Part shown: positions 1 to 64,000 of the stretch, one piece after another | Layout of the letters: each line of letters opens with the position of its first letter | Position numbering within the stretch: the first letter of the stretch is position 1 | Assembly (NCBI GenBank): GCA_002725995.1 | Contig: PBRQ01000055.1 | Span: 1-64,000 of the forward strand | Direction: 5' to 3' | Source: Gammaproteobacteria bacterium | GTDB lineage: Bacteria > Pseudomonadota > Gammaproteobacteria > Pseudomonadales > Azotimanducaceae | DNA length: 64,000 nucleotides | The notes under the pieces: model-generated | Told to the model about the DNA's origin: nothing | Databases searched by the model: none | What the model saw: only the letters and a program-made list of their open reading frames with translations | Translations under genes and position numbers: made by a program

Positions 1-2
1 GT

Positions 3-938
3 CACCCGTTCGAGGCACCCGAAAAATTCCCGCCAGAGCATGCAGACATCATTGAAGATGAACTCCAACTTTATAACTCCAGGCAACAAGAATTTGGGTC
101 CAGCATTGCCATCCTCAATCAACAGCTCAATCAACATAGACAGGCATTGGTAGAGCTGCGGGCAGAAGAAAAGAAACTGGTACGAAATGCTGAATTTACA
201 AGCCAGGAACTCTCAATGACGGAGCCACTTGTGAAGACGGGCGCCGTTTCTGAGGTAGAGTTGATACGCCTGCGCCAGGCAGTAAATGAATCCATCGGCA
301 GGCTGGAGGTCACGCAACTCACTGTGCCTAAAGCCCAGGCAGTCATTGAAGAAGCACTGGACAAGATAGATGAACGGAAACAGCAGTTCGTAAGCGCATC
401 ACGAATTGAAATGAATGAGGCTAAAACACAGCTCAGCAGGTTGAATATATCGAATGTGGCACTGGAGGACAGAGTCAATCGAACGGACGTTCAGTCCCCG
501 GTTGACGGCACTGTTAATCAAGTCCTCGTGAATACAACCGGTGGCGTAATCCAGCCCGGTATGGACCTGCTCGAAATCGTACCCGCAAACGATACGCTCC
601 TGGTGGAAGCAAAGATCAAGCCTTCAGATGTCGCTTTCATTCACCCAGGGCAACAGGCAACCGTCAAACTTACGGCCTATGATTTCGCGATCTATGGCGG
701 CTTGGATTCCGTGCTTGAACTCATCAGCGCTGACTCACTCACCGATGAAACAGGTGAGCACTTTTTCCAGATACGGGTTAGAACCAAAAAAAATCACCTT
801 GGCTCCGACAGTAACCCCCTGCCCATTATCCCCGGCATGATCGCAACGGTAGACATTATTACCGGCAAAAAAACGGTCATGGACTATATCCTGAAACCAC
901 TAAAAAGAGCCCAGGCATCGGCATTGTCAGAACGCTAG
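3..938 (+). CDS. HlyD-family type I secretion membrane-fusion (adaptor) protein, 5'-truncated
   Basis: The frame is open from base 3, so the gene begins before the window; the ORF-track start at 147 is an internal TTG (Leu) codon. The visible part has a long Gln/Glu/Leu-rich helical hairpin (coiled coil), then a lipoyl-like half-motif (VQSPVDGTVNQVLV) and a beta-barrel segment with IIPGMIATVDI near the C-terminus, which is the order seen in HlyD/PrtE/LapC adaptors. Such proteins sit in the inner membrane and link an ABC exporter to a TolC-type outer-membrane channel for RTX-like substrates. The ABC transporter would be expected just upstream, outside the window. No terminator is evident after the stop. 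The family call is firm; the cargo is unknown. Confidence 0.9.
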   Translation, partial: HPFEAPEKFPPEHADIIEDELQLYNSRQQEFGSSIAILNQQLNQHRQALVELRAEEKKLVRNAEFTSQELSMTEPLVKTGAVSEVELIRLRQAVNESIGRLEVTQLTVPKAQAVIEEALDKIDERKQQFVSASRIEMNEAKTQLSRLNISNVALEDRVNRTDVQSPVDGTVNQVLVNTTGGVIQPGMDLLEIVPANDTLLVEAKIKPSDVAFIHPGQQATVKLTAYDFAIYGGLDSVLELISADSLTDETGEHFFQIRVRTKKNHLGSDSNPLPIIPGMIATVDIITGKKTVMDYILKPLKRAQASALSER

Positions 939-1004
939 CGGCGTCAGCCTCTGCTCTGGGATTCGATATCGGGGTGTCCTGTACCGAGACTCTATACCGC
1001 AGCT

Positions 1005-1799
1005 TCAAAGGCCCCTAAAAACTGGTTTTCTTTTCTCCTTGAAAGCCCTGCGGCCTTCAACGTAATCTTCACTGTCAAAGCAGGCATTAATCATCTGATC
1101 GATGGCTTCATGGTCGCGTTTGTCCAGGTCCTGAGAATTTTCATTCACCGCCGCCTTCGCAGCCTTGACCGTCAAGGGTGCATTCGCAGCGATCAGTGCG
1201 GCGTAATCCCTGACCTTCTGTTCAAGTTCCTGCCGCGAAACTACAAAATTAATAAGCCCAATACGAAGCGCCTCCTCAGCATCGAGAAACCGCGCACTGA
1301 ACATAATATCTTTTGCACTGGACGGACCAACGAGGTCACTGAGGACCTTGAGCCCACCGTACTCATATCCCAAACCCAGTTTAGCCGCCGGTATGCCGAA
1401 CGTGGAATCTTTGGTCGCAAACCTGACATCAGCACTAAGGGCAGTCGCCAGTCCCCCGCCGATGCAATACCCCTGAATCATTGCAATCAGCGGCTTATCC
1501 AATTTCCCAAGCCAGAGGCTGGCATTTGCGGATACGGCTCCATATTGTTTCTTCTGTGCAGCATTACCACGCTTGGAGTCAAACTCCGATATGTCTGCAC
1601 CAGAAACAAATGCCTTTTCGCCGGCGCCCTTCATCACCACGACGCGCACTCCATCATCGTGCTGAAAGGATTCTAGGATAGTTCCAAGCCCTTCCCACAT
1701 CTCAAGTGAGATCGCATTTCTGCGCTCTGGACTATTAAATGTTATCCAGCCAATACCGTCTTCAACATCAGCTAACATTTTTGTCGTATTGAGTTTCAT
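1005..1799 (-). CDS. Enoyl-CoA hydratase/isomerase family protein
   Basis: A 264-aa crotonase-fold protein. The oxyanion-hole segments are clear: AFVSGADISEF in the first half and CIGGGLATALSADVRFAT around the middle. The segment where classical hydratases carry the first catalytic Glu (usually FGxPE) reads FGIPAAKLGLGYEYGG, so that Glu is Ala here; the reaction may therefore not be simple enoyl-CoA hydration. ATG start with AAGG a few bases upstream. The CaiB/BaiF CoA-transferase gene lies immediately upstream on the same strand with a 26-bp gap, so the two probably share a transcript and act on one acyl-CoA. The substrate is not evident. Confidence 0.88.
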   Translation of the reverse strand: MKLNTTKMLADVEDGIGWITFNSPERRNAISLEMWEGLGTILESFQHDDGVRVVVMKGAGEKAFVSGADISEFDSKRGNAAQKKQYGAVSANASLWLGKLDKPLIAMIQGYCIGGGLATALSADVRFATKDSTFGIPAAKLGLGYEYGGLKVLSDLVGPSSAKDIMFSARFLDAEEALRIGLINFVVSRQELEQKVRDYAALIAANAPLTVKAAKAAVNENSQDLDKRDHEAIDQMINACFDSEDYVEGRRAFKEKRKPVFRGL

Positions 1800-1825
1800 A
1801 TGTGGCCTTGCACTTAAATGGATAC

Positions 1826-3010
1826 CTATATCACGAGTGCGTCCCGCAACGCCTCAATTTCTTTTGTGGTAAGACCCGCCTCCAGCAATACCTCGTCATT
1901 GTGCTCTCCCAACTCAGGGCCAGCACGGTCGAATGATTCCGATGATGAAAATGCGGACATGTTGATTGGCGATCGAATGAGGTTGAAGTCTCCAAGATCT
2001 TTATGGCTGACGGAACGCTCCATTTTCAGGAATTTCACCTGTCCATCTTCAAAAGCTTCGCCTACGTTGTATATTGGGCCGCAGGGGCAACCGACATCAT
2101 TCATTTTGGTAACAAAATCGGCGGTTGTTTCCTTGCTGGTGATGGCGTTCATCTTCGCGAAAAGTTCGCCGCGGTGTTCTACCCGACCACGCGGCGTTTT
2201 AAATCTTTCATCCTCTGCCATATCAGGCACTTCCATCTTTTCGCAGAAGGCCCTGAACATCTTGTTTGTACTCGCTGCCAGGTTGACCTGCCCATCACAG
2301 GTATCAAATAGACCCATTGGGGAGTTGGTAGGGTGATTATTTCCTTGCCGGGTAGCGATTTCACGATGCATGGTATATCTCGCCCCCTGGAAATCGAGTT
2401 TATTTATCATCGATTCCAGGAGCGAGGTATGAACCCACTGCCCTTCACCGGTTTTCTCACGATGGAGCAGAGCAAGCAGAATACCCTGCCCAAGAAACAT
2501 CCCAGCTGATGTATCGCTGATCGCAATGCCGACGCGCATGGGGCCCTGCTCCGGCTCACCTGTTAAGGACATCAGTCCACTGGTCCCCTGAATGATCTGA
2601 TCTACACCGGGTCGACCACTATAGGGACCATCCTGGCCGAAGCCGGAGATACTCGCATATATTATTCCAGGGTTGATACTCTTGACCGACTCATAGTCCA
2701 CACCAAGGCGGTACTTAACAGCCATTCTGAAGTTCTCAACGATAACGTCAGCCCTCTTAGCCAGCCTCAGAAATAGGCCGCGACCTTCATCCAATTTCAG
2801 GTCAATGGTTATACCACGCTTGTTACGATGCAGATTCTGAGAATCAGGGTTGTGGCGTCCGCCTGCTAAATCAGCGATGCCCGATGAGGCTGGTGGTTCA
2901 ATGCGAATTACGTTCGCGCCCCAATCTGCCAACAATCTGACTGCAGCGGGCCCGGCACGTGCAAGTGTAAGATCAAGAACCGTAAGATCGGCTAGAGGCA
3001 GTTCAGCCAT
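1826..3010 (-). CDS. CaiB/BaiF (family III) CoA-transferase
   Basis: A 394-aa class III CoA-transferase, normal length for the family. The N-terminus has the usual ADLTVLDLT / GANVIRIEPP Rossmann-like start, followed by NKRGITIDLK and VDQIIQGTSGLMSLTGEP. The Asp in VGIAISDTSAG (about residue 166) matches the aspartate that forms the acyl-enzyme anhydride in formyl-CoA transferase. It moves CoA between carboxylic acids in the cytoplasm. It overlaps the upstream DUF3014 gene by 8 nt, suggesting translational coupling, and is followed by an enoyl-CoA hydratase-family gene. The acid is unknown; carnitine, formate/oxalate and bile-acid relatives cannot be separated by eye. Confidence 0.9.
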   Translation of the reverse strand: MAELPLADLTVLDLTLARAGPAAVRLLADWGANVIRIEPPASSGIADLAGGRHNPDSQNLHRNKRGITIDLKLDEGRGLFLRLAKRADVIVENFRMAVKYRLGVDYESVKSINPGIIYASISGFGQDGPYSGRPGVDQIIQGTSGLMSLTGEPEQGPMRVGIAISDTSAGMFLGQGILLALLHREKTGEGQWVHTSLLESMINKLDFQGARYTMHREIATRQGNNHPTNSPMGLFDTCDGQVNLAASTNKMFRAFCEKMEVPDMAEDERFKTPRGRVEHRGELFAKMNAITSKETTADFVTKMNDVGCPCGPIYNVGEAFEDGQVKFLKMERSVSHKDLGDFNLIRSPINMSAFSSSESFDRAGPELGEHNDEVLLEAGLTTKEIEALRDALVI

Positions 3011-3845
3011 TTTCCAATAGCGATCTCAATTCCAGGGCAATCTCACTAAGTTTGACCTGCAGGGCACGCGTATTCTTCGGCCCCATTCGAATCAACTGCT
3101 TTTGTGCCGCGCTTAATGATTCAAGCTTCTTTTCTTCAAACTGATACATTACCACTGGCCGAAGCAACCTGATGGGTTTATTGATCACGGGCGTCTCAAG
3201 CAGCCTGCCAATTGCTTTGAATACAACATCATTGAACTTCTTGTCCGGAGACCCGAGCTCGCCATAAGCCTCCTGCAGCATCGGGTGTACGAGGAGATAG
3301 AATTCGGCTGAGCGTCTGGCATCCAGCGAAACCACCACTTCCGAGAAAAAATCGTACCGCTCGTAGGAGGCGCTATCGAGCAAATATACCTGCTCAGAAA
3401 TTTGACTGGCAAGAAACGGTCCCTGGGGAGCTAAATCCCGCACCGGGTCCTTCGCAACCTGCCCAATTGCAACGCCTTCAACAAAGGCAACGAACTTGCG
3501 AATCAGTTCATTTGGAGACAGCCAGGTATTTACCCCTTCATGCCTGGTTAAACTGACCACACCATCACGTATCAATTGGTCACTATCATTGAGTCTTGGA
3601 AGTACGAAGGCAGGTTCGACCTCTTCTTCTACCGGCGCCTCAACCACCTGTTCAGGTTCCAACTCTGGTTCAGGCTCAGCCTCTATTACCGGCTCCGGTA
3701 CCGGAGGCTCGGGCTCAGGAATGGCAACAGGCTGAGTAACCACCTCGGGGACTGACTCCTTGGAAGACACAGAGTAGACAATAAATCCAACGATGAGCAG
3801 CCCGACTATAGCCAGGGCAATGATAATGGGTCGATTTTCAGACAT
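3003..3845 (-). CDS. DUF3014 single-pass membrane protein
   Basis: A 280-aa protein with a short cytoplasmic start, one transmembrane helix (IIIALAIVGLLIVGFIVYSV, about residues 6-25), then a Pro/Glu-rich spacer of EPEPE type (about 35-80) and a globular C-terminal domain (LPRLNDSDQLIRDGV..., HPMLQEAYGELGSPD) recognisable as DUF3014. The layout implies an inner-membrane anchor with a periplasmic domain held off by a stiff acidic linker. The function of the family is not known to me. It is first in a probable operon and overlaps the CoA-transferase start by 8 nt. The mechanistic link to the two CoA genes is unclear. Confidence 0.8.
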   Translation of the reverse strand: MSENRPIIIALAIVGLLIVGFIVYSVSSKESVPEVVTQPVAIPEPEPPVPEPVIEAEPEPELEPEQVVEAPVEEEVEPAFVLPRLNDSDQLIRDGVVSLTRHEGVNTWLSPNELIRKFVAFVEGVAIGQVAKDPVRDLAPQGPFLASQISEQVYLLDSASYERYDFFSEVVVSLDARRSAEFYLLVHPMLQEAYGELGSPDKKFNDVVFKAIGRLLETPVINKPIRLLRPVVMYQFEEKKLESLSAAQKQLIRMGPKNTRALQVKLSEIALELRSLLENG

Positions 3846-4092
3846 TTAAACCTCTGTTTTCTAATGTTTCATTTTCCAGATGTATCATCGTGGAAACAAC
3901 AGCACGGGAGCAGGCAATTGACTGAATATCCTGCCCGCCAATGCCACAGCATTCGTCCATCATAGTTTCATTGGCGTAGAAACTACAACCCTATCATGGG
4001 GCTGGTTGCCGCCATGAATTAGAACCATTGAAGTTTGATGCTATATCAAAATTCTCATTGATGGCCTCAGCATTCCCGCTGAATATCCTCTC
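3846..4092. other. Intergenic region between DUF3014 and mtnA genes
   Basis: About 250 bp without a supported gene. It should hold the promoter for the DUF3014-led minus-strand operon and the 3' end of the mtnA transcript. No convincing hairpin plus T-run, RNA gene or ORF was seen. Confidence 0.5.
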
Positions 4093-5166
4093 TCAGCTGC
4101 CATTAAGCAGCTTTTTGAGGTTCTGATCAAATGGTGGCTCCACCAGCATCTTCTCGGTGATGATACCTGCAATGAGGTTTGCCGGCGTTACATCGAAAGC
4201 TGGATTTACTGCATTGATGTTGTCTGGTGCAACCTGCTCACCCATGACATGCGTTACTTCCATCATACTTCGCTGCTCTATATTGATATTCGCGCCTGAT
4301 GCGGTATCGGCATCAATGGTAGAGACCGGACAGGCGACATAGAAGGGAATATCAAAATGTCGGCACAATATAGCAACGCCAAGTGTACCAATTTTGTTTG
4401 CCACATCACCGTTTGCTGCGACCCTGTCAGCACCAACCAGCGCCATATCCACTGCCCCCAGCGCCATCATATGGGCTGCCATAGAGTCGGTTATCAAGGT
4501 GCAACTAACGCCTAGAGCTTGGAGCTCATATGCCGTAAGCCTGGCACCCTGGAGAAGTGGGCGTGTTTCATCTACGAGGACGTGAACTTCCACACCTTCC
4601 TCGTAGGCTCGGTATATGGGCGCGAGGGCTGTACCAAGTTCCGATACTGCAAGCGAACCCGCATTACAATGCGTGAGCACGTTTGGACGTTGCCTGACCA
4701 AAGAAACACCATGATTACCTATCTGATGGCAGGCACTGATATCTTCCTGATGAATGGCAATTGCTTCCTGCTCCAGGCGGTCGAGCAATTCTCCGCTACT
4801 GCCAAATTCACCGGATGTAACAGCCATCATCCTGGTCACTGCCCAGGGCAGATTCACCGCGGTAGGCCTTGCAGCTATTAGGTAGTGAGCACGTTCAGCA
4901 AGGTTTGCCCTCAACGCCGTCAGAGAGCGGTCGCTCTCAAACAAACCCACCAGTAGCCCATAGGCGGCGGCAATACCTATGGCGGGGGCTCCCCTAACAG
5001 CCAGTTGCTGAATGCATTCAAAAACATCTTCGATTTTGTTGCACCGAATCAGTGACCTCTCCCCCGGTAAACGTCGCTGATCCAGCAGGCACAAGATTCT
5101 GTTATCCCACAACACTGCTTTGGGCAGTGCCTTCAGGCTATTAGTCACACCACCAGGATTTGTCAC
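4093..5166 (-). CDS. mtnA: S-methyl-5-thioribose-1-phosphate isomerase
   Basis: A 357-aa aldose-ketose isomerase of the eIF2B-like superfamily that converts methylthioribose-1-phosphate to methylthioribulose-1-phosphate in methionine salvage. Diagnostic segments are RGAPAIGIAAAYG, RPTAVNLPWA, THCNAGSLA (containing the catalytic Cys), VGADRVAANGDVANKIGT (catalytic Asp) and the C-terminal VNPAFDVTPANLIAGIITE. The length is slightly above typical. The start overlaps the stop of the upstream LLM oxidoreductase gene by 4 nt. No other methionine-salvage gene is in the window, so the remaining steps are elsewhere. Alternative members of this fold (ribose-1,5-bisphosphate isomerase) are less likely given the motifs. 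Confidence 0.93.
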   Translation of the reverse strand: MTNPGGVTNSLKALPKAVLWDNRILCLLDQRRLPGERSLIRCNKIEDVFECIQQLAVRGAPAIGIAAAYGLLVGLFESDRSLTALRANLAERAHYLIAARPTAVNLPWAVTRMMAVTSGEFGSSGELLDRLEQEAIAIHQEDISACHQIGNHGVSLVRQRPNVLTHCNAGSLAVSELGTALAPIYRAYEEGVEVHVLVDETRPLLQGARLTAYELQALGVSCTLITDSMAAHMMALGAVDMALVGADRVAANGDVANKIGTLGVAILCRHFDIPFYVACPVSTIDADTASGANINIEQRSMMEVTHVMGEQVAPDNINAVNPAFDVTPANLIAGIITEKMLVEPPFDQNLKKLLNGS

Positions 5167-6167
5167 ACCCTAAGCTCAGCTACCATCTGCAGTCGAGCCT
5201 CCGTATCAACGAAGGAAAAACCACCGCTGGTGCGGTCAGTGAAGTCACTATATCGGCTCCGCATTTCTGCAACTATATTGCCAGGCTCATCCATCACACA
5301 GAAAGCGTGAAGCATATCATCGGTAATTAGCTCACCCATCTCCTCCCACTTACCCTGCTTCGACATGGCATTCAACTCAGCCTGCATGTCACCCCACCCA
5401 TGGACACCCAGAACATTCTTATAGGCGGGCGTTGAACCATAGAAAGAAATTCGTTGCTTGATGGCACTCTTAACCGCCTCAAAAGTCTTCTCGTCTTTCC
5501 CTGAGATGACGAAGGGGGTGTAGGATATTTCAAAATCATCCCGTGATCGCCCTGATTTAGCGAGGCCCTTCTCAACGGCCGGCAATGTCACTTCACGAAT
5601 GTACTTCTCATTACTGAAGGGATGAATAATCAAACCATCTGCTACTTCCCCTGCCACTTCCGTCATAACCGGACCAACAGCCGCAAGCGTGACCTTCGGT
5701 GCACTATATTCCGTATTTTCAGGTGTAAAGGCCGGTGTCATCAAGGTGTGGTTGTAGTATTTGCCATCGTGGTGCAAAGCTTCACCCTCATACCAGTTCG
5801 CCCAGATTGCTCGCATCGCCTGCACCAGTTCTCGCATCTGGGCGGCTGGCGCTCCCCAGGGCATACTGAATCGTTTGGTGATGTGCGGCCTGATCTGGGA
5901 ACCAAGCCCCATTGTAAAGCGACCAGCGGAGTATGCATTCAGATCATGTCCAAGGTTCGCCAACACCATCGGACTGCGGGCAAAGGCGACAGCAATTCCC
6001 GTATGAAGCTCTATAGACTTGCTGTGTTCAGCCGCAAGCATCAATGGCATAAAGGGATCGTGACTCATCTCTGCCGTTCCCGCACCATCAAACCCGTGAG
6101 ATTCCAGTTCCTTAATATGCTCGGGAACCTTATGCCAATCCGCCGTTAAATGTGCATCTACTTTCAT
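5163..6167 (-). CDS. LLM-class flavin-dependent oxidoreductase (TIGR03617-like)
   Basis: A 334-aa luciferase-like TIM-barrel protein. The N-terminus (MKVDAHLTADWHKVPEHIKELESHGFDGAGTAEMSHDPFMPLMLAAEHSKSIEL) and SAGRFTMGLGSQIRPHITKRFSMPW follow the F420/FMN-dependent LLM pattern, and the ERFGMPW-like segment is typical of the TIGR03617 group. It probably uses reduced flavin or F420 to reduce or oxygenate a small organic molecule in the cytoplasm. It lies upstream of and overlaps mtnA by 4 nt (ATGA type), so the two are co-translated although no metabolic link is obvious. No F420 biosynthesis gene is visible here, so the cofactor is uncertain. Confidence 0.82.
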   Translation of the reverse strand: MKVDAHLTADWHKVPEHIKELESHGFDGAGTAEMSHDPFMPLMLAAEHSKSIELHTGIAVAFARSPMVLANLGHDLNAYSAGRFTMGLGSQIRPHITKRFSMPWGAPAAQMRELVQAMRAIWANWYEGEALHHDGKYYNHTLMTPAFTPENTEYSAPKVTLAAVGPVMTEVAGEVADGLIIHPFSNEKYIREVTLPAVEKGLAKSGRSRDDFEISYTPFVISGKDEKTFEAVKSAIKQRISFYGSTPAYKNVLGVHGWGDMQAELNAMSKQGKWEEMGELITDDMLHAFCVMDEPGNIVAEMRSRYSDFTDRTSGGFSFVDTEARLQMVAELRV

Positions 6168-6201
6168 CTTATCTCCTAGTCAATTGTTCGCTACCATACC
6201 A

Positions 6202-7957
6202 TTATCGTCCCGCCTCTGGGCCGACCAGTTCTGCCAGTATCGACAAAGGCACTGCTCCTGAACCAAGAACACTGGTGTGAAATTCCTTCAAATTGGAATC
6301 AGTCTGTAACCTGGATTGCTCCTGTTGACGAAGCAATAGAAACTGCCTCATCCCAACCATGTAGGCCGTCGCCTGCCCAGGGTAGAGCATGTAGCGAAAT
6401 ATCTGCCCTTCGTTGTAGGAGTCCGACAGGCCGGTAGCTTCGGCAAAGTAGCGTGAGGCTTCATCAAAGGTCCAGCCCTGATGATGTATACCCGTATCAA
6501 CCACCAGCCGCGCTGCTCGCATCGCTTCAAATTGCAGGCGCCTAAGGTTTCCGTATGGGTCGTGCCATCCCAGTTCCCAGGCGAGCCTCTCCGCATAGAG
6601 TGCCTAGCCCTCCACAAAGGCAGTAAAGTGCAACCCTTTTCTGAAATTTGGCAAATTAAGCTCATGGGATAGTGCGATCTGGAGATGATGACCCGGCAGG
6701 GCCTCGTGTTAAGCCAGCGTGGCCATACCGTAGAGAGACACATCTGAAGTATTGGATTCGTAAAAAGCCCCCGCTCGTTCTCCATCGTAGGAACCTTCGA
6801 TATAGTACCCGCCAGTCTGGCCACCAATTACCTGAACCTGCTAAGCCGGAACTTGTGAAAATGCCTGATCAAGTTTCGCACTCGCTCCTGCAATGATAGT
6901 TGTATGGGTTGCGACAACCTGTGAGGCCGGGACCATGCCGCCATCGGTTTCCAAACGGGAATAGATTTGACCCAGGCTATCGGTCTCGGGATAACCGAGC
7001 TCCGCGACCGCCATTCGTATCTCGTTATAAATTCGGCTGATCTCAGAAAGGCCCAACTGATGTATTTCATCTGCAGTGAGATCCGTTGACGTGTGATGTT
7101 TGGGCGCCTGCTGGTAGTAGTCCTGTCCACCGGAAAACTGGCCAAAACCAATGGCAGACGGCGCAATCATTTCCAAACGCTCGAGCTCAGCTTTCAGTGA
7201 TTGGCAAGCCGAGACGATTTGCTGTTCAATTATTGCTCTTGCATCGGCAAGCATGGTTGTGCGCAAAGTACTGTCAACAGACACATGGTTTAGTGTTTGC
7301 TCCATGGTCTGATAATAAATTGAAGCCATCGCCCCATTACCAACAAGGCCAGACAAATGCCGCAGGCTGACCCCCATAGATAGTGCCGGCTGGATGATTC
7401 CAGCACTCTCCCTGTTCCTTAGGTTTCCTATGAGTTGGGTTACTCGACTATCAATCTGTCCGAGTCGCAACAGGTAGTCCCTCGCATCTTGCTCAGTTGC
7501 AAAGGGATGGATATCACTAAAGAAAAGCTCAGTTTACGCAACGACATCAGTAAATGAAGGGTTTGCTGGACAAGAAAACTCCAGGTAGCCACCCAGGTTT
7601 ATCTGATCCTAGAGGTACCACTCGTAGATATCATAGGAAAGCTGTTGATCCTGGCTTAACTGGGATCGATCATATTGCTGAAGAAGGAGCAATGCCCGCT
7701 TCGATGACTGCGTAGGTTTCACTTACATAGGCATCAGATATGTCATCCAGCAGTACGGATTACATGCCAACATAATCCCCAAGCCCGTCAGCAACAACCG
7801 TCTCAGGTGAGCGGATCAACAGCACCCGACTCGCACCCTCAAAAAAGTCAACCATGGATAATCCGGTGAGATCGGCGGTCACCTGCTCCACCGATGTGGC
7901 CCTGACTCTGGTGGTGGGCTGCTGGCCTGGTCTATCTATGCCAGCCGTTCCTAAACC
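6202..7957 (-). pseudogene. Decayed DUF885-family (putative peptidase/hydrolase) gene
   Basis: The minus-strand translation reads as one DUF885 protein but is broken throughout. The N-terminal part (SVEQVTADLTGLSMVDFFEGASRVLLIRSPETV) is in one frame with a TAA at 7760-7762. A frameshift near 7690 leads into a second frame that carries stops at 7609 (TAG), 7534 (TAA), 6841 (TAG), 6709 (TAA) and 6604 (TAG). Two of these fall in family motifs: [11 protein letters not shown], where Tyr is expected, and AFVEG*ALYAERLAW, where Trp is expected. The final segment (6202-6522) is intact to the stop. There is no plausible start codon at the 5' end. The family resembles secreted or periplasmic metallopeptidase-like proteins. 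The product cannot be functional as read. Confidence 0.9.
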
Positions 7958-7989
7958 TTATGGCTACAGGGATCGAACTCATCAGCCTT

Positions 7990-9624
7990 CTAATCTTCAC
8001 CGGCTTTTGAATTGAGCTCATCGGTAAATTCAACATGTTGCATCAGGGCATAGTGATAGGCCTCAACCAGGGCCCCCCAACTGGCCTTAATGATATCGAC
8101 GTTTACACCAACCGTACCAAATAGTTCGCCTTCAAAACTGTGTTCAAGGTAGACCCTCACTTTAGCAGCAGTTTCCTGTGTTGAGTTGATCACCTTGACA
8201 CTGTAGTCAGTCAGGTGCAGATCCAGCACAACCGGGAATTTCTCTACCAGGGATTTCTGTAGTGCCTTGTTCAGAGCATCAACCGGCCCGCTACCCTCAG
8301 CCGCACAGAGTTGCAGTTCATCATCCACCCTGACCTTGACCGAAGCTTCTATTAGGCCATCGCTGTCAGAGCTATCATTTTGCTCCAGGGTTTCATTACT
8401 GGGAGAATAAATCCTGTAGTAGACAGGTTCAAAACAGGCTTTAAATTTCTTTACGTGCCGGCGGACAAGAAGGTCAAAACTTCCATCCGCATTTTCAAAG
8501 GAAAAACCGGCATGCTCTTTATCCTGCACCTCTTCAAGAATGGACTTCACGGCCTTTCCGTCTTCCAGTTCCGGGTAACGGTTCGCAAGTTTTGCACGCA
8601 GGTTTGAACCACCGGCAAGCTCGCTTATGAGAATTTTCCTGGAGTTACCTATCAGTTCCGGGTCAATATGTTCATAGGTCTCAGGATTTCTCTGAACTGC
8701 ACTTACATGGATTCCACCCTTGTGCGCAAATGCAGATGGCCCAACAAAAGGCTGACCGGAAGGCCCCTGGATACCGAGGTACTCCCACACCTTTCGGCTG
8801 AGATTTGTCAGGTTCTTGAGGTTGCCTTCAGGCAGGCAGTCATAGCCAAGTTTCAGTTCAAGGTTGGCCAGTACGGATGTCAGATCAGCATTACCGCAAC
8901 GTTCCCCAATACCATTAATCGTCCCGTGGACCTGAATAACACCTTCTTCTATAGCCCGAAGGGTATTCGCAATGGCAAGACCGCCATCATTGTGCACATG
9001 GATACCCAGCTTAATGGCCGGTATTTCCTTCCTGACTTCACTAACCGCATGAGCCAGATCATGGGGCATTATGCCGCCATTGGTATCGCAAAGAATCACT
9101 CTTTGCGCACCCGCATCAACGGCTACCTGTAAAGATGCCAGCGCATAACCTGGGTCACTTCTAAAACCATCAAAAAAGTGTTCTGCATCATAAAAAACCG
9201 GTTGCCCGGTGGACTCAGAGAGATGAGCAATTGAGCTGCCAATCATCTCCAGATTTTTGTCTGGAGAAACACGTAAAGCCTGCTCCACATGAAGATCCCA
9301 GGTCTTGCCAAATATGCATGTCACATCCGGTTTGGCAGCAATCAACTTTTGCAGAAAGAAATCTTCCTCTGGTGTGGAATCAGCACGACGAGTTGAGCCG
9401 AAAGCTACAATCTTCAGCTTGTTCAGCTCCAGATCCCGAACACGGCTAAAGTATTCATCATCCTTGGGGTTCGAGCCAGGCCAGCCGCCTTCAACATAAT
9501 CGACACCCATCGCATCCAGTGCCTGCGTAATATCAAGCTTGTCACCAAGACTGAGGTTTACCCCTTCCCCCTGGTTGCCGTCACGAAGCGTGGTATCGAA
9601 AATTTCTATCTTTTTCCTAGTCAT
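7990..9624 (-). CDS. cimA: (R)-citramalate synthase (CimA type, TIGR00977-like)
   Basis: A 544-aa protein of the isopropylmalate/homocitrate synthase superfamily, condensing acetyl-CoA with pyruvate to citramalate. The N-terminal HMGL-like barrel shows IFDTTLRDGNQGEGVNLSLGDKL (catalytic and metal residues), HVHNDGGLAIANTL and GTINGIGERCGNADL. FAHKGGIHVSAV begins the linker, and the C-terminal 150 residues form a LeuA-type regulatory domain. The IEIFDTTLRDGNQ-GEGVNLS and YVEGGWPGSNPKD signatures favour the long CimA clade over LeuA. It follows leuD by 15 bp, so leuC-leuD-cimA form one operon. Together they would make 2-oxobutyrate precursors for isoleucine without threonine. Isoleucine feedback through the C-terminal domain is likely by family. 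Confidence 0.9.
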   Translation of the reverse strand: MTRKKIEIFDTTLRDGNQGEGVNLSLGDKLDITQALDAMGVDYVEGGWPGSNPKDDEYFSRVRDLELNKLKIVAFGSTRRADSTPEEDFFLQKLIAAKPDVTCIFGKTWDLHVEQALRVSPDKNLEMIGSSIAHLSESTGQPVFYDAEHFFDGFRSDPGYALASLQVAVDAGAQRVILCDTNGGIMPHDLAHAVSEVRKEIPAIKLGIHVHNDGGLAIANTLRAIEEGVIQVHGTINGIGERCGNADLTSVLANLELKLGYDCLPEGNLKNLTNLSRKVWEYLGIQGPSGQPFVGPSAFAHKGGIHVSAVQRNPETYEHIDPELIGNSRKILISELAGGSNLRAKLANRYPELEDGKAVKSILEEVQDKEHAGFSFENADGSFDLLVRRHVKKFKACFEPVYYRIYSPSNETLEQNDSSDSDGLIEASVKVRVDDELQLCAAEGSGPVDALNKALQKSLVEKFPVVLDLHLTDYSVKVINSTQETAAKVRVYLEHSFEGELFGTVGVNVDIIKASWGALVEAYHYALMQHVEFTDELNSKAGED

Positions 9625-9639
9625 AGGACTTTGCCGTGT

Positions 9640-10230
9640 TTACGTATAACCTAACTTTACAGCAGTAGCCGCTATTTCGTCTGAGGCTGCAAGCAGGTTG
9701 TCTAGTGGATCATATGTTGCCGCGAGAAATGCCTCGCGTGCACTTTCCTTCATATTAATATCGAAGATATTGTTCGCACAAATAACTTTCAGGCCTTCCA
9801 GGTCAATGATAATTTCAGCATCCGGGTCAGTTTCCACCAATGCTGAAAGTTTCCCCCGGGCATCTTTTCCCATTGTCACACATGGAATTCCGAGGGTCGT
9901 ACAGTTGCCATGAAATATTTCAGCAAAGGAGTCTGCAATCACTGCCTTCAGGCCAAATTTCTGTATGGCTTGAGGCGCATGCTCACGGCTCGAGCCACAT
10001 CCAAAATTAACGTCTGAGATGAGAATCTCTGCGCCCCGATGCTGTTCTGAATCAAGAACATGACCCTTTGAATTGCCCTCTTCATCAAAGCGCACGTCAT
10101 AAAAAAGGGATGAACCCAGCTCAGCAAAGGTAACACACTTCAAGAATCTGGCAGGAATAATCCGATCCGTATCGATATCGTTGCCTTCAACATACACACC
10201 CTTGCCGCCAAATTTTGTAATCGCCTTCAC
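9640..10230 (-). CDS. leuD: 3-isopropylmalate/citramalate dehydratase small subunit
   Basis: A 196-aa swivel-domain subunit of the aconitase family. Visible motifs are [19 protein letters not shown] near the N-terminus and [17 protein letters not shown], both typical of LeuD. GTG start inside a GTGA overlap with the leuC stop, preceded by GGAGAGG. It forms a heterodimer with LeuC to isomerise 2-isopropylmalate or, as suggested by the adjacent cimA, citramalate to 3-methylmalate. It sits between leuC and cimA on the same strand. Which substrate dominates cannot be told from sequence. Confidence 0.93.
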
Positions 10231-11645
10231 TGCACCTCTCCTAGCCCGAACACTTCACGTGCATCCGCCACCTTACCCTCAATTGCTGCGGCTGCAACCA
10301 TCAGCGGGCTCATCAGGATTGTCCGCCCCGTAGGCGAACCCTGCCGGCCAATAAAATTCCTGTTGGAACTGGAAGCACAGAGTTCATCACCGATCAGTTT
10401 ATCCGGATTCATAGCCAGGCACATGGAACATCCAGGCTTCCGCCATTCAAAACCAGCTTCTTCGAAAACCAGATGCAGATTCTTCTCCCTGGCGGCCTTG
10501 TCTACTTTTTCTGACCCCGGCACCGCAATTGCCCGTACCGACGGCAATACTTTTCGCCCCTTCAGAACCGCGGCAACCTGCTCAAAATCACTAAGCCTGC
10601 CATTAGTGCAACTGCCTAAAAAGGCAACATCAACCTTTGTCCCCTTAATCGGCTGGTTGACCTCCAATTTCATATAGTCCAGTGCATCTGAAATTAAATT
10701 CTTCTCCAAGCCTTGAACAAGGTCGGGGTCTGGAATAACTTCCTCTATGGAAATTGCCTGAGCAGGAGTAACGCCCCAGGTTATCGTCGGTTTGATCTTG
10801 GCCGCTTCAATAATTACTTCATCATCATACTGAGCATCAGCATCACTGGCGTAGCTGCGCCACTTCTTTACTTCGCTGTCAAAAGCATCACCCTCTGGAA
10901 CTCTCTCCCGCCCCTTCAGAAACTCAAATGTGGTTTCATCCGGGCTCACATACCCACACCGGGCACCACCCTCAATACTCATGTTGCAAACTGTCATCCG
11001 CTCTTCCATGGTCATATTCTCGATTACGGACCCAGCATACTCATAGGCGAAGCCTACGCCGCCATTCACGCCCAAGGTGCGTATGATATGCAAAATAACA
11101 TCCTTCGCAGTCACTCCGCGTGAAAGTTCTCCCTCAATTCTGATTCGCCTCACTTTCAGCGGATCCATTGCAATCGTCTGGCTGGCAAGGACATCACGCA
11201 CCTGACTGGTACCAATTCCGAGTGCAATACAGCCAAACGCACCGTGAGTTGAGGTGTGACTGTCACCACAGCATATGGTCATACCCGGCTGTGTTAGTCC
11301 AAGTTCGGGACTCACTACATGTACTATTCCCTGGGATCCGGATTGCGGGGCAAAAAATTCAATTTTGTTTTGCGTGGTTGCCTCGACAAGTACCTGAATC
11401 ATCCGCTCAGCCATATCATCAGCCAGCGGCCGAGACTGATCATCGGTTGGTATTATGTGGTCAACCGTTGCAAAGGTTCTTCCAGGATAGGCAACACCTA
11501 AACCCTTGTCCTTCAGCATGCCAAAGGCTTGCGGGCTGGTCACTTCGTGAATCAGGTGAAGCGCGATAAATAGCTGGTACTGACCGCTGTCCAACTGCCG
11601 TACAACATGGTCATCCCAAACCTTCTGATAAAGGTTTTTAGCCAC
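10227..11645 (-). CDS. leuC: 3-isopropylmalate/citramalate dehydratase large subunit
   Basis: A 472-aa aconitase-type [4Fe-4S] subunit of standard LeuC length. Motifs include [40 protein letters not shown] and [13 protein letters not shown], which together supply the three cluster cysteines. The start is GTG at 11645 with AGGAG about 8 nt upstream. It is first in the leuC-leuD-cimA operon and overlaps leuD by 4 nt. No leuA or leuB lies beside it, which supports a role in the citramalate branch, though dual use in leucine synthesis is possible. No leader-peptide attenuator was recognised upstream. Confidence 0.94.
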
Positions 11646-11748
11646 GGGGACTCCTGTCTAAGATAAAAGAGCGGCGAGTTTAGCATGAAAAAAGCGATTT
11701 TCTATTCCATTTAGAGATAGAGGTGAGTCGCGAAGCGCAGTTCCAAAC

Positions 11749-12831
11749 CTATGAAGGCATCGTCGGATCAACGATGATCTTTGCGTGTTTGTCCGGGTCA
11801 GCAAGGTCTTCAAACGCAGCAGGAACACCACTAAGTCCAACCCTGCCAGATATCAGGGGCGAAGCATCCACCTTCCCCTCCGCAATATTGTGCAGGGTTT
11901 GCGCGAACTCTTCCGGCGTATAACCGAGGACAAACTGTAGACTAAGCTCCTTGGTAATACCAGACATAGGCTGAAAGTGATCCTCTTCCATGCACACTCC
12001 AAGGATAACTATTCTGCCGCCCTGCGGTGCACCTGCCATTACCTGGTCTATTACGCCAGGAATACCAACGCACTCAAAAAATACGCCTGGTCGCAGTGCT
12101 GGCCCGGCAATTAGTGACTGGGGCAAGGCTCCTTCGTCAACGTCAGTCGACGCCACCTGCACCCAGCTTTCATATGGGGAGTTCTCGGCTGGATCTACTA
12201 CTAGGTCAGCACCCATGACTTCGGCCAGCTGTCGCCGCTTGGGGCTGAAATCAGCAGCTATTATTGGGCCAACCTGATTCATTTTGAGCGCGGCAATGAC
12301 TGCGAGACCAACCGGGCCACAGCCTATGACAAGCGGCACTTCTTTGCTGAGCTTCGCCACCTGCACCGCGTGATACCCAACAGCCATCGGCTCTGTCAGT
12401 GCTGCCATGTCGGTGGACAGACCGTTGGGAACTTCCAGCAGCATGGATTCAGTTAGCACCATATTTTCCGCATACCCACCCGGCACCTCATCTGAATAGC
12501 CCACTGCCTTCATTTCACCATTGCGAAAGGTCATTGGCACCGAACATACCCGCGACCCAATGGCATGTGCCTTTGTCGTTCCCGGACCATGCTCAAGTAT
12601 CTCAGCACAGAACTCGTGCCCCATGATTACACCCCGGGACAAATCCATTTCCATGGAGCCATCAGCCTGCGCTGACGCTTCACTCATCTGCGCAGCGAAT
12701 TTCAGAGCGTGCAAATCAGAGCCACAAATCCCACACGCCAATGTCTTTACGAGCACCTCTCCTTCACTCGGCTCCGGCGCCACCACATCCTCAACTTTCA
12801 GCTCCGAACCACGCATGACTACTGCTTGCAT
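11749..12831 (-). CDS. Zinc-type medium-chain alcohol dehydrogenase lacking the structural-zinc lobe
   Basis: A 360-aa MDR-superfamily protein. It has the catalytic-zinc motif CGICGSDLH, then GHEF, GGYAENMVL and a Rossmann nucleotide site (VIGCGPVGLAVIAALKM). The four-Cys structural zinc cluster usual between the GHE motif and the Rossmann fold is absent; that stretch reads SRVCSVPMTFRNGEMKAVGYSDEVPGG. It probably oxidises an alcohol or polyol with NAD(P). The ATG overlaps the TAA of the upstream 774-aa cyclase-like gene by one base (TAATG), so the two are likely coupled. The substrate is unknown. Confidence 0.87.
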   Translation of the reverse strand: MQAVVMRGSELKVEDVVAPEPSEGEVLVKTLACGICGSDLHALKFAAQMSEASAQADGSMEMDLSRGVIMGHEFCAEILEHGPGTTKAHAIGSRVCSVPMTFRNGEMKAVGYSDEVPGGYAENMVLTESMLLEVPNGLSTDMAALTEPMAVGYHAVQVAKLSKEVPLVIGCGPVGLAVIAALKMNQVGPIIAADFSPKRRQLAEVMGADLVVDPAENSPYESWVQVASTDVDEGALPQSLIAGPALRPGVFFECVGIPGVIDQVMAGAPQGGRIVILGVCMEEDHFQPMSGITKELSLQFVLGYTPEEFAQTLHNIAEGKVDASPLISGRVGLSGVPAAFEDLADPDKHAKIIVDPTMPS

Positions 12832-15155
12832 TATTCAGCTCCTGCTGCTGTTTGTTTTTCAGAAAGGCTGATGACTTGATTTGCATATTTTGAATTGGGG
12901 AGCACCTCATAAAATACGTCATCGGAATCAGCCAACTGCTCCACCTTCTCATCCTTCCACAGGCCAACCTTACCAACCCTCACAACAAGGTGCCTTTCCT
13001 TCCCTTTGACATCTGGAAATTTGCCAACGCACAGGGTTTCATCCCTGCCTCCAGACTTTATGTTCATCTGTGTAAAATTCACCTCAATCTTTAACTTCTC
13101 GAAGGCCGCAGCATCCAACAGAATGCCATTCACGTTGTATCGAATCTGGTGCTGGCCCTTTTCACCCTTTTGTGCATCGGACTCACTTATCTCAAGAACC
13201 TCAACATTAAAATCACCTGAATCGAAGCTATCTCGTAATTTCCAGGAGCAGGAAGACATTCGATCAGCACCACCAATTGCTGACGATATCATTATGGGGC
13301 GCTTATCATCGAATAGAAAGAGGGGGATCTCATTCGAAAAACAAATACCAATACCAATCTCCAGCTTAGGAAGTCCGGTCTTGGCGGAGTGAGAATTTTT
13401 AGAATTGACGATATCGAGCATTTCTTTGGCCATTCCACAGGCACGCGATACTGAGTACCACTCGGTTGGGCTACCTTCATATTCATAGGTGCCGAGGATC
13501 ACTGCATCACCCTCGATAAAAACTTTAGCCGCACCATAGGTCTTGAGCCTTTCATTGATGGGGTCAAAAAAACGTAAACTGAAGTAGCTTGCCGGGTTCA
13601 GATCCCGGCGCAGCAATTCCTGGGTAACCGTCGTCGAGCCACGAACATCAGCTTTTAGAATTGTGTGATGGATAATCTCCGGGAGCTCATCCGCAACCTG
13701 TTTCACTTCTTCGCTATCCATCAGGCAAAATAGTTGCCCTCCGGCCCTTGCAAGCTGTAGTTGTTCTGCATCTGTAATGACTGAGATGCGATTGAATACG
13801 CGATGTGCAAACCGATAATACTTCAGGTGAAAACGATAGCGGCTGATATCCGTCAAAAGCTTCAACATCAACTCATCTTCTGATTTCCTGTCTTTTTCAT
13901 CGTACTCATCAGCAAGAGTTATCAGTTTCTGGGAGAGCGTTTTTGCCCCTTTCTTGGATAAACCTATTGCCTCAATAATCTTCTTCGTGTCATTTCCTGC
14001 CACTGCTGATACGGCATCAGCCACATCAATGAGACCAAGATCCTGCTGGGTTAGTTTTTCCCGCAGAAAGTAAGTCGCCATCATCTCTTTGACGTCGCTA
14101 CTACTGGCGATCTCCTTTCGTATTTCCGCAAGGATTTTTGACAGCTTCTTTGTAGCCGAGTTGAAAGACCAATGGGCCTTCATCCCCAGTTGCCCCTTAA
14201 CCTTGGCCGCAAGCTTTCCATGAAAATTCTCATCAAATAGCAAGCGAATATTTCCAGGCTGCTCAAGCCAGCTGAATGACTCGGATATGACTTCCTTCTG
14301 ATCCTCCGATGGTCCCAGCAGTGACTGCACTGCAAAGAGCCCACCAAGGGCATCGTAGACCTCCACTTGTGCTGACGTGAGGTTGGTCATGTTCTTCAGG
14401 GAGTCAGCCTTTATTTCCGGCAATCTTTTAGCCAGAACATTTTCAAGGGCAGTATTCAGCTTCTCAAACCCCACGCCCCCGCCGGACCACAGGGCGTAGC
14501 ACTCAAGCAATAACACGGGCTCCTGGGGAGATCTGGCGTACAGGAGTGGATTATACATAATATTGGCAGCTTCAGAGAGGTCATCTCCAAGCACCTGTGC
14601 ACGGAGTTCCTTTAGCTGATTGTTTTCTTCCCGCTGCAGTTGTTTCAGGAGCAGCCGGCAAATCCGAAACATAAACTCATTAGAGTATTTCCTGAACCAG
14701 GTGATTTTCTCCTGCGTGGTCAACAAACTCCTCGAGCCGGAATACTGCTGCTGCCCCTGGGTTTCCTCCAGCTTCGCACGATATTTGTCCAATTCATCAC
14801 GAACCTGCTGAAGAATGAACTTAACCACCGCAAATTGAAGAACTCTGATCTGACCCCGCTTCAGGTCAGTTTTGTAACGATGCAGCGTCACACGCATCAT
14901 GTTCGTATAGGCTTCTCGGAAGTCGTTGACCTCCTTCGAGTTACCAGAAACCAGTTTGTTCCCGGCAACAATTCGCTTGACCTGGCCCTCTATTATTTCC
15001 CTCGCCTTGAAGGAAAAGGTTAGGGAAAGCTCCACATCAATGTGGTAGTTATCAACACCCTTATTGGCCACACTACAGTCTAGCTTAACCTCCCTCGGAG
15101 TTTTTACTCTTTCCAGGATGTCATCAAGTGACGCTATTATTTGTTGTTCTGCCAT
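12831..15155 (-). CDS. Unrecognised 774-aa cytoplasmic protein with a divergent class III nucleotidyl-cyclase-like domain
   Basis: No signal peptide or membrane helix is visible. About 490 N-terminal residues are charged, mostly helical and match no family I recognise. From about residue 495 the sequence resembles a class III adenylate/guanylate cyclase core: ILKADVRGSTTVTQEL (Asp503 at the first metal-ligand position), KVFIEGDAVILGTYEYE (Asp550, 47 residues later, close to the usual spacing), IGIGICFSNE and SSAIGGADRMSS. At the last motif the usual transition-state Asn of VNxAaR is Gly628, while Arg632 is kept. It may be a cyclase, a non-cyclising nucleotide-binding relative or a degenerate sensor. 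It follows the radical SAM gene amrS by 4 bp and overlaps the dehydrogenase gene. The domain call is mine and moderate. Confidence 0.6.
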   Translation of the reverse strand: MAEQQIIASLDDILERVKTPREVKLDCSVANKGVDNYHIDVELSLTFSFKAREIIEGQVKRIVAGNKLVSGNSKEVNDFREAYTNMMRVTLHRYKTDLKRGQIRVLQFAVVKFILQQVRDELDKYRAKLEETQGQQQYSGSRSLLTTQEKITWFRKYSNEFMFRICRLLLKQLQREENNQLKELRAQVLGDDLSEAANIMYNPLLYARSPQEPVLLLECYALWSGGGVGFEKLNTALENVLAKRLPEIKADSLKNMTNLTSAQVEVYDALGGLFAVQSLLGPSEDQKEVISESFSWLEQPGNIRLLFDENFHGKLAAKVKGQLGMKAHWSFNSATKKLSKILAEIRKEIASSSDVKEMMATYFLREKLTQQDLGLIDVADAVSAVAGNDTKKIIEAIGLSKKGAKTLSQKLITLADEYDEKDRKSEDELMLKLLTDISRYRFHLKYYRFAHRVFNRISVITDAEQLQLARAGGQLFCLMDSEEVKQVADELPEIIHHTILKADVRGSTTVTQELLRRDLNPASYFSLRFFDPINERLKTYGAAKVFIEGDAVILGTYEYEGSPTEWYSVSRACGMAKEMLDIVNSKNSHSAKTGLPKLEIGIGICFSNEIPLFLFDDKRPIMISSAIGGADRMSSCSWKLRDSFDSGDFNVEVLEISESDAQKGEKGQHQIRYNVNGILLDAAAFEKLKIEVNFTQMNIKSGGRDETLCVGKFPDVKGKERHLVVRVGKVGLWKDEKVEQLADSDDVFYEVLPNSKYANQVISLSEKQTAAGAE

Positions 15156-15159
15156 TTTT

Positions 15160-16314
15160 CTACCGACCTAACCTCACAGCCTGTCGCTTTGGCCCCCAAT
15201 CCCCAGGGCCCGCCTCAAAAACACCAGCAATCCATTCACCGCAGGAACGGCAGCAACCCTGGCTATCCAGTTGCCATTTGTCGAGCTTATACCAGTCCCG
15301 CTCAATCAACATAGTCTCGCATGAAGGGCACCAGGTAGAACCTCCTTCGCTATCGTGAACATTACCAATATAAACAAACTTCAAGCCATTGGATTTTGCA
15401 ATTTTTCTCGCCCTGCTCAAGGTTGCTGGTGGTGTTGAGGGTTTGTCAGTCATTTTGAAATCGGGGTGAAAGGCTGAGAAGTGGATCGGCACATCTTCGC
15501 CAAGGTTTTCAACCACCCACTGGCTCATAGCTTCAATCTCATCCGTAGAATCATTCTCACCTGGAATCAATAGCGTAGTGAGTTCAAACCAGATACTTGT
15601 CTCGTGCTTCAAGTACAGCAATGTATCTAGTACATCCGCCAGGTGCCCTCCACAAATCTTGTGATAAAAATGTTCACTGAAGGCCTTCAGATCTATGTTG
15701 GCAGCATCCATATATTCAAAAAATTCACGCCTGGGCTCAGGGCAAATATACCCGGCGGTAACAGCAACGGAGTTGATTCCCTTATCCCTGGCAGCAGCAG
15801 CTACATCAATGGCATATTCGTGAAAGATCACAGGATCATTGTAGGTATAAGCGATACTTCTGCACCCAAGCGCCGTCGCTGCTTCCACCAACACTTCAGG
15901 TGAGGCGGCATCTGCCAGCGTCTGCATTTCCCTTGATTTGCTCATATCCCAGTTCTGGCAGAACTTGCATACAAGGTTGCAACCCGCCGTCCCAAACGAA
16001 AGGACCGGGGTACCAGGCAGAAAGTGATTCAGTGGTTTCTTTTCGATTGGATCAACACAGAAACCACTGGATAACCCATAGGTAGTCAATACTATTTCAT
16101 CGTTCTGTCTGGCACGGACAAAACACAAACCCTGCTGCCCCTGTCGCAACCTGCAATGGCGGGGACATAAATCGCATTGCAGACGACCATCATCACATTT
16201 GCGCCAATACCGGGTACCGACCACACTAGATGTCCCAGGTTTATGAATGCCCTTGCCAAGCTGCCAATTAAGAATTGATGACATTTTCGCAGATGATTGA
16301 TTTAGAATGACCAT
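15160..16314 (-). CDS. amrS: AmmeMemoRadiSam system radical SAM enzyme
   Basis: A 384-aa radical SAM protein. The [4Fe-4S] motif is C112xxxC116xxC119 in FGTAGCNLVCKFCQNWDMSK. Upstream of it lies the family-specific CDLCPRHCRLRQGQQGLCFVR segment, and the C-terminus has a Cys-rich tail (WCPSCETML ... GCCRSCGEW) suggesting a further metal site. The partner AmrB-AmrA fusion lies divergently. The ORF ATG at 16314 is only 20 nt from that partner's ATG and has no ribosome site, so the internal ATG at 16284 (MSSILNWQLG) is an attractive alternative start. The gene leads the amrS-cyclase-like-dehydrogenase operon. The reaction of AmrS is not established to my knowledge. Confidence 0.92.
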   Translation of the reverse strand: MVILNQSSAKMSSILNWQLGKGIHKPGTSSVVGTRYWRKCDDGRLQCDLCPRHCRLRQGQQGLCFVRARQNDEIVLTTYGLSSGFCVDPIEKKPLNHFLPGTPVLSFGTAGCNLVCKFCQNWDMSKSREMQTLADAASPEVLVEAATALGCRSIAYTYNDPVIFHEYAIDVAAAARDKGINSVAVTAGYICPEPRREFFEYMDAANIDLKAFSEHFYHKICGGHLADVLDTLLYLKHETSIWFELTTLLIPGENDSTDEIEAMSQWVVENLGEDVPIHFSAFHPDFKMTDKPSTPPATLSRARKIAKSNGLKFVYIGNVHDSEGGSTWCPSCETMLIERDWYKLDKWQLDSQGCCRSCGEWIAGVFEAGPGDWGPKRQAVRLGR

Positions 16315-16334
16315 TATTACACAGGAATCGCCTT

Positions 16335-17720
16335 ATGAGCGCAGTGAGGCTCCCAGCAGTAGCAGGAACGTTTTATCCGTCAAATGACGATGTACTTTCG
16401 TCATCCGTCGACGCCATGCTGCGCAATAGTACCAACGGCCTCCCCTGCCCAAAGGTTATCATCGCCCCCCATGCAGGCCACGTCTATTCAGGTCAAATAG
16501 CGGCCAGCGCCTACAGCCGTCTAAGTAATACTGATACCCCTATTAAACGGGTCGTCCTGTTGGGACCATCCCACAAAGTAGCCTTCAAGGGTGTTGCAGC
16601 CACCAGCTGCACCGCCTATAAAACACCTCTTGGTGAAATTCCTGTTGATTCTGCTGCTGTACAGACAATATTGCAGCTGCCTGGCACCGGTTTCCTTGAT
16701 GAAGCCCATACTAACGAGCATAGCCTGGAGGTACACCTGCCATTTTTGCAACGGGAACTGGGAGCATTCTCACTGGTGCCGCTCGTAGTCGGAGACGCGA
16801 CTAAAGATGAAGTGGCCAACGTTATCAACGCACTTTGGGGTGGCGCAGAAACCCTGATCATAGTCAGCTCTGACCTCAGCCATTTTCATGCCTACGACAA
16901 GGCCCGGGAAATTGACACCCAGACGTCCAGAAAAATACTCACTCTGGAAAGCAACCTGGTGGGTGAAGAAGCATGTGGCTGCAGACCGATTAATGGTTTG
17001 CTGCATGTTTTGAAAGCAAGAGGCCTTAAAGTTGAACAGCTTTCCGTTTTGAATTCAGGTGATACAGCCGGGGACAAGGATCGGGTCGTCGGCTATGGCG
17101 CATACATTGTTCTGGAAGCACCAGGAATTTTGAAGAATGAGACAGAAGCGAACACGATGGATAGCCAATTGCCACTGGCCTTTCGGCAACGGCTACTACA
17201 GGTTGCGAGAGGGACTGTTTTGAGCTCTCTGGAAAGCAGCGGAATCTACAATATTGATCTCGACAGCTACCCACCCGAACTCAAACAAGAGAGAGCAACC
17301 TTCGTTACCCTAAATATCAATGATAGCCTTCGAGGCTGTATAGGCAGTCTGGCCGCCCACAGGCCCCTGGTAGTCGACATAGCGCACAACGCACAGGCTG
17401 CTGCCTTTAAGGATCCCCGGTTCAAGCCCTTGACCCTGGCGGAATTTCAGCATGTTGATTTCCATATATCGGTGCTCAGCGTTCCGCGAGTACTGGCGGT
17501 ATCATCAAGATCAGAGCTCATGGACAAACTGAGGCCTGGAATCGATGGTTTGATCATTGAAGAAAAGGGAAGAAGGGCAACCTACCTGCCCTCCGTTTGG
17601 GAGCAAATCAGCGACGCTGAAACATTTGTGTCAGAGCTTCGCAGGAAGGCGGGGCTGGATGCAACTGGGTGGCACGCAGATACAGTGGTACATCAGTACA
17701 CCACGGAGGAGTTCTGTTAG
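16335..17720 (+). CDS. AmmeMemoRadiSam fused protein: AmrB (Memo-like) + AmrA (AMMECR1-like)
   Basis: A 461-aa two-domain protein. Residues 1-262 are Memo-like: RLPAVAGTFYP at the start, APHAGH (44-49), GPSH (77-80), NEHSLEVH (127-134) and SSDLSH (178-183), giving the His-rich metal or dioxygenase-like pocket of that fold. Residues ~280-461 are AMMECR1-like with the signature SLRGCIGS near residue 335, then AAAFKDPRFKPL and a normal C-terminal end. AGGA precedes the ATG. The divergent neighbour amrS completes the three-component system, whose role remains obscure. Fusion of A and B is known in the family but supports physical cooperation. Cytoplasmic. Confidence 0.93.
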   Translation: MSAVRLPAVAGTFYPSNDDVLSSSVDAMLRNSTNGLPCPKVIIAPHAGHVYSGQIAASAYSRLSNTDTPIKRVVLLGPSHKVAFKGVAATSCTAYKTPLGEIPVDSAAVQTILQLPGTGFLDEAHTNEHSLEVHLPFLQRELGAFSLVPLVVGDATKDEVANVINALWGGAETLIIVSSDLSHFHAYDKAREIDTQTSRKILTLESNLVGEEACGCRPINGLLHVLKARGLKVEQLSVLNSGDTAGDKDRVVGYGAYIVLEAPGILKNETEANTMDSQLPLAFRQRLLQVARGTVLSSLESSGIYNIDLDSYPPELKQERATFVTLNINDSLRGCIGSLAAHRPLVVDIAHNAQAAAFKDPRFKPLTLAEFQHVDFHISVLSVPRVLAVSSRSELMDKLRPGIDGLIIEEKGRRATYLPSVWEQISDAETFVSELRRKAGLDATGWHADTVVHQYTTEEFC

Positions 17721-18295
17721 TTGATAAACCTGAGCGTCGCACCTGATGTACCCCTCTCCTTTTCCACTTCTCGCCTTTCTATGCGTCGCTACGAACTTAG
17801 TGATGAGTTGATGCTATTTGAAGCTACGACGGAATCCATTGACGAGGTCCACCCTTTCCTTCCCTGGTACCACCCCGACTACAGTATTGAAGACTCAAGG
17901 TCCTGGCTGTTGGACATAAATCCAAACTGGAAAGACGAAAAATCTTACCAGTTCGCGATCATTGACTGGGTGACCGGTAAGTTCAACGGGGGATGCGGCC
18001 TAAACAGTGTCGATGATAATCCAATTGCAAATCTTGGGTACTGGGTAAGAACGTCAGAAACCGGCAGGGGTATCGCTTCCGAGGCAGCGATAGGGCTCCT
18101 GCATTTTGGTTTGAGCACCTGGACCTGATAATAACCGAAATACTGATGTCCACGCAAAACGAAGCGAGCAAAAAAGTAGCCCAACTGGTGGGTGGGACGC
18201 TGGAAGGAAATCTTCTCAATCGCCTAGAATTGCATGGAGAAAATCACGATGCTTGCCTTTACTCTGTGCTCTCAGACGATATTATTGGCAACTGA
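17721..18295 (+). pseudogene. GNAT-family (RimJ/RimL-like) N-acetyltransferase gene with a frameshift
   Basis: Translation starts at a TTG directly after the amrB-amrA stop, with GGAGG 12 nt upstream inside that gene. The frame gives LSFSTSRLSMRRYELSDEL ... GYWVRTSETGRGIASEAAIGLLHF, the acetyl-CoA-binding region of RimJ-like GNATs, and stops at 18128. A second frame continues with FEHLDLIITEILMSTQNEASKKVAQLVGGTLEGNLLNRLELHGEN and ends in TGA at 18293-18295, matching the family C-terminus. The break lies near CATTTTGGTTTGAG (about 18110); one missing T in the homopolymer would restore the frame. It is either a recent pseudogene or a sequencing error. With one base added it would be a complete ~190-aa enzyme. 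Confidence 0.82.
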
Positions 18296-18327
18296 TTCAT
18301 ATTTGACAGATAAATCCGGAGAAAACC

Positions 18328-19740
18328 ATGAGTGATCAAGAAACCCTGCGTGACGAAATGATGTCGATTCTCACCCGTCAGAGAAAGTCATACATTGCGG
18401 AAGGGGAAGTCTCCGCCGAAACCCGGATAGACCGAATTGACAGGGCTGTCAGTATTCTCGAAAAGTCCAGCGCAAAACTCTGTGAAGCAATGGCCGCAGA
18501 CTTCGGTCACAGATCCTTTGACCAATCCAAGCTAGCTGATATCGATGGTGCTATCGGTCCGTTAAAGGACTCGAAGAAGCATGTCAGAAAATGGATGCGC
18601 TCGGAACGACGAAAAGTAATGTTTCCAATGAACCTGCTGGGCAGCAAGGGGCGAGTTGACTACCAGCCCCTGGGCGTAGTCGGGTGCATCAGCCCCTGGA
18701 ATTTCCCTGTGCAATTAACATTTGCTCCTCTGGCGGGTGTTTTTAGCGCCGGTAATCGGACCATGATAAAACCGTCAGAGTTCACACCGGAAACTTCCGA
18801 ACTGATGAAGCAGATACTTGAGGAAGCCTTTGACATCGAGGAAGTTGCCGTATTTACCGGCGGCGCTGAAGTTGGTGGAGCTTTCAGCAGCCTGCCCTTC
18901 GATCACCTCCTGTTTACGGGCGCCACGTCCATAGCAAAGCACGTAATGCGTGCGGCTTCTGAAAACCTTGTGCCGCTGACACTTGAACTGGGCGGTAAAT
19001 CACCGGTGATAGTCGGCAAGAGTGCTGACATGACACTTGCTGCTGAAAATGTGATGGCAGGCAAGACCATGAACGCGGGTCAGATATGCCTCGCCCCCGA
19101 CTACATCTTTGTTCCAGAAGGTAAAACTGACGAATTCGTCAACGCTGCAAAGGCCTCAGTTGCAAAAATGTACCCTAACCTTAAGGATAACCCTGACTAC
19201 ACCTCCATCATCAACGAGCGCCACTATGATCGATTGAATGGCTACATTGATGACGCCAGGTCCAAGGGTGCTGAAGTCGTTGAAATAAACCCTGCAGATG
19301 AGGACTTTGACCAGCAGCAGCATCACCGGATACCACCCACCCTCGTTCTCGAGCCTTCCGAAGAAATGAAGGTCATGCAGGATGAGATTTTCGGACCGGT
19401 ACTGCCCATCAAGGCATACAAGTCAGTCGATGAGACTCTTGACTACATTAACGATCACGACAGACCCCTCGGGCTCTACTATTTTGGTGAGGATTCAAGT
19501 GAAGAACACAAGGTGCTGACCCACACAACTTCGGGGGGAGTCACCATCAACGATGTCATCATGCATGTCGCACAGGAGGGGCTTCCATTTGGTGGTATCG
19601 GTCCAAGTGGTATGGGTTGTTATCACGGTCATGATGGGTTCAAGACCTTCAGTCACACCAAAGCGATTTTTACCCAGTCCAAGCTAGTGGCGAAGCTGGC
19701 AGGTGCTTTGATGCGCCCGCCCTTCAAAAAAGCGAGTTAG
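18328..19740 (+). CDS. Aldehyde dehydrogenase, coniferyl-aldehyde-dehydrogenase type
   Basis: A 470-aa class 3-like ALDH that oxidises an aldehyde to an acid with NAD(P). Motifs: PLGVVGCISPWNFPVQLTF, IKPSEFTPETSELM, FTGATSIAKHVM, the general-base segment LELGGKSPVIV, and NAGQICLAPDYIF with the catalytic Cys. The C-terminus ends MRPPFKKAS, and the overall pattern fits CalB-like coniferyl aldehyde dehydrogenases. It stands alone between a damaged acetyltransferase and a decayed region; GGAG lies upstream of the ATG. Physiological substrates could be aromatic or fatty aldehydes. Confidence 0.9.
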   Translation: MSDQETLRDEMMSILTRQRKSYIAEGEVSAETRIDRIDRAVSILEKSSAKLCEAMAADFGHRSFDQSKLADIDGAIGPLKDSKKHVRKWMRSERRKVMFPMNLLGSKGRVDYQPLGVVGCISPWNFPVQLTFAPLAGVFSAGNRTMIKPSEFTPETSELMKQILEEAFDIEEVAVFTGGAEVGGAFSSLPFDHLLFTGATSIAKHVMRAASENLVPLTLELGGKSPVIVGKSADMTLAAENVMAGKTMNAGQICLAPDYIFVPEGKTDEFVNAAKASVAKMYPNLKDNPDYTSIINERHYDRLNGYIDDARSKGAEVVEINPADEDFDQQQHHRIPPTLVLEPSEEMKVMQDEIFGPVLPIKAYKSVDETLDYINDHDRPLGLYYFGEDSSEEHKVLTHTTSGGVTINDVIMHVAQEGLPFGGIGPSGMGCYHGHDGFKTFSHTKAIFTQSKLVAKLAGALMRPPFKKAS

Positions 19741-19902
19741 CCCCAGAGCCCGCTAGTCAGTGGGCCACCGGCTGGTACTCAAACCTCCTTACAAGATTGC
19801 CGCACCAACCGACTGCAGTAGAGACGACGTCGGGTGGATAGAACAATATTTCGATGTAATCTATGTGATAACCATGCCTAGGATGCAAAACAGGAACGAA
19901 AT

Positions 19903-20355
19903 GTGAGCAGAAGCGACCGCAAGATTACTAATTTCTTACTTACACCCAAATTCCAGCTCAAACTGACCTACTATTATATCGGCGTTGGCGTGGCGATTAT
20001 TGTCTCTCCCGGCGTGACGGTATTCTACAAAATATCAGTAGTACGAGACATCATAAATAACAGCGTAGTTACGGATTTCGATGCACAGTCTAAAATCAGT
20101 GCGGAGATGTTTTTCATCGCCTAGGCTTCCCTCGTGGGGTTTGTCGCATTCGCCATCGCATCGTTTATTTTCGCGCTGATGGTCAGCCATCGAATAGCGG
20201 GCCCTGTGGTAGCTATAACAGCCCTTATTAGCGAGCTCAAGAAAGGTACCTACACCTATGGTCGAAAATTGCGACCAAACGATGAACTCACGCTCATAAT
20301 GGATAAGCTGCACGAACTGAAAGATGCGCTTGCATCTAACGAGGCGAAAAAGTAA
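19903..20355 (+). pseudogene. Small HAMP-like two-helix membrane protein, interrupted by an in-frame TAG
   Basis: The GTG start at 19903 has AGGAA upstream. One frame runs to 20355 but has a TAG at 20122-20124. Before it: a cytoplasmic start ending FLLTPKFQLKLTYYYIGVGVAIIV (first helix) and a short periplasmic loop. After it: ASLVGFVAFAIASFIFALMVSHRIAGPVVAITALISELKKG, a second helix followed by a HAMP-like SHRIAGP motif, then a short helical tail. Similar ~150-aa proteins (two helices plus HAMP, no signalling domain) occur in many proteobacteria. With the stop the C-terminal HAMP part would not be made. Function unknown; likely a pseudogene. Confidence 0.7.
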
Positions 20356-20369
20356 ATCCAGTAGCTATT

Positions 20370-20732
20370 GGCTTCACCAATAGTAGATGTTTCAGCCTAT
20401 TCGAGTTACTGATTACGGTTGCGGTTATAGGCATTATTTTTGCGATAGCCGTGCCTGCTTACCGCAACTATATCGAAACTGCCAACATGGCTAAGGTTAC
20501 GGCAAACTTTGAAGAAGCTGTTCGTTTGGCGAGAAACACATTTGTAAAGGACAAGACGAGAATAACCATTGGTTTGCCGGCAACGGCGCCAAATGATACC
20601 GCTGGCTGGATTACCATGTTTAACAAAAGTGGCGTATTGGCACCGGGCGGTGGTCCAGCCTACATACCATCCAATAACAAAAAGGATACAGGGCGGGGCG
20701 ATATGGTCACGGGTGCGATCGGTGTCAAATAG
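20370..20732 (+). pseudogene. Degenerate type IV prepilin-like gene
   Basis: The frame reads SRCFSLFELLITVAVIGIIFAIAVPAYRNYIETANM, the hydrophobic N-terminal helix of a type IV pilin with the conserved Glu at the fifth position after the cleavage site. The residue before the Phe is Cys rather than the Gly needed by prepilin peptidase, and no start codon in this frame gives a normal leader. The globular part (FEEAVRLARNTFVKDK ... GGGPAYIPSNNKKDTGRGDMVTGAIGVK) ends early at 20732, before the C-terminal strands expected in the family. It lies 15 bp after another broken gene, so this interval looks like decaying sequence. Confidence 0.65.
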
Positions 20733-20880
20733 AGAGCGGCAAAGACAGATAAAAAACCCAAATCAGCACGCCTTGAACTATGGTGACCTCTTTACATGGG
20801 CCTCATCGAACAGCGCGCGCGATTGGAGGGTGATGATATTGATACCACGATTCAACGCGAAAAGCCTTAGCGTCCACTAC

Positions 20881-21288
20881 TTAGTTGCCCAGGTGAACCA
20901 GTACCTTTCGCCTTGCAACGGCGTAGCGGTGCTCCCACAGGAAAATACCCTGCCAGGTTCCCAGGGCCAGTTTTCCTTCCAGGATTGGAATTGACACACT
21001 GGTCGCGGTCAACGCTGATTTGATATGCGCAGGCATGTCATCGGCGCCTTCAAGCGTATGGGTATAACTCGGATCACCTTCCGGTACCAGTCGATTCAGC
21101 CACTTTTCAAGATCGCGTTTTGCAGAAGGGCCACAGTTTTCCTGCATCACTAAACTTGCTGAAGTATGCTGGATAAAGAGGGTACAGAGCCCCTCCTCCT
21201 GCCTTAGCTGGTCAACGCAGTTTGATACTTCACCGGTAATATCGTGCAGCCCCTGCTTTGCCGCATCAATTTGCAGAGTCCTTATCAT
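20881..21288 (-). CDS. YjbQ/UPF0047 family protein
   Basis: A 135-aa single-domain protein of normal length for this widely conserved family. Key segments are GLCTLFIQHTSASLVMQENCGPSAKRDLEKWL and THTLEGADDMPAHIKSALT, ending LGTWQGIFLWEHRYAVARRKVLVHL. The conserved His and Glu residues form the putative active site. E. coli YjbQ shows weak thiamine-phosphate-synthase-like activity, but the true role is unsettled. It is 6 bp downstream of an enoyl-CoA hydratase gene on the same strand and probably co-transcribed. Cytoplasmic. Confidence 0.93.
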   Translation of the reverse strand: MIRTLQIDAAKQGLHDITGEVSNCVDQLRQEEGLCTLFIQHTSASLVMQENCGPSAKRDLEKWLNRLVPEGDPSYTHTLEGADDMPAHIKSALTATSVSIPILEGKLALGTWQGIFLWEHRYAVARRKVLVHLGN

Positions 21289-21294
21289 TAACCC

Positions 21295-22110
21295 TTATCT
21301 GCCGGTGAAATTTGGTTTTCGCCGTTCGAGAAATGCCTTTACGCCCTCCTGAAAATCTTCACTCTGGAACATTGGGACAAGATGAGCCATCAGATGATCA
21401 ACAGCAGTATCATAAGATTCTTCAAGCCCCACTCGCATCATCCGCTTGGTAGTCTGAACTGCCAGGGGCGCATTCTCGGCGATCTCCTGCGCCCATTGCA
21501 TGGTCGTCTCCATAAGTTGGTCGTCCGCGACAACCGTGTTGACCAGACCCAATTCAAGGCACTCGGCAGCGCCAATGGTACGGGCACGATAATAAAGTTC
21601 CGCAGCCTTGGCCCAACCAATCAGGCGCGGCAAAAGCCATGTTCCACCACTTTCCGGTACCACGTTTCGCTTGGCGGTTACAGCAGCCATTTTTGCAGAC
21701 TCGCCGGCTATACGGATGTCACAGAGAAGCGACAAGTCCATCCCATATCCCGCAGCTGCACCATTGAGTGCGCAGATAATCGGTGTATCGATACTCCACA
21801 TAACATTGATGGGGGCATCACGAAGGTCAAACAGTTGCCTTGGTCTGGCTCTGCCTCCTTCACCACCACCAATACCACCCTGGCCAGCATCAACCAGGTC
21901 CAGCCCTGAGCAAAACCCCCGCCCTGTACCCGTCAGCACTATGCATCGGATCTCAGGGTCCTTGTCAGCCTCGACTACCTTGGCGGACAATTCACCCAAC
22001 ATATCTCGACTAATTGCATTTAATCGATCTGGTCGATTGAGTGTAATTACGACAATGTTGCCCTTTTGTTCAACCAACAATTCGTCAGTATTCGATTCCG
22101 TTAAGGCCAT
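21295..22110 (-). CDS. Enoyl-CoA hydratase/isomerase family protein
   Basis: A 271-aa crotonase-fold enzyme. Oxyanion-hole segments are GRGFCSGLDLVDAG and ALNGAAAGYGMDLSLLCDIRIAG; the segment RNVVPESGGTWLLPRLIG keeps a Glu at the second catalytic position, unlike the first hydratase-like protein in the window. It is consistent with hydration of 2-enoyl-CoA in fatty-acid or branched-chain breakdown. A YjbQ gene follows after 6 bp. The upstream alpha/beta hydrolase ends 40 bp away on the same strand. Confidence 0.88.
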   Translation of the reverse strand: MALTESNTDELLVEQKGNIVVITLNRPDRLNAISRDMLGELSAKVVEADKDPEIRCIVLTGTGRGFCSGLDLVDAGQGGIGGGEGGRARPRQLFDLRDAPINVMWSIDTPIICALNGAAAGYGMDLSLLCDIRIAGESAKMAAVTAKRNVVPESGGTWLLPRLIGWAKAAELYYRARTIGAAECLELGLVNTVVADDQLMETTMQWAQEIAENAPLAVQTTKRMMRVGLEESYDTAVDHLMAHLVPMFQSEDFQEGVKAFLERRKPNFTGR

Positions 22111-22150
22111 CAGTTTATTCCTTCTCCGTTATTTTTAGACACTGGCCCGA

Positions 22151-22966
22151 CTATACACGCTTCAAGGCTTCTGCAGTCACAAAACGATTAATATCCCAAA
22201 GAACCTCGCTATTTCCGCGATAGATCCGTGAAAGGGAAGCAACGATGTCGATATGCCCCATTCCATCGTAGACTTCCCTGCTTGCATCACCGCCTACCGC
22301 CTGCTGCTTTTCCATCAGGCTCTTGGAATGGCCCCGCCGTACTCGTACATCATCTCTTCCATGTAACAGATACAGGGGAGCGGCATCCGGGCGCACGAAA
22401 TTCACCGGCTGGGATTCCCGGTACTTTTCCGCCGGAGAGAACAGCTCCCAGTGAGAGTCTTCCGTATAGGGGAAGAAGTCATATGGACCAGCCAGACCAA
22501 TAAAACCACTTATTCTTTGCGCTGATTGAAGCAGCTGCGCGTTCAGTGTCAGTAGCGCACCGAGCTGGGCTCCGGCTGAATGCCCCATCAGGAAGATCGG
22601 TTCAGTGCTGATTGTGGACATGATCTCATCGACGGCAACCCGTATGTCGTCAAGGATCTGGCCAAATCGTACTGCCGGGAAAAGGCGATAGTCAGGGACA
22701 AATACATCGAACCCAAGAGAACAGAGGGAGTCTGCTACGAAACGATAGTCCCTGCGGTCGCCGCTGCGCCAGTTCCCACCATAGAGGAATATGATTTTCG
22801 GGCGGCTGGCATCAACCTCCCTGTGCAGGTAACAATCATAACGATGCCGTTCATGGTCACCATAACGCCTTTCCTGCAGAACATAGTGCCCGGATCGTGC
22901 AATCATATTGACCGCCTTCAACCCCGCAATCTGTGAAAGATCTTGAACGAATTCTTTAAATTTCAA
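22151..22966 (-). CDS. Alpha/beta hydrolase (BD-FAE/carboxylesterase-like)
   Basis: A 271-aa alpha/beta-hydrolase fold. The oxyanion region is IIFLYGGNWRSGDRRDYRFVADSLCSLG, the nucleophile elbow GHSAGAQLG, the acid HGRDDVRV and the His GMGHIDI, so a full Ser-Asp-His triad is present. There is no signal peptide, so it is cytoplasmic. The GGNW(R/Y)SG start resembles kynurenine-formamidase and BD-FAE-type esterases. It likely hydrolyses a small ester or amide. Substrate unknown; it may share a transcript with the downstream hydratase. Confidence 0.86.
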   Translation of the reverse strand: MKFKEFVQDLSQIAGLKAVNMIARSGHYVLQERRYGDHERHRYDCYLHREVDASRPKIIFLYGGNWRSGDRRDYRFVADSLCSLGFDVFVPDYRLFPAVRFGQILDDIRVAVDEIMSTISTEPIFLMGHSAGAQLGALLTLNAQLLQSAQRISGFIGLAGPYDFFPYTEDSHWELFSPAEKYRESQPVNFVRPDAAPLYLLHGRDDVRVRRGHSKSLMEKQQAVGGDASREVYDGMGHIDIVASLSRIYRGNSEVLWDINRFVTAEALKRV

Positions 22967-23075
22967 TAGCTTATAACCTTTATATCATCTAACATGGAAT
23001 ACTATTCAGCCCCCGGGCAGGTTGCCAAAACACGGTAAACTATATGCTATCCGAACAACATTTGAAGACATTACT

Positions 23076-23609
23076 ATGCACTACTTCATTCTGACTTTTA
23101 TCGGAGATGACGAGCCAGGTTTTGTGCAATCAATAGCCAGGGTTATATCAGACCACGACGGAACCTGGCTGGAAAGCAGAATGAGCCAGTTGGAAGGTAA
23201 ATTCGCTGGGCTCGCTCGTATTGGTGTAAGCGAAGCCGGTGCCGCGCAACTCAGGCGTTCACTGTTGGACCTTTCCGAGAGTCAATTCACGCTAAGCATA
23301 GAAGATGTCGCCGAATCTGAGGCGGCGGGCAAGCAGAAATATCAGCTAAGTATCCTGGGACATGATAGGCCCGGTATTGTAAATGAGGTCACGGCTACAC
23401 TGGCGCGGGAACATATTAATCTGCTCGAGATGTCCTCTAATGTCATTGCCGCAGCCATGACCGGCGTGCCCATGTTCAGCGCTGAGGCAACGGTTGAGGT
23501 CACAATGGAAGTAGACATTACCGCCATCGACAATCAGCTTTCCGATATTGCAGCAGAACTGGGCGTTGACATCCTGCTCTCCGAGTTAACAGACTCTGAG
23601 TTAACATAA
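23076..23609 (+). CDS. GcvR-like double-ACT-domain regulatory protein
   Basis: A 177-aa protein from the ATG at 23076 (MHYFILTFIGDDEPG); the longer ORF from 23022 adds a low-quality leader, while the family begins exactly here. Two ACT domains are seen: FILTFIGDDEPGFVQSIARVISDHDGTWLESRMSQLEGKFAG, and YQLSILGHDRPGIVNEVTATLAREHINLLEMSS. In E. coli GcvR binds GcvA and glycine to repress the glycine cleavage operon. Such a role here would be of interest because several T-protein-like genes lie downstream in the window, but no gcvA or gcv operon is seen nearby. Transcribed alone on the plus strand. Confidence 0.85.
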   Translation: MHYFILTFIGDDEPGFVQSIARVISDHDGTWLESRMSQLEGKFAGLARIGVSEAGAAQLRRSLLDLSESQFTLSIEDVAESEAAGKQKYQLSILGHDRPGIVNEVTATLAREHINLLEMSSNVIAAAMTGVPMFSAEATVEVTMEVDITAIDNQLSDIAAELGVDILLSELTDSELT

Positions 23610-23659
23610 AATGGCTAAGCCTGCTCCGGAAGTGGGTAAGTGCCGACAGCAAAGTGAAC

Positions 23660-24160
23660 TTAAGGAGAATACTGCTCCACACGGTAAAACCACCAGTCGG
23701 GAATCTCATCGCCGAAGACTTCAGCCATGTCGTATTTAGCGTTGTATGCCTGGTCCAGCTGAGCCGTTAGGGACTGATCCACTACCTTCGTCACGACAAC
23801 ACCATACAGATCATTGTCAATCTTAAGCCTAGCATGCGGCTCAGTCTGCAGGTTAACCTCCCAATTTTTCTTCTCTTCCCCGTAGGAGCCAATGAACAGA
23901 GATCCCTGATAAGCCACACACCATATCGTTGTTGAGTGCGGCAAGCCGTACCAAGGTCGGGTTTCGATAAAAACTTCCTCCACCTGGTCCGTAAATTGCC
24001 AATTATCAACCCTGCGCACAACTTCCTCACCGCTAAGCCAAAGACCGGGCTGCACGTCTCGCGGTTCGCATGCACTGAGAAGCGCCACAAATAAAACTAG
24101 CAGCGCTTTTTTGAACACCAGATGTACCGGACCTTCTCTATTCATTGCAGGTTCCTTCAT
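23660..24160 (-). CDS. Predicted lipoprotein with a DUF2255/split-barrel-like domain
   Basis: A 166-aa protein with an N-terminal hydrophobic stretch ending in a lipobox (ALLVLFVALLSAC), implying a membrane-anchored periplasmic lipoprotein. The rest (FIETRPWYGLPHSTTIWCVAYQGSLFIGSYGEEKKNWEVNLQTEPHARLKI) resembles the DUF2255/deazaflavin-reductase-like split barrel in its TIW-V---G-LF-GS pattern. The start is ambiguous: ATG at 24160 directly abuts the MOSC stop, while a second Met five residues later is equally possible. It is co-transcribed with the MOSC gene. The split-barrel comparison is by eye and moderate. Confidence 0.65.
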   Translation of the reverse strand: MKEPAMNREGPVHLVFKKALLVLFVALLSACEPRDVQPGLWLSGEEVVRRVDNWQFTDQVEEVFIETRPWYGLPHSTTIWCVAYQGSLFIGSYGEEKKNWEVNLQTEPHARLKIDNDLYGVVVTKVVDQSLTAQLDQAYNAKYDMAEVFGDEIPDWWFYRVEQYSP

Positions 24161-24730
24161 CTAGCCTAATTTTGGTGCTGAGTAGATTTTGACCGTTATT
24201 TCATCGTCACTGTAAATCTCACCTGGCACATCTATCGACCCGACCACACCACGCTTCTTCTTCGCTTCAATCAAAAATTGTTTCCTGGTGAGCGGTTCTC
24301 CAGACTTTTTGGCATATAACCTGGCTATCTTGTCGCCCATGTCAGTGCACGGTGGGTTGTAGTCTTCAACGACCAGCACAGCCCCGGAAGGAAATACCAG
24401 CTTGGAGCCCTTAGGGAGGGAAGAAAAACCCTCAATTCCGCGAATGCAGATGTTGGCGCCAAGGTCTTCCGCGGTCAAGGCGCGGTCAAGTTCCAGCGCC
24501 TCCTGAATTTCTGTTAGCTCCTTTTCGGATACTCCAGACCACTGACGGTTATTTCTTCGTACCGTTCCCTCTGGCTCCGTGTCTCCTTCCCAGCAGACCC
24601 GTGAGAAACCCCGGTGTCGGTCACCAACAAAACCATCGAGTTCTGCGATAACGGAATCACAGGACTGTTTGCTCATATCATCCCTGGTGCCAATATGCAG
24701 TGAAACTAAAGTCGCTATCTGTTTTTTCAT
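24161..24730 (-). CDS. MOSC-domain protein
   Basis: A 189-aa protein with the MOSC (molybdenum cofactor sulfurase C-terminal) pattern: an early GFVGDRHRGF segment, LTAEDLGANICIRGIEGFSSLPKGSKLVF in the middle, and the conserved Cys in VVEDYNPPCTDMG. MOSC proteins bind molybdenum cofactor or carry sulfur; standalone ones such as YiiM help reduce N-hydroxylated compounds. It lies directly upstream of the lipoprotein gene with no gap. No partner reductase is next to it. Start chosen at the ATG giving the complete beta-barrel start (IATLVSLHIGTRD). Confidence 0.85.
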   Translation of the reverse strand: MKKQIATLVSLHIGTRDDMSKQSCDSVIAELDGFVGDRHRGFSRVCWEGDTEPEGTVRRNNRQWSGVSEKELTEIQEALELDRALTAEDLGANICIRGIEGFSSLPKGSKLVFPSGAVLVVEDYNPPCTDMGDKIARLYAKKSGEPLTRKQFLIEAKKKRGVVGSIDVPGEIYSDDEITVKIYSAPKLG

Positions 24731-24880
24731 TAGAGTTGTTTTTTTCGAGCAATCCGGATAAACCTCTTCTATTCAGCAGTTTATGATTCTCTGTAGGCAT
24801 TTCACTCCGAGCCTGAACGCCCGTATAGTGGTTTCAACTACCGGCTATCCCTCCGGCAGTATCCTCTCAGGGAGCTATGG

Positions 24881-25660
24881 CTAATTCTTCTTGGCTGATC
24901 GGTACTGGGCCGGGGTCTGGCCACAGGACTTTTTGAAAGCTGCATAGAATGCGGAATTGGAGTTAAAACCCACTTCAAAGGCGATGCTCAAAATGGCCTG
25001 GAGCTGACGATCTTCCAGCCGCAGGAGTTTTTTTGCATCTTCCACCCGGTACTGATTCAGGTAGTCGAAAAAGCTCATATCAAATCCGGCATTGATAACC
25101 TGGGATAAATGATTCACCGGGCATTCCACAAGCGCCGCTAGCTTGGGCAGTGTCAGATCCGGATTCAGGTACAGCTGCTCGGTCTGCATCATGGTTGTCA
25201 GCTGATCCTTATAGTGCTCCAACTGCTCGGTACTCAACCCAGACTTAGCGTACTTCTGTGAAGGTACTGAAGGGCTGGTAAAGCCGGCCTCAGAAATCTG
25301 ATAGTAATCAGCAATCCTGGCGGCGGCCCCCCCCTCCATGGTAATAAACTCAGAACCAAACCAGGGCACACCAACCTCTTCTCCGGTCGCAGGGTCAATG
25401 GATGAAACCCTGTACTGAAATGCGATGGTATCTACACCACTCATGATCTCACCAACAACATCGTACCGATTATTCTCTCTACTGAAGGCTTCACGCAGAT
25501 TGACGATCAATTCATCCCTGGCGAATTGTTTGTCTTTTGCTATATCACTATAGGTGCCATCGATAGCCAGGTGATCGGCAACATGTATTGCATCATGCTT
25601 ATTCCATGCCTCAAAGTAGCTTTCTACGAAATCTACTACACTCTTTTTTGAATTTGCCAT
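24881..25660 (-). CDS. AraC-family regulator with an N-terminal SnoaL/NTF2-like domain
   Basis: A 259-aa protein. Residues ~5-125 look like a SnoaL-type NTF2-fold pocket (VVDFVESYFEAWNKHDAIHVADHLAIDGTYSD ... AARIADYYQISEAG). Residues ~155-259 are an AraC helix-turn-helix pair (LTLPKLAALVECPVNHLSQVINAGFDMSFFDYLNQYRVEDAKKLL ... ILSIAFEVGFNSNSAFYAAFKKSCGQTPAQYR). The NTF2-like part plausibly binds a small inducer in place of the usual cupin. It is 106 bp downstream of a B-A-T catabolic cassette on the same strand, so it is a candidate regulator of the cluster at 25.8-50.5 kb. That link is inference. Confidence 0.87.
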   Translation of the reverse strand: MANSKKSVVDFVESYFEAWNKHDAIHVADHLAIDGTYSDIAKDKQFARDELIVNLREAFSRENNRYDVVGEIMSGVDTIAFQYRVSSIDPATGEEVGVPWFGSEFITMEGGAAARIADYYQISEAGFTSPSVPSQKYAKSGLSTEQLEHYKDQLTTMMQTEQLYLNPDLTLPKLAALVECPVNHLSQVINAGFDMSFFDYLNQYRVEDAKKLLRLEDRQLQAILSIAFEVGFNSNSAFYAAFKKSCGQTPAQYRSAKKN

Positions 25661-25766
25661 TTCGCCACCCAGGGTCCTGGATATCGTCGCTCCAATTAGG
25701 CGTTATTACCCTGTTGGCATTCGAGTGTCAAGCCGAAGGCAGAGAACAATTTCCTAACTCGCGGGC

Positions 25767-26981
25767 TTAAACTAGCGATCCAGCGGGGGGGTTAGCCCTG
25801 GCTCGGGCAGGCATCCAGAATGGCTTTTCTTTCACCTCACAGCGGGCTACCTTACTGTATTGGCGCAGTTCTTTTTCATAATATATTTCGGCCCAAATAT
25901 TACCGCCCAGATATTCGGTTTTGATCATCGCAAGGGCAATATTGGCTTTGACGGCGGGCGACCACATTGCGGACGTGACATAGCCGATTTCAAGGCTGCA
26001 TTGTTTATTTCCGTACAGGAAGGACCCTTCGGCCGTTTTGTTTCCTTCTATGTCAAGTTTAGTCAGGGTAAACCGGGCACCCCGCGTCTGCTCTGCCAGC
26101 AACGCACTTCTGCCATTGAAATGGCTTTTCTTAAAGTCGACCAACCAGCCAAGGTTGAGTTCAAATGGCGTCTGATCATGCTCAAAATGTACTGTTTTCA
26201 ATGCTTCGTTAAACTCGAACCCCGGCATGATAAAGCCTGCTTCGATTCGCGCCATATTCGTTGCTGTTTCCCCGAACGGATGGATGCCATAGTTCGCACC
26301 GGCAGCATAAAGCGCATCCCAAAGCTCAAGTGCCTGTTCTGGCTTGACCCAGAGCTCATAGCCCAAATCACCACTGAAGCCAGTTCGCGATACCATCAGT
26401 GATTCGCCCTGAAATGGGAAATAGCTAATGTTAAACGGCTTAACCTTCGTGATGCCATCAAGTCCCATCTTTCGTAACACCGTGCAGGAGGTAGGGCCCT
26501 GCAAAGCCAGCGCTGCAATCTCATCGCTCACATCCGTGATCGTAACTTCTTTAAAGCCAAAGGCACTTTTCTCCAGCCATGCGGTACAGGGGCTGCCACA
26601 AACCAGCATGAATTCATCATCAGCAAGTTTGAAAATAGTCCCATCATCGATCAGTCGTCCTTCATCTGTACACCAAACGACGTATGAGACCCGGTTTACC
26701 CGTGATTTTGTGATATCCCGGGTAACCATGCGATTTAACATTACTTCAGCATCGCGACCCTTGATGTTGTATTTTTGCATTGGGCAGATATCGTATGTAC
26801 CACAGGTATTGCGCACACAAAAATATTCATACTCAGCATCGTAGTAACAGTCTGCAAACTTGTAACCATTCCAGGCAGACCAGGCATCGCGGACGTTGAA
26901 TGCAGCCTGCCTAGGATGAAAATGTGAGCGCTTTAACTGCTCTCTACTGAAATCAAATTGCTCACTCGTCATAGCAGTCAT
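25767..26981 (-). CDS. GcvT/T-protein-like THF-dependent methyl/aminomethyl-transferase, cassette 1 (T1)
   Basis: A 404-aa protein of the GcvT/DmdA/LigM superfamily. It has RVSYVVWCTDEGRLIDDGTIFKL (the Asp pair near the folate and substrate site of T-protein), ALALQGPTSCTVLRKM and VSRTGFSGDLGYELWVKPEQALELWDAL (folate-binding lobe), and the C-terminal barrel VTSAMWSPAVKANIALAMI. It lacks any fused dehydrogenase. The start is ATG 26981 or the in-frame ATG at 26972; it overlaps the FAD enzyme A1 by 20 or 11 nt. By family it would move a one-carbon group from an N-, S- or O-methylated compound to tetrahydrofolate. Substrate unknown. Confidence 0.87.
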   Translation of the reverse strand: MTAMTSEQFDFSREQLKRSHFHPRQAAFNVRDAWSAWNGYKFADCYYDAEYEYFCVRNTCGTYDICPMQKYNIKGRDAEVMLNRMVTRDITKSRVNRVSYVVWCTDEGRLIDDGTIFKLADDEFMLVCGSPCTAWLEKSAFGFKEVTITDVSDEIAALALQGPTSCTVLRKMGLDGITKVKPFNISYFPFQGESLMVSRTGFSGDLGYELWVKPEQALELWDALYAAGANYGIHPFGETATNMARIEAGFIMPGFEFNEALKTVHFEHDQTPFELNLGWLVDFKKSHFNGRSALLAEQTRGARFTLTKLDIEGNKTAEGSFLYGNKQCSLEIGYVTSAMWSPAVKANIALAMIKTEYLGGNIWAEIYYEKELRQYSKVARCEVKEKPFWMPARARANPPAGSLV

Positions 26982-28581
26982 CTTCCGGAACGGTATTCTT
27001 GCGCTTCAGGTCCATCAGGATTTCTCTTGCCGCATTGGCACCGCAGGCAGCAGATACACCGCCGCCGGGATGGGTCGAAGAGCCACACATGTACATGTTT
27101 TTGATCGGCATCCGGTACTGCGCATACCCCGGGAAAGGTCGATTGAAAAGCAGTTGATCGATTGTCAGTTCGCCCTGGAAGATATTCCCTTCGGTTAGAC
27201 CAACTTCTCTTTCTATGTCGTTGGCCGTTCTGACCTCCATGTGTACGATCAAGTCTTCAAATCCGGGGCAGTAACGGGCTATCTTGTCAACAACGGACTT
27301 ACCAAACTGTTCACGTTTCTCATCGGTCCAGGGTCCATCACTAAGTTCAGCAGGGCAGTACTGGATGAAGTTAGACATCCAGTGTTTCCCCGGTGGCGCC
27401 ACGGTTGGATCCCAGGCGGAAGGTATGACTGACTCAACAAACGGGTCATCGGACCAGCGACCACGCTTCCAGCAGTCAAAAGCCCTTTCCATTGTTTCCA
27501 GCGAACCGGGGAACGTCTGCCCGCCTCGATTAATGTAGGGATTATCCGGTACACCAGTAAATTTCGGCATCCCCGATAAGGCAATATTTACCTTTCCAGA
27601 TGAGCCGCGTATTTTAAAATTTTTCGCCTTCTCATAGATCCCGGGCGGAAGGTCATTCTTATCCATAATCCCGGTAAAAGTCCGCTTTGCATCCAGATTT
27701 GACACGACGATGCGTGACTTTATTTCCTCGCCGCTTTCCAGCACTACTCCGGTCGCCTTACCATTCTTGACCAGAATTTGTTGCACTCCAGCGAGTGTTC
27801 GAATCTCGCCACCCTGCTCCTGAAAAGCCGCGGCGATTGCATTGGATATAGCGCCCATACCACCTCTCGCCAGACCCCATGCACCGATGCTGCCATCCAC
27901 ATCACCCATAACATGATGCAGCAATATATAAGATGAACCGGGGGAGTACACACCAAGCGCTGTACCGATAATACCGGCACTGGACATCGCTGCCTTGATT
28001 AAATCATTCTCGAAATAGTCATCGAGAAATTCTGCGGCGCTGATGGTGAAAAACCTGATGTATTCATAAATCTCTTTCTCCCCCAGCGACCAGAACTGTT
28101 TCGCCAGAAACAATAGTTCTGATATATCGCGTGGGCGGAATGAAGTTGGATCCGGTGGCGTGCGTAGCAGTGTTTTTCTGATTAGGAGCGAATAGCGGGT
28201 TAAGTCGGACTGGAATCGGTGCATGGCATCGGCATCGTGAGAGGAGTGTCGTTTCAGTTCCAGATAGGTCGACTCTTCGTTGTGATAGGACAGCAGTGTA
28301 CGCCCATCATCAGCAAAGTTGACAGTCCCGAGGTAGGGAACAAGCAGCAGCCCATGCCTGCCTAGATCAAGATCACGGTGCAGGGACTGTCTCATCATAC
28401 TGCATACGTATGAACAGCTTGAATAGATCCAGCCCTCGTGCATTTCGCGTGAAACGGCTGCACCGCCAATATAGTCGTTCTTCTCAACCACCAATACATC
28501 GAGCCCTGCCTTCGCCAGGTAAGCGGCATTGGTCAGACCATTGTGACCCGCACCAATGATGATGGCATCATATTCTTTCAT
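26962..28581 (-). CDS. PYROXD2/phytoene-desaturase-like FAD oxidoreductase, type A, cassette 1 (A1)
   Basis: A 539-aa COG1233-type flavoprotein. The real start is the ATG at 28581 (MKEYDAIIIGAGHNG), in a 4-nt ATGA overlap with the upstream B1 stop; the longer ORF adds only read-through sequence. The N-terminal GxGxxG FAD site is followed by VLVVEKNDYIGG. Type-A marks are SCSYVCS, LRTPPDPTSF, GVYSPGSSYILLHHVMGDVDG, KNFKIRGSSGK and the C-terminal EGNIFQGELTIDQLLFNRPFPGYAQYR ... MYMCGSSTHPGGGV. The last GG-rich segment closes the FAD site. It likely oxidises or desaturates a small molecule together with B1. Paralogues are at 35.6 and 44.9 kb. Confidence 0.85.
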   Translation of the reverse strand: MKEYDAIIIGAGHNGLTNAAYLAKAGLDVLVVEKNDYIGGAAVSREMHEGWIYSSCSYVCSMMRQSLHRDLDLGRHGLLLVPYLGTVNFADDGRTLLSYHNEESTYLELKRHSSHDADAMHRFQSDLTRYSLLIRKTLLRTPPDPTSFRPRDISELLFLAKQFWSLGEKEIYEYIRFFTISAAEFLDDYFENDLIKAAMSSAGIIGTALGVYSPGSSYILLHHVMGDVDGSIGAWGLARGGMGAISNAIAAAFQEQGGEIRTLAGVQQILVKNGKATGVVLESGEEIKSRIVVSNLDAKRTFTGIMDKNDLPPGIYEKAKNFKIRGSSGKVNIALSGMPKFTGVPDNPYINRGGQTFPGSLETMERAFDCWKRGRWSDDPFVESVIPSAWDPTVAPPGKHWMSNFIQYCPAELSDGPWTDEKREQFGKSVVDKIARYCPGFEDLIVHMEVRTANDIEREVGLTEGNIFQGELTIDQLLFNRPFPGYAQYRMPIKNMYMCGSSTHPGGGVSAACGANAAREILMDLKRKNTVPEDDCYDE

Positions 28582-30116
28582 TTCAGAATCTCTTGTGCAG
28601 CATTGTGTCCAGCCCCACCCATCAACCCGCCACCAGGGTGGCATCCAGCACCGCAGAGATGAAGGCCACCAATAGGCGTCTGGTACTGTGCAGCACCATA
28701 GGTAGGACGCATCATTAACGACTGGTCAAGGGACAACTCAGAATGGTGCCAGTGACCTCCAGTAACACCATACTCTCGCTCTAGATCAGCAGGTATCAGC
28801 AATTCATGATGCAGGATCTGCTCCCGGATACCAGGGGCATATTTGGCAATGGTGTCTATCAGAAGCTGAGTATAGGCTTCACGGACCTGGTCATCCCAAC
28901 CCCCCTGCAGGTATCGAGGGACATACATGACATGAGCTGAGAGGACATGCTGGCCAGCCGGTGCCAGCGTCTCATCATGTATGCTCGGAATAACGATTTC
29001 CATTACCGGCACCATCGAGCAGTGTCCATATTTGGCATCATCATAGGCAAATTCGATGACGTCCATATCCGGCGCGATCAGTAACCTGCCATCCGGACTG
29101 TCAAGGCCTGAAAATTCAGGAAGTTCCTTGAGCGCAAGGTGAAACTTCGCCACATAACCATCGGCGCGCAACCTGCGAATTCTGTTGGTAAAACCGATTT
29201 CAAGGTGTTGCACACCAACCAGATCAAGAAAGGTTTTTTTCGGGTCGGCTGAAGATATCACGCAATCTGCTTCTATCTGCTCCCCCGTGTCCAGCTTTAC
29301 GCCCGTGGCTAGGAGCCCCTCCGCACCATCACCAATAACTATTTCTGCTACGGGGGCGCCAGTACGAATTTCAACGCCGGAGGCGCTGGCCGACGAATGC
29401 AGTGCTTCTATCAATGTCTTCACGCTAGCGGATGATACCTGGTGCGCGGTTGGACCGGACATTCTCAGTAACAGCGTAATCAGCGAATGATTAGGTGAAC
29501 GTGGGGCCAGTTTCGAGCCGATCAACCCGTCCCAACTTAGCATTGCCTTCAGTATTTCATTGTCAAAATTCTCGTCCATTAAATCCCGCATGGGCAGGGT
29601 CAGGATGCGAAGAAATTCTCGCATATCGGCCTTACCCATAAGGCGCATGTTCATCCCAAGATGCGCATATGACATTATCTCCGGCAGGCTGTTGTTGCCA
29701 ATCGGGGGCACTGTCTGCAACCAGAAGGGCTTAACCATGTTGGCGAATCGTTGTATTAGTTCTAAATATTTGCCGTAGGACTGCTCATCATCGTTTGCTA
29801 CACCGGAGATACGCCCCCCCTGCAGAACGATGTGGTTTGTATCGGCTGAAAGGCCAATCGTGGGTAATGGGGCAGCATCCAGATTGAAGCCATGCTTCTT
29901 TAGATTGAGGTCCCGTGCCACTTTTTCTGAGAAATAGCTGATACTGTGGGCAATGGAGGTCTTGAATTCAGGATGGAATTCACGCACAGAAGCGAGCCCA
30001 CCAACAGAATCGGAGGATTCGAGTAGCAGAACCTTCTGACCACTTCGCGCTAGGTAGTTCGCGCAGACCATCCCGTTGTGGCCGGCACCAATGATGATCG
30101 AGTTGTAGCGATGCAC
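28578..30116 (-). CDS. PYROXD2/phytoene-desaturase-like FAD oxidoreductase, type B, cassette 1 (B1)
   Basis: A 512-aa flavoprotein distinct from but related to type A. It begins MHRYNSIIIGAGHNGMVCANYLARSG with the FAD GxGxxG, then VLLLESSDSVGGLAS. Type-B marks are the central MREFLRILTLPMRDLMDENFDNEILKAMLSWDGLIGSKLAPRSPNH, and near the end EYGVTGGHWHHSELSLDQSLMMRP followed by LHLCGAGCHPGGGLMGGAGHNAA. It is first in the B1-A1-T1 operon and faces fhs across a divergent intergenic region. In cassettes 2 and 3 the order is A then B, so this cassette has been rearranged. The reaction is not assigned for this family. Confidence 0.84.
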   Translation of the reverse strand: MHRYNSIIIGAGHNGMVCANYLARSGQKVLLLESSDSVGGLASVREFHPEFKTSIAHSISYFSEKVARDLNLKKHGFNLDAAPLPTIGLSADTNHIVLQGGRISGVANDDEQSYGKYLELIQRFANMVKPFWLQTVPPIGNNSLPEIMSYAHLGMNMRLMGKADMREFLRILTLPMRDLMDENFDNEILKAMLSWDGLIGSKLAPRSPNHSLITLLLRMSGPTAHQVSSASVKTLIEALHSSASASGVEIRTGAPVAEIVIGDGAEGLLATGVKLDTGEQIEADCVISSADPKKTFLDLVGVQHLEIGFTNRIRRLRADGYVAKFHLALKELPEFSGLDSPDGRLLIAPDMDVIEFAYDDAKYGHCSMVPVMEIVIPSIHDETLAPAGQHVLSAHVMYVPRYLQGGWDDQVREAYTQLLIDTIAKYAPGIREQILHHELLIPADLEREYGVTGGHWHHSELSLDQSLMMRPTYGAAQYQTPIGGLHLCGAGCHPGGGLMGGAGHNAAQEILK

Positions 30117-30250
30117 TTCAAATCTGCCGTCTAAGGTATCGACACAGACTATTCAATGCTTGTAGATAGGGCTTCTCAGCCTATACGCTTAATACCTCTA
30201 TCAGCCAGTAAAAAGCAGACCGGTAGACCGATACATGGATGCGTCGGTCG

Positions 30251-30278
30251 CAAATCAACGACATAGGCCGTTGATTTG
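30251..30278. repeat. Inverted repeat: 10-bp perfect arms, 8-nt loop
   Basis: CAAATCAACG and CGTTGATTTG flank ACATAGGC. No T-run follows on either strand and it lies between divergent genes, so a terminator role is unlikely. It could be an operator dyad or a REP-like intergenic palindrome. Confidence 0.7.
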
Positions 30279-30349
30279 TCGCGAGTGCACTTGAGGCCCA
30301 CGACCTTAGAAAATGTGCAGGAATGCACTTTTTCAGCAGGCTGTAGGGG

Positions 30350-30355
30350 TATAAT
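30350..30355 (+). promoter_or_regulatory. Candidate -10 box upstream of fhs
   Basis: A perfect TATAAT lies 109 nt before the fhs ATG. No good TTGACA is seen 16-18 nt upstream of it, so if real it may need an activator. It is only a candidate. Confidence 0.35.
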
Positions 30356-30463
30356 CGCTAGGCTTCCACTCTTATAGGGCAGGTGGCTAGCAAACGTCTA
30401 GTTGTTGAACATACGGGGCCTATTGCTCCAACAACCTTTTTAAAGTGGCCAAGAAGAACTCAA

Positions 30464-32140
30464 ATGACTGAACCTAAAGCAGATATTGATATCGCTCGTG
30501 AAGCGGATTTAAAGCCGATCACCGAAATAGGCACCAGCCTCGAGATTCCGGAGGATTCACTACATTGTTACGGCCGCTACAAGGCCAAGATTGATTTTGG
30601 CTTTATCCGCTCTCTGGAGGACAGGAAGGATGGTCAGTTGATCCTGGTAACAGCCATGTCACCGACCCCGGCTGGCGAGGGGAAAACCACGACAACGGTT
30701 GGCCTTGGAGATGCGCTCAACCGCCTTGGCAAAAAAACTACCGTGTGTTTGCGAGAACCTTCCCTTGGACCCTGCTTCGGAATGAAGGGTGGTGCTGCAG
30801 GAGGCGGTTATGCCCAGGTTGTACCAATGGAAGATATTAACCTGCATTTCACCGGTGATCTGCATGCTATCACTACGGCTCACAACCTGCTTGCAGCGCT
30901 TGTGGACAACCATATTCACTGGAAAAACGATGAAGGTCTGGATGCCCGGCGTTTAAGCTGGCGTCGGGTAATGGACATTAACGATCGCACCCTGCGGCAC
31001 ATAAATACCGGCCTTGGTGGAACCGCAAACGGTGTCCCCCGAGAGACAGGGTTCGATCTCACGGTAGCATCCGAGGTCATGGCGATCTTCTGTCTCGCAA
31101 AAAATCTACCGGATCTGCAACAGAGGCTGGCAAAAATGATCGTCGGCTATCACCAAAATGGAGAACCGATAACGGCTAGTGAAATGAAAGCTGACGGCCC
31201 CCTGACTGCCATTTTGCGGGATGCCCTGATGCCCAATCTGGTACAGACACTGGAGAACAACCCAGCCATCATTCACGGTGGCCCGTTCGCTAACATCGCA
31301 CATGGGTGCAACAGCGTTATTGCAACCAAGACAGCCTTAAAACTGTCCGACTACGTGGTAACAGAAGCAGGATTCGGGGCTGACCTTGGTGCGGAGAAAT
31401 TCTTTAACATCAAGTGCCTCAAGGCTGGCCTAAAGCCTGCTGCTGCGGTTATTGTTGCAACTGTAAGGGCGCTGAAAATGCATGGTGGCGTAGCCAAAAA
31501 GGACCTGGATAGCGAAAATATCGTTGCGGTTCAGCAAGGCATTCCCAACCTGGCCCGCCACATCAGAAATGTTGGCAAGTTCGGTGTACCAATTGTGGTT
31601 GCGATTAACCGTTTTACAAAGGATGTTGACAGCGAGATAAGCGTCGTTAAGCAAATGTGTGCCGAACTGGGTGTGAAAGCTATTGAATCCAATCACTGGA
31701 CCAGCGGCGGCTCCGGTGCCGAGGAGCTTGCAACCAACATCACCCAGTTGGTTGAGTCTGGCACATCTCAGTTTCGACCACTCTATGATGAGCAAACCAG
31801 CCTGTGGGATAAAACTGAAGAGGTTGCTAGAAGCATCTACGGTGCATCTGAGATTATCGCCGACAAGAAAGTACGAAACCAGTTTCGTCAATTTCAGAAA
31901 AAATACGGGCACTTTCAGGTCTGTATGGCAAAGACCCAATACAGCTTCTCTACCGACCCCAATTTAATGGGCGCACCGAGCCATCATGTTGTGCCCATAC
32001 GTGAACTCCGATTGTGTGCCGGAGCGGAATTTGTTGTTGTGATCTGCGGTGACATCATGACCATGCCTGGATTACCCCTGCGACCCAGCGCACACGATAT
32101 TCACGTGGATGAAGACGGCGAAATACAGGGCCTTTTCTAG
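30464..32140 (+). CDS. fhs: Formate-tetrahydrofolate ligase
   Basis: A 558-aa enzyme starting at the ATG at 30464 ([19 protein letters not shown]); the ORF track extends 27 residues further but family members begin here. The P-loop-like [56 protein letters not shown] and the C-terminal [21 protein letters not shown] are diagnostic. It interconverts formate, THF and ATP with 10-formyl-THF. Beside three T-protein-like genes it probably recovers ATP and formate from THF-bound one-carbon units, as in ligM-type demethylation clusters; no folD or metF is in the window. The promoter candidate lies about 110 bp upstream. Confidence 0.95.
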
Positions 32141-32221
32141 CCGGCTCCTATCCCTATTTACCATCGAGGAGACTAACATCGAGCGGGCAATATCCAATCT
32201 GAACATCCAGCACAAAATACC

Positions 32222-32896
32222 ATGTCATCGCCACTGAGTGATCATAAGCTAGTCGCATTGCTGGACAGATTACATGCCCAGAGCGACAGGCAGATAGCTG
32301 AAATCGATGAGTATTGCATTCAACTCGAAAAGAAAGATGATTTTGACTGGCGTGTCTTCGACGATGACATGCACCGATTCTTTGCAGATAAAATGGTCGC
32401 ACTTGATCGTGACAAGGCTGAGTTCTGTTATCAGTTGTGCCGCGCACTAGGTGCATCTCGCGTCGTCGAGGCCGGCACCTCGTTCGGCGTCTCAACCCTT
32501 TATCTGGCAGCAGCAGTTCGTGACAATCGGGTGGAAGATGGTCTGGTCATTGCGACCGAATGGGATCCGGGAAAGGCAGCAATCGCTCGACGGAACTTCA
32601 GCGAAGCAGGGCTTAGTGAGTTTGTTGATCTACGCGAGGGTGACCTGCGTCAGACACTTCGCGGCCTTGAAGGTGGCATAGACTTTATGCTGGTGGACAT
32701 ATGGGAGGTTGCAAAACCTGCCCTTGAACTTGTTTCGCCCTATCTGCTTACAGGTGCCGTTGTGGTTTGCGACAACACCACGGTGGATCGGGGTGAGTAC
32801 GATGACTACTTTGAGTTTGTTGAGAATCCTGCAAACAGGTTCCGCACCATGACACTCCCTTTTCAGGGTGGGTTAGAGCTTACCGTACGAATCTAA
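32222..32896 (+). CDS. Class I SAM-dependent O-methyltransferase-like protein
   Basis: A 224-aa Rossmann-fold methyltransferase of the catechol/caffeoyl-CoA O-methyltransferase type. Motif I is VVEAGTSFGVSTLYLAAAV; the acidic loop IATEWDPGKAAIARRNF binds the SAM ribose; DFMLVDIWEVAKPALELV matches the metal and post-II region. It lies about 80 bp after fhs on the same strand and converges with T2, ending only 7 bp from the T2 stop. A methyl-donating enzyme inside a putative demethylation cluster is unexpected; it may modify an intermediate or be a passenger. Substrate unknown. Confidence 0.8.
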   Translation: MSSPLSDHKLVALLDRLHAQSDRQIAEIDEYCIQLEKKDDFDWRVFDDDMHRFFADKMVALDRDKAEFCYQLCRALGASRVVEAGTSFGVSTLYLAAAVRDNRVEDGLVIATEWDPGKAAIARRNFSEAGLSEFVDLREGDLRQTLRGLEGGIDFMLVDIWEVAKPALELVSPYLLTGAVVVCDNTTVDRGEYDDYFEFVENPANRFRTMTLPFQGGLELTVRI

Positions 32897-32903
32897 GGTC
32901 AGT

Positions 32904-34094
32904 TTAAAATTGACCGGGTGGTGTAGCTGATCGCCGTGGATGTGACCAGAATGGTTTATCAATAATCCTGCATTCGGCCCAGGTTGCTCGCCACTCCAAC
33001 TCTTTCTGATAGTAGATTTCAGCCCAGACTTCTGATGGCGCCACCCCATTGCGATACTCAACGTCCGCCATGGCCAGGTTCGCTTTTAGTATGGGCGACC
33101 AAACTTGTGACTTTATGGTCCCAATCCGCTTACCACTCTTGCCGTCATAAAGAAATGAATCTGCGGGTGGCTTGTTCCCCTTCACCGACATTTTAACCAG
33201 GCGCCGCCTTATGGGTAGAGCCTGCTCGGCAATCAGCGCGCGTTTACCGGTAAAGTAAGGCTTATTAAAATTCACCACCCAGTCCATACCGAGCTCAAAT
33301 GGAGAGCGATCGTGGTCTGCACGAACTGTGGTTTCAGCAGTATTAAAGTCATCCCCCGGCATAATGAAACCGGCTTCAATTCTGACTATTTCAAGCGCAT
33401 CAAGGCCGACGGGTCTGATGTTGTACAGGTTCTGTACTGCGAAGATTGCGTCCCACAGTTCAAGCGCATTCTCCGGGCTGGTCCAGAGCTCGTAGCCAAG
33501 ATCCCCCGTGTAACCGGTACGGGATATCATGACTTCGAAACCGTGCAAATTTGTCTGCAGAACGCGGAAAGGTTTCAATTGTGCAAGCCCTCTAAACCCT
33601 GCCTCCGTCAGGACTGAACATGAGGTAGGGCCCTGAATCGCAAGTGCCGCGACCTCGTGTGTCTCTTTGCTGATATTGACATCCATCCCCAGGCTGGACA
33701 GAAGCAACCAATCCAACTGATGATGCTGCGAACACAGGCGGTAGTCATTTTCCGCCAATTGAAAGATAGTGCCATCGTCCAGCACCTTACCCTCATCGTT
33801 ACACCACAATACATAAGTGACACGGCCGACTTGTAACTTGGAAATGTCACGGACGACTAAGTGAGAGAGAAATTTGAAAGCATCTGGCCCGGTGATGCGG
33901 TATTTCTCCATGGGAGTCAGATCCATCACACTACAGGAACTGCGGATCGCGAAATATTCCGAAGCAAGCGTGTCGTAAACCCGCGCGGTCTGATAGCCAT
34001 TCCACGATGTCCAGTTCTTCACCAAGCTCTGTTCATCAACCCTTGCATGAAAGGGGGTTGGCTCTAGTACCTGCTTAAAGTCATGCTTCGCCAT
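32904..34094 (-). CDS. GcvT/T-protein-like THF-dependent transferase, cassette 2 (T2)
   Basis: A 396-aa paralogue of T1 and T3. It keeps RVTYVLWCNDEGKVLDDGTIFQL, ALAIQGPTSCSVL, ISRTGYTGDLGYELWTSPENALELWDAI, RIEAGFIMPGDDFN and the C-terminal barrel KSQVWSPILKANLAMADV. It follows B2 after a 4-bp gap, last in the A2-B2-T2 operon. The three T proteins share the whole frame and the xPFHxR start but differ through most variable positions, so they are old duplicates, not assembly copies; different substrates are likely. As for T1, one-carbon transfer to THF is inferred from the family. Confidence 0.87.
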   Translation of the reverse strand: MAKHDFKQVLEPTPFHARVDEQSLVKNWTSWNGYQTARVYDTLASEYFAIRSSCSVMDLTPMEKYRITGPDAFKFLSHLVVRDISKLQVGRVTYVLWCNDEGKVLDDGTIFQLAENDYRLCSQHHQLDWLLLSSLGMDVNISKETHEVAALAIQGPTSCSVLTEAGFRGLAQLKPFRVLQTNLHGFEVMISRTGYTGDLGYELWTSPENALELWDAIFAVQNLYNIRPVGLDALEIVRIEAGFIMPGDDFNTAETTVRADHDRSPFELGMDWVVNFNKPYFTGKRALIAEQALPIRRRLVKMSVKGNKPPADSFLYDGKSGKRIGTIKSQVWSPILKANLAMADVEYRNGVAPSEVWAEIYYQKELEWRATWAECRIIDKPFWSHPRRSATPPGQF

Positions 34095-34098
34095 AATG

Positions 34099-35655
34099 CT
34101 ATCCGGACTCGCCCTGTGTCTTCAGTATGCGCTGCGCTGCATTGTGGCCTGGGATACCCGTCACATTGCCTCCAGGATGTGCCGTTGCCCCACAAAGAAA
34201 CAGGCCTTCAATGGGCGTGTCGTATTGGGCGGAACCATGAACCGGCCGCATCATAAAGGATTGATCAATCGTCATTTCGCCCTGGTGCCAATGGCCACCG
34301 GTCAGGTTGTATTCTCTTTCGATATCAACCGGTGTAAGAATTTCCTTGCCCACCACCAACTGTTCAAAACCTGGCGCATATTCCCCGACCAGGGCAATTA
34401 CCTTGTCCATAAAAATGGTTCGCTGCTGCTCCCAGCCTTCCTTCAATTCGTAGGGAGCGTAACCTGCTGACACAGACATTACGTGATGTCCCGCAGGAGC
34501 GAGGGATGTGTCGGCAATGCTTGGAACGGTAATCTCCAAAACAGGAGCCCGAGAAAACTCACCGTATTTGGCAAAATTAAAGGCGTGTTCAAGATAGCGC
34601 ATATCGGGTGCCACCAGTAATCTATGTCCAAGTTGCTCAGGTGAAAGATCTCCAAATTGTGGCAGTTCACTTAAGGCAAGGTAAACCTTCGCAACCGTAC
34701 CTTTGCAGCGCGTTTGGTTGACACGGTGTGCAAACATGGCGTCAAGTTCACCAGTCCCCACGAGATCCAGAAAGGTTGTTTTTGCATCTGCATTGGAAAC
34801 CACGATGTCAGCATGAAGCTGTTCTCCATTGGAGAGTTCAACTCCCGAAGTTTTTCCATCACTGACCAGAATTCGTTTTACTTTCTCTCCCGTTCTTATC
34901 GTAGCTCCAAAACCATGAGCTGCATCTGATATTGCCTGTGTTACCTGCCCCATCCCACCGGGTGGGAGTGTTGGCAGACCCTGATTTTCCCCTCGCAACC
35001 GATGCAGGTAGGCTAACACTGTGTTTGGAGTGCGGGGCCCCATGTGATGGCCCAGAACCGCATCCAGCGCTATAGCCCCCTTCAAACTTTCGTTATCAAA
35101 AACCTCGTTGAGGATGTCATATATATTGATGCCGCCAACGCGCAGAAACTCCCTCATTGATTTTGCGCCGAGGCCAAAGCGTAGCTTCATACCAATTTTT
35201 GCCAGGGTCAACTTATCCCGACCATCCATGTCCTTGAGTCGCGGTGGCTTGTTCATCATCAGCGGGTCAAGCGCTGCCGCATAGGCACGATATTCGTTTT
35301 TGAAACTGCGATAGGCATCGATATCTTTTTGCGAAAGGCCATCACCACTGGCCGTGTTTGCACCAAGGGTCAGATGTCGGCCTTGCCTGTCTAGAGAAAT
35401 CGTATCAACCGCCGGCCCGGCCTTTAGGCCTGCCCCGGCAAGGTTAAGATCCCTGCAGACTTTCTCATTCAGTGAATGAAGTATGTGAGCCAGTCCGGAA
35501 ACGCTATAGCCTCCAGCAAAACTGACCGTGGATGCACCGCCGCCGACCCTGTCCCTGGCTTCCACAAGCTTAACCTCATAGCCCGCTTTCGCCAGATAGG
35601 CAGCACAAATCAGCCCATTGTGCCCACCACCTACAATGATGACAGATCTAGTCAT
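34099..35655 (-). CDS. PYROXD2/phytoene-desaturase-like FAD oxidoreductase, type B, cassette 2 (B2)
   Basis: A 518-aa flavoprotein starting at the ATG at 35655 (MTRSVIIVGGGHNG); the longer ORF adds 51 residues that overlap A2 and lack family similarity. The FAD site GGGHNG is followed by VKLVEARDRVGGGAS. Type-B marks: MREFLRVGGINIYDILNEVFDNESLKGAIALDAVLGHHMGPRTPN, YNLTGGHWHQGEMTIDQSFMMRP and LFLCGATAHPGGNVTGIPGHNAA. The start lies in an 8-nt ATGACTAG overlap with the A2 stop, the same arrangement as A3/B3. Probably a subunit or sequential partner of A2. Confidence 0.84.
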   Translation of the reverse strand: MTRSVIIVGGGHNGLICAAYLAKAGYEVKLVEARDRVGGGASTVSFAGGYSVSGLAHILHSLNEKVCRDLNLAGAGLKAGPAVDTISLDRQGRHLTLGANTASGDGLSQKDIDAYRSFKNEYRAYAAALDPLMMNKPPRLKDMDGRDKLTLAKIGMKLRFGLGAKSMREFLRVGGINIYDILNEVFDNESLKGAIALDAVLGHHMGPRTPNTVLAYLHRLRGENQGLPTLPPGGMGQVTQAISDAAHGFGATIRTGEKVKRILVSDGKTSGVELSNGEQLHADIVVSNADAKTTFLDLVGTGELDAMFAHRVNQTRCKGTVAKVYLALSELPQFGDLSPEQLGHRLLVAPDMRYLEHAFNFAKYGEFSRAPVLEITVPSIADTSLAPAGHHVMSVSAGYAPYELKEGWEQQRTIFMDKVIALVGEYAPGFEQLVVGKEILTPVDIEREYNLTGGHWHQGEMTIDQSFMMRPVHGSAQYDTPIEGLFLCGATAHPGGNVTGIPGHNAAQRILKTQGESG

Positions 35656-37261
35656 CTCCAAAATCCTCTGGCGTTGTATTTTCCCGGCCAAGGTCAAGAA
35701 GTATTTCGCGCGCGGCGTTAGCACCAGGCGCTCCCATGACGCCACCGCCCGGGTGGGTCGATGACCCGCACATGTACATATTTTTAACCGGCCCACGATA
35801 CTGGGCATAACCCGGAAATGGCCGATTAAACATCAGCTGATCAAGGGTTAGTTCGCCCTGGAAAATATTCCCCTCCGTGAGGCCAACCTCTGCTTCGATC
35901 TCACGGGGAGTACGAACCTCCGCATGTAAAATCAGGTCCTTGAAATTCGGGCTGTAGCTGGCGATCTGGTCAATGACAGTCTCTCCAAATGCATCCCGTT
36001 TCGCGTCGGTCCACCCACCTTCAACTTCAGCAGGGCAGTATTGGACAAAAACGCTCATCATGTGCTTGCCGGCTGGCGACATCGTCGGGTCATATTGCGT
36101 CGGGATGAGAGTATCCACATAAGGGTCACTCGACCAGCAATCATCCTTCCAGTCGTCATAAGCCCTTTCCAGGCGTTCAAGAGTATCCGTAAAATGCATA
36201 TGCCCAAGGGTAAGCGGCGAGCCAATCGGTAAAGCAGGGAAACGTGGAAGGCCATCAAGCGCTATATTGAGTTTTCCAGAGGAACCACGAATCTTAAAAT
36301 TGCTTGCGCGCTGATAAAGTTCATCCGGTAAATCTTTCCTCTCCATGATGTTAAGGAAAGTACGTTTTGCATCGAGATTGGAAACGACGACACCTGCATT
36401 AACTTCCTCTCCTGTAGCGAGTACGACTCCTGTCGCCTGCCTGCCTTTGACCAGGATCTGCTGTACTTCAGCCTGTGTGCGGATCTCACCGCCCATGGAC
36501 TGAAAAGAGGATGCAATAGCCTTTGAAACAGCGCCCATTCCACCACGGGCGAACCCCCATGAGCCAATATTACCGTCAACGTCACCCATCGCATGGTGCA
36601 AAAGAACATAGGCCGTGCCGGGGGAATAGACGCCAAGACCCGTGCCAATAATGCTGCCCCCGGAAAAGTGAGCAAGAATGGCGTCACTTTCAAAATATTC
36701 CTCTAGATACTCCGCTATGGACATGGTGAAGAAGCGGATGAATTCATATATCTGGCTTTCGGTCAGGTGGTAAAAGCTCTTCAGAAGATAGGCAAATTCC
36801 ATTGCGTCACGAATCTTTAACGACGCTGGGTCTGGTGGTGTACGCAGCAAAAATCCACGAACTAGGCGGCACCATTTCATTATGTCCGCATCAAAACGAA
36901 TGGAGGCATCAGCATCTCGTTTGGAATGCCGAGCTATTTCTCGTCGCCTTACGGCTGGCTGGTGATAGCTGCCAAAATAGTCACCATCCTGCTTAAAAGT
37001 CGTGCTGCCCTGCAATGGAACAACTTCCAGGCCATGTTCACCGAGGTGGAGAGCCTGGTAAATTTCAGGGCGGAACAGGCTGCAGACATAGGAGCAGTTG
37101 GAATACATCCAACCCTCATGCAACTCACGGCTGACGGTCGCACCACCTATATATTCATTTTTCTCCAGGACCAGGACATCGAGACCAGCTTTTACAAGAA
37201 AAGCTGCGTTGGTGAGCCCGTTGTGACCAGCCCCAACTACGATTGCGTCATATTTTTTCAT
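35648..37261 (-). CDS. PYROXD2/phytoene-desaturase-like FAD oxidoreductase, type A, cassette 2 (A2)
   Basis: A 537-aa flavoprotein; the start is the ATG at 37261 (MKKYDAIVVGAGHNG) by comparison with A1 and A3. The FAD motif and VLVLEKNEYIGGATVSRELHEGWMYSNCSYVCS are shared nearly word for word with A3, so A2 and A3 are the closer pair. Type-A marks LRTPPDPASLK, GVYSPGTAYVLLHHAMGDVDGN and LDQLMFNRPFPGYAQYRGPVKNMYMCGSSTHPGGGVMGAPGANAA are present. It leads the A2-B2-T2 operon and diverges from the TMADH-like gene across 238 bp. Reaction unassigned. Confidence 0.85.
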   Translation of the reverse strand: MKKYDAIVVGAGHNGLTNAAFLVKAGLDVLVLEKNEYIGGATVSRELHEGWMYSNCSYVCSLFRPEIYQALHLGEHGLEVVPLQGSTTFKQDGDYFGSYHQPAVRRREIARHSKRDADASIRFDADIMKWCRLVRGFLLRTPPDPASLKIRDAMEFAYLLKSFYHLTESQIYEFIRFFTMSIAEYLEEYFESDAILAHFSGGSIIGTGLGVYSPGTAYVLLHHAMGDVDGNIGSWGFARGGMGAVSKAIASSFQSMGGEIRTQAEVQQILVKGRQATGVVLATGEEVNAGVVVSNLDAKRTFLNIMERKDLPDELYQRASNFKIRGSSGKLNIALDGLPRFPALPIGSPLTLGHMHFTDTLERLERAYDDWKDDCWSSDPYVDTLIPTQYDPTMSPAGKHMMSVFVQYCPAEVEGGWTDAKRDAFGETVIDQIASYSPNFKDLILHAEVRTPREIEAEVGLTEGNIFQGELTLDQLMFNRPFPGYAQYRGPVKNMYMCGSSTHPGGGVMGAPGANAAREILLDLGRENTTPEDFGDD

Positions 37262-37499
37262 CGGTACAACTCCCGCTCCATGCGGAAATATATCATCGCC
37301 GCGGTACCGTTTCCTGTTTGCCGATAGGCTCGGGCTTGACAACAGGCAGCCCAATACCTTGTCATGTAAGTACCCAGATGCACAAATAATAGAGCACTGG
37401 CGAAGGATATTAGGCTTCAGCAGTGAAGGATTCTATCACCCGGACAGCTCAGCCTCGATCAGCACCGAGAAACCAACGACTAAACAACTTGGCATCAAA
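37262..37499. promoter_or_regulatory. Divergent promoter region between A2 and the TMADH-like gene
   Basis: A 238-bp stretch that must drive transcription both ways. On the plus strand TTGACA (37336-37341) is followed after 18 nt by TGTCAT, a weak -35/-10 pair about 135 nt before the ATG. No strong dyad was found. The ORF-track extension of the downstream gene into this region (from 37359) is not supported by family similarity. Confidence 0.35.
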
Positions 37500-39581
37500 A
37501 TGAATCCCAGCTATTCAATACTCTTTGAACCGGTGAAGTTAGGCCCCGTCACGACCCCGAACAGGTTTTACCAGGTACCCCACGCCAGTGGAATGACCGA
37601 AGCCAACCCCAGAGTCAGAGCAAAATTTCGCGGCACCAAGGCTGAAGGTGGCTGGGGTGTAGTGTCAACCGGTGCTGTCTCCACCCATCCCTCTTGTGAT
37701 GACAGCCCCCTGCCCTATGCCCGGCTGTGGGACGAAAACGATGTGGCCTCTCATGCCCTTAGCACCGAGGCAATTCATGAGCATGGATCCCTCGCTGCCA
37801 TCGAACTGTGGCATGGCGGGGGTGCCGTCATGAACAGGTCTTCGCGGATACCACCCTACTCACCATCCGGTATCCCATGGATGGCAACACATGTCGGATT
37901 CATGGGGCAGCTCCGACCGCGGATAATGGATAAGAAAGATATCCGCGATATAGTGCAATGGCAGGTGGATGCGGCCAGACGAGCACAAAGGGCTGGTTTC
38001 GACATTGTCTATATCTATGCCGGTATGGGTTACCTGGGATATGAATTCCTGCTCGAGGAATACAATCTCAGAACCGATGAGTATGGTGGCAGCGTCAAAA
38101 ACCGGACACGATTTGTGCGTGAACTAATCGAAGCAACCAAGGATGTAATCGGCGATGATTGTGCCATCGCGTTGCGTATTTCGCTTGAAGAGCTGCGTGC
38201 AAGGAAAAGCGAACATTACGAATCCCAGGCACATGAGGTTGTCTCCCTGCTAGCGGACCTTCCAGACCTGTGGGATGTAAAGATGGATTCAAGCCCTACC
38301 GATTGTGCGGCCTCACGGTTCACGGCTGAAGGCTCGCATGAACCGGTCATTAATTTTGTTAAGCAAGTTACCGACAAGCCGGTCGTAGGCGTAGGTCGCT
38401 TTACCTCCCCGGATACCATGGTGTCGCAGATAAAGCGTGGGATCCTTGACCTGATAGGGGGCGCCCGCCCTTCTATCGCCGACCCTTATCTACCCAACAA
38501 GATCAAGGCGGGGCGTGAAGACGAGATCAGGGAGTGCATTGGCTGCAATATCTGCATCTCCAGCTGGCATGACGGTGTTCCTGTGCGTTGTACCCAGAAC
38601 GCTACCATTGGTGAGGAATGGAGAAAGAACTGGCACCCTGAAAAATTCAAAGCCAGTCAAAGCAATGACAAGATTCTTATCGTAGGAAGCGGCCCAGCGG
38701 GACTGGAAGCCGGTTTAACCGCCGCTCGCAGGGGTTATGAGGTCACGATAGCGGAAAAATCACACCAGCTGGGTGGTCGAATAAACTTTGAAGAATCGCT
38801 GCCAGGCTTGCAAGCATGGGGGCGTCTGAAGGACTACCGTCTCTATGCCCTGAAACAAATGGCCAACGTCAACCTCTATCCTGACAGCGAACTGGGTATC
38901 GGCGAAATCTTGTCATCGGAACATCAAAGAATCGTAATTGCCACCGGAGCTCGATGGACGCGGGCCCGCTATTCATCCCTTGAGATTCCAACCAGCAGTC
39001 TTGATGGCAACGAAATATACACGCCGGATGATATCGCGGCGGGGAAACTGCCAAAGGGCAAGGTACTGGTGTTTGATTTTGACAACTACTACATGGGTGG
39101 CATACTCGCCGAGTACCTGTCAGAGAAGGGGAATTCAGTTGAATACGCAACACCCGCGGGGCACGCTTCCGCCTGGACCATAATGACCAATGAACAACCC
39201 TACGTGCACCAGGCGCTGTTCAACCATGGTGTCGAGGTCCACACCCAGATGCTTCTGGAAAATCATATCGATGGCTCAGCCAGTATGAAGAATATTTTCA
39301 CCGGTGAAGCTCGGGATATTGATGTGGATTCCGTCGTCATCGTCGGTCTTCGCCTGCCAGAAAACGACCTCTATGATCGACTGCTTACCGACCATGAAGC
39401 GGTCAAACAAGCCGGCATCCAGTCAGTAGACAGGATAGGTGATGCCCTGGCGGCCGGCGCGCTGGTGCACGCTGTCTATAGCGGTCATGAATATGCGCGT
39501 AACCTGGATGAAACTGACGAGGACAGGGTCTTACTGAGGGACCTGCCTATCGTCGAGATAGAGCCGGGACACATCACATGA
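37500..39581 (+). CDS. Trimethylamine-dehydrogenase-like Fe-S flavoprotein without the flavin-linking Cys
   Basis: A 693-aa protein from the ATG at 37500 (MNPSYSILFEPVKLG). It has an FMN-binding OYE-type barrel (1-~340), a [4Fe-4S] motif C346xxC349xxC352 with C364, and a C-terminal FAD/ADP-like domain (ILIVGSGPAGLEAGLTAARRG), the exact layout of TMADH, DMADH and histamine dehydrogenase. Odd points: TMADH RFYQVPHC(30) reads RFYQVPHAS, so the 6-S-cysteinyl FMN link cannot form; the bowl residue Tyr60 is Ala and the Trp264 region is shortened, while Trp355 is kept as W356; His172 is Met. It is likely an oxidative N-dealkylase on a different amine. It diverges from A2. Confidence 0.88.
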   Translation: MNPSYSILFEPVKLGPVTTPNRFYQVPHASGMTEANPRVRAKFRGTKAEGGWGVVSTGAVSTHPSCDDSPLPYARLWDENDVASHALSTEAIHEHGSLAAIELWHGGGAVMNRSSRIPPYSPSGIPWMATHVGFMGQLRPRIMDKKDIRDIVQWQVDAARRAQRAGFDIVYIYAGMGYLGYEFLLEEYNLRTDEYGGSVKNRTRFVRELIEATKDVIGDDCAIALRISLEELRARKSEHYESQAHEVVSLLADLPDLWDVKMDSSPTDCAASRFTAEGSHEPVINFVKQVTDKPVVGVGRFTSPDTMVSQIKRGILDLIGGARPSIADPYLPNKIKAGREDEIRECIGCNICISSWHDGVPVRCTQNATIGEEWRKNWHPEKFKASQSNDKILIVGSGPAGLEAGLTAARRGYEVTIAEKSHQLGGRINFEESLPGLQAWGRLKDYRLYALKQMANVNLYPDSELGIGEILSSEHQRIVIATGARWTRARYSSLEIPTSSLDGNEIYTPDDIAAGKLPKGKVLVFDFDNYYMGGILAEYLSEKGNSVEYATPAGHASAWTIMTNEQPYVHQALFNHGVEVHTQMLLENHIDGSASMKNIFTGEARDIDVDSVVIVGLRLPENDLYDRLLTDHEAVKQAGIQSVDRIGDALAAGALVHAVYSGHEYARNLDETDEDRVLLRDLPIVEIEPGHIT

Positions 39582-39638
39582 TGGCTTTGCTTTAGCAGGC
39601 CCGCCAGAACAAGCATCAGCCTTCCTGCAACACCAGCC

Positions 39639-40970
39639 TTAAACCGTTAGCGCAAGATGCTCCCGTTCCCATTCAGTCACTGTTTCTGAGAAGGCAGTTA
39701 CTTCCTCGGTTTTCAGGTGGGCGTATAACTTGATGAACTTCTCACCAAATAATTCTGCCAGGGGCTGGCACTGCGAGAGCAGGTCCAGCGAATCCCGAAG
39801 CGACCTGGGTATCGTACGGGGCAAATCCCAGGCGCTGTCCGCTACTGGTTTTCCAGGCGTCAATCCTTCCATCAGCCCCAGATAACCACAGGCCAGGCTG
39901 GCGGCTATTACCAGATAGGGGTTTGCATCAGACCCGGGGATCCGATTCTCCACACGTGTTGCACCAGCATCGCTCAGCGGCACTCGAAAACCAGTGGTGC
40001 GATTGTCGAGCCCCCACTCCACATTAGTCGGGCAGGATACGGCACCATCAAATCTTCTGTAGGCGTTTACATTTGGTGCAAAAAAGGCCATCGCACTGGT
40101 CGTATATCTTTGTAATCCCCCAAGGTAAGCATTGAACTGCCCGCTCTTGGAGCCATCCTCATTTGCGAACAGATTCCTGCCTGAATTCAAGTCCACTAGG
40201 CTCTGGTGCAGATGCATCGCGCTACCCGGTTCACCACTTATGGGTTTCGACAGGAAGGTCGCAAGGTAACCATTGTGCAAGGCAGCCTGTCGAGCAATGC
40301 GCTTGAAATTGAACATCTCATCAGCCTTTGTCAGTGCATCGCCATGCTTGAAGTTCACCTCCAGCTGACCCGGCCCCATTTCATGAACAACACCGGTTGT
40401 GAATACATTCTGCCGCTCAGCATAGTCGTATAGCGTTTCAAGGAATGGCGCGTACTCTGATATTGCTTCCATTTGAAACGAGCGTGGCGTTCTTGCCTGC
40501 CGACCGGATACTCCAGGCGCAGCCTCGAGGGGGAGTTTCGGATCAGGATTCTTGGCAACCAGGTAGAACTCCGCCTCCTGCGCGACCAGCGGCCTAATCC
40601 CGAGCGCTTCATAGAGGGATATAATCTTTTTCAGAATGGACCTTGGCGCAAGGTCAAAAACACTGCCATCTTTGTTCATGCAGTCGCATATGCACTGCGC
40701 TGTTGATGTCCCAGACCAGGGTTGAACAGCAAGCGTCGCCTCATCCGGCAGAAGAGCCATATCTACATCAGCAATACTCACAAGGTCTTCGTCCTTGCAC
40801 CACTTCCCAAGAATATCCTGCGCGAAAATAGTCTCCGGAAACCGGACGTCACCACCAAGGAATTCATCCGTAGAAATGATCTTTCCCTTTCCAATGCCAT
40901 GGAAATCGGGGACCAGACATTCGACGGACTTAATCTGGTGGGTGTTTAGCCAAGCTTTAGTATCAGACAT
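39639..40970 (-). CDS. Glutamine-synthetase-family ligase (gamma-glutamylpolyamine / gamma-glutamylmethylamide synthetase-like)
   Basis: A 443-aa GS-III/PuuA-like enzyme. The catalytic pieces are QEAEFYLV, HEMGPGQLEVNFKHGDALTKAD, GSAMHLHQSLVDL, NRTTGFRVPLSDAGATRVENRIPGSDANPYL. It lacks the adenylylation-site Tyr region of GlnA. By family it would use ATP to couple glutamate to an amine, as PuuA does with putrescine or GMAS with methylamine. It is transcribed away from the SpuC-like aminotransferase gene across a 135-bp divergent region. With a PuuB-like oxidase at 49-50 kb it suggests a gamma-glutamylated amine pathway. The amine is not known. Confidence 0.85.
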   Translation of the reverse strand: MSDTKAWLNTHQIKSVECLVPDFHGIGKGKIISTDEFLGGDVRFPETIFAQDILGKWCKDEDLVSIADVDMALLPDEATLAVQPWSGTSTAQCICDCMNKDGSVFDLAPRSILKKIISLYEALGIRPLVAQEAEFYLVAKNPDPKLPLEAAPGVSGRQARTPRSFQMEAISEYAPFLETLYDYAERQNVFTTGVVHEMGPGQLEVNFKHGDALTKADEMFNFKRIARQAALHNGYLATFLSKPISGEPGSAMHLHQSLVDLNSGRNLFANEDGSKSGQFNAYLGGLQRYTTSAMAFFAPNVNAYRRFDGAVSCPTNVEWGLDNRTTGFRVPLSDAGATRVENRIPGSDANPYLVIAASLACGYLGLMEGLTPGKPVADSAWDLPRTIPRSLRDSLDLLSQCQPLAELFGEKFIKLYAHLKTEEVTAFSETVTEWEREHLALTV

Positions 40971-41044
40971 CTCAACTCACTTACCTTGAAAGGATCCACT
41001 TTGCCAGCCGCTCCTACAGGTTGCAACGTTACCAATAGTCTTTA

Positions 41045-41073
41045 TTGATAAGCTTTCTCAAAATCGATACTGT
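41045..41073 (+). promoter_or_regulatory. Candidate sigma70 promoter for the aminotransferase-symporter operon
   Basis: TTGATA (41045-41050), a 17-nt spacer and TACTGT (41068-41073) lie 33-60 nt before the ATG at 41106. The -35 is good, the -10 weak. The region is shared with the divergent glutamine-synthetase-family gene. Confidence 0.35.
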
Positions 41074-41105
41074 ACGCGCAACAAAAAGGCACGGGGCACA
41101 ACGCT

Positions 41106-42473
41106 ATGAACTATAACTACACCACCGAACAATTACAGGAACTTGATTCCGCTCACTACCTGCACCCTTTTACAGACTCAAAGAAACTGTCAGAAGAAGG
41201 CAGCCGCATCATCACCAGAGCAGATGGCATTTACCTGTGGGATAGCGACGGCAATCGCTACCTGGATGCGATGTCAGGTTTATGGTGTGTCAACGTCGGA
41301 TATGGACGTCGTGAAATAGCTGAAGCCGCCTTCGAGCAGCTACAAGAACTTCCCTACTACAACAGTTTTTTTAAAACCGCTCATTCACCAGCGATTGAAC
41401 TATCGCGCCTGGTCTGCTCACTGGCGCCTGCTCACATGAACCACATTTTTTTTACCAGCTCTGGTTCTGAAGCAAACGACACCGTAGTGAGAATGGCTAG
41501 GCACTACTGGAGCAGCAAGGGGAAACCAGACAAGAAAGTAATCATCAGCCGTGAAAATGCTTATCACGGAAGTACCATGGCCGGAGCAAGCCTGGGTGGA
41601 ATGAAACCAATGCATGCCCAGGGTGGACTGCCTATTCCTGACATCGCTCACATAGGCCAGCCCTACTGGTTCCAGGATGGCGGCGACCTGTCGGCGGATG
41701 CCTTTGGTGAACAGATAGCTTCTGAACTGGAGCAGAAAATCCAAGAACTTGGAGAAGACCGGATCGCTGCATTTATCGCAGAACCTATACAAGGTGCGGG
41801 GGGTGTCGTTATCCCACCTGCAACCTACTGGCCACGGATACAGAACATCTGTGACCGTCATGAAATTCTACTTGTAGCGGATGAAGTTATTTGTGGATTC
41901 GGGCGAACAGGGAAATGGTTCGGCTGTGACTACTATGATATCAAGGCTGATCTTATGCCTATCGCTAAAGGACTATCGTCCGGATATCTGCCTATTGGTG
42001 GCGTCCTCGTGGGTGACGAGGTTGCTGACGTACTGATTAATCTCGGAGGAGAGTTCAATCACGGCTTTACCTATTCCGGGCACCCGGTCGCTGCTGCCGC
42101 TGCAATCGCCAACCTCCATATTCTGATGGATGATGGAATTGTCGATCAGGTCGGGCAGGAAACGGGCCCCTACCTTGAGCAGGCATGGGGCAAACTCATT
42201 GATCACCCCCTTGTTGGAGAAACAAGAAGTGCAGGTTTCCTGGCTGCCATTGAAATTGTAAAGGATAAACAGAAAAGGCAGTTCTTTGATGACCGCGGCG
42301 CCGTTGGCACCATCTGCCGGGATGTCTGCTTTGCCAATGGTCTCGTCATGAGGGCAATTGAGGATACGATGGTTGTATCCCCTCCTCTCATCATGACCAA
42401 ATCAGATATCGATGAAATGGTCGCCCTGGTGACGACCTGCCTTGACCAGACGGCCAGTCAAATCAAGAACTGA
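41106..42473 (+). CDS. Class III PLP aminotransferase, putrescine-pyruvate (SpuC) type
   Basis: A 455-aa fold-type I omega-aminotransferase. Motifs: DGIYLWDSDGNRYLDAMSGLWCVNVGYGR near the N-terminus, FFTSSGSEANDTVVRMARHYW (phosphate cup), AFIAEPIQGAGGV, LLVADEVICGFGRTGKWFG and PIAKGLSSGYLPIGGVLV with the PLP lysine. The pattern fits SpuC-like putrescine or polyamine:pyruvate transaminases and beta-alanine transaminases. It is followed after 5 bp by the Na+/solute symporter gene, so uptake and first deamination may be co-expressed. Substrate inferred by family only. Confidence 0.88.
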   Translation: MNYNYTTEQLQELDSAHYLHPFTDSKKLSEEGSRIITRADGIYLWDSDGNRYLDAMSGLWCVNVGYGRREIAEAAFEQLQELPYYNSFFKTAHSPAIELSRLVCSLAPAHMNHIFFTSSGSEANDTVVRMARHYWSSKGKPDKKVIISRENAYHGSTMAGASLGGMKPMHAQGGLPIPDIAHIGQPYWFQDGGDLSADAFGEQIASELEQKIQELGEDRIAAFIAEPIQGAGGVVIPPATYWPRIQNICDRHEILLVADEVICGFGRTGKWFGCDYYDIKADLMPIAKGLSSGYLPIGGVLVGDEVADVLINLGGEFNHGFTYSGHPVAAAAAIANLHILMDDGIVDQVGQETGPYLEQAWGKLIDHPLVGETRSAGFLAAIEIVKDKQKRQFFDDRGAVGTICRDVCFANGLVMRAIEDTMVVSPPLIMTKSDIDEMVALVTTCLDQTASQIKN

Positions 42474-42478
42474 GCAGG

Positions 42479-43978
42479 ATGCAAACCGACCTCGTTGGCG
42501 ACCTGGCTATTTCTTGGATAGACCTCTCAATCATCGGGGTCTATATCGTCGCTATGCTCGGTGTAGGATACTATATCTACCGGCAGGCACCCAGCTTCGA
42601 AGAGTACCTGGTCGCCGGAAGGTCCATGACGACACCGATCCTGATTTGCTCCCTCGCATCTACCTATTACGGTCTCGATGTGCTGTTCGGTACATCGGAG
42701 GTGGGCTACAACGATGGCATCGTCGCCTTCTTCGGATATTCTGAACTCTCCATCGCTTTCTATGTACTGGCCGCCTTTTTACTCAGCAAAAAGTTACACC
42801 GGGAAAAATTTATATCTCTACCGGAGATACTTGAGCACAACTATGGTATTGGGGCTGGCCTGTGTGGCGCGCTCGCATCAATTTTTTATTCCATTCCCGC
42901 TTTGCCCCTGTTCGGTCTGGGGCGAATTTGTGAAGTTATTTTCGGTATGGATGCGATGATTGGTGCATTACTTTTGGGAAGCATCGCGCTCATCTATACA
43001 CTCTGGGGTGGTCTGTGGGCAGTCGCCATTACCGACACCATACAGTTTGTTCTCATGTGCCTGACCCTCGCTATTGGCTTACCCATCCTCTTGTCGGAGA
43101 CCGGAGGGTTCGACTACGTAGCCACCTGGGCTCCAGAGGGATACTTCTCTCCGCTGGGGGGTATGCCTATCTGGCTGATGATCGCATACATGGCAACGGG
43201 GTTGAGTATTCTGGTTGACCCGGGGTTTTACCAGCGTATTTTTGCCGCCGAAAATTACAAGCAGGCTCGCAACGCAATGCTCATCTGTATTTTTGTATGG
43301 CTAGTCTATGACTGGCTGGTCACGGCGGGTGGAATGCTGGCAGCTTCAGCTGTACAACAGGGCATACTGCCGGAGGGCCTGCACTCCAACGATGCATTGT
43401 TGACGGCAATGATCTATGCACTTCCCGTCGGTCTGATCGGCATATTTCTGGCGGGAGTTCTTGCAACAGCCATGTCGACTATTGACTCCTATTCACTCGT
43501 TGCTGGTGCCAATATCTCCTATGACATTTACCGTCCACTGCTGAAACCTGATGCCTCCGATCGGGAACTAGTGAGCATGACAAAAATTGGTATTGTCATA
43601 TCCTGGGTCCTCGGCTTCGTCCTGGCATTCCTGTTTGACCGACTGATGGCACTCTGGGTATTCATGGCAACGATTCTCACTTCAACCGTACTGGTACCAA
43701 TATTCATGGGGCTTTTCTGGCGAGGCAACAAGACTCCTGCTGCAGGGGTTTTGAGTTGTCTCATCGGTCTCTTCAGCGTCATAGGATACTACCTGGCAAT
43801 CAGCACCCTGGGGGCCGAGAATGAGGTATACGGGACCTATATCTGGACATTCTCCATCGCAGGAAGCACCTTTAGTCTCTGGCAGGAATATGCACTGTAT
43901 TTCAGCCTGCCACTATCCCTGCTGGGATTCGCCATAGGCAACTCAATCGGCACACCATACACGGAGCAATCCAAATGA
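42479..43978 (+). CDS. Sodium:solute symporter (SSS family)
   Basis: A 499-aa polytopic protein with about 13 predicted membrane helices. It shows the SSS core: FEEYLVAGRSMTTPILICSLASTYYGLDVLFGTSEVGY (helix 1, Na+ site region), an ALIYTLWGGLWAVAITDTIQFVLM motif, and GLIGIFLAGVLATAMSTIDSYSLVAGANISYDIY with the Ser/Thr of the second Na+ site. It imports an organic solute with Na+. It lies between the aminotransferase and a 44-aa membrane protein whose ATG overlaps its stop (ATGA). The solute is probably the substrate of the surrounding pathway, unknown. Confidence 0.9.
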   Translation: MQTDLVGDLAISWIDLSIIGVYIVAMLGVGYYIYRQAPSFEEYLVAGRSMTTPILICSLASTYYGLDVLFGTSEVGYNDGIVAFFGYSELSIAFYVLAAFLLSKKLHREKFISLPEILEHNYGIGAGLCGALASIFYSIPALPLFGLGRICEVIFGMDAMIGALLLGSIALIYTLWGGLWAVAITDTIQFVLMCLTLAIGLPILLSETGGFDYVATWAPEGYFSPLGGMPIWLMIAYMATGLSILVDPGFYQRIFAAENYKQARNAMLICIFVWLVYDWLVTAGGMLAASAVQQGILPEGLHSNDALLTAMIYALPVGLIGIFLAGVLATAMSTIDSYSLVAGANISYDIYRPLLKPDASDRELVSMTKIGIVISWVLGFVLAFLFDRLMALWVFMATILTSTVLVPIFMGLFWRGNKTPAAGVLSCLIGLFSVIGYYLAISTLGAENEVYGTYIWTFSIAGSTFSLWQEYALYFSLPLSLLGFAIGNSIGTPYTEQSK

Positions 43979-44109
43979 ACCCCTGGGACATCTTTACCTG
44001 GTTGTGCAGTTTTCTCCTGGCCGCCAGCTCGCTGCTCATCCTGTATTATTTTCTAGCTGGACTGGGGAAACTGCTTCACATGGACAAAGGGAAAGAAGAT
44101 GGACATTGA
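43975..44109 (+). CDS. 44-aa single-helix membrane protein, likely symporter accessory protein
   Basis: Too short for the ORF track. ATG at 43975 overlaps the symporter TGA by 4 nt. The product, MNPWDIFTWLCSFLLAASSLLILYY..., has one hydrophobic helix (about residues 8-32) and a short charged tail ending KGKEDGH. Its TGA at 44107-44109 overlaps the next gene start (44099) by 11 nt, so all three are translationally linked. Small single-helix partners are known to follow SSS-type symporters. No database check was possible, but tight double overlap argues for a real gene. Confidence 0.75.
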   Translation: MNPWDIFTWLCSFLLAASSLLILYYFLAGLGKLLHMDKGKEDGH

Positions 44110-44662
44110 CGCGCCCCTGCAGGAGTTGGGGGAAGTAGAAGTTGATTCACTCCGTAGGGCCATACTGAAATTGGACAGCGCCGTCTGGAAGGAACGGCCA
44201 CTTGCTGAAAATATCTACGAGAATCACCAACAAACCCAGTCAATCGTGTTGGTGTTTACCACAGCGGCTGGCTGGCCCGAAATTGAGGTAAGCAAAGAAA
44301 GCGGCTGGGATATCCTGGCGGACGTTGCCGTACCAGTGATGCACAGCATAATAGAAACGTGGTATTCCAAGGGTGGCTCCATTATCCGCGCTATGGTCTC
44401 ACGGCTACCAGCGGGAAGGGTCATAAGCCCACATATTGACAAACACCCCTCATTCCATGCGGGCCACCGAGTCCATGTGCCGATCACAAGTAACCCCCGT
44501 GTCCGGTACATGATTGATGGGAGGCCCTACAACCTTGAGCCGGGCAAGGCGTACGAACTAAACAACCAAAAAAATCACAGCGTCATGAACAAGGGCCAGG
44601 ATGACAGGATAAATTTTCTGTTTGACTATGTACCACCTGCGAAGTCACAAGGTGATCAATAA
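44099..44662 (+). CDS. Aspartyl/asparaginyl beta-hydroxylase-like Fe(II)/2-oxoglutarate protein
   Basis: A 187-aa cupin-fold protein of the Asp_Arg_Hydrox type. It shows ISPHIDKHPSFHAGHRVHVPITSN, giving the HxD iron ligands and the following Arg/His, and ELNNQKNHSVMNKGQDDRINFLFDY, where the distal His and the 2-oxoglutarate-binding Arg are expected. Such enzymes hydroxylate free or peptide residues, or act on small molecules such as amino-acid derivatives. It overlaps the 44-aa membrane protein gene and ends the aminotransferase-symporter operon, so a small-molecule role in the pathway is more likely than protein modification. Inferred. Confidence 0.8.
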   Translation: MDIDAPLQELGEVEVDSLRRAILKLDSAVWKERPLAENIYENHQQTQSIVLVFTTAAGWPEIEVSKESGWDILADVAVPVMHSIIETWYSKGGSIIRAMVSRLPAGRVISPHIDKHPSFHAGHRVHVPITSNPRVRYMIDGRPYNLEPGKAYELNNQKNHSVMNKGQDDRINFLFDYVPPAKSQGDQ

Positions 44663-44868
44663 GCGCACCGATATCAGATAGCCAAGGCAAGTACTTACAA
44701 TTCGCTCAATGGTATTATCGATGCAAATTGGCGATAATCCCAACGCTCTGACAAGGTTTCCACTGATATGTGCCAATAGGCTAGGAAGGAGCAAATTGGC
44801 CTTTGCAACTAAACTAGCCGGCTCCTGAGCAAATTCCAAAAAATGCAAACTACTGAGTGAGTAGGTGT

Positions 44869-46485
44869 TTGAAAAAGTATGATGCAATAGTCATTGGGGC
44901 CGGACACAACGGCCTAACAAATGCAGCCTATCTAGCCAAGGCCGGCCTCGATGTAGTGGTGCTCGAGAAGAACCCTTATATCGGTGGTGCAACGGTGAGC
45001 CGTGAATTGCATGAGGGTTGGATGTATTCCAACTGTTCCTATGTCTGTAGCTTGCTGCGCCCTGAAATTTCACGAGACCTAAACCTACCAAAATTTGGAT
45101 TGCAGGTGATCCCCTATGTTGGTGGAGTGACCTTTAAGCGTGATGGGGATTACTTCGGCAACTACGATGACCACGAACGGCAATACCGCGAGATAGCCAG
45201 GCATTCCAAAAGAGATGCCAACGCCTACGAGCGCTACACCGCCGACGTCACCAAACAGACACGCTTTATCCGCCCCTTCCTGTTACGCACACCACCAGAT
45301 CCAACCTCCTTCAAGCCGAGGGATATCCAGGAGCTACTGTTCCTTGCCAAGTCCTTCTACAATCTTGGCGAAAAGGTACTTGGCGATACACTTAGATTCT
45401 GGACCATGAGTATCGGTGATTTCCTCGATGAGTACTTTGAGACAGACGTCATTAAATGCCACCTGGCCGGCAGCGGTATTATTGGTACAGCATTGGGTGT
45501 TTATTCGCCGGGCACGGCCTACGTCCTGCTGCATCACTATATGGGTGAGGTAGATGGTTCAGTGGGTGCCTGGGGATTTGCCCGGGGTGGTATGGGGTCC
45601 GTATCCAAGGCATTGGCCGGAGCCTTCCAATCATTCGGTGGTGAAATCCGAGCCGATGCTGAGGTGGATAGAATTCTGGCGACGGCGGGACGAACGAGCG
45701 GCGTAGTTCTCGCCAATGGCGACGAAATTTATGCAGATATTGTTGTTTCCAACCTTGATCCAAAGCGTACTTTCCTCGATATCATGGCTGAAGAAGATCT
45801 ACCGGCTTCCGTTGTCAAGCAGGCTAAAAATTTCAAAATTCGTGGCTCCTCGGGAAAGCTCAACATTGCCCTCGACGGCCTGCCAACATTTAATAGCCTG
45901 CCACCCAAGAGTCCGCTAATGACCGGCGATATGCATTTCATCGATTCCCTTGAGCGCATGGAACGGGCCTATGATGATTGGAAGAATGGAACCTGGTCTC
46001 AGGATCCCTATGTCGATATGTTAATACCAACACAGGTAGACCCAACGATGGCACCAGTGGGCAAACACATGATGAGTGTGTTCGTCCAGTATGCTCCACC
46101 CAAACTTGCGACCGGCAAGTGGACAGATAAAGATCGAGATGCTTTCGGGAAAACGGTCATCGATCAGATTGGAAGTTACAGCCCGAATTTTAAAGACCTT
46201 ATTCTTCATGCGGAAGTCAGAACACCACAGGATATTGAGGATGAAGTTGGACTGACTGAAGGCAACATCTTCCAGGGTGAATTAACCTTCGATCAATTGC
46301 TGTTTAACAGGCCTTTCCCCGGCTATGCCCAATATCGTGGACCTGTAAAGGGCATGTACATCTGCGGCTCAGGCACACACCCCGGAGGAGGCGTCATGTC
46401 GGCCCCCGGCGCAAATGCCGCGCGGGAAATTCTGATGGATTTAAATCACCCAACAACAGTCCCGGAGGCCTATCCGGATGACTGA
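44869..46485 (+). CDS. PYROXD2/phytoene-desaturase-like FAD oxidoreductase, type A, cassette 3 (A3)
   Basis: A 538-aa flavoprotein. A TTG at 44869 gives LKKYDAIVIGAGHNG, matching MKKYDAIVVGAGHNG of A2, and is preferred over the ORF-track GTG at 44857; the ribosome site (GTGAGTAGG) is weak. Type-A marks are all present: NCSYVCSLLRPEI, LRTPPDPTSFK, GVYSPGTAYVLLHHYMGEVDGS, KNFKIRGSSGK and FDQLLFNRPFPGYAQYRGPVKGMYICGSGTHPGGGVMS. It leads the third cassette on the plus strand, overlapping B3 by 8 nt. Very similar to A2; probably the most recent duplication of the three. Confidence 0.84.
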   Translation: MKKYDAIVIGAGHNGLTNAAYLAKAGLDVVVLEKNPYIGGATVSRELHEGWMYSNCSYVCSLLRPEISRDLNLPKFGLQVIPYVGGVTFKRDGDYFGNYDDHERQYREIARHSKRDANAYERYTADVTKQTRFIRPFLLRTPPDPTSFKPRDIQELLFLAKSFYNLGEKVLGDTLRFWTMSIGDFLDEYFETDVIKCHLAGSGIIGTALGVYSPGTAYVLLHHYMGEVDGSVGAWGFARGGMGSVSKALAGAFQSFGGEIRADAEVDRILATAGRTSGVVLANGDEIYADIVVSNLDPKRTFLDIMAEEDLPASVVKQAKNFKIRGSSGKLNIALDGLPTFNSLPPKSPLMTGDMHFIDSLERMERAYDDWKNGTWSQDPYVDMLIPTQVDPTMAPVGKHMMSVFVQYAPPKLATGKWTDKDRDAFGKTVIDQIGSYSPNFKDLILHAEVRTPQDIEDEVGLTEGNIFQGELTFDQLLFNRPFPGYAQYRGPVKGMYICGSGTHPGGGVMSAPGANAAREILMDLNHPTTVPEAYPDD

Positions 46486-48052
46486 TAGCAAGCATATCGA
46501 TGTGGTAGTAGTCGGTGCCGGGCACAACGGTCTCGTTAGCGCAGCTTACCTAGCCAAGTCAGGCCTGCAGGTTCTGGTGCTGGAAGCCTCTGACAAGGTT
46601 GGCGGCGCTGCCGCCACCAGTGAATTCAGTGAAGGCTTTTCAGTTTCCGAATGCGCACACTTTCTGTACTCGTTGCACCCAACAATCGTCAAGGATCTGC
46701 AACTGGCCAATCATGGCCTGTTCTACGTTGCCACAGATCTCAAAACCGTCGCACTGTCCAGCGAAGGAAAGCACATCACCATGGCGGGAAGCGAAATCCA
46801 GGGCGAAGATGTTTCCACTGAGGATATCAGCAACTATCGCCGATTCCATACTCAAATGAAGCGGTTTTCGAAAGTACTGGCGAGTTCTTTTACGCACAGG
46901 CCCCCTCGTCTCGTCGATGGCGATATGAAGGATAAGTTGTCACTGCTGAAGCTTGGCTGGAATGCCAGAAAAATGGGCAGACAGAATATGCTGGAATTGC
47001 TACGTATCGGTGCGATCAATATCTACGACGTGCTGAATGAAAATTTTGACAACCAACTTCTTAAAGGCGCGCTTAGCCTGGAAGCAGTTCTTGGATCCCA
47101 TACGGGCCCGCGATCCCCAAATACTGTTCTGGGACTTTTATACAGGCGCGTTGGAGAAACATACGGATTTCGCGGACCGACGATTCCATCTGGAGGCATG
47201 GGCAATGTATCCAATGCAATCGCTTCATCAGCCACATCACTGGGGGCAGCAATTCGCACTAGCAGCCCGGTTGAGAGGATACTAATCCGGGACGGGAAGG
47301 TTGCCGGAGTAAAATTAAGCGATGGCGAAGTTATCAACTGCGACCGGGTCATCTCCAATGCGGACCCAAAGTATACTTTTTCAAAACTTGTCGGCTACCC
47401 GCAGTTGGAAACAGGTTTTTCCCGTCGTGCGGCTAACATTCGGATGAAAGGGAATACTGCCAAGCTACATCTAGCACTTGAGGCGCTGCCAGAATTTACG
47501 GGCCTCAATACAAACGATATTGGTAATCGTCTGGTTATCGCACCAGGTCCAGATTATGTGGAAAATGCCTTTAACCATGCAAAGTATGGAGAATTTTCTG
47601 AACACCCCATCATGGAAATTAGCATACCCACCGTCCATGATACGAGTCTGGCACCGACCGGGAAACACGTACTGTCAGCGGTCGTCCAGTACGCCCCGCA
47701 CAATCTTAAGCAGGGGTGGTCAGAGGCGAATGAAGAGTTTACGGCGCTATTGCTTGACCTGCTGGAGAGCTATGCCCCGGGCATTAAAAAGCTCGTCATT
47801 GCCAGCGAGCTCCTGACACCCGCTGATATTGAATCCCGGTTTGGCACTACTGCTGGTCACTGGCATCATGGCGAACTGGCCCTGGATCAGTTTCTGATGC
47901 TACGCCCATTCCCCGGCATGGGCCAATACGCAGCACCCGTCAAAGGTCTCTTCCTCTGTGGAGCCGGTAGTCATCCTGGTGGAAATGTCATGGGACTTGT
48001 CGGCCGAAACTGTGCGAATACCCTACTTGAAGCTGGAGCAGCAAGTGACTGA
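46478..48052 (+). CDS. PYROXD2/phytoene-desaturase-like FAD oxidoreductase, type B, cassette 3 (B3)
   Basis: A 524-aa flavoprotein beginning MTDSKHIDVVVVGAGHNGLVSAAYLAKSG, with the FAD site and VLVLEASDKVGGAAAT. Type-B marks: MLELLRIGAINIYDVLNENFDNQLLKGALSLEAVLGSHTGPRSPN, RFGTTAGHWHHGELALDQFLMLRP and LFLCGAGSHPGGNVMGLVGRNCA. The ATG lies in an 8-nt ATGACTGA overlap with the A3 stop. Its own stop overlaps the T3 GTG start, again by 8 nt. Functional partner of A3 by arrangement. Confidence 0.84.
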   Translation: MTDSKHIDVVVVGAGHNGLVSAAYLAKSGLQVLVLEASDKVGGAAATSEFSEGFSVSECAHFLYSLHPTIVKDLQLANHGLFYVATDLKTVALSSEGKHITMAGSEIQGEDVSTEDISNYRRFHTQMKRFSKVLASSFTHRPPRLVDGDMKDKLSLLKLGWNARKMGRQNMLELLRIGAINIYDVLNENFDNQLLKGALSLEAVLGSHTGPRSPNTVLGLLYRRVGETYGFRGPTIPSGGMGNVSNAIASSATSLGAAIRTSSPVERILIRDGKVAGVKLSDGEVINCDRVISNADPKYTFSKLVGYPQLETGFSRRAANIRMKGNTAKLHLALEALPEFTGLNTNDIGNRLVIAPGPDYVENAFNHAKYGEFSEHPIMEISIPTVHDTSLAPTGKHVLSAVVQYAPHNLKQGWSEANEEFTALLLDLLESYAPGIKKLVIASELLTPADIESRFGTTAGHWHHGELALDQFLMLRPFPGMGQYAAPVKGLFLCGAGSHPGGNVMGLVGRNCANTLLEAGAASD

Positions 48053-49232
48053 TTTAGAGATCCCACCTCTCCTGTTACAGACACCATTTCACTCCAGGGT
48101 TTCCGCCGCATGCGAAATGAACCTGTGGGAGGATTGGAAGGGCTACACAACACCCGTTGCCTACAGCAACGTAGAGCTGGAATATTTCGCCATGCGGAAT
48201 TCAGCCAGCATCTTCGATATAACGCCCATGACCAAGTATCGAATCACTGGCGCCGATGGACATGCTTACCTCGACCGCCTGGTCACCCGCAATCTTAAAA
48301 ATTTGGATGTTGGCCGGGTTATGTACACCGCCTGGTGTAACGATGAAGGCAAGGTAATTGATGATGGCACCATTTTTCATGTGAACGACGATACCTTCAT
48401 ACTCTGCGCTCAGGAGCGGCACCTGGACTGGATGGAATGGTCTGCATTGGGCTTTGATGTGAAGATTGAAGATGTAACTGAGGAGATTGCAGCACTTTCC
48501 TTTCAGGGTCCAACCAGTTGCGCCATATTGAAAATAATGGGGCTCACCGGTGTCGAAAATCTAAAATCATTCGACCTGCAGCACTATCCATTTGGACAAA
48601 CGCAATTGATGGTTTCGCGAACCGGCTTTACTGCTGACCTGGGGTACGAGTTGTGGATCGAGCCAGACCACGCTGAAGCCTTGTGGGATGCGCTTATGGC
48701 AGCTGGACGGGACTACAACGTTAAGCCAGTGGGTGCCGAGGCGCTGCAGATCGCCAGAGTCGAGGCGGGTTTTATTCAGGCCGGTGTTGATTTTGTTCCA
48801 GCTGAGCAAGAAGTGCGCGTTGAGCGATCGAGATCCCCATATGAACTGGGTCTCGGCTGGCTAGTGCATCTGAAAAAACCGAACTTCAACGGTCAGCAGG
48901 CACTTAAGGAAGAAAAGCTCAAAGGGTCTCGCTTTCGTTTTACGAGGCTGGATGTCCAGGGAAACAAGCCGGCAGAGAATTCCTTTATTTTCAATCGACA
49001 GAACAAGGTTGTTGGGGTGGTAACATCCGCGGCCTGGGTTCCTACTGCAAAGAGAAACGTAGCTTTTGCCTCCCTGGAAATGCCCTGGGGCAAGCCCGGG
49101 AATGAACTATGGGCCGAGATATACTATCTTCGTGAACTCAAGTGGGCTCGTGTCCTGGAGAAATGCACGGTTATTGAGGAACCAATTTTCGACCCGGAAC
49201 GACGACACGCGACCCCGGCACTAGACTACTAG
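48045..49232 (+). CDS. GcvT/T-protein-like THF-dependent transferase, cassette 3 (T3)
   Basis: A 395-aa paralogue of T1 and T2. The ORF track begins at 47958, but the GTG at 48045 (VTDLEIPPLLLQTPFHSR), inside a GTGACTGA overlap with the B3 stop and with GGAG nearby, fits the family start. It keeps RVMYTAWCNDEGKVIDDGTIFHV, ALSFQGPTSCAIL, VSRTGFTADLGYELWIEPDHAEALWDAL, RVEAGFIQAGVDF and VTSAAWVPTAKRNVAFASL. Inferred one-carbon transfer to THF. It is followed after 7 bp by the PuuB-like oxidase, suggesting a four-gene A3-B3-T3-oxidase unit. Confidence 0.86.
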   Translation: MTDLEIPPLLLQTPFHSRVSAACEMNLWEDWKGYTTPVAYSNVELEYFAMRNSASIFDITPMTKYRITGADGHAYLDRLVTRNLKNLDVGRVMYTAWCNDEGKVIDDGTIFHVNDDTFILCAQERHLDWMEWSALGFDVKIEDVTEEIAALSFQGPTSCAILKIMGLTGVENLKSFDLQHYPFGQTQLMVSRTGFTADLGYELWIEPDHAEALWDALMAAGRDYNVKPVGAEALQIARVEAGFIQAGVDFVPAEQEVRVERSRSPYELGLGWLVHLKKPNFNGQQALKEEKLKGSRFRFTRLDVQGNKPAENSFIFNRQNKVVGVVTSAAWVPTAKRNVAFASLEMPWGKPGNELWAEIYYLRELKWARVLEKCTVIEEPIFDPERRHATPALDY

Positions 49233-49239
49233 CCCACCG

Positions 49240-50511
49240 GTGACTAATTCAAAAGAGCATACGGACTCATACTACGCGGCTACCCGCAATGATTTGACTA
49301 GCTACCCTGCCCTGAACGAAGAAATAGAAACTGAAATCTGTATCATCGGCGGTGGATTTACTGGTGTGGCATGCGCACTGACCATGGCCGAGCGTAGTCA
49401 CTCAGTAACTTTACTGGAACAACATCGAATTAGTTGGGGAGCCTCGGGCCGAAATGGAGGGCAACTCATCGGTGGAATCGGCGGGCGGGATTACTTGAAA
49501 AAGAGACTCGGAGACGATGCTGTCTGGAAGCTTGACTACCTTGGAAACGAAATCATTAAGGAGCGAATCAGCAAATATGAAATCGAATGCGATCTGAAGC
49601 CCGGTTATATTGAAGTCGCTTTCAAGCCAAGACAAATGGAGGGGTTGAGGAAAGAGTCCGAGGCGTACGAGTCAAGAGGACTGGGTCATCACTTGAGAAT
49701 GGTGGAACAAGATGAAATTCAATCTATGTTGGGAACAAGCGCCTATATTGGCGGCAGGACCAATGATTTGAATGGACACCTTCACCCCCTCAATCTCTGT
49801 GCTGGTGAAGCCAGAGCTGCCACAAGCCTTGGCGCATTGATTTATGAACAGAGTGAAGTGATCAATATTGAGCATGGCGAAAAAGTCAGGGTTTCTACCC
49901 CAGGCGGCTCAGTCACGGCAGACAAGGTCCTCCTTGCGGGTAACGCGTACCAGCACCTGGAGCAGAAAAATCTCTCCGGTCTGGTTTTTCCTGCTGGTAC
50001 TTTCATTATTGCAACTGAGCCACTCAGCGATGATGAGATTAAGGCAATCAATCCATATGATCTCGCTGTCTGTGATCTGAACAATGTACTGGACTACTAT
50101 CGTTTTTCACCGGACAACCGGCTCCTGTTCGGCGGGCGCTGTAACTATTCTGGCAAGGTGCCAAAAAGTATCAAAGCCAATATGCTGCCGAGGATGCTAA
50201 AGGTATTTCCGCAGCTGGAAGGTAAGAAGATAGACTATGAGTGGGGAGGAGATATTGGCATTGTAATCAAGCGTATCCCTTTGATGGGCAGGGTTACTGA
50301 CAATATTTTCTACTCAATAGGGTACTCCGGGCATGGCGTTGCACCAACCCACGTCGCCGCAGAAATTATTGCTGATGCCTTTGAGGGAGATATGGAGGTG
50401 TTGCAGGTCTATGAGCAGGTCAAACATTTTAGAATCCCACTGAGTCAGTGGTTCGGGAATCAGATAGTTGCCCTGGGGATGCTCTATTTCAGGGCCCTGG
50501 ACCACCTCTGA
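49240..50511 (+). CDS. DAO-family FAD oxidase, gamma-glutamylputrescine oxidase (PuuB)-like
   Basis: A 423-aa flavoprotein of the glycine-oxidase/PuuB group, starting at GTG 49240. It shows Rossmann FAD binding (CIIGGGFTGVACALTMAERSHSVTLLEQHRISWGASGRNGGQLIGGIGG), the covalent-flavin-free SGRNGG motif of PuuB and OrdL, and a C-terminal DYEWGGDIGIVIKRIPLMGRV ... YSIGYSGHGVAPTHVAAEIIADA. PuuB oxidises gamma-glutamyl-putrescine to the aldehyde with release of ammonia and H2O2. With the PuuA-like ligase at 39.6 kb it supports a gamma-glutamylated amine route, though sarcosine or glycine-type amines remain possible. It closes the plus-strand cassette 3 operon. Confidence 0.86.
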   Translation: MTNSKEHTDSYYAATRNDLTSYPALNEEIETEICIIGGGFTGVACALTMAERSHSVTLLEQHRISWGASGRNGGQLIGGIGGRDYLKKRLGDDAVWKLDYLGNEIIKERISKYEIECDLKPGYIEVAFKPRQMEGLRKESEAYESRGLGHHLRMVEQDEIQSMLGTSAYIGGRTNDLNGHLHPLNLCAGEARAATSLGALIYEQSEVINIEHGEKVRVSTPGGSVTADKVLLAGNAYQHLEQKNLSGLVFPAGTFIIATEPLSDDEIKAINPYDLAVCDLNNVLDYYRFSPDNRLLFGGRCNYSGKVPKSIKANMLPRMLKVFPQLEGKKIDYEWGGDIGIVIKRIPLMGRVTDNIFYSIGYSGHGVAPTHVAAEIIADAFEGDMEVLQVYEQVKHFRIPLSQWFGNQIVALGMLYFRALDHL

Positions 50512-50639
50512 TCGATAAGGCACCGGGCGCTGCCGCAGCTAACAACCAATGTTCGTCGCAGACCCTGCGACCTTCACAGAGGCGGCTACTGGCCTTGATC
50601 TAACTTAACTCAATGAATTCCGGTAGTTAGAATTGGAGG

Positions 50640-50700
50640 GTCTGGCGCTGGGGGCGGTGGGGGACGCCGAGCCGACGCTACAGAAGATTATGCGCCAGAC
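50640..50700. repeat. Inverted repeat with 9-bp perfect arms
   Basis: GTCTGGCGC (50640-50648) and GCGCCAGAC (50692-50700) flank a 43-nt GC-rich segment in the 220-bp gap between the convergent PuuB-like and cytochrome genes. No T-run follows. It may be a transcription-end structure or a leftover end of a small mobile element; neither is proved. Confidence 0.55.
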
Positions 50701-50732
50701 TATTCAATCCGGCGAATCATCTAATTTCCCTT

Positions 50733-51341
50733 CTAGTGCAACGTATTGATGTAAGCGACTACATCCTTAACGGCCTGATCATCAGCAAGCATCATTGCCA
50801 TGGGTCTCATTTGCTGGCCAAACATATCTGAAGGATCAGTTCCCCTGACACCCGTCCTGAAATTCTGAAGCTGCCGAACCAGGTACCAATCCTGTTGTGC
50901 CGTAAGGTCCGGAGAGTTCATCATTTTGAGACCCTTTGCATCAGGCCCATGGCAGCCACCACAGACTGCAAAAAGGGCCTTTCCATTGTCAGCATTTCCT
51001 TCGACCGTATTGGCCACTTTCTTTCGCTCCATGGAGCTGACATAAGCCGATACACTGGCAATTGCAGCATCATCTGCCAACATCAATGTCATCGCTCTCA
51101 TCTGCTGACCATAAATATCGGATTCATGTACGCCACGGGCACCAGATTTGAAATTCTTAAGCTGAGTCTCCATATACCAGGTTTCCTGGCCAGCTATCGC
51201 CGGTGCATTCAGAGCAACATTTCCCGATCCATCCGGGCTATGACAGGACACACATATAGCATAACCAGCGTCTTCTGCAACAGCGTTTGATGCAAATATG
51301 AAGAATGAAAAAACCCACAGAAAAGTCTTAGCTGCTCTCAT
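50733..51341 (-). CDS. Diheme cytochrome c4-like protein
   Basis: A 202-aa exported protein with a cleavable signal peptide (FLWVFSFFIFASNAVA) and two similar halves, each a class I cytochrome c: CVSCHSPDGSGN and CGGCHGPDAKGL supply the heme links and proximal His. The Met-rich segments FGQQMRAMTLMLAD and FGQQMRPMAMMLAD are likely axial ligand loops, one per half. Periplasmic electron carrier, normally passing electrons to terminal oxidases. It diverges from the HAD-phosphatase gene. Length and duplicated halves match cytochrome c4. Confidence 0.93.
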   Translation of the reverse strand: MRAAKTFLWVFSFFIFASNAVAEDAGYAICVSCHSPDGSGNVALNAPAIAGQETWYMETQLKNFKSGARGVHESDIYGQQMRAMTLMLADDAAIASVSAYVSSMERKKVANTVEGNADNGKALFAVCGGCHGPDAKGLKMMNSPDLTAQQDWYLVRQLQNFRTGVRGTDPSDMFGQQMRPMAMMLADDQAVKDVVAYINTLH

Positions 51342-51520
51342 TGAAACTATCCTTAATACTATTTGTGATTAGGCTGCGCCTGGAGAAATTGGGCGTAATT
51401 GGGGAATGTAAACTTTCAACTTGCCATCTCTATCAGGGAACCGAATTGTATCAGTGTAAATATACGCATTTCAATCATCGCATCTTGTTAAACTCCACGT
51501 TTTTCGACTCGAGCCAGCCA

Positions 51521-52372
51521 ATGCCCCCCATAAAGATGCTCGCCCTAGACCTAGATGGCACGCTTGCCGTCGACAATAATCAGGTACTGCCCGCTACCCG
51601 CTCAGCGCTACAGAAGCTTCACGAGACAGGTGTAGAAGTGGTTATTGCCACTGGGCGGCGCTTTCGCACAACTAAATTTGTGATGGAAAACCTTGGCTTC
51701 AATGTATATGCGGTCTGCAATGGTGGCGCGCTGGTTAAAACGCCCCATGCCAAAACATACCATAAAACCACCTATTCCTCGTCACAACTAGCCGATGTGG
51801 TGGGGGTTGCACGTGAGTCCAAGCTGGCCCTAATCGGGCAACGGGATGAGGATAATCGAGGCGGGCCGGATTTTGTCATTGATGATGCGATACCCTGGTC
51901 AGATGCCATTCACGGCTACTTTGATGGTAACGGGGCCTGGGGCCGCAAGGGGGACCTGCCCGCGCAGGAACCAGAAATCCTCATAACTGCTACATTTGGC
52001 GATGAGCAGCAACTCAAAACGCTATGCTGCAATATCCACCGCGCATTCCCAGAAACTTTTGAAACCATCACAGTTCCGCAACTGGGTTCTAAACACTGGT
52101 ATTGTGAGATCAGTCTGGCAAACATCACCAAATGGCATGGCCTCAACAAGCTGGCCTCTCTATTTGGTATCAGTTCGGCAAGCATATGTGCCGTCGGCGA
52201 CCAGTTCAATGACCTGCCCATGCTCAGGGAGGCGGGTCATGGCGTCGTAATGGGGAATGGTGATAAAGCCCTGTGTGCCCACGCGAAATTCGTCTGCGGC
52301 AATCACGATGAAGACGGTCTTCTTGATGTGGTTGAATATATTCATAAGCACAACGATCAGGCTGGTCAATGA
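51521..52372 (+). CDS. HAD-superfamily Cof-type phosphatase
   Basis: A 283-aa HAD-IIB phosphatase. The ATG at 51521 gives PPIKMLALDLDGTLAVD with the catalytic DxDGT at the very start; the ORF-track extension back to 51341 is not plausible. It contains VVIATGRRF (motif II Thr), a C2-type cap and the motif III/IV region KWHGLNKLASLFGI ... CAVGDQFNDLPMLREAGHGVVMGNG. It dephosphorylates a small phosphorylated metabolite such as a sugar phosphate or FMN. It overlaps the ChaC-like gene by 4 nt, so the two are co-translated. Confidence 0.88.
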   Translation: MPPIKMLALDLDGTLAVDNNQVLPATRSALQKLHETGVEVVIATGRRFRTTKFVMENLGFNVYAVCNGGALVKTPHAKTYHKTTYSSSQLADVVGVARESKLALIGQRDEDNRGGPDFVIDDAIPWSDAIHGYFDGNGAWGRKGDLPAQEPEILITATFGDEQQLKTLCCNIHRAFPETFETITVPQLGSKHWYCEISLANITKWHGLNKLASLFGISSASICAVGDQFNDLPMLREAGHGVVMGNGDKALCAHAKFVCGNHDEDGLLDVVEYIHKHNDQAGQ

Positions 52373-52914
52373 GCGGTGACCTGTGGATATTTGGTTATGG
52401 TTCGATCATGTGGCGGGCCGATTTCCCCTATATTGAATCGCAATCTGCCTACATCAAGGGATGGTGTCGCCGTTTCTGGCAGGGCTCCACTGATCACCGT
52501 GGTATTCCCGGGCAACCCGGACGGGTCGTGACGCTGATCGAACAGCCCGGTGAGGTTTGCGTGGGCCGGGCATATCGTGTGCGACGTGAGCAGGCAGATG
52601 ATGTTCTTGCGGGTTTAGACTACCGGGAAAAGGGCGGCTACGAGCAGTTACTGTTGAATGTCTATTTTGATGAATCCAATCTCACGGCCGGTATCACCTA
52701 TCATGCAACGGCGGAGAACCCGGACTACCTGGGTGAAGCACCCTTCCCTACTATCGCCAGACAGATCGCGTCGGCCCAGGGTCCAAGCGGTCCCAACAGC
52801 GAGTACATTCATAATCTACATGAGGCACTGCAACAAGAGAGTGCAACCGACGCCCACGTGGATGCCATTTTTCGGGAAGTGCGGCTGATTGAAGAAACAC
52901 TGCCAGCAAAATAG
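52369..52914 (+). CDS. ChaC-like gamma-glutamylcyclotransferase
   Basis: A 181-aa protein with the family start WIFGYGSIMWRADFPY (substrate loop YGS), then RRFWQGSTDHRGIPGQPGRVVTLIEQPGEVCVGRAYRV and the catalytic Glu in LDYREKGGYE. It cleaves gamma-glutamyl bonds, classically glutathione, giving 5-oxoproline. Overlaps the HAD phosphatase by 4 nt. A gamma-glutamyl-active enzyme a few kb from PuuA/PuuB-like genes is noteworthy, but it is in a different operon and the usual glutathione role is the simpler reading. Confidence 0.88.
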   Translation: MSGDLWIFGYGSIMWRADFPYIESQSAYIKGWCRRFWQGSTDHRGIPGQPGRVVTLIEQPGEVCVGRAYRVRREQADDVLAGLDYREKGGYEQLLLNVYFDESNLTAGITYHATAENPDYLGEAPFPTIARQIASAQGPSGPNSEYIHNLHEALQQESATDAHVDAIFREVRLIEETLPAK

Positions 52915-52974
52915 TTGGTACTGATACCATTAACAACTACTACATAAATAACCACTAATAGTTTACCTAAGGAA

Positions 52975-53529
52975 ATGGCCATGCGACTGGAAACACCACG
53001 AATAGCTCCAATACACGAAGACAACTGGAGTGATGAAACCAGGGAAAACATGAGGCAACAGCATGTCCAGGGAGAAGTAGCCAACATTTGGCGCACATTA
53101 GCCAATCATGAAAAGCTGGCTAAACGCTGGCAGGTCTTTGGCGCCCACATACTTTCCAAATCAACCCTCTCCACCCGTGAACGTGAAATCCTGATTCTGA
53201 GAACAGGCTGGCTATGCCAGGCAGAATATGAATGGGGGCAGCATGTAGTGATTGGAAAAAACGCCGGTCTTTCCGATGAAGAGATAGCCGGCATTAAGGA
53301 AGGATCATCAGCTTCGTTCTGGAGTGACCATGAAAAGCTACTCATCACGGCTGCTGACGAACTCATTGGTGATGCGTTTATGACAACGGAGACATGGAAT
53401 GGTCTGGCAGAAGCGTACTCAGAGCAGCAGCTGATGGATGTTGTCTTTACCTGCGGTCAATACAACCTTGTCTCGATGGCCTTAAACACCTTCGGCGTAC
53501 AGTTGGACGATAATATTTCCGGCTTCTAG
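52975..53529 (+). CDS. Carboxymuconolactone decarboxylase-family (AhpD-like) protein
   Basis: A 184-aa all-helical CMD-family protein. It has LSTREREILILRTGWLCQAEYEWGQHVVIGKNAGLSDEEI; the CxxxxxxxH arrangement (LCQAEYEWGQH) matches the family position, but the second Cys of the AhpD CxxC pair is absent, so a peroxidase role is unlikely. Similar proteins occur beside catabolic genes of aromatic and steroid pathways. AAGG lies just upstream of the start. It stands alone, convergent with the phosphotransferase gene. Substrate unknown. Confidence 0.85.
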   Translation: MAMRLETPRIAPIHEDNWSDETRENMRQQHVQGEVANIWRTLANHEKLAKRWQVFGAHILSKSTLSTREREILILRTGWLCQAEYEWGQHVVIGKNAGLSDEEIAGIKEGSSASFWSDHEKLLITAADELIGDAFMTTETWNGLAEAYSEQQLMDVVFTCGQYNLVSMALNTFGVQLDDNISGF

Positions 53530-53561
53530 CTCACCCGGGGTTTAGTTGCACCAGTGCAGGC

Positions 53562-54617
53562 CTAGCCAGTAACGATGGACTTGTCTATCTGGGCCCAGGC
53601 TAATTTGGCCATCTCCGAGGCACCGGCTCCCGCTGATTCCGCATGCCCACTCGCTGCAGTGCCATCCAGTACCCGCTTGGCGATACCCTGGAGGATTGCT
53701 GCCATCTTGAACATATTGAAGGCAATGTAGTAGTCCCAGTTATCGATACCGCTGCGCCCCGTTCTCCTGCAATAGGCCTCGACGTATTCCTCCTCGCTGG
53801 GAATACCAAGAGATTTCAGGTCAATGCCTTTCAGCGCATCCCGGTAAGGTCTACACAGGTAGGCAAAATCAGAAACCGGACATCCCAGGGTGCTCAACTC
53901 CCAATCAAGAATTCCTATGACCCTGTTTTCTTCCGCATGCATCATCATATTGGCTATTTGAGGATCACCGTGGACTATCGAGCAGGCATCGTCCTGTGGA
54001 ACATTGTTCGGCAGATAATCGATGAGATTGTCCATGTAAGGATTGTCTTCGGTCTTTGTATATTCATACTGACCGGACCACCGGGATACCTGGCGCGCGA
54101 TATAGTCCGAATGTTTTCCAAAATCAGACAAACCTACCGCCTCGAAATCAACATTGTGGAGCTTGGCCATTGCTTCATTCGCTGAGTCCCAGAATTCCCC
54201 TCGCTCCTGTGGCGAATAGGGTCCCGCGGTAGAATCCCAGATAACCCGGCCATCAAGGTACTCCATAATATAAAACCAGGTACCTATAATTGAATCATCA
54301 GTACACAGGGCATAAGTCTTCGCCGTTGGTACTTCAGTATCCTGCAGGGCAGACAACACCCGATACTCACGGTCAACGGCATGAGCCGACTTCAGCAACT
54401 TCCCAGGGGGTTTACGGCGCAGGACATAGCGATTGCCACCAGCGGTGAGCAGGTAGGTTGGATTTGATTGCCCACCGGCAAATTCTTCAACCGACAGCTC
54501 GCCTGAATAACCATCAACGTTATCACGCATATAGTCCTGCAGGGATGTAACATCAAATTGATGTCGCTCCTGCACTTCGATGGTTCCAGTATTCTCGTCG
54601 ACTTGAAAATCCGTCAT
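53562..54617 (-). CDS. APH-type phosphotransferase family protein (acyl-CoA-dehydrogenase-associated type)
   Basis: A 351-aa kinase-fold protein. N-lobe: FAGGQSNPTYLLTAGGNRYVLRRKPPGKLLKSAHAVDREYRVL; catalytic loop SIVHGDPQIANMMM with the Brenner Asp; metal-binding ILDWELSTLGCPVSDFAYLC. The KPPGKLLxSAHAVDREYRV segment is typical of the APH proteins linked to acyl-CoA dehydrogenases (ACAD10-like), which may phosphorylate a hydroxylated acyl group before dehydration. No acyl-CoA dehydrogenase is next to it. Cytoplasmic. The substrate is not assigned. Confidence 0.88.
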   Translation of the reverse strand: MTDFQVDENTGTIEVQERHQFDVTSLQDYMRDNVDGYSGELSVEEFAGGQSNPTYLLTAGGNRYVLRRKPPGKLLKSAHAVDREYRVLSALQDTEVPTAKTYALCTDDSIIGTWFYIMEYLDGRVIWDSTAGPYSPQERGEFWDSANEAMAKLHNVDFEAVGLSDFGKHSDYIARQVSRWSGQYEYTKTEDNPYMDNLIDYLPNNVPQDDACSIVHGDPQIANMMMHAEENRVIGILDWELSTLGCPVSDFAYLCRPYRDALKGIDLKSLGIPSEEEYVEAYCRRTGRSGIDNWDYYIAFNMFKMAAILQGIAKRVLDGTAASGHAESAGAGASEMAKLAWAQIDKSIVTG

Positions 54618-54727
54618 TTATCCTCCTGAAATGAAAGTAACCTCAATTTGACCGCGGTAACGGTCAGGGCTGCTCTTGAGATTGTCCCAAACCAACAGGA
54701 GACAACACTATTCGGTATTGGTGCCTG

Positions 54728-55744
54728 TCAAACTTCCCAGGTATGCCCATCTCTTAGCAATGCATTGAGATCAGCCGCTTCCTTACTTTCGCGAACGGTC
54801 TCCCGCTGTTCATACACTACCGTGTGATACGGGCTAGTGGGGCTACAGTACAAAACCCCAATGGGCACCGGAAACTCAGGTGATTTGAGTTCAGCTAGCA
54901 TTTGTCCCAGAACCTTGTTAGTTTCGTCATGTACGACAAGATCTCCTTCTGAAGCACCACCCTCACCCAGGTCGACGACCTCCAACTTCAATGCGATTGG
55001 ATTCAGTCGAAGCCCCTTTTCATTTTCTTTCCCGAATACAAGTGGTTTACCATGCTCCAGCACCAGTCTGGTCTCCGCTGCAGATTTCTTATCCTTTATG
55101 TGATCGAAAATACCATCGTTGAAAACGGTGCAATTCTGATAGATCTCAACAAATGAAGCACCGACATGATCGTGGGCACGCACAAGGACCGAAGCCAGGT
55201 GCTTTGCCTCTGTATCAATTGACCGGGCCACGAAGCGTGCGCCAGCGCCGATAGCAAATGTACAGGGTCGAAGAGGCATATCGAGCGAGCCATCAGGGGT
55301 TGATGGAGATTTGGTTCCGACTTTTGAGGTTGGAGAATACTGTCCTTTGGTCAACCCGTAGATTTCATTGTTGAACAACAACAGTTGCAAATCGACATTC
55401 CTGCGAAGTACGTGCAGCGTGTGATTACCACCGATACTGAGGGCATCACCATCACCGGTAACGACCCAGACGTCCAGCTTGGGGTTCGCCAGCTTAACGC
55501 CAGTCGCGACCGATGCTGCACGCCCATGAATAGTATGGAAACCATAGGTATTCATGTAGTAGGGAAAACGGGATGAGCAACCAATACCAGAGACAAATAC
55601 CATGTTTTCCCTGGGAACTCCCAGTTCAGGCATAACTTTTTGTACGGTTTTAAGGATGGCATAGTCACCACAGCCGGGGCACCAGCGAACTTCCTGATCG
55701 GAAACCAGATCTTTAACAGCAATTTTCTGTTCGGATGCACTCAT
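54728..55744 (-). CDS. korB: 2-oxoacid:ferredoxin oxidoreductase, beta subunit
   Basis: A 338-aa thiamine-diphosphate-binding beta subunit. It has RWCPGCGDYAILKTVQK (Fe-S cysteine region), VSGIGCSSRFPYYMNTYGFHTIHGRA, and the TPP motif VVTGDGDALSIGGNHTLHVLRRN. With the alpha/gamma subunit it converts 2-oxoglutarate (or another 2-oxoacid) to the acyl-CoA with reduction of ferredoxin. It overlaps the korA stop by 4 nt. The KorAB pair is common in aerobic gammaproteobacteria, alongside or in place of the usual dehydrogenase complex. No ferredoxin gene is adjacent. Confidence 0.93.
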   Translation of the reverse strand: MSASEQKIAVKDLVSDQEVRWCPGCGDYAILKTVQKVMPELGVPRENMVFVSGIGCSSRFPYYMNTYGFHTIHGRAASVATGVKLANPKLDVWVVTGDGDALSIGGNHTLHVLRRNVDLQLLLFNNEIYGLTKGQYSPTSKVGTKSPSTPDGSLDMPLRPCTFAIGAGARFVARSIDTEAKHLASVLVRAHDHVGASFVEIYQNCTVFNDGIFDHIKDKKSAAETRLVLEHGKPLVFGKENEKGLRLNPIALKLEVVDLGEGGASEGDLVVHDETNKVLGQMLAELKSPEFPVPIGVLYCSPTSPYHTVVYEQRETVRESKEAADLNALLRDGHTWEV

Positions 55745-57615
55745 TTTACCGACTCCATTTGAGCCTTGATGGCCTCTTGGATTTCACTAATTTTAAACGG
55801 CTGCCCGGATACTTTATTGAGTTTCTGCGCATCAATCAGGAAGCTTGAGCGTATCAGCGAGGCAAACTGCCCTGTGTTCATTTCAGGCACAAGGAGCGAA
55901 TCAAAGCTGGATAAAAGTTGCTCAAGATTGGATGGTAAAGGCCAAAGGTAGCGAACGTGAATTTGCGAAACGTCCAGCCCCGCATCACGACTGCGTTTTA
56001 CGGCTTGAAAAAGAGCGCCATAGGTTGAACCCCAGCCAACAACAGCAAGCTTGCCGCTATTGTTTCCGATCGCAACTTCCTGCTCCGGAATATATTTTGC
56101 GATACCATCAATTTTCTCGCTACGAAGATCCGTCATTTTCTGATGATTATCAGAATCGTAAGATATGTCACCGGTGTCGAAGCTCTTTTCGATACCGCCA
56201 ATTCTATGTTCAAGCCCGGAGGTGCCCGGTTTTGCCCAGACCCTAGCCAATGTTTCTGGATCACGATTAGCCGGAGAAAAACCCTCCGGGTTGGTCTCGA
56301 ACTTCACCGGAAATGGTTCAAAGTCATTCACATCTGGCACCCTCCAAGGCTGAGAAGCATTGGATAGATAGCCGTCACTCAGAATCAGTACGGGGGTCGT
56401 GAATTGCGTTGCAATCCTGCTTGCCTCAATGGCGACTTCGAAACAGTCGATCGAAGTTGAAGCGGCGATCACCGGTAGCATCGTGTCCGCGTGCCTGCCA
56501 TAAAGCGCCTGATTCAGGTCAGACTGTTCTGTCTTGGTAGGCAAACCGGTAGAGGGGCCGCCGCGTTGAGTATTAATGATGACCATCGGCAGTTCAGCCG
56601 CACAGGCCAGTGAGATAGCTTCACCCTTGAGAGAAATACCGGGGCCTGAACTGGACGTTACTCCCAGTGAGCCCGCAAAAGATGCTCCCACTGCTGCACA
56701 GATTGCCGCTATTTCATCCTCTGCCTGAAATGTAACAACATCGAAATGCTTTTGCATTGACAAGGTATGTAGCACACCGGACGCTGGCGTTATGGGATAG
56801 GATGCAAATACTAGGGGTAAATCAGCTAACTGACTGCCTGCTATTAAGCCAAAGGCGAGCGCCTCCGTACCGGTGATATTCCTGTAAACACCAGGCGCGA
56901 CATCTGCAGCAGGAACCTTGTACACGTCTACGCCACTGGGCAGTTCAGCAGTTTCACCGTAGGTATGACCAGCGTTTAGTGCTTCTATATTCGCCTCCGC
57001 TATTTCAGGTTTACCGGCAAATTTCTTCCGTAATCCAGCGATAGCCTCATCGCGGCTCCTGTCAAACAGCCACATGGTCAGCCCCAGCGTCCACATGTTC
57101 TTACAGCGAACGGCAAATTTGTGCGATAGACCGTAGGGCTTTACGACAGCAATGACCTGTTTGGTAATACCAATCGCCAGGAGCTTGAAGGCATCCAGGG
57201 AGCCATCTTCCAGCGGATTTGATTTATAACCGGCACGCGCCAGGTTCTTGTCAGTAAAAGCGTCACTATCGGCAATAATCAGACCACCGATCACAAGGTC
57301 TTTTAAGTTGGTAATCAGTGCCGCCGGGTTCATCGCCACCAGCACATCCAGGTGATCACCGGCGGTACTAACGTCTTCAGAGCCGAAATAGATCTGAAAA
57401 GCAGAAACACCAAAAGTGGCGCCGGCAGGAGCGCGAATCTCTGCGGGATAGTCGGGAAAGGTTGCAAGATCATTCCCATAGACAGCGGTAGCATCAGTGA
57501 AGTTGTTGCCCGTAAGTTGCATTCCATCACCGGAATCACCGGCAAATCGAATGACCACGTCGCTCACGACCTTGTTCTCTTGTTCCCCTGCGGTTGAGTT
57601 TCCAGCAACAGACAT
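55741..57615 (-). CDS. korA: 2-oxoacid:ferredoxin oxidoreductase, fused gamma-alpha subunit
   Basis: A 624-aa fusion. Residues ~20-200 are the gamma (CoA-binding) domain with VIRFAGDSGDGMQLTGNNFTDAT; from ~225 the alpha pyrimidine domain begins with GTEALAFGLIAGSQLADLPLVFASYPITPASGVLHTLSM, then SSSGPGISLKGEAISLA and LPMVIINTQRGGPSTGLPTKTEQSDL. The C-terminal part carries a transketolase-C-like domain. Works with KorB as a heterodimer. ATG start at 57615 after a 300-bp gap, so the promoter lies there. Pyruvate or branched-chain specificity cannot be excluded from sequence. Confidence 0.93.
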   Translation of the reverse strand: MSVAGNSTAGEQENKVVSDVVIRFAGDSGDGMQLTGNNFTDATAVYGNDLATFPDYPAEIRAPAGATFGVSAFQIYFGSEDVSTAGDHLDVLVAMNPAALITNLKDLVIGGLIIADSDAFTDKNLARAGYKSNPLEDGSLDAFKLLAIGITKQVIAVVKPYGLSHKFAVRCKNMWTLGLTMWLFDRSRDEAIAGLRKKFAGKPEIAEANIEALNAGHTYGETAELPSGVDVYKVPAADVAPGVYRNITGTEALAFGLIAGSQLADLPLVFASYPITPASGVLHTLSMQKHFDVVTFQAEDEIAAICAAVGASFAGSLGVTSSSGPGISLKGEAISLACAAELPMVIINTQRGGPSTGLPTKTEQSDLNQALYGRHADTMLPVIAASTSIDCFEVAIEASRIATQFTTPVLILSDGYLSNASQPWRVPDVNDFEPFPVKFETNPEGFSPANRDPETLARVWAKPGTSGLEHRIGGIEKSFDTGDISYDSDNHQKMTDLRSEKIDGIAKYIPEQEVAIGNNSGKLAVVGWGSTYGALFQAVKRSRDAGLDVSQIHVRYLWPLPSNLEQLLSSFDSLLVPEMNTGQFASLIRSSFLIDAQKLNKVSGQPFKISEIQEAIKAQMESVK

Positions 57616-57912
57616 TTTAATTATGGCCCTCGTTATAAACTAGTTCCTGCCGGATATACATATCGAGCAGGCTGCACACCTGGCAGCTACTTTCTTCACA
57701 ATTGAGATTCGAATTGAAAGGTGCCAGACGTTATTGCGCCTTGTGATGTTACTCCAAAACTACCCAGTTCCGGGCGGGCAAGCTAGATACTACTTCACAT
57801 GTGACTCAGATACTGCTCTTCCGACGCCGAAAAAGCGCTGAATTTTAGCAGACACGCACCCTATTTGGGAATGTCTGCTTTTTTGGAATGTCTGCTTTTC
57901 AGACCTGATGAC
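57616..57912. other. Intergenic region upstream of korA with short direct and inverted repeats
   Basis: About 300 bp. GGAATGTCTGCTTTT occurs twice (57868-57882 and 57885-57899), and AGCAGACA (57847-57854) pairs with TGTCTGCT (57872-57879), which is followed by a T-run on the plus strand. No plus-strand gene ends here, so a terminator role is uncertain. No ORF supported. Confidence 0.55.
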
Positions 57913-59481
57913 TCAAGCTGACAATACGCGTAGATTCATCACCACCGAACCAATAATGATCTGATCGCCGCTATCGATCGAGACCAGCCCTTTTTCTTCA
58001 ATGGATTGACCGTTCACAGACGTGCTATTGGTCGAACCCAGGTCCTCGATAAAGACCCTGTTTTTCATAACCCGCATGCGAGCATGCTTTCGTTCGGGAT
58101 ACATCAGCATGATTGATGACATAGGGAGAATCCTTTGGGTTTCGCCCAATAACCACGCCACTCTATATCCAGTATCTGGTCGCCGGATATACGCAGCAGA
58201 TAAAGAATCCCATCATCATCTCGACCGTCAAGCACAAATTCATCACGCGCCTCATATGAAGCTCGATATTGTTCTTCGGTTCTGACACCTCGTCACTCAA
58301 AACAGGAGCCGGCTCAACTGATACGGGCGACGTCTTCTTCCTCCTCCACAGCACTACAATGGTGATTCCAAGCAGCAATAAAACAGTAACGCCGATAAGA
58401 ACGCTTTCCCTGAAGACCGCCGAGCTTCGCTGTTCATCCACTGCTGATGCAAAGAGTTCCTCCGAGTCCAACTGAATCTTTTCGTAATTCTCTTTCATGG
58501 CAGCTGCTTCTTTTTCCAAACTTTCGGTCTTTATCGCTAACTCCAGCCGGCTGGTCTCTGCATTCTTTTGCGCCGTTTCCGCTGCCAGAAGGGCAAAGTG
58601 CGCTTTCTCACGGGCTTCCTGCGTTTGCTTTAAAAGAGAATCATTTCGCCGGTTGGATTGCCACAACTTCTTCTCGAGAGAGTGTGCCAGCAACAGTGCT
58701 TCCAGCGCATCGCCCTGCGCCTTTCTCGCTTCGATTGCAGCAGTTTTAGCCTGGCTTTTGGCCTGATCAACTTCTGACACACACTGGTCCGTAGCAAACG
58801 TAATCTTAATATTCTAAGGTGAAAGCAGTTACCGCAGCGACGCCATGTTAATAGAACGAATGCTTCCATCAGAGCCCGGAGCTTTCATATTCAGGCCAAC
58901 AACATGTCCACATTCATTCAACAGCACTGAGCCAAGACCTCCCTCCCCCAGCATGGCCGAATGACTTAACAACACAACATCAGACGTGGCCATCTCATAG
59001 CTACTTCGCAGTATTCCCCGTGCCAGTCCGACGGAGGTGTTGTTTCCGCCCCATTTGACTGCTGACCAAACAACGTCGCCGGCGCCGGGCGGCTCTCGGT
59101 CAACTAAAGCGGCGGCAAATTCAACCCATTTACCTTGAGTAGCGCAAAATCAAAAGACGGTTCATCCCGCATAACTCGGGCAACCAATTCCGCACGCGAA
59201 TTGGGAATACTTATGGTCGTTGTATCACCGCCATCCAGATAACTTGAATTGGTCACCACATAGCCGTTAAACCGATCTGACTGCACAACAATTCCTGAAC
59301 CGCGTCTCAGTATTGTTTTTCCCTCGTATGAGCTCAGCGTGACAATGCTCATATTGAACAACGACTCGCGCAATTCTGCATTGGCATGACTAAACACCAG
59401 GGAAAAAGAGAGCAGAATCAGCACATATTCCAACAACTTTGAGAAGGAAGAGCGTATGGGTGTCAGGGGATTTCCAAGCAA
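57913..59481 (-). pseudogene. Broken trypsin-like protease / coiled-coil / membrane / FHA-domain gene
   Basis: Read on the minus strand in shifting frames, this is one protein: a signal peptide and protease-like N-terminus (59481-59104: VVTNSSYLDGGDTTTISI), then VDREPPGAGDVVWSAVKWGGNNTSVG ... GSVLLNECGHVVGLN after a frameshift, two in-frame stops (58829 TAA, 58814 TAG), a coiled coil and membrane helix (58163-58780), and an FHA domain split over three frames (EFVLDGRDDDGILYLLRISG; VIGRNPKDSPYVINHADVSR; KHARMRVMKNRVFIEDLGSTNSTSVNG). The protease Ser motif is degraded (GEGGLGSVLL for GNSGGPLL). At least three frameshifts and two stops make it a certain pseudogene. It was probably a membrane-anchored phosphopeptide-binding regulator. 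Confidence 0.85.
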
Positions 59482-59574
59482 GGGTGGATCCTTAATTGAT
59501 AAAATCTACTATACTGAAAACCGACTAAAACTCAATTAAATCAAATTCTTATGCTTAGTTTTTAGGTATCAGGT

Positions 59575-59727
59575 ATGAGTAATCCAGCCCACACGCTGAC
59601 CGTATGCTACCCATATTTTCATCTCATCGTGGGTTATGGCTCGCTGGGCACAGCTACACTCCTGATCCTTGTCATTCGCTCAGGTATTGACGCACAATGC
59701 CATGGGAAAATTGAGAGTCCAACCTAA
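59575..59727 (+). CDS. Possible 50-aa hydrophobic small protein
   Basis: An ATG at 59575 with a weak AGG before it opens a 50-codon frame (MSNPAHTLTVCYPYFHLIVGYG...) containing one hydrophobic stretch, ending 11 bp before the LLM oxidoreductase start chosen here. It could be a small membrane protein, a leader or chance. No family recognised. Confidence 0.2.
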   Translation: MSNPAHTLTVCYPYFHLIVGYGSLGTATLLILVIRSGIDAQCHGKIESPT

Positions 59728-59740
59728 AGGGATGACAAAA

Positions 59741-60643
59741 ATGAGATTCAGTTTCTGGCCACAACCAACACAACCATTTGAAACCATGAAAAGCCTCGCA
59801 AATCATGTGGAGCAAACGGGATGGGATGGATTGTGGCTGGCTGACCACTTCATGCCAAATGATAAGGACACCAGTTCACCCTGGCCTGAAGCCTGGACGA
59901 CGCTTTCAGCTCTGGCTGCAGTGGTGCCAAGGTTAAGAATAGGAACACTGGTAAGCGGCAATACATACCGGCATCCCGCGGTGCTAGCCAAAATGTCGGT
60001 CACCCTGGACCATATCTCGAATGGCAGGCTCGTACTCGGACTGGGTTCCGGCTGGCAGGAAAACGAGCATGAAAAATATGGCATCCCCTTCCACACCGTC
60101 AATAGCCGGCTGCAAAGACTCGATGAAGCCTGCCAGGTCATTAGGGCGTTATTCTCTGAAGGCGCAGCCAATTTTCAGGGTGAATTTTACCAACTCCAGG
60201 ATGCCCCGCTGGAGCCCAAACCAAAGCGGAGCAAACTCCCCCTGATGATCGGTGGCGGCGGCGAGAAGGTGACGATGAAGATAGCCGCTAAGTATGCTGA
60301 CGAATGGAATGTCTGGGGGACTGTGGATACCCTAACCCACAAGATGAAAGTGCTGGACCAGCATTGTGACACTGTTTCTCGAAACACGAGCGATATACAG
60401 CGCTCAGCCGTCGCGCTGATGTACCTGACGGATGATGATGCCTTCGCGAAAAAGATGAATGCTGCCAACGATGCAGGCGGGATGGCAACCATCGCAGGAA
60501 ATGTAAACCAGGTACAGGATATTGCCGGCGCCTACAAAGAGGCTGGCGTGGATGAGCTTATTGTTCCTGATTTTACAATGGGTGAGGACAAGCTGGATAT
60601 TCTCGACAGGATAATTAATGAGGTGGCGCCAGTCACCAAATAG
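59741..60643 (+). CDS. LLM-class flavin-dependent oxidoreductase (TIGR03560-like)
   Basis: A 300-aa luciferase-like protein. The start is set at ATG 59741 (MRFSFWPQPTQPF) with AAAGGG about 10 nt upstream; the ORF track goes back to 59669 and an ATG at 59732 is also possible. Segments GWDGLWLADHFMPND, LRIGTLVSGNTYRHPAVLAKMSVTLDHISNGRLVLGLGSGWQENEHEKYGIPF and LPLMIGGGGEKVTMKIAAKYADEWN are typical of F420- or FMN-dependent LLM oxidoreductases. Not closely related to the other LLM protein in the window. Substrate unknown. Confidence 0.86.
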   Translation: MRFSFWPQPTQPFETMKSLANHVEQTGWDGLWLADHFMPNDKDTSSPWPEAWTTLSALAAVVPRLRIGTLVSGNTYRHPAVLAKMSVTLDHISNGRLVLGLGSGWQENEHEKYGIPFHTVNSRLQRLDEACQVIRALFSEGAANFQGEFYQLQDAPLEPKPKRSKLPLMIGGGGEKVTMKIAAKYADEWNVWGTVDTLTHKMKVLDQHCDTVSRNTSDIQRSAVALMYLTDDDAFAKKMNAANDAGGMATIAGNVNQVQDIAGAYKEAGVDELIVPDFTMGEDKLDILDRIINEVAPVTK

Positions 60644-60733
60644 CGAATACCTATCAATACCGGAATGACCATTCCTTGGCTCAAGGGTCCCCGTAGATAG
60701 GTGTCTGTTCAAGCTGGGGTATCTCGTCCTGAG

Positions 60734-61282
60734 TTACATGCCTGTTTCTGTTTTGAACCCGGCCGCACGTGCTTCCCAGGATTCAGAAATGGTGGCGCCA
60801 TAGGACGCCAGCGCCCCTTTGGATTTATCGCTATCGATATTCTGCAGGCAGCGGGCGGAGTTGCTGCGTAAACGGGCATCTGGCTCCTTTAGCATAGGGA
60901 TTAGGGTCGATTCTATATTGGCCGGTTTTAGTTGCAGAAAAGCCGTACAAAAGTCCTGTACCATTTGCCTGCGTCTCAGATTATTCTTACCCAACGAGAT
61001 CTCTCGTTCAAAATATTCCAACACCTCGTCATTGGGAAAGGCCGTCAGTGCAAGCGAGGCCCTGGCGCGAATGAAGTTAACTTGCCGCTCATCGTCCGCT
61101 ATCGCCAGCAGTGGTTTGTATACATCGGGGCCAATATGCCGCAATTTTTCTTCGGGGAGTTGCCATTCGTATCCCTGCAGGAGGTCGACCACCTCATCAT
61201 CGGCAGAGATAGCGGGAACAACCAAAAGGCCTATGGCCGTCAATAAAATTGTCTTTGCAAGATACCTCACAATCCTCCACAC
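60734..61282 (-). CDS. Exported HEAT-repeat-like protein
   Basis: A 182-aa protein with an N-terminal signal sequence (IVRYLAKTILLTAIGLLVVPAISAD). The mature part is built of helical pairs with HEAT-like spacing: IGPDVYKPLLAIADDERQVNFIRARASLALTAFPNDEVLEYFEREI, then LIPMLKEPDARLRSNSARCLQNIDSDKS. It is likely periplasmic and binds another protein. No enzyme motif is visible. It lies between the LLM gene (convergent) and glmS-like (same strand, 44 bp upstream). Function unknown. Confidence 0.7.
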   Translation of the reverse strand: MWRIVRYLAKTILLTAIGLLVVPAISADDEVVDLLQGYEWQLPEEKLRHIGPDVYKPLLAIADDERQVNFIRARASLALTAFPNDEVLEYFEREISLGKNNLRRRQMVQDFCTAFLQLKPANIESTLIPMLKEPDARLRSNSARCLQNIDSDKSKGALASYGATISESWEARAAGFKTETGM

Positions 61283-61326
61283 GATCCCTTCCAGGGGAGC
61301 AGTTGATCACTATCCACAGTATACCC

Positions 61327-63069
61327 TCATTGCACTGTCACGCTCTTAGCCAGATTTCGAGGCCTGTCTGGATTAACACCCGCATGAATTCCCAGGTGGT
61401 ATGCCATGAACTGGCCGGGAATCAGCCCACAGATAGCCGCAAGCAGCGGGTCAAACAAGTTGGGTATCGGGATAAAGTCATCGAACAGTTCATTGTCCTC
61501 ACAAGCAATACCAATAATGTGAGCGCCACGAGACTTCACCTCTGATGCGACGTTAAGCATATACGAATCATCCCGGTCGACGTATAGCATCACTGGAACT
61601 CCCTTTTCTATCAGTGCGATAACACCATGTTTGAGTTCCCCCGCAGCGAAAGCCTCAGCATGGACATAGCTCGCTTCCTTTATATTCAAGGCAGCTACCA
61701 TCGCGCAGGGGTAAAAGAGCCCCCTTCCAAGAATGAAGATACTGGGAGCGGACGCCACGGCCATGGCGACCTCCCTGATTTTCCATGACAGCGCCTGGCC
61801 CAGATATTGACTGAGGTTATGACTCAACTGGTCAATGGCAGCCCCTCCATCTTGCCCGTTCAGCCGTTGTGCCAGTATATAGCCGAAGGTGACCTGGGCG
61901 GTTGCTGACTTGGTGGAAAGAACACAAATTTCTGGGCCACTGTCGTTGGCAAAACTAAACTCTGACACACGGGCCAGGGTCGACATCGGCATGTTGACCA
62001 ACGATGCAACACGCATACCCCAGGACGCCGCCCGTTCAACTGCCCTGATAGTATCAGCGGTTTCACCGCTCTGACTGATTGCCAGAACAAGGTCACCCTG
62101 CCCATATAGTGCGTTTAAGGAATCAATCTCATAGGCCGGTACCGCCAATGCCTTTAGGCCAGTCACTTCACGAAGCAGCCAGGCTATCTGCATGCAGGTG
62201 TAAAAGGCACCTCCAGCCCCCGTTAGCAGGAGATTCCCACGTTGTGCCAATTCCATTACAAATTTATCGAGGTCGGTACTTGCGGACTTTGCCTGTCGCG
62301 ATACCGTCTGCCACTGCTCCATAACCTCCTTCAGCATGTAATGTGGGTGACCATCCTTGCTAAAATCAGCTTCGGGTACTTCCACCTCAACCCACTCGAT
62401 ATCAAACTGCCTGAGGGAGGTATCGTACAGCGCTATTGACTTCTCCTGAATTTGCACGAGGTGCCGCTCCGGGATTGGACTGTACAGCGAAGAATAGGAT
62501 ACAAAGCTGAGAAGATCAGAGCTTAGAAAATACTGACTATCGGTCCTGCCGAGCAAAAGAGGCGAACCATGTCGAGCAGCTAAAATTTCGCCATCCGAAA
62601 ACAGTACCAGAATCGTATTCCTGCCACCCAGCTTGTCGAGCACTTCACACAAGGCCTCCCGTCTTGAAGCGGCAACCCCCAGGGCTACGTCCAGAAGCTG
62701 AACAATGACCGCCGTATCGCTCTTACCGGCACAAGCGTCATCGCCTTTCCTTAGTTCCTGGAAGTTCTCCACAATACCGTTGTGAACCAGTGAGAACGAA
62801 TTGTCCTGCGCTGAGTGTGGGTGGCAGTTCTCAAGACTGACGTTCCCATGTGTTGCCCAGCGGGTGTGCCCGATAACTGCACTGCATCTGGGCAATCTAT
62901 CGCCCAGATCCTCCAGCGGCTCCAGGCTCTTCCTGGTTTGTATCGCACTATCGGGCCCAGTGACCCAGGCAAAGCCATAGCTATCATAACCACGATACTC
63001 CAGCCGTTTTAGCCCCTCCACCGCCAGGCGGTCTACATTCTCTCCTACGCATGCAATAATTCCACACAT
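61327..63069 (-). CDS. GlmS-like glutamine-fructose-6-phosphate aminotransferase (isomerizing)
   Basis: A 580-aa two-part protein: N-terminal type II glutaminase (MCGIIACVGENVDRLAVEGLKRLEYRGYDSYGFA, catalytic Cys2, GHTRWATHG, HNGIVEN) and two SIS domains (ISQSGETADTIRAVERA; ILGRGLFYPCAMVAALNIKEASYVHAEAFAAGELKHGVIALI), ending NPDRPRNLAKSVTVQ. It makes glucosamine-6-phosphate from fructose-6-phosphate and glutamine. It is about 30 residues shorter than E. coli GlmS. It diverges from a TrmB-type regulator, an unusual setting for housekeeping glmS, so it may be a second, regulated copy for a special amino-sugar pathway. Confidence 0.9.
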   Translation of the reverse strand: MCGIIACVGENVDRLAVEGLKRLEYRGYDSYGFAWVTGPDSAIQTRKSLEPLEDLGDRLPRCSAVIGHTRWATHGNVSLENCHPHSAQDNSFSLVHNGIVENFQELRKGDDACAGKSDTAVIVQLLDVALGVAASRREALCEVLDKLGGRNTILVLFSDGEILAARHGSPLLLGRTDSQYFLSSDLLSFVSYSSLYSPIPERHLVQIQEKSIALYDTSLRQFDIEWVEVEVPEADFSKDGHPHYMLKEVMEQWQTVSRQAKSASTDLDKFVMELAQRGNLLLTGAGGAFYTCMQIAWLLREVTGLKALAVPAYEIDSLNALYGQGDLVLAISQSGETADTIRAVERAASWGMRVASLVNMPMSTLARVSEFSFANDSGPEICVLSTKSATAQVTFGYILAQRLNGQDGGAAIDQLSHNLSQYLGQALSWKIREVAMAVASAPSIFILGRGLFYPCAMVAALNIKEASYVHAEAFAAGELKHGVIALIEKGVPVMLYVDRDDSYMLNVASEVKSRGAHIIGIACEDNELFDDFIPIPNLFDPLLAAICGLIPGQFMAYHLGIHAGVNPDRPRNLAKSVTVQ

Positions 63070-63161
63070 TTGTCATACCTTTATTGACATTTATGTATGT
63101 ATTAAGTCAATATATACAATAATATTTGAACATCAATACTATTTGTCATCATTTTATTGAC
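63068..63161. promoter_or_regulatory. Repeat-bearing divergent control region between glmS-like and trmB-like genes
   Basis: The AT-rich intergenic region holds a direct repeat ATTTGTCAT-N3-TTTATTGAC at 63068-63088 and 63141-63161 (18 of 21 positions identical). Overlapping it is a dyad ATTGAC (63083-63088) / GTCAAT (63106-63111). The first copy overlaps the glmS-like start codon, the second lies 18 nt before the regulator ATG. This is a good candidate operator pair for the TrmB-type regulator. Confidence 0.6.
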
Positions 63162-63179
63162 TTCTTTTATTTACAAATA

Positions 63180-63926
63180 ATGATTATTCATGAAACCCTA
63201 CAGCAGATTGGACTTTCGGATCGACAGACCGATATTTACCTGACGCTGCTAAAACAGGGTCCTGGTTCAATTCGCGATATTGCCACTGGTGCTGGCCTCA
63301 ACCGAGGCACAACCTATGAAGAACTGAAAACCCTGCGGGCACGCTCACTGGTGAGCTATTCCCCAAAGGGCAAACGAAGATTTTTCTGTGCTGAGCCACC
63401 GGAACAGCTTATGAAAATCGCCGAGGAGAAGCAGGATGTCCTGGCGAGGGCGGCCAATGTCCTTCGCCATGACATCCTGCCCGATCTCAGCAACGTGACT
63501 CCTGACTCAAGTATTACCAACGTGCATCATTACGAGGGGGATGAGGGTATTGAATTTGTACTGAAGGACATTCTCCGGACTGTTGAAACTCAACCACAAA
63601 AGCAATATCGGGTCTATTCATCTAAACAGATTCGCAAGTACCTGTACCGTCCATTTCCCAACTTTACCAGGCAACGCGTTCAAAAGAGTATATCAGTCAA
63701 TGTTATCGCGATTGGCGACGGCGGTGAGGATGCACCACTCGCTGAGAGGAAATGGATAGGGACTGAGGATGGTGGCAACACCGCAAGCTACGTCGCTATC
63801 TACCCACCGAAATGTGCCATGATATCCCTCGTTCATGGGGACTACCCTATCGCAGTCCTGCTAAATTCGGATGCCATTGCACTGGTGATGCAGATCTCCT
63901 TTGACACCCTTTGGCAACGTCTATGA
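63180..63926 (+). CDS. TrmB-family transcriptional regulator
   Basis: A 248-aa regulator; start at ATG 63180 (MIIHETLQQIGLSDRQ), as the ORF-track TTG start at 63126 would place the operator repeats inside the gene. N-terminal winged helix: LGLSDRQTDIYLTLLKQGPGSIRDIATGAGLNRGTTYEELKTLRARSLVSYSPKGKRRFFCAEPPEQL, the TrmB pattern, followed by a helical dimer segment and a C-terminal effector domain (EFVLKDILRTVETQPQKQYRVYSS ...). TrmB proteins sense sugars; the divergent GlmS-like gene suggests an amino-sugar signal. Probably autoregulated through the shared intergenic repeats. The window ends 74 bp later without another gene. Confidence 0.87.
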   Translation: MIIHETLQQIGLSDRQTDIYLTLLKQGPGSIRDIATGAGLNRGTTYEELKTLRARSLVSYSPKGKRRFFCAEPPEQLMKIAEEKQDVLARAANVLRHDILPDLSNVTPDSSITNVHHYEGDEGIEFVLKDILRTVETQPQKQYRVYSSKQIRKYLYRPFPNFTRQRVQKSISVNVIAIGDGGEDAPLAERKWIGTEDGGNTASYVAIYPPKCAMISLVHGDYPIAVLLNSDAIALVMQISFDTLWQRL

Positions 63927-64000
63927 CCACTGGCTATCTGCCTTAGGCCCCGCTGTACTCGCTCCTGCAAGGCCTGAAGAGATTCAGCACCCGGGGTAAG

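Follow-up and report, generated by a model that had tools for sequence, protein, structure and literature searches.

Within the 64,000-nucleotide window (the whole stretch of DNA that was analyzed), a minus-strand gene at positions 12831 to 15155, running from ATG to TAA and present as a single copy in the genome, encodes a cyclase-like protein of 774 amino acids, here called P0001. Upstream on the same strand lies amrS, encoding the AmmeMemoRadiSam radical SAM enzyme (15160 to 16314, minus strand; TIGR04337, 643 bits). Only 4 nucleotides separate the amrS stop from the P0001 start, and the two genes are presumed to form one operon, as a preliminary description of this DNA had stated. The P0001 stop overlaps the start of a zinc alcohol dehydrogenase-like gene (11749 to 12831, minus strand; PF00107 and PF08240) in the sequence TAATG, and a gene for an AmmeMemoRadiSam B-A fusion combining Memo and AMMECR1 (16335 to 17720, plus strand; TIGR04336, TIGR04335, PF01875, and PF01871) is divergent to amrS and P0001. 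Citramalate synthase-like, leuD-like, and leuC-like genes were read after this operon (7990 to 11645, minus strand); in many loci of the organism's own taxonomic family, including those that have no amrS, leuC lies directly downstream of the P0001 gene. Judging from comparison with an 86% ortholog, P0001 is under purifying selection, with a dN/dS of about 0.06 overall and 0.03 in the cyclase core, its slowest-evolving part, values that are rough because dS is high (1.28) and near saturation.

Neither P0001 nor profiles of its relatives gave a credible sequence match in Pfam, NCBIfam, or the PDB, and PDB profile searches with alignments of the relatives found nothing relevant. The Pfam cyclase model PF00211 did not match P0001 above its cutoff. 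In the same genome this model matched two loci: L026 (G000:C7:51775-52317), which encodes the genome's only clear example of an ordinary class III cyclase, and, below the cutoff, L027. By sequence, the best ordinary relative of P0001 was a CHASE2 cyclase. The N-terminal part (residues 1 to 484, positions 13704 to 15155, minus strand) is predicted to be helical in a low-confidence model, and no Pfam or NCBIfam model matched residues 1 to 490 above its cutoff, in keeping with the earlier remark that this region resembles no recognizable domain. Matches to TSNAXIP1_N and CUX1_N (E values of 0.02 to 0.4, below cutoff) were taken as coiled-coil noise, and profile-profile alignment of the N-terminal part with cyclases returned nothing. 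Residues 33 to 40 form a conserved motif, G(I/V)DN...D. The N-terminal part also occurs in full-length relatives from other families, and the N-terminal and cyclase-like parts were found together in all relatives readable in full.

The origin of the C-terminal part was clarified by aligning profiles. With the C-terminal part of 22 P0001 relatives as the query and 30 ordinary class III cyclases as the template, hhalign returned probabilities of 97.5 to 98.6% and E values of 1e-11 to 1e-14, varying with the crop. Controls gave E values of 0.0035 for GGDEF domains and 0.08 to 0.8 for 20 column-shuffled cyclase alignments. By these alignments the resemblance to cyclases is beyond chance, and the preliminary description was right to propose a large protein with a divergent class III cyclase-like core (98%, E value of about 1e-13, against controls of at least 0.0035). 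The domain, supported by both hhalign and an AlphaFold crop, spans residues of about 490 to 735 (positions 12951 to 13688, minus strand), so that the proposed end at residue 670 falls short. An insertion of about 27 residues interrupts it at residues of about 641 to 667 (positions 13155 to 13235, minus strand). The alignment lengthens when this insertion is removed, reaching 98.0%, an E value of 2.3e-13, and 162 columns over template positions 2 to 170 of 188, nearly the entire catalytic domain.

Structure prediction pointed the same way. An AlphaFold crop of residues 483 to 774 was of modest confidence (pLDDT of 61, pTM of 0.68), with weakness at residues 609 to 675 and a pLDDT below 50 in the stretch containing G628 and R632. 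The top Foldseek matches of this crop in the PDB were CyaC, Cya2, and CyaB (E values of 1e-6 to 1e-5), and ranks 1 to 39 were all class III cyclase-fold entries, so the non-cyclase fold that might have overturned the proposal did not appear. Modeling of the full-length protein from an alignment of 8 close orthologs gave low confidence (pLDDT of 51); the fold search with this model gave weak cyclase matches, noise for the N terminus, and, weakly, mCpol. GGDEF domains, mCpol, and polymerases share a palm fold. Together with the odd pocket and the insertion near the conserved Arg, this could indicate a nucleotidyl transferase with other chemistry, for instance one that produces a dinucleotide, linear or cyclic, or that modifies protein or RNA. 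We consider this very unlikely, however; the class III cyclase alignment is far better than that with GGDEF and also takes in the latter half of the cyclase domain.

The alignment also identifies the putative active site. D503 (in KADVRGST; positions 13647 to 13649, minus strand), the predicted first metal-ligand Asp, aligns with the Asp of the cyclase FxDI motif, and D550 (in KVFIEGDAVIL; 13506 to 13508, minus strand), the predicted second, aligns with the Asp of the cyclase GD motif. Their spacing of 47 residues agrees with the near-canonical spacing noted earlier; among 30 ordinary class III cyclases, 28 have a spacing of 44. Farther along, in the segment from G628 to R632 (13260 to 13274, minus strand), hhalign places G628 opposite the catalytic Asn and R632 opposite the Arg, the same assignment as in the preliminary description. 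This register is confident only once the insertion is removed, and it is supported by three relatives (L066, L069, and L074) in which Asn stands at the position of G628. A different register, in which R632 would face the catalytic Asn and C636 the Arg, was overturned by the profile alignment. The transition-state Asn is a Gly in P0001, as had been claimed, and its loss is no fixed trait of the family, in which the position is G, A, S, or, in the three members named, N; these three do not form a single clade in the tree. By homology and its metal site, P0001 represents an undescribed proteobacterial family within the class III nucleotidyl cyclase superfamily.

Members of this family are scattered. 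The gene was present in 30 of 207 genomes from the organism's own family, in 16 of 369 genomes of a class-wide draw, where it was spread over nine gammaproteobacterial families, and in three further genomes of a phylum-wide draw, all from one family outside the Gammaproteobacteria. (A match in G277, with a CHASE2-like start, was left out of the member count as probably an ordinary cyclase, judged from its sequence.) A scan of viral contigs found no relatives of P0001. Several members, located in one part of the tree, have an additional N-terminal Peptidase_A8 (signal peptidase II) domain, with E values down to 3e-16. This domain was matched in L058, L065, L066, and L069 and recognized by eye in L067 and L068. 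Read by eye, the sequences show a replacement of one or both catalytic Asp residues of this domain, which is apparently degenerate. No paper on the P0001 family or on a fusion of signal peptidase II with a cyclase was found in the open-access literature. Outside the organism's own family the neighbors of the gene varied; DUF2062-like genes were seen by eye near it in two distant lineages (L114 and L121), which may be chance.

In the putative site, many families share D503, D550, R632, K544, F546, and E548. Of 42 genomes, 41 retain both Asp residues (25 of 26 readable ones from the organism's own family and 16 of 16 outside it), so that the loss of both in orthologs, which was to count against the proposal, is not borne out; the single exception has lost the whole site. 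In this genome (G005, L022/L051), D503, D550, S507, K544, F546, E548, and R632 have all changed together, as would fit residues that form one working site. The L022 gene (1306 to 3705, minus strand) is still full length and at the same locus, between amrS and leuC, and its product is, as far as sequence can tell, a natural pseudoenzyme.

More unusual than the missing Asn is the putative base pocket of P0001. The base-reading positions of adenylyl and pyrimidine cyclases (PMC4215837 and PMC11224242) are occupied by K501, F546, E548, and S625, the first three of which are nearly invariant. K501, two residues before D503 (13653 to 13655, minus strand), is usually Phe in ordinary cyclases and is replaced by Asn in L022. 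F546 and E548 (13512 to 13520 with I547, minus strand) lie four and two residues before D550, F546 falling at the position of the adenine-specifying Lys, and both are invariant except in the degenerate L022. The residues that set adenylyl or guanylyl specificity (a Lys-Asp pair, or Glu with a small residue) are absent, with F546, which is neither Lys nor Glu, and S625 in their places. Replacement of this pocket speaks against plain ATP or GTP specificity.

Compared to class III adenylyl and guanylyl cyclases (PF00211; CyaC, Cya2, and CyaB), P0001 has a homologous catalytic domain, the two Asp residues, the Arg, and near-canonical spacing. It differs in having F546 and S625 for the adenine-specifying Lys and Asp, Gly for Asn, 3 extra residues between the Asp residues, an insertion after the Arg, and an N terminus of 480 amino acids that matches no domain. 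It is not grouped with the adenylyl and guanylyl cyclases proper because PF00211 does not match it and the base-specifying residues are missing. The closest parallel for the missing Asn is Ma1120 of Mycobacterium avium, an active cyclase with Ala at this position, in which restoring the Asn is harmful (PMC4215837). Like P0001, Ma1120 has a class III domain that lacks the Asn and keeps the Arg; it departs from P0001 in retaining the Lys and Asp that specify ATP and in being active as an adenylyl cyclase (PMC4215837). Pycsar PycC enzymes (PMC11224242; PDB 8JSZ and 6YII, the latter a clade A PycC according to PMC11224242) resemble P0001 in combining a class III fold with a nonadenylyl base pocket. 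In the pyrimidine cyclase EaPycC, the base is selected by F100, R142, and Q144, located two residues before the first metal Asp and four and two residues before the second (PMC11224242). These are the positions of K501, F546, and E548 in P0001, whose residues (K/F/E) differ. PADLOC PycC models scored P0001 at an E value of only 0.014, not taken as a match, and the ordinary cyclase L026 at 4e-30; these models may respond to ordinary cyclases. No Pyc effector (PycTM or PycTIR) adjoins P0001 in the window, where its neighbors are amrS, the alcohol dehydrogenase-like gene, and the AmmeMemoRadiSam fusion. Because the base-specifying residues, the PADLOC model, and the effector neighborhood all fail to agree, P0001 is not classed as a Pycsar cyclase.

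The missing Asn is in itself unremarkable, since Ma1120 is active without it and three P0001 relatives have it, and the replaced pocket points more strongly toward an unusual nucleotide. With the metal-binding core kept and the base-recognition residues lost, P0001 may synthesize such a nucleotide or respond to it, as the preliminary description had suggested and as we also infer.

Making and sensing are separate hypotheses. We put at about an even chance that P0001 is an atypical nucleotidyl cyclase with slow or conditional NTP cyclization. Catalysis is favored because the metal Asp residues and the Arg are conserved, and loss of the Asn is compatible with it, given the activity of Ma1120 with Ala at this position (PMC4215837). 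Class III cyclases work as homodimers whose active sites are shared and form 3',5'-cyclic nucleotides; for P0001 we infer dimerization, the binding of metal and NTP, and catalysis, as well as the nucleotide used and the signal sensed. In such an enzyme, D503, D550, and R632 at each site would hold and activate the NTP via two metal ions. K501, F546, and E548 would form a new base pocket in place of the Lys-Asp pair of adenylyl cyclases, so that the NTP would not be recognized in the usual ATP or GTP manner. Cyclization would be controlled by the helical N-terminal domain of about 480 residues and, in relatives, also by the membrane domain of signal peptidase II origin.

The main rival to the cyclase reading, which we regard as a serious possibility though a doubtful one, is a pseudocyclase that makes no cyclic nucleotide. 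It would bind NTP together with metal, thereby sensing the nucleotide or gauging the energy state, and would relay this to the helical N-terminal domain. Loss of the Asn (in most members) and replacement of the usual substrate-specifying residues would fit nucleotide binding of this kind as well, and L022 shows, as judged from its altered residues, that loss of the site need not eliminate the protein. PF00211 fails to recognize the P0001 family, and no conserved cyclic-nucleotide receptor was seen beside the gene when open reading frames at distant loci were read by eye. Binding-only sites often lose one metal Asp, however, whereas nearly all P0001 genomes retain both, together with the Arg.

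Compatible with any of these mechanisms, P0001 could be a dedicated part of the AmmeMemoRadiSam pathway, acting with amrS and Memo/AMMECR1. The amrS gene lies directly upstream of the P0001 gene in most loci of the organism's own family, as in the presumed operon of the window. Within this family, amrS was detected in 22 of 30 genomes with a P0001 gene, compared to 46 of 207 overall (Fisher P value of 6e-11), and in the class-wide draw it was detected in 15 of 16 such genomes, compared to 186 of 369 (50%; P value of 2e-4). Both P values are inflated because the genomes are related, and the association is suggestive only. Linkage is confined to the organism's own family, however, the two genes being on different contigs in the genomes checked elsewhere. 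In addition, amrS occurs in half of the class and the P0001 gene in few genomes, and several genomes (G028, G041, G055, G598, and G649) have a P0001 gene with no detected amrS. Gene neighborhood and co-occurrence thus suggest a link to the AmmeMemoRadiSam system, and the stronger proposal of a dedicated pathway component is, in our estimation, unlikely. Still more speculative is a new branch of nucleotide signaling alongside AmmeMemoRadiSam, in which a nucleotide other than cAMP, cGMP, cCMP, or cUMP would be handled through the K/F/E pocket; this branch, taken jointly with its possible inputs, the helical domain or the dead signal peptidase II membrane domain, is unlikely as well.

The NCBIfam models of the AmmeMemoRadiSam system are still labeled hypothetical equivalogs, and if the signaling branch proves real, this orphan system gains a signaling partner. 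The amrS neighborhood offers an experimental handle on the system. P0001 belongs to a family that is conserved in many proteobacterial families and was missed by standard domain libraries, with a complete metal site and a base pocket unlike those of adenylyl, guanylyl, or described pyrimidine cyclases. An active P0001 would add to the known second-messenger enzymes, and its product might be new; an inactive one would clearly exemplify the conversion of a cyclase into a sensor.

Follow-up and report, generated by a model that had tools for sequence, protein, structure and literature searches.

Described cases of folate-coupled demethylation involve DAO-type flavin domains, oxygenases or TMAO demethylase. 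In dimethylglycine dehydrogenase (DMGDH), sarcosine dehydrogenase (SarDH) and dimethylglycine oxidase (DMGO), FAD-dependent amine oxidation is coupled to a GcvT-like folate domain, the same coupling that we propose here, while the heterotetrameric sarcosine oxidase SoxBDAG combines several flavoprotein chains and a T-like part in one operon. GcvT relatives have also been found beside folate enzymes: in Sphingobium SYK-6, ligM-metF-ligH places such a relative next to folate enzymes including formate-tetrahydrofolate ligase (PMC6888825), a precedent for this type of gene grouping.

The window analysed here, a stretch of 64,000 nucleotides from a marine gammaproteobacterium of the Azotimanducaceae (contig PBRQ01000055.1), carries three cassettes of two flavoproteins (A and B) and a stand-alone GcvT-like protein (T). 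We consider it likely that A-B-T is a cooperating oxidative N-demethylase that would pass a methylene group to THF and feed polyamine-type catabolism, with substrates differing between clades.

Organization of the three cassettes

The presence of three A/B/T cassettes had been proposed in a sequence-only reading of this DNA and was borne out by the open reading frames (ORFs), with refined coordinates:

28578-30116, minus strand: B1, second putative FAD flavoprotein of cassette 1 (ORF; Pfam Amino_oxidase; 42-44% identity to B2/B3)
26962-28581, minus strand: A1, first putative FAD flavoprotein of cassette 1 (ORF; Amino_oxidase; 63% identity to A2/A3; ATG overlaps the B1 stop)
25767-26981, minus strand: T1, stand-alone GcvT-like folate-type protein (GCV_T 197 bits and GCV_T_C, the C-terminal barrel, 33 bits)
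35648-37261, minus strand: A2, first putative FAD flavoprotein of cassette 2 (ORF; tree clade 2)
34099-35655, minus strand: B2, second putative FAD flavoprotein of cassette 2 (Amino_oxidase)
32904-34094, minus strand: T2, GcvT-like protein (PDB: T. maritima T-protein 7e-47, TMAO demethylase 6.5e-43)
44857-46485, plus strand: A3, first putative FAD flavoprotein of cassette 3 (AF2 model, pLDDT 85; Foldseek to 4rep/MAO/NicA2)
46478-48052, plus strand: B3, second putative FAD flavoprotein of cassette 3 (AF2 model, pLDDT 90; Foldseek)
about 48045-49232, plus strand: T3, GcvT-like protein (GCV_T 201 bits; alignment; start overlaps the B3 stop)

In the direction of transcription the genes are ordered B1-A1-T1, A2-B2-T2 and A3-B3-T3. 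Adjoining frames overlap by 4-20 bp, except for B2 and T2, which are separated by 4 bp, and such overlapping or near-touching frames suggest translational coupling. Identity between cassettes ranges from 63 to 70% for A, 42 to 48% for B and 46 to 47% for T; A and B share 32-36% and are two distinct proteins. The proposed type-A motif FNRPFPGYAQYR is common to all three A proteins. GHWHHGEL, put forward as the type-B motif, is exact in B3 but altered in B1 (GHWHHSEL) and B2 (GHWHQGEM).

Searches of the whole genome assembly (3.24 Mb, 87% complete) detected A/B-type genes only in the three cassettes, and all three T genes scored 198-203 bits against GCV_T. Elsewhere in this genome lie two ORFs that carry a GCV_T domain and, at about 810 aa, have the length of a fused protein, and one GcvT-like protein of about 405 aa. 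Another stand-alone GcvT-like protein of the same genome (L021, G000:C6:30373-31122) is placed on a long branch close to the T proteins of the A-B-T group. The window also contains AmmeMemoRadiSam genes (15160-17720), a radical SAM enzyme being encoded divergently from a fused MEMO1/AMMECR1 protein.

Conservation and lineages of the A-B-T module

Among the 104 A genes present over all loci, 92 belong to complete trios (87 A-B-T and five B-A-T). The incomplete cases comprise ten A-B pairs and one lone A, all ending at a contig edge, and an A gene with little upstream sequence and no T downstream (L078, 18147-19712) represents a true or possible exception. The trio is complete for 92 of the 93 A genes having enough flanking sequence, which rules out chance clustering, and in the sampled genomes B adjoins A in every clear case. 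Conserved adjacency in other genomes, on which the sequence-only reading depended, was thus confirmed, and a rare co-occurrence of the three families is clearly contradicted: A-B-T is a real, widely conserved three-gene module.

The A-based scan of the collection returned 80 loci in marine Gammaproteobacteria (Halieaceae, Porticoccaceae, Woeseiaceae, OM182, Pseudohongiella and HTCC2148) and in Alphaproteobacteria (Mesorhizobium, Shinella, Phyllobacterium, Kiloniella and Parvularculaceae), and the same trio is present on annotated plasmids. Scores for A are split in 299 sampled Pseudomonadota genomes, the trio type lying above about 780 bits and other PYROXD2-like proteins below about 530 bits. 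No B or T was found in the 1.5 kb flanks of the fetched loci with these lower-scoring genes, with the exception of Shinella sumterensis (L133, 8004-10755), in which a PYROXD2-like protein and a gcvT-like gene form a pair inside a carnitine/betaine-like cluster. Relatives at about 38-40% identity are without A-B-T context, one A-T pair excepted. At five loci (L110, L114, L121, L126 and L127) a Rieske oxygenase gene adjoins a PYROXD2-like protein that has neither B nor T.

All three cassettes lie within 25 kb, which favours their being interchangeable recent duplicates serving one substrate. However, in a tree built from concatenated A, B and T, with SH-aLRT support, cassettes 1 and 2 fall into two sister clades (100% each) and cassette 3 into a clade of 39 rows (98%), each with orthologues in other genomes. 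In a genome of the same order (G343), four separate and distant places each harbor a cassette, two from the clade-1 side and one each from clades 2 and 3, and gene order is not uniform, since five of the six clade-1 cassettes read B-A-T. Recent tandem duplication is ruled out by this tree, and interchangeable duplicates are very unlikely. Another genome of the same genus contains the whole island in identical gene order, and at one locus (L083) clade 2 and clade 1 cassettes are found side by side. Because the clades are separate, well supported and represented elsewhere, the cassettes are not recent copies; three old, non-equivalent cassettes make distinct substrates plausible, and their functions probably differ, as far as can be judged from the sequences.

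Flavoproteins A and B

For both A and B the best overall Pfam match is Amino_oxidase. Family and phytoene-desaturase fold place them with the COG1233/PYROXD2-like proteins, and through COG1233 we take them to be of the PYROXD2 type. Foldseek searches with the AlphaFold models of A3 and B3 returned a carotenoid desaturase first, followed by monoamine oxidase, nicotine oxidoreductase and putrescine oxidase, and the best PDB sequence matches were also carotenoid desaturases. The latter matches speak for A and B as carotenoid or lipid desaturases with T as an unrelated neighbour, and carotenoid or lipid oxidation had been named before as the role that would undo the demethylation reading. However, no genes for carotenoid or lipid desaturation were seen among the neighbours examined, T is kept in the operon throughout, and amine genes surround the cassettes, so that a desaturase function is extremely improbable.

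Both proteins keep the N-terminal dinucleotide-binding glycines and an HPGG stretch near the C-terminus, and therefore both probably bind FAD. Mean column identity is 76% for A versus 58% for B; being far more conserved, A may carry the main chemistry, and B might supply a second active site to handle a further methyl group, act as an electron-transfer partner or serve as a structural half.

Human PYROXD2 is presumably of the same broad flavoprotein type as A and B. By COG1233 membership it would share their FAD protein type, but it is a single protein with no known B or T partner, and its human genetics points to N-methyl amines. Variants of PYROXD2 account for 50% of the variance of N6-methyllysine in plasma and are further linked to N-methylpipecolate and to di- and trimethyllysine (PMC8109053). 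Other associations are with TMA in urine and DMA in plasma (PMC3169529) and, in a table of PMC4564198, with asymmetric dimethylarginine. Such associations independently support an N-methyl-amine chemistry for proteins of this type. If our reading is correct, the orphan human PYROXD2 would be suggested as an N-methyl-amine (N6-methyllysine-type) oxidase, and A-B-T would offer a bacterial system in which to study it.

The T protein

T comprises the GCV_T domain and C-terminal barrel of the GcvT/T-protein superfamily. Of 92 T proteins, 91-92 retain Asp95, Asp96, Tyr83 and Glu195 in the numbering of the T. maritima T-protein (TmT); we take Asp96 to be the catalytic Asp, and Tyr83 and Glu195 to be folate-pocket residues. 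At the position of Arg227, a classical folate residue, 86 of the 92 have Leu, as does TMAO demethylase, and the Tyr188 position is mostly Phe. The domain and the kept folate-site residues support T as a folate-type protein, in line with the sequence-only reading, while the changes at Arg227 and Tyr188 count against it.

A PDB search with T gave GcvT at 163 bits, TMAO demethylase at 150 and 3tfh, which we take to be DmdA, at 87, and on this weaker match an identity as DmdA was rejected. In the tree of T proteins, made by a quick method and containing long branches, the cassette T proteins cluster, with 98% SH-aLRT, with the domain of TMAO demethylase and a DmmA-adjacent protein of the dimethylamine pathway, away from true GcvT. 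Since T is separate from T. maritima GcvT, a true glycine cleavage T-protein was also rejected; neither gcvH nor gcvP was seen in the neighbourhoods examined.

The resemblance of A and B to desaturases and to amine oxidases acting on the carbon skeleton, such as putrescine oxidase, together with the separate substrates of the T relatives DmdA and LigM, could also be explained if A and B oxidized or dehydrogenated the skeleton of an amine and T separately demethylated an O-, S- or N-methyl group in the same pathway. Such a division of roles is quite unlikely, as T is nearest to methylene-accepting proteins and not to DmdA, and the near-invariant contiguity and gene overlap of A-B-T, amid neighbours that vary in other respects, point to a single joint reaction.

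Other genes of the island and neighbours in relatives

The following genes lie beside and between the cassettes:

24881-25660, minus strand: AraC-type regulator beside cassette 1 (HTH_18; homologue near 4 of 6 clade-1 cassettes)
30383-32140, plus strand: formate-tetrahydrofolate ligase, FTHFS (NCBIfam PRK13505, 889 bits; PF01268, one match in own genome, G000)
32222-32896, plus strand: O-methyltransferase-like protein (Methyltransf_24/Methyltransf_3)
37359-39581, plus strand: TMADH/histamine-dehydrogenase-like FMN/4Fe-4S amine dehydrogenase (histamine dehydrogenase 603 bits, TMADH 472; likely start near 37506)
39639-40970, minus strand: glutamine-synthetase (GS)-like ligase, candidate gamma-glutamyl-amine synthetase (PDB 5dm3)
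41106-42473, plus strand: class III aminotransferase of the putrescine/polyamine:pyruvate type (PRK07480, 774 bits; putrescine aminotransferase 6gwi, 686 bits)
42479-43978, plus strand: sodium:solute symporter that may serve in uptake (154 bits to TIGR00813 sss, which is under its cut-off)
44099-44662, plus strand: small Asp_Arg_Hydrox (Fe/2-oxoglutarate) protein (PF05118; recurs in 17 of 84 A-B-T loci)
49240-50511, plus strand: PuuB/pipecolate-oxidase-like FAD oxidase of the DAO fold (DAO 223 bits; AmaA 176 bits, below cut-off)

The FTHFS gene between cassettes 1 and 2 is the only one detected in this genome. Among 58 relatives, FTHFS was present in 7 of 10 with A-B-T versus 9 of 48 without (p 0.003, ignoring shared ancestry). 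Only in this genus does it adjoin the cassettes; MTHFR-like genes are found near cassettes at two other loci (L147 and L097). According to the alignment, the TMADH-like enzyme keeps the 4Fe-4S Cys motif and the equivalents of Trp264 and Trp355, which we take to form the substrate bowl of TMADH. At the place of Cys30, presumably the residue linking FMN covalently, it has Ala (VPHASG), as does the TMADH entry compared, whereas histamine dehydrogenase has Cys. The GS-like ligase scored below the cut-offs of the GlnA, GSIII and gamma-glutamylputrescine synthetase models.

Near the 84 loci, which were chosen by A and come in many cases from related genomes, so that the counts are not independent, TetR regulators (54), Rieske proteins (46) and PotABCD-type transporters (about 40) were most often recorded, followed by class III aminotransferases (32, and 18 of a second type), acyl-CoA dehydrogenases (27), CoA ligases (23), GS-like (20), Asp/Arg hydroxylase (17), PuuB-like (14) and TMADH-like (4) genes. 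Glutamine-amidotransferase genes are also among the neighbours. Neighbours vary among clades, and no Rieske gene was found near clade 1 or 2 cassettes. The closest matches of the neighbouring Rieske protein are GbcA and Stc2 (3vca, which we take to be Stc2), and those of the binding protein are SpuE/SpuD/PotF (3ttl and 3ttm being presumably SpuE and SpuD). Three acidic pocket positions are kept in the PotF-like binding proteins, in which Asp, Ser or Thr usually stands at the place of PotF Glu185, and the rhizobial ones have lost the pocket acids; the pocket is suggestive of an altered cationic ligand, too uncertain to name.

A 3-hydroxypropionate/acryloyl-CoA-type tail, considered because of the acyl-CoA dehydrogenase and CoA-ligase neighbours, was rejected as all scores were far below the cut-offs. 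An arginine-deiminase/dimethylargininase-like gene lies beside a clade-3 cassette at L024 (6809-7684), and is also present at L026 and L039. The clusters of Mesorhizobium and kin (L085-L101) contain genes not seen in the marine ones, for a methyltransferase-like protein, a cupin of the DMSP-lyase family and an additional FAD oxidase. In Rhizobium sp. SL42 (L004, 4014-8526) MocD/MocE/MocF-like rhizopine-demethylation genes are located near the A-B-T operon.

Proposed reaction and candidate substrates

We propose that A, B and T of each cassette cooperate, probably as a complex, in which A, with B, would oxidize the N-CH3 group of a secondary or tertiary amine via FAD to a methylene-iminium, and T would capture the methylene on THF as 5,10-methylene-THF without release of formaldehyde. 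THF could be regenerated by folate enzymes, here by the formate-THF ligase working toward formate and ATP, and in relatives by the MTHFR-like proteins. For quaternary ammonium substrates, the first methyl may be removed by the Rieske protein of GbcA/stachydrine type that is frequent in relatives. The demethylated amine would then enter polyamine-type catabolism through gamma-glutamylation, PuuB-like oxidation and transamination.

The TMADH-like enzyme, the putrescine-type aminotransferase, the GS-like and PuuB-like proteins and FTHFS in the wider cluster strongly favour N-demethylation of amines over the cleavage of methylated compounds of other kinds. The earlier idea that each cassette is a three-protein demethylation or oxidative cleavage machine for a distinct substrate is supported in part, by the conserved adjacency, the folate-type T, the demethylation-type neighbours and the three old, non-equivalent lineages. 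As substrates we tentatively favour N-methylated diamines, polyamines or lysine-like amines, specific for each clade, at somewhat less than even odds.

Simple methylamines are the main rival substrate class. The island might degrade them if the TMADH-like enzyme converted TMA to DMA, a cassette converted DMA to methylamine and the GS-like ligase were a gamma-glutamylmethylamide synthetase. This agrees with the Trp264/Trp355 equivalents in the TMADH relative, the match of the ligase to type III models (below cut-off), the relative of T beside DmmA, and the associations of PYROXD2 with TMA and DMA. On the other hand, the aminotransferase in the window is of the putrescine type, relatives have polyamine-type ABC transporters and not small-amine ones, three unlike cassettes exceed the need of two demethylations, and no Mgs or Mgd genes were found among the window proteins examined. 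We therefore regard simple methylamines as unlikely.

Comparison with known systems

The A-B-T module falls outside DMGDH, SoxBDAG, GcvT and DmdA, each of which fails in a defining feature. DMGDH, SarDH and DMGO fuse a DAO-fold FAD domain to T, whereas A and B are two separate proteins with Amino_oxidase as best match and T is free. Compared with SoxBDAG, the module has three genes instead of four subunits, none of them SoxD/G-like, no NAD-binding alpha subunit and an unrelated FAD fold. TMAO demethylase (9q59/9q5a) and DmmABC-D contain the T domain nearest to the cassette T in the tree, but have partner enzymes of other kinds, which the cassettes lack. LigM, unlike A-B-T, is an O-demethylase that makes methyl-THF without flavoenzymes. 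Relatives of the Rieske and TMADH-like proteins of glycine betaine and stachydrine demethylation (GbcA, Stc2, DgcA and TMADH types) adjoin A-B-T, and to our knowledge the module itself is absent from the described routes.

No published description of A-B-T was found in the open-access literature searched, which is weak evidence of novelty. The initial suggestion of an undescribed system agrees with this, but has to be narrowed, as the module would fit known folate-coupled oxidative N-demethylation as a variant. Whether it represents a new class, in which two paired PYROXD2-type flavoproteins hand methylene to a free T, with clades for polyamine-, lysine- or betaine-like compounds and PYROXD2 acting likewise, is in our view evenly balanced. 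If so, genes of rhizobia and marine Gammaproteobacteria whose annotation at present goes no further than NAD(P)/FAD-dependent oxidoreductase and aminomethyltransferase family protein could be assigned a function, and folate-coupled demethylation would gain a further architecture, the Amino_oxidase-fold pair. The best reading, by analogy, is that A-B-T may be a non-homologous counterpart of dimethylglycine dehydrogenase or SoxBDAG.
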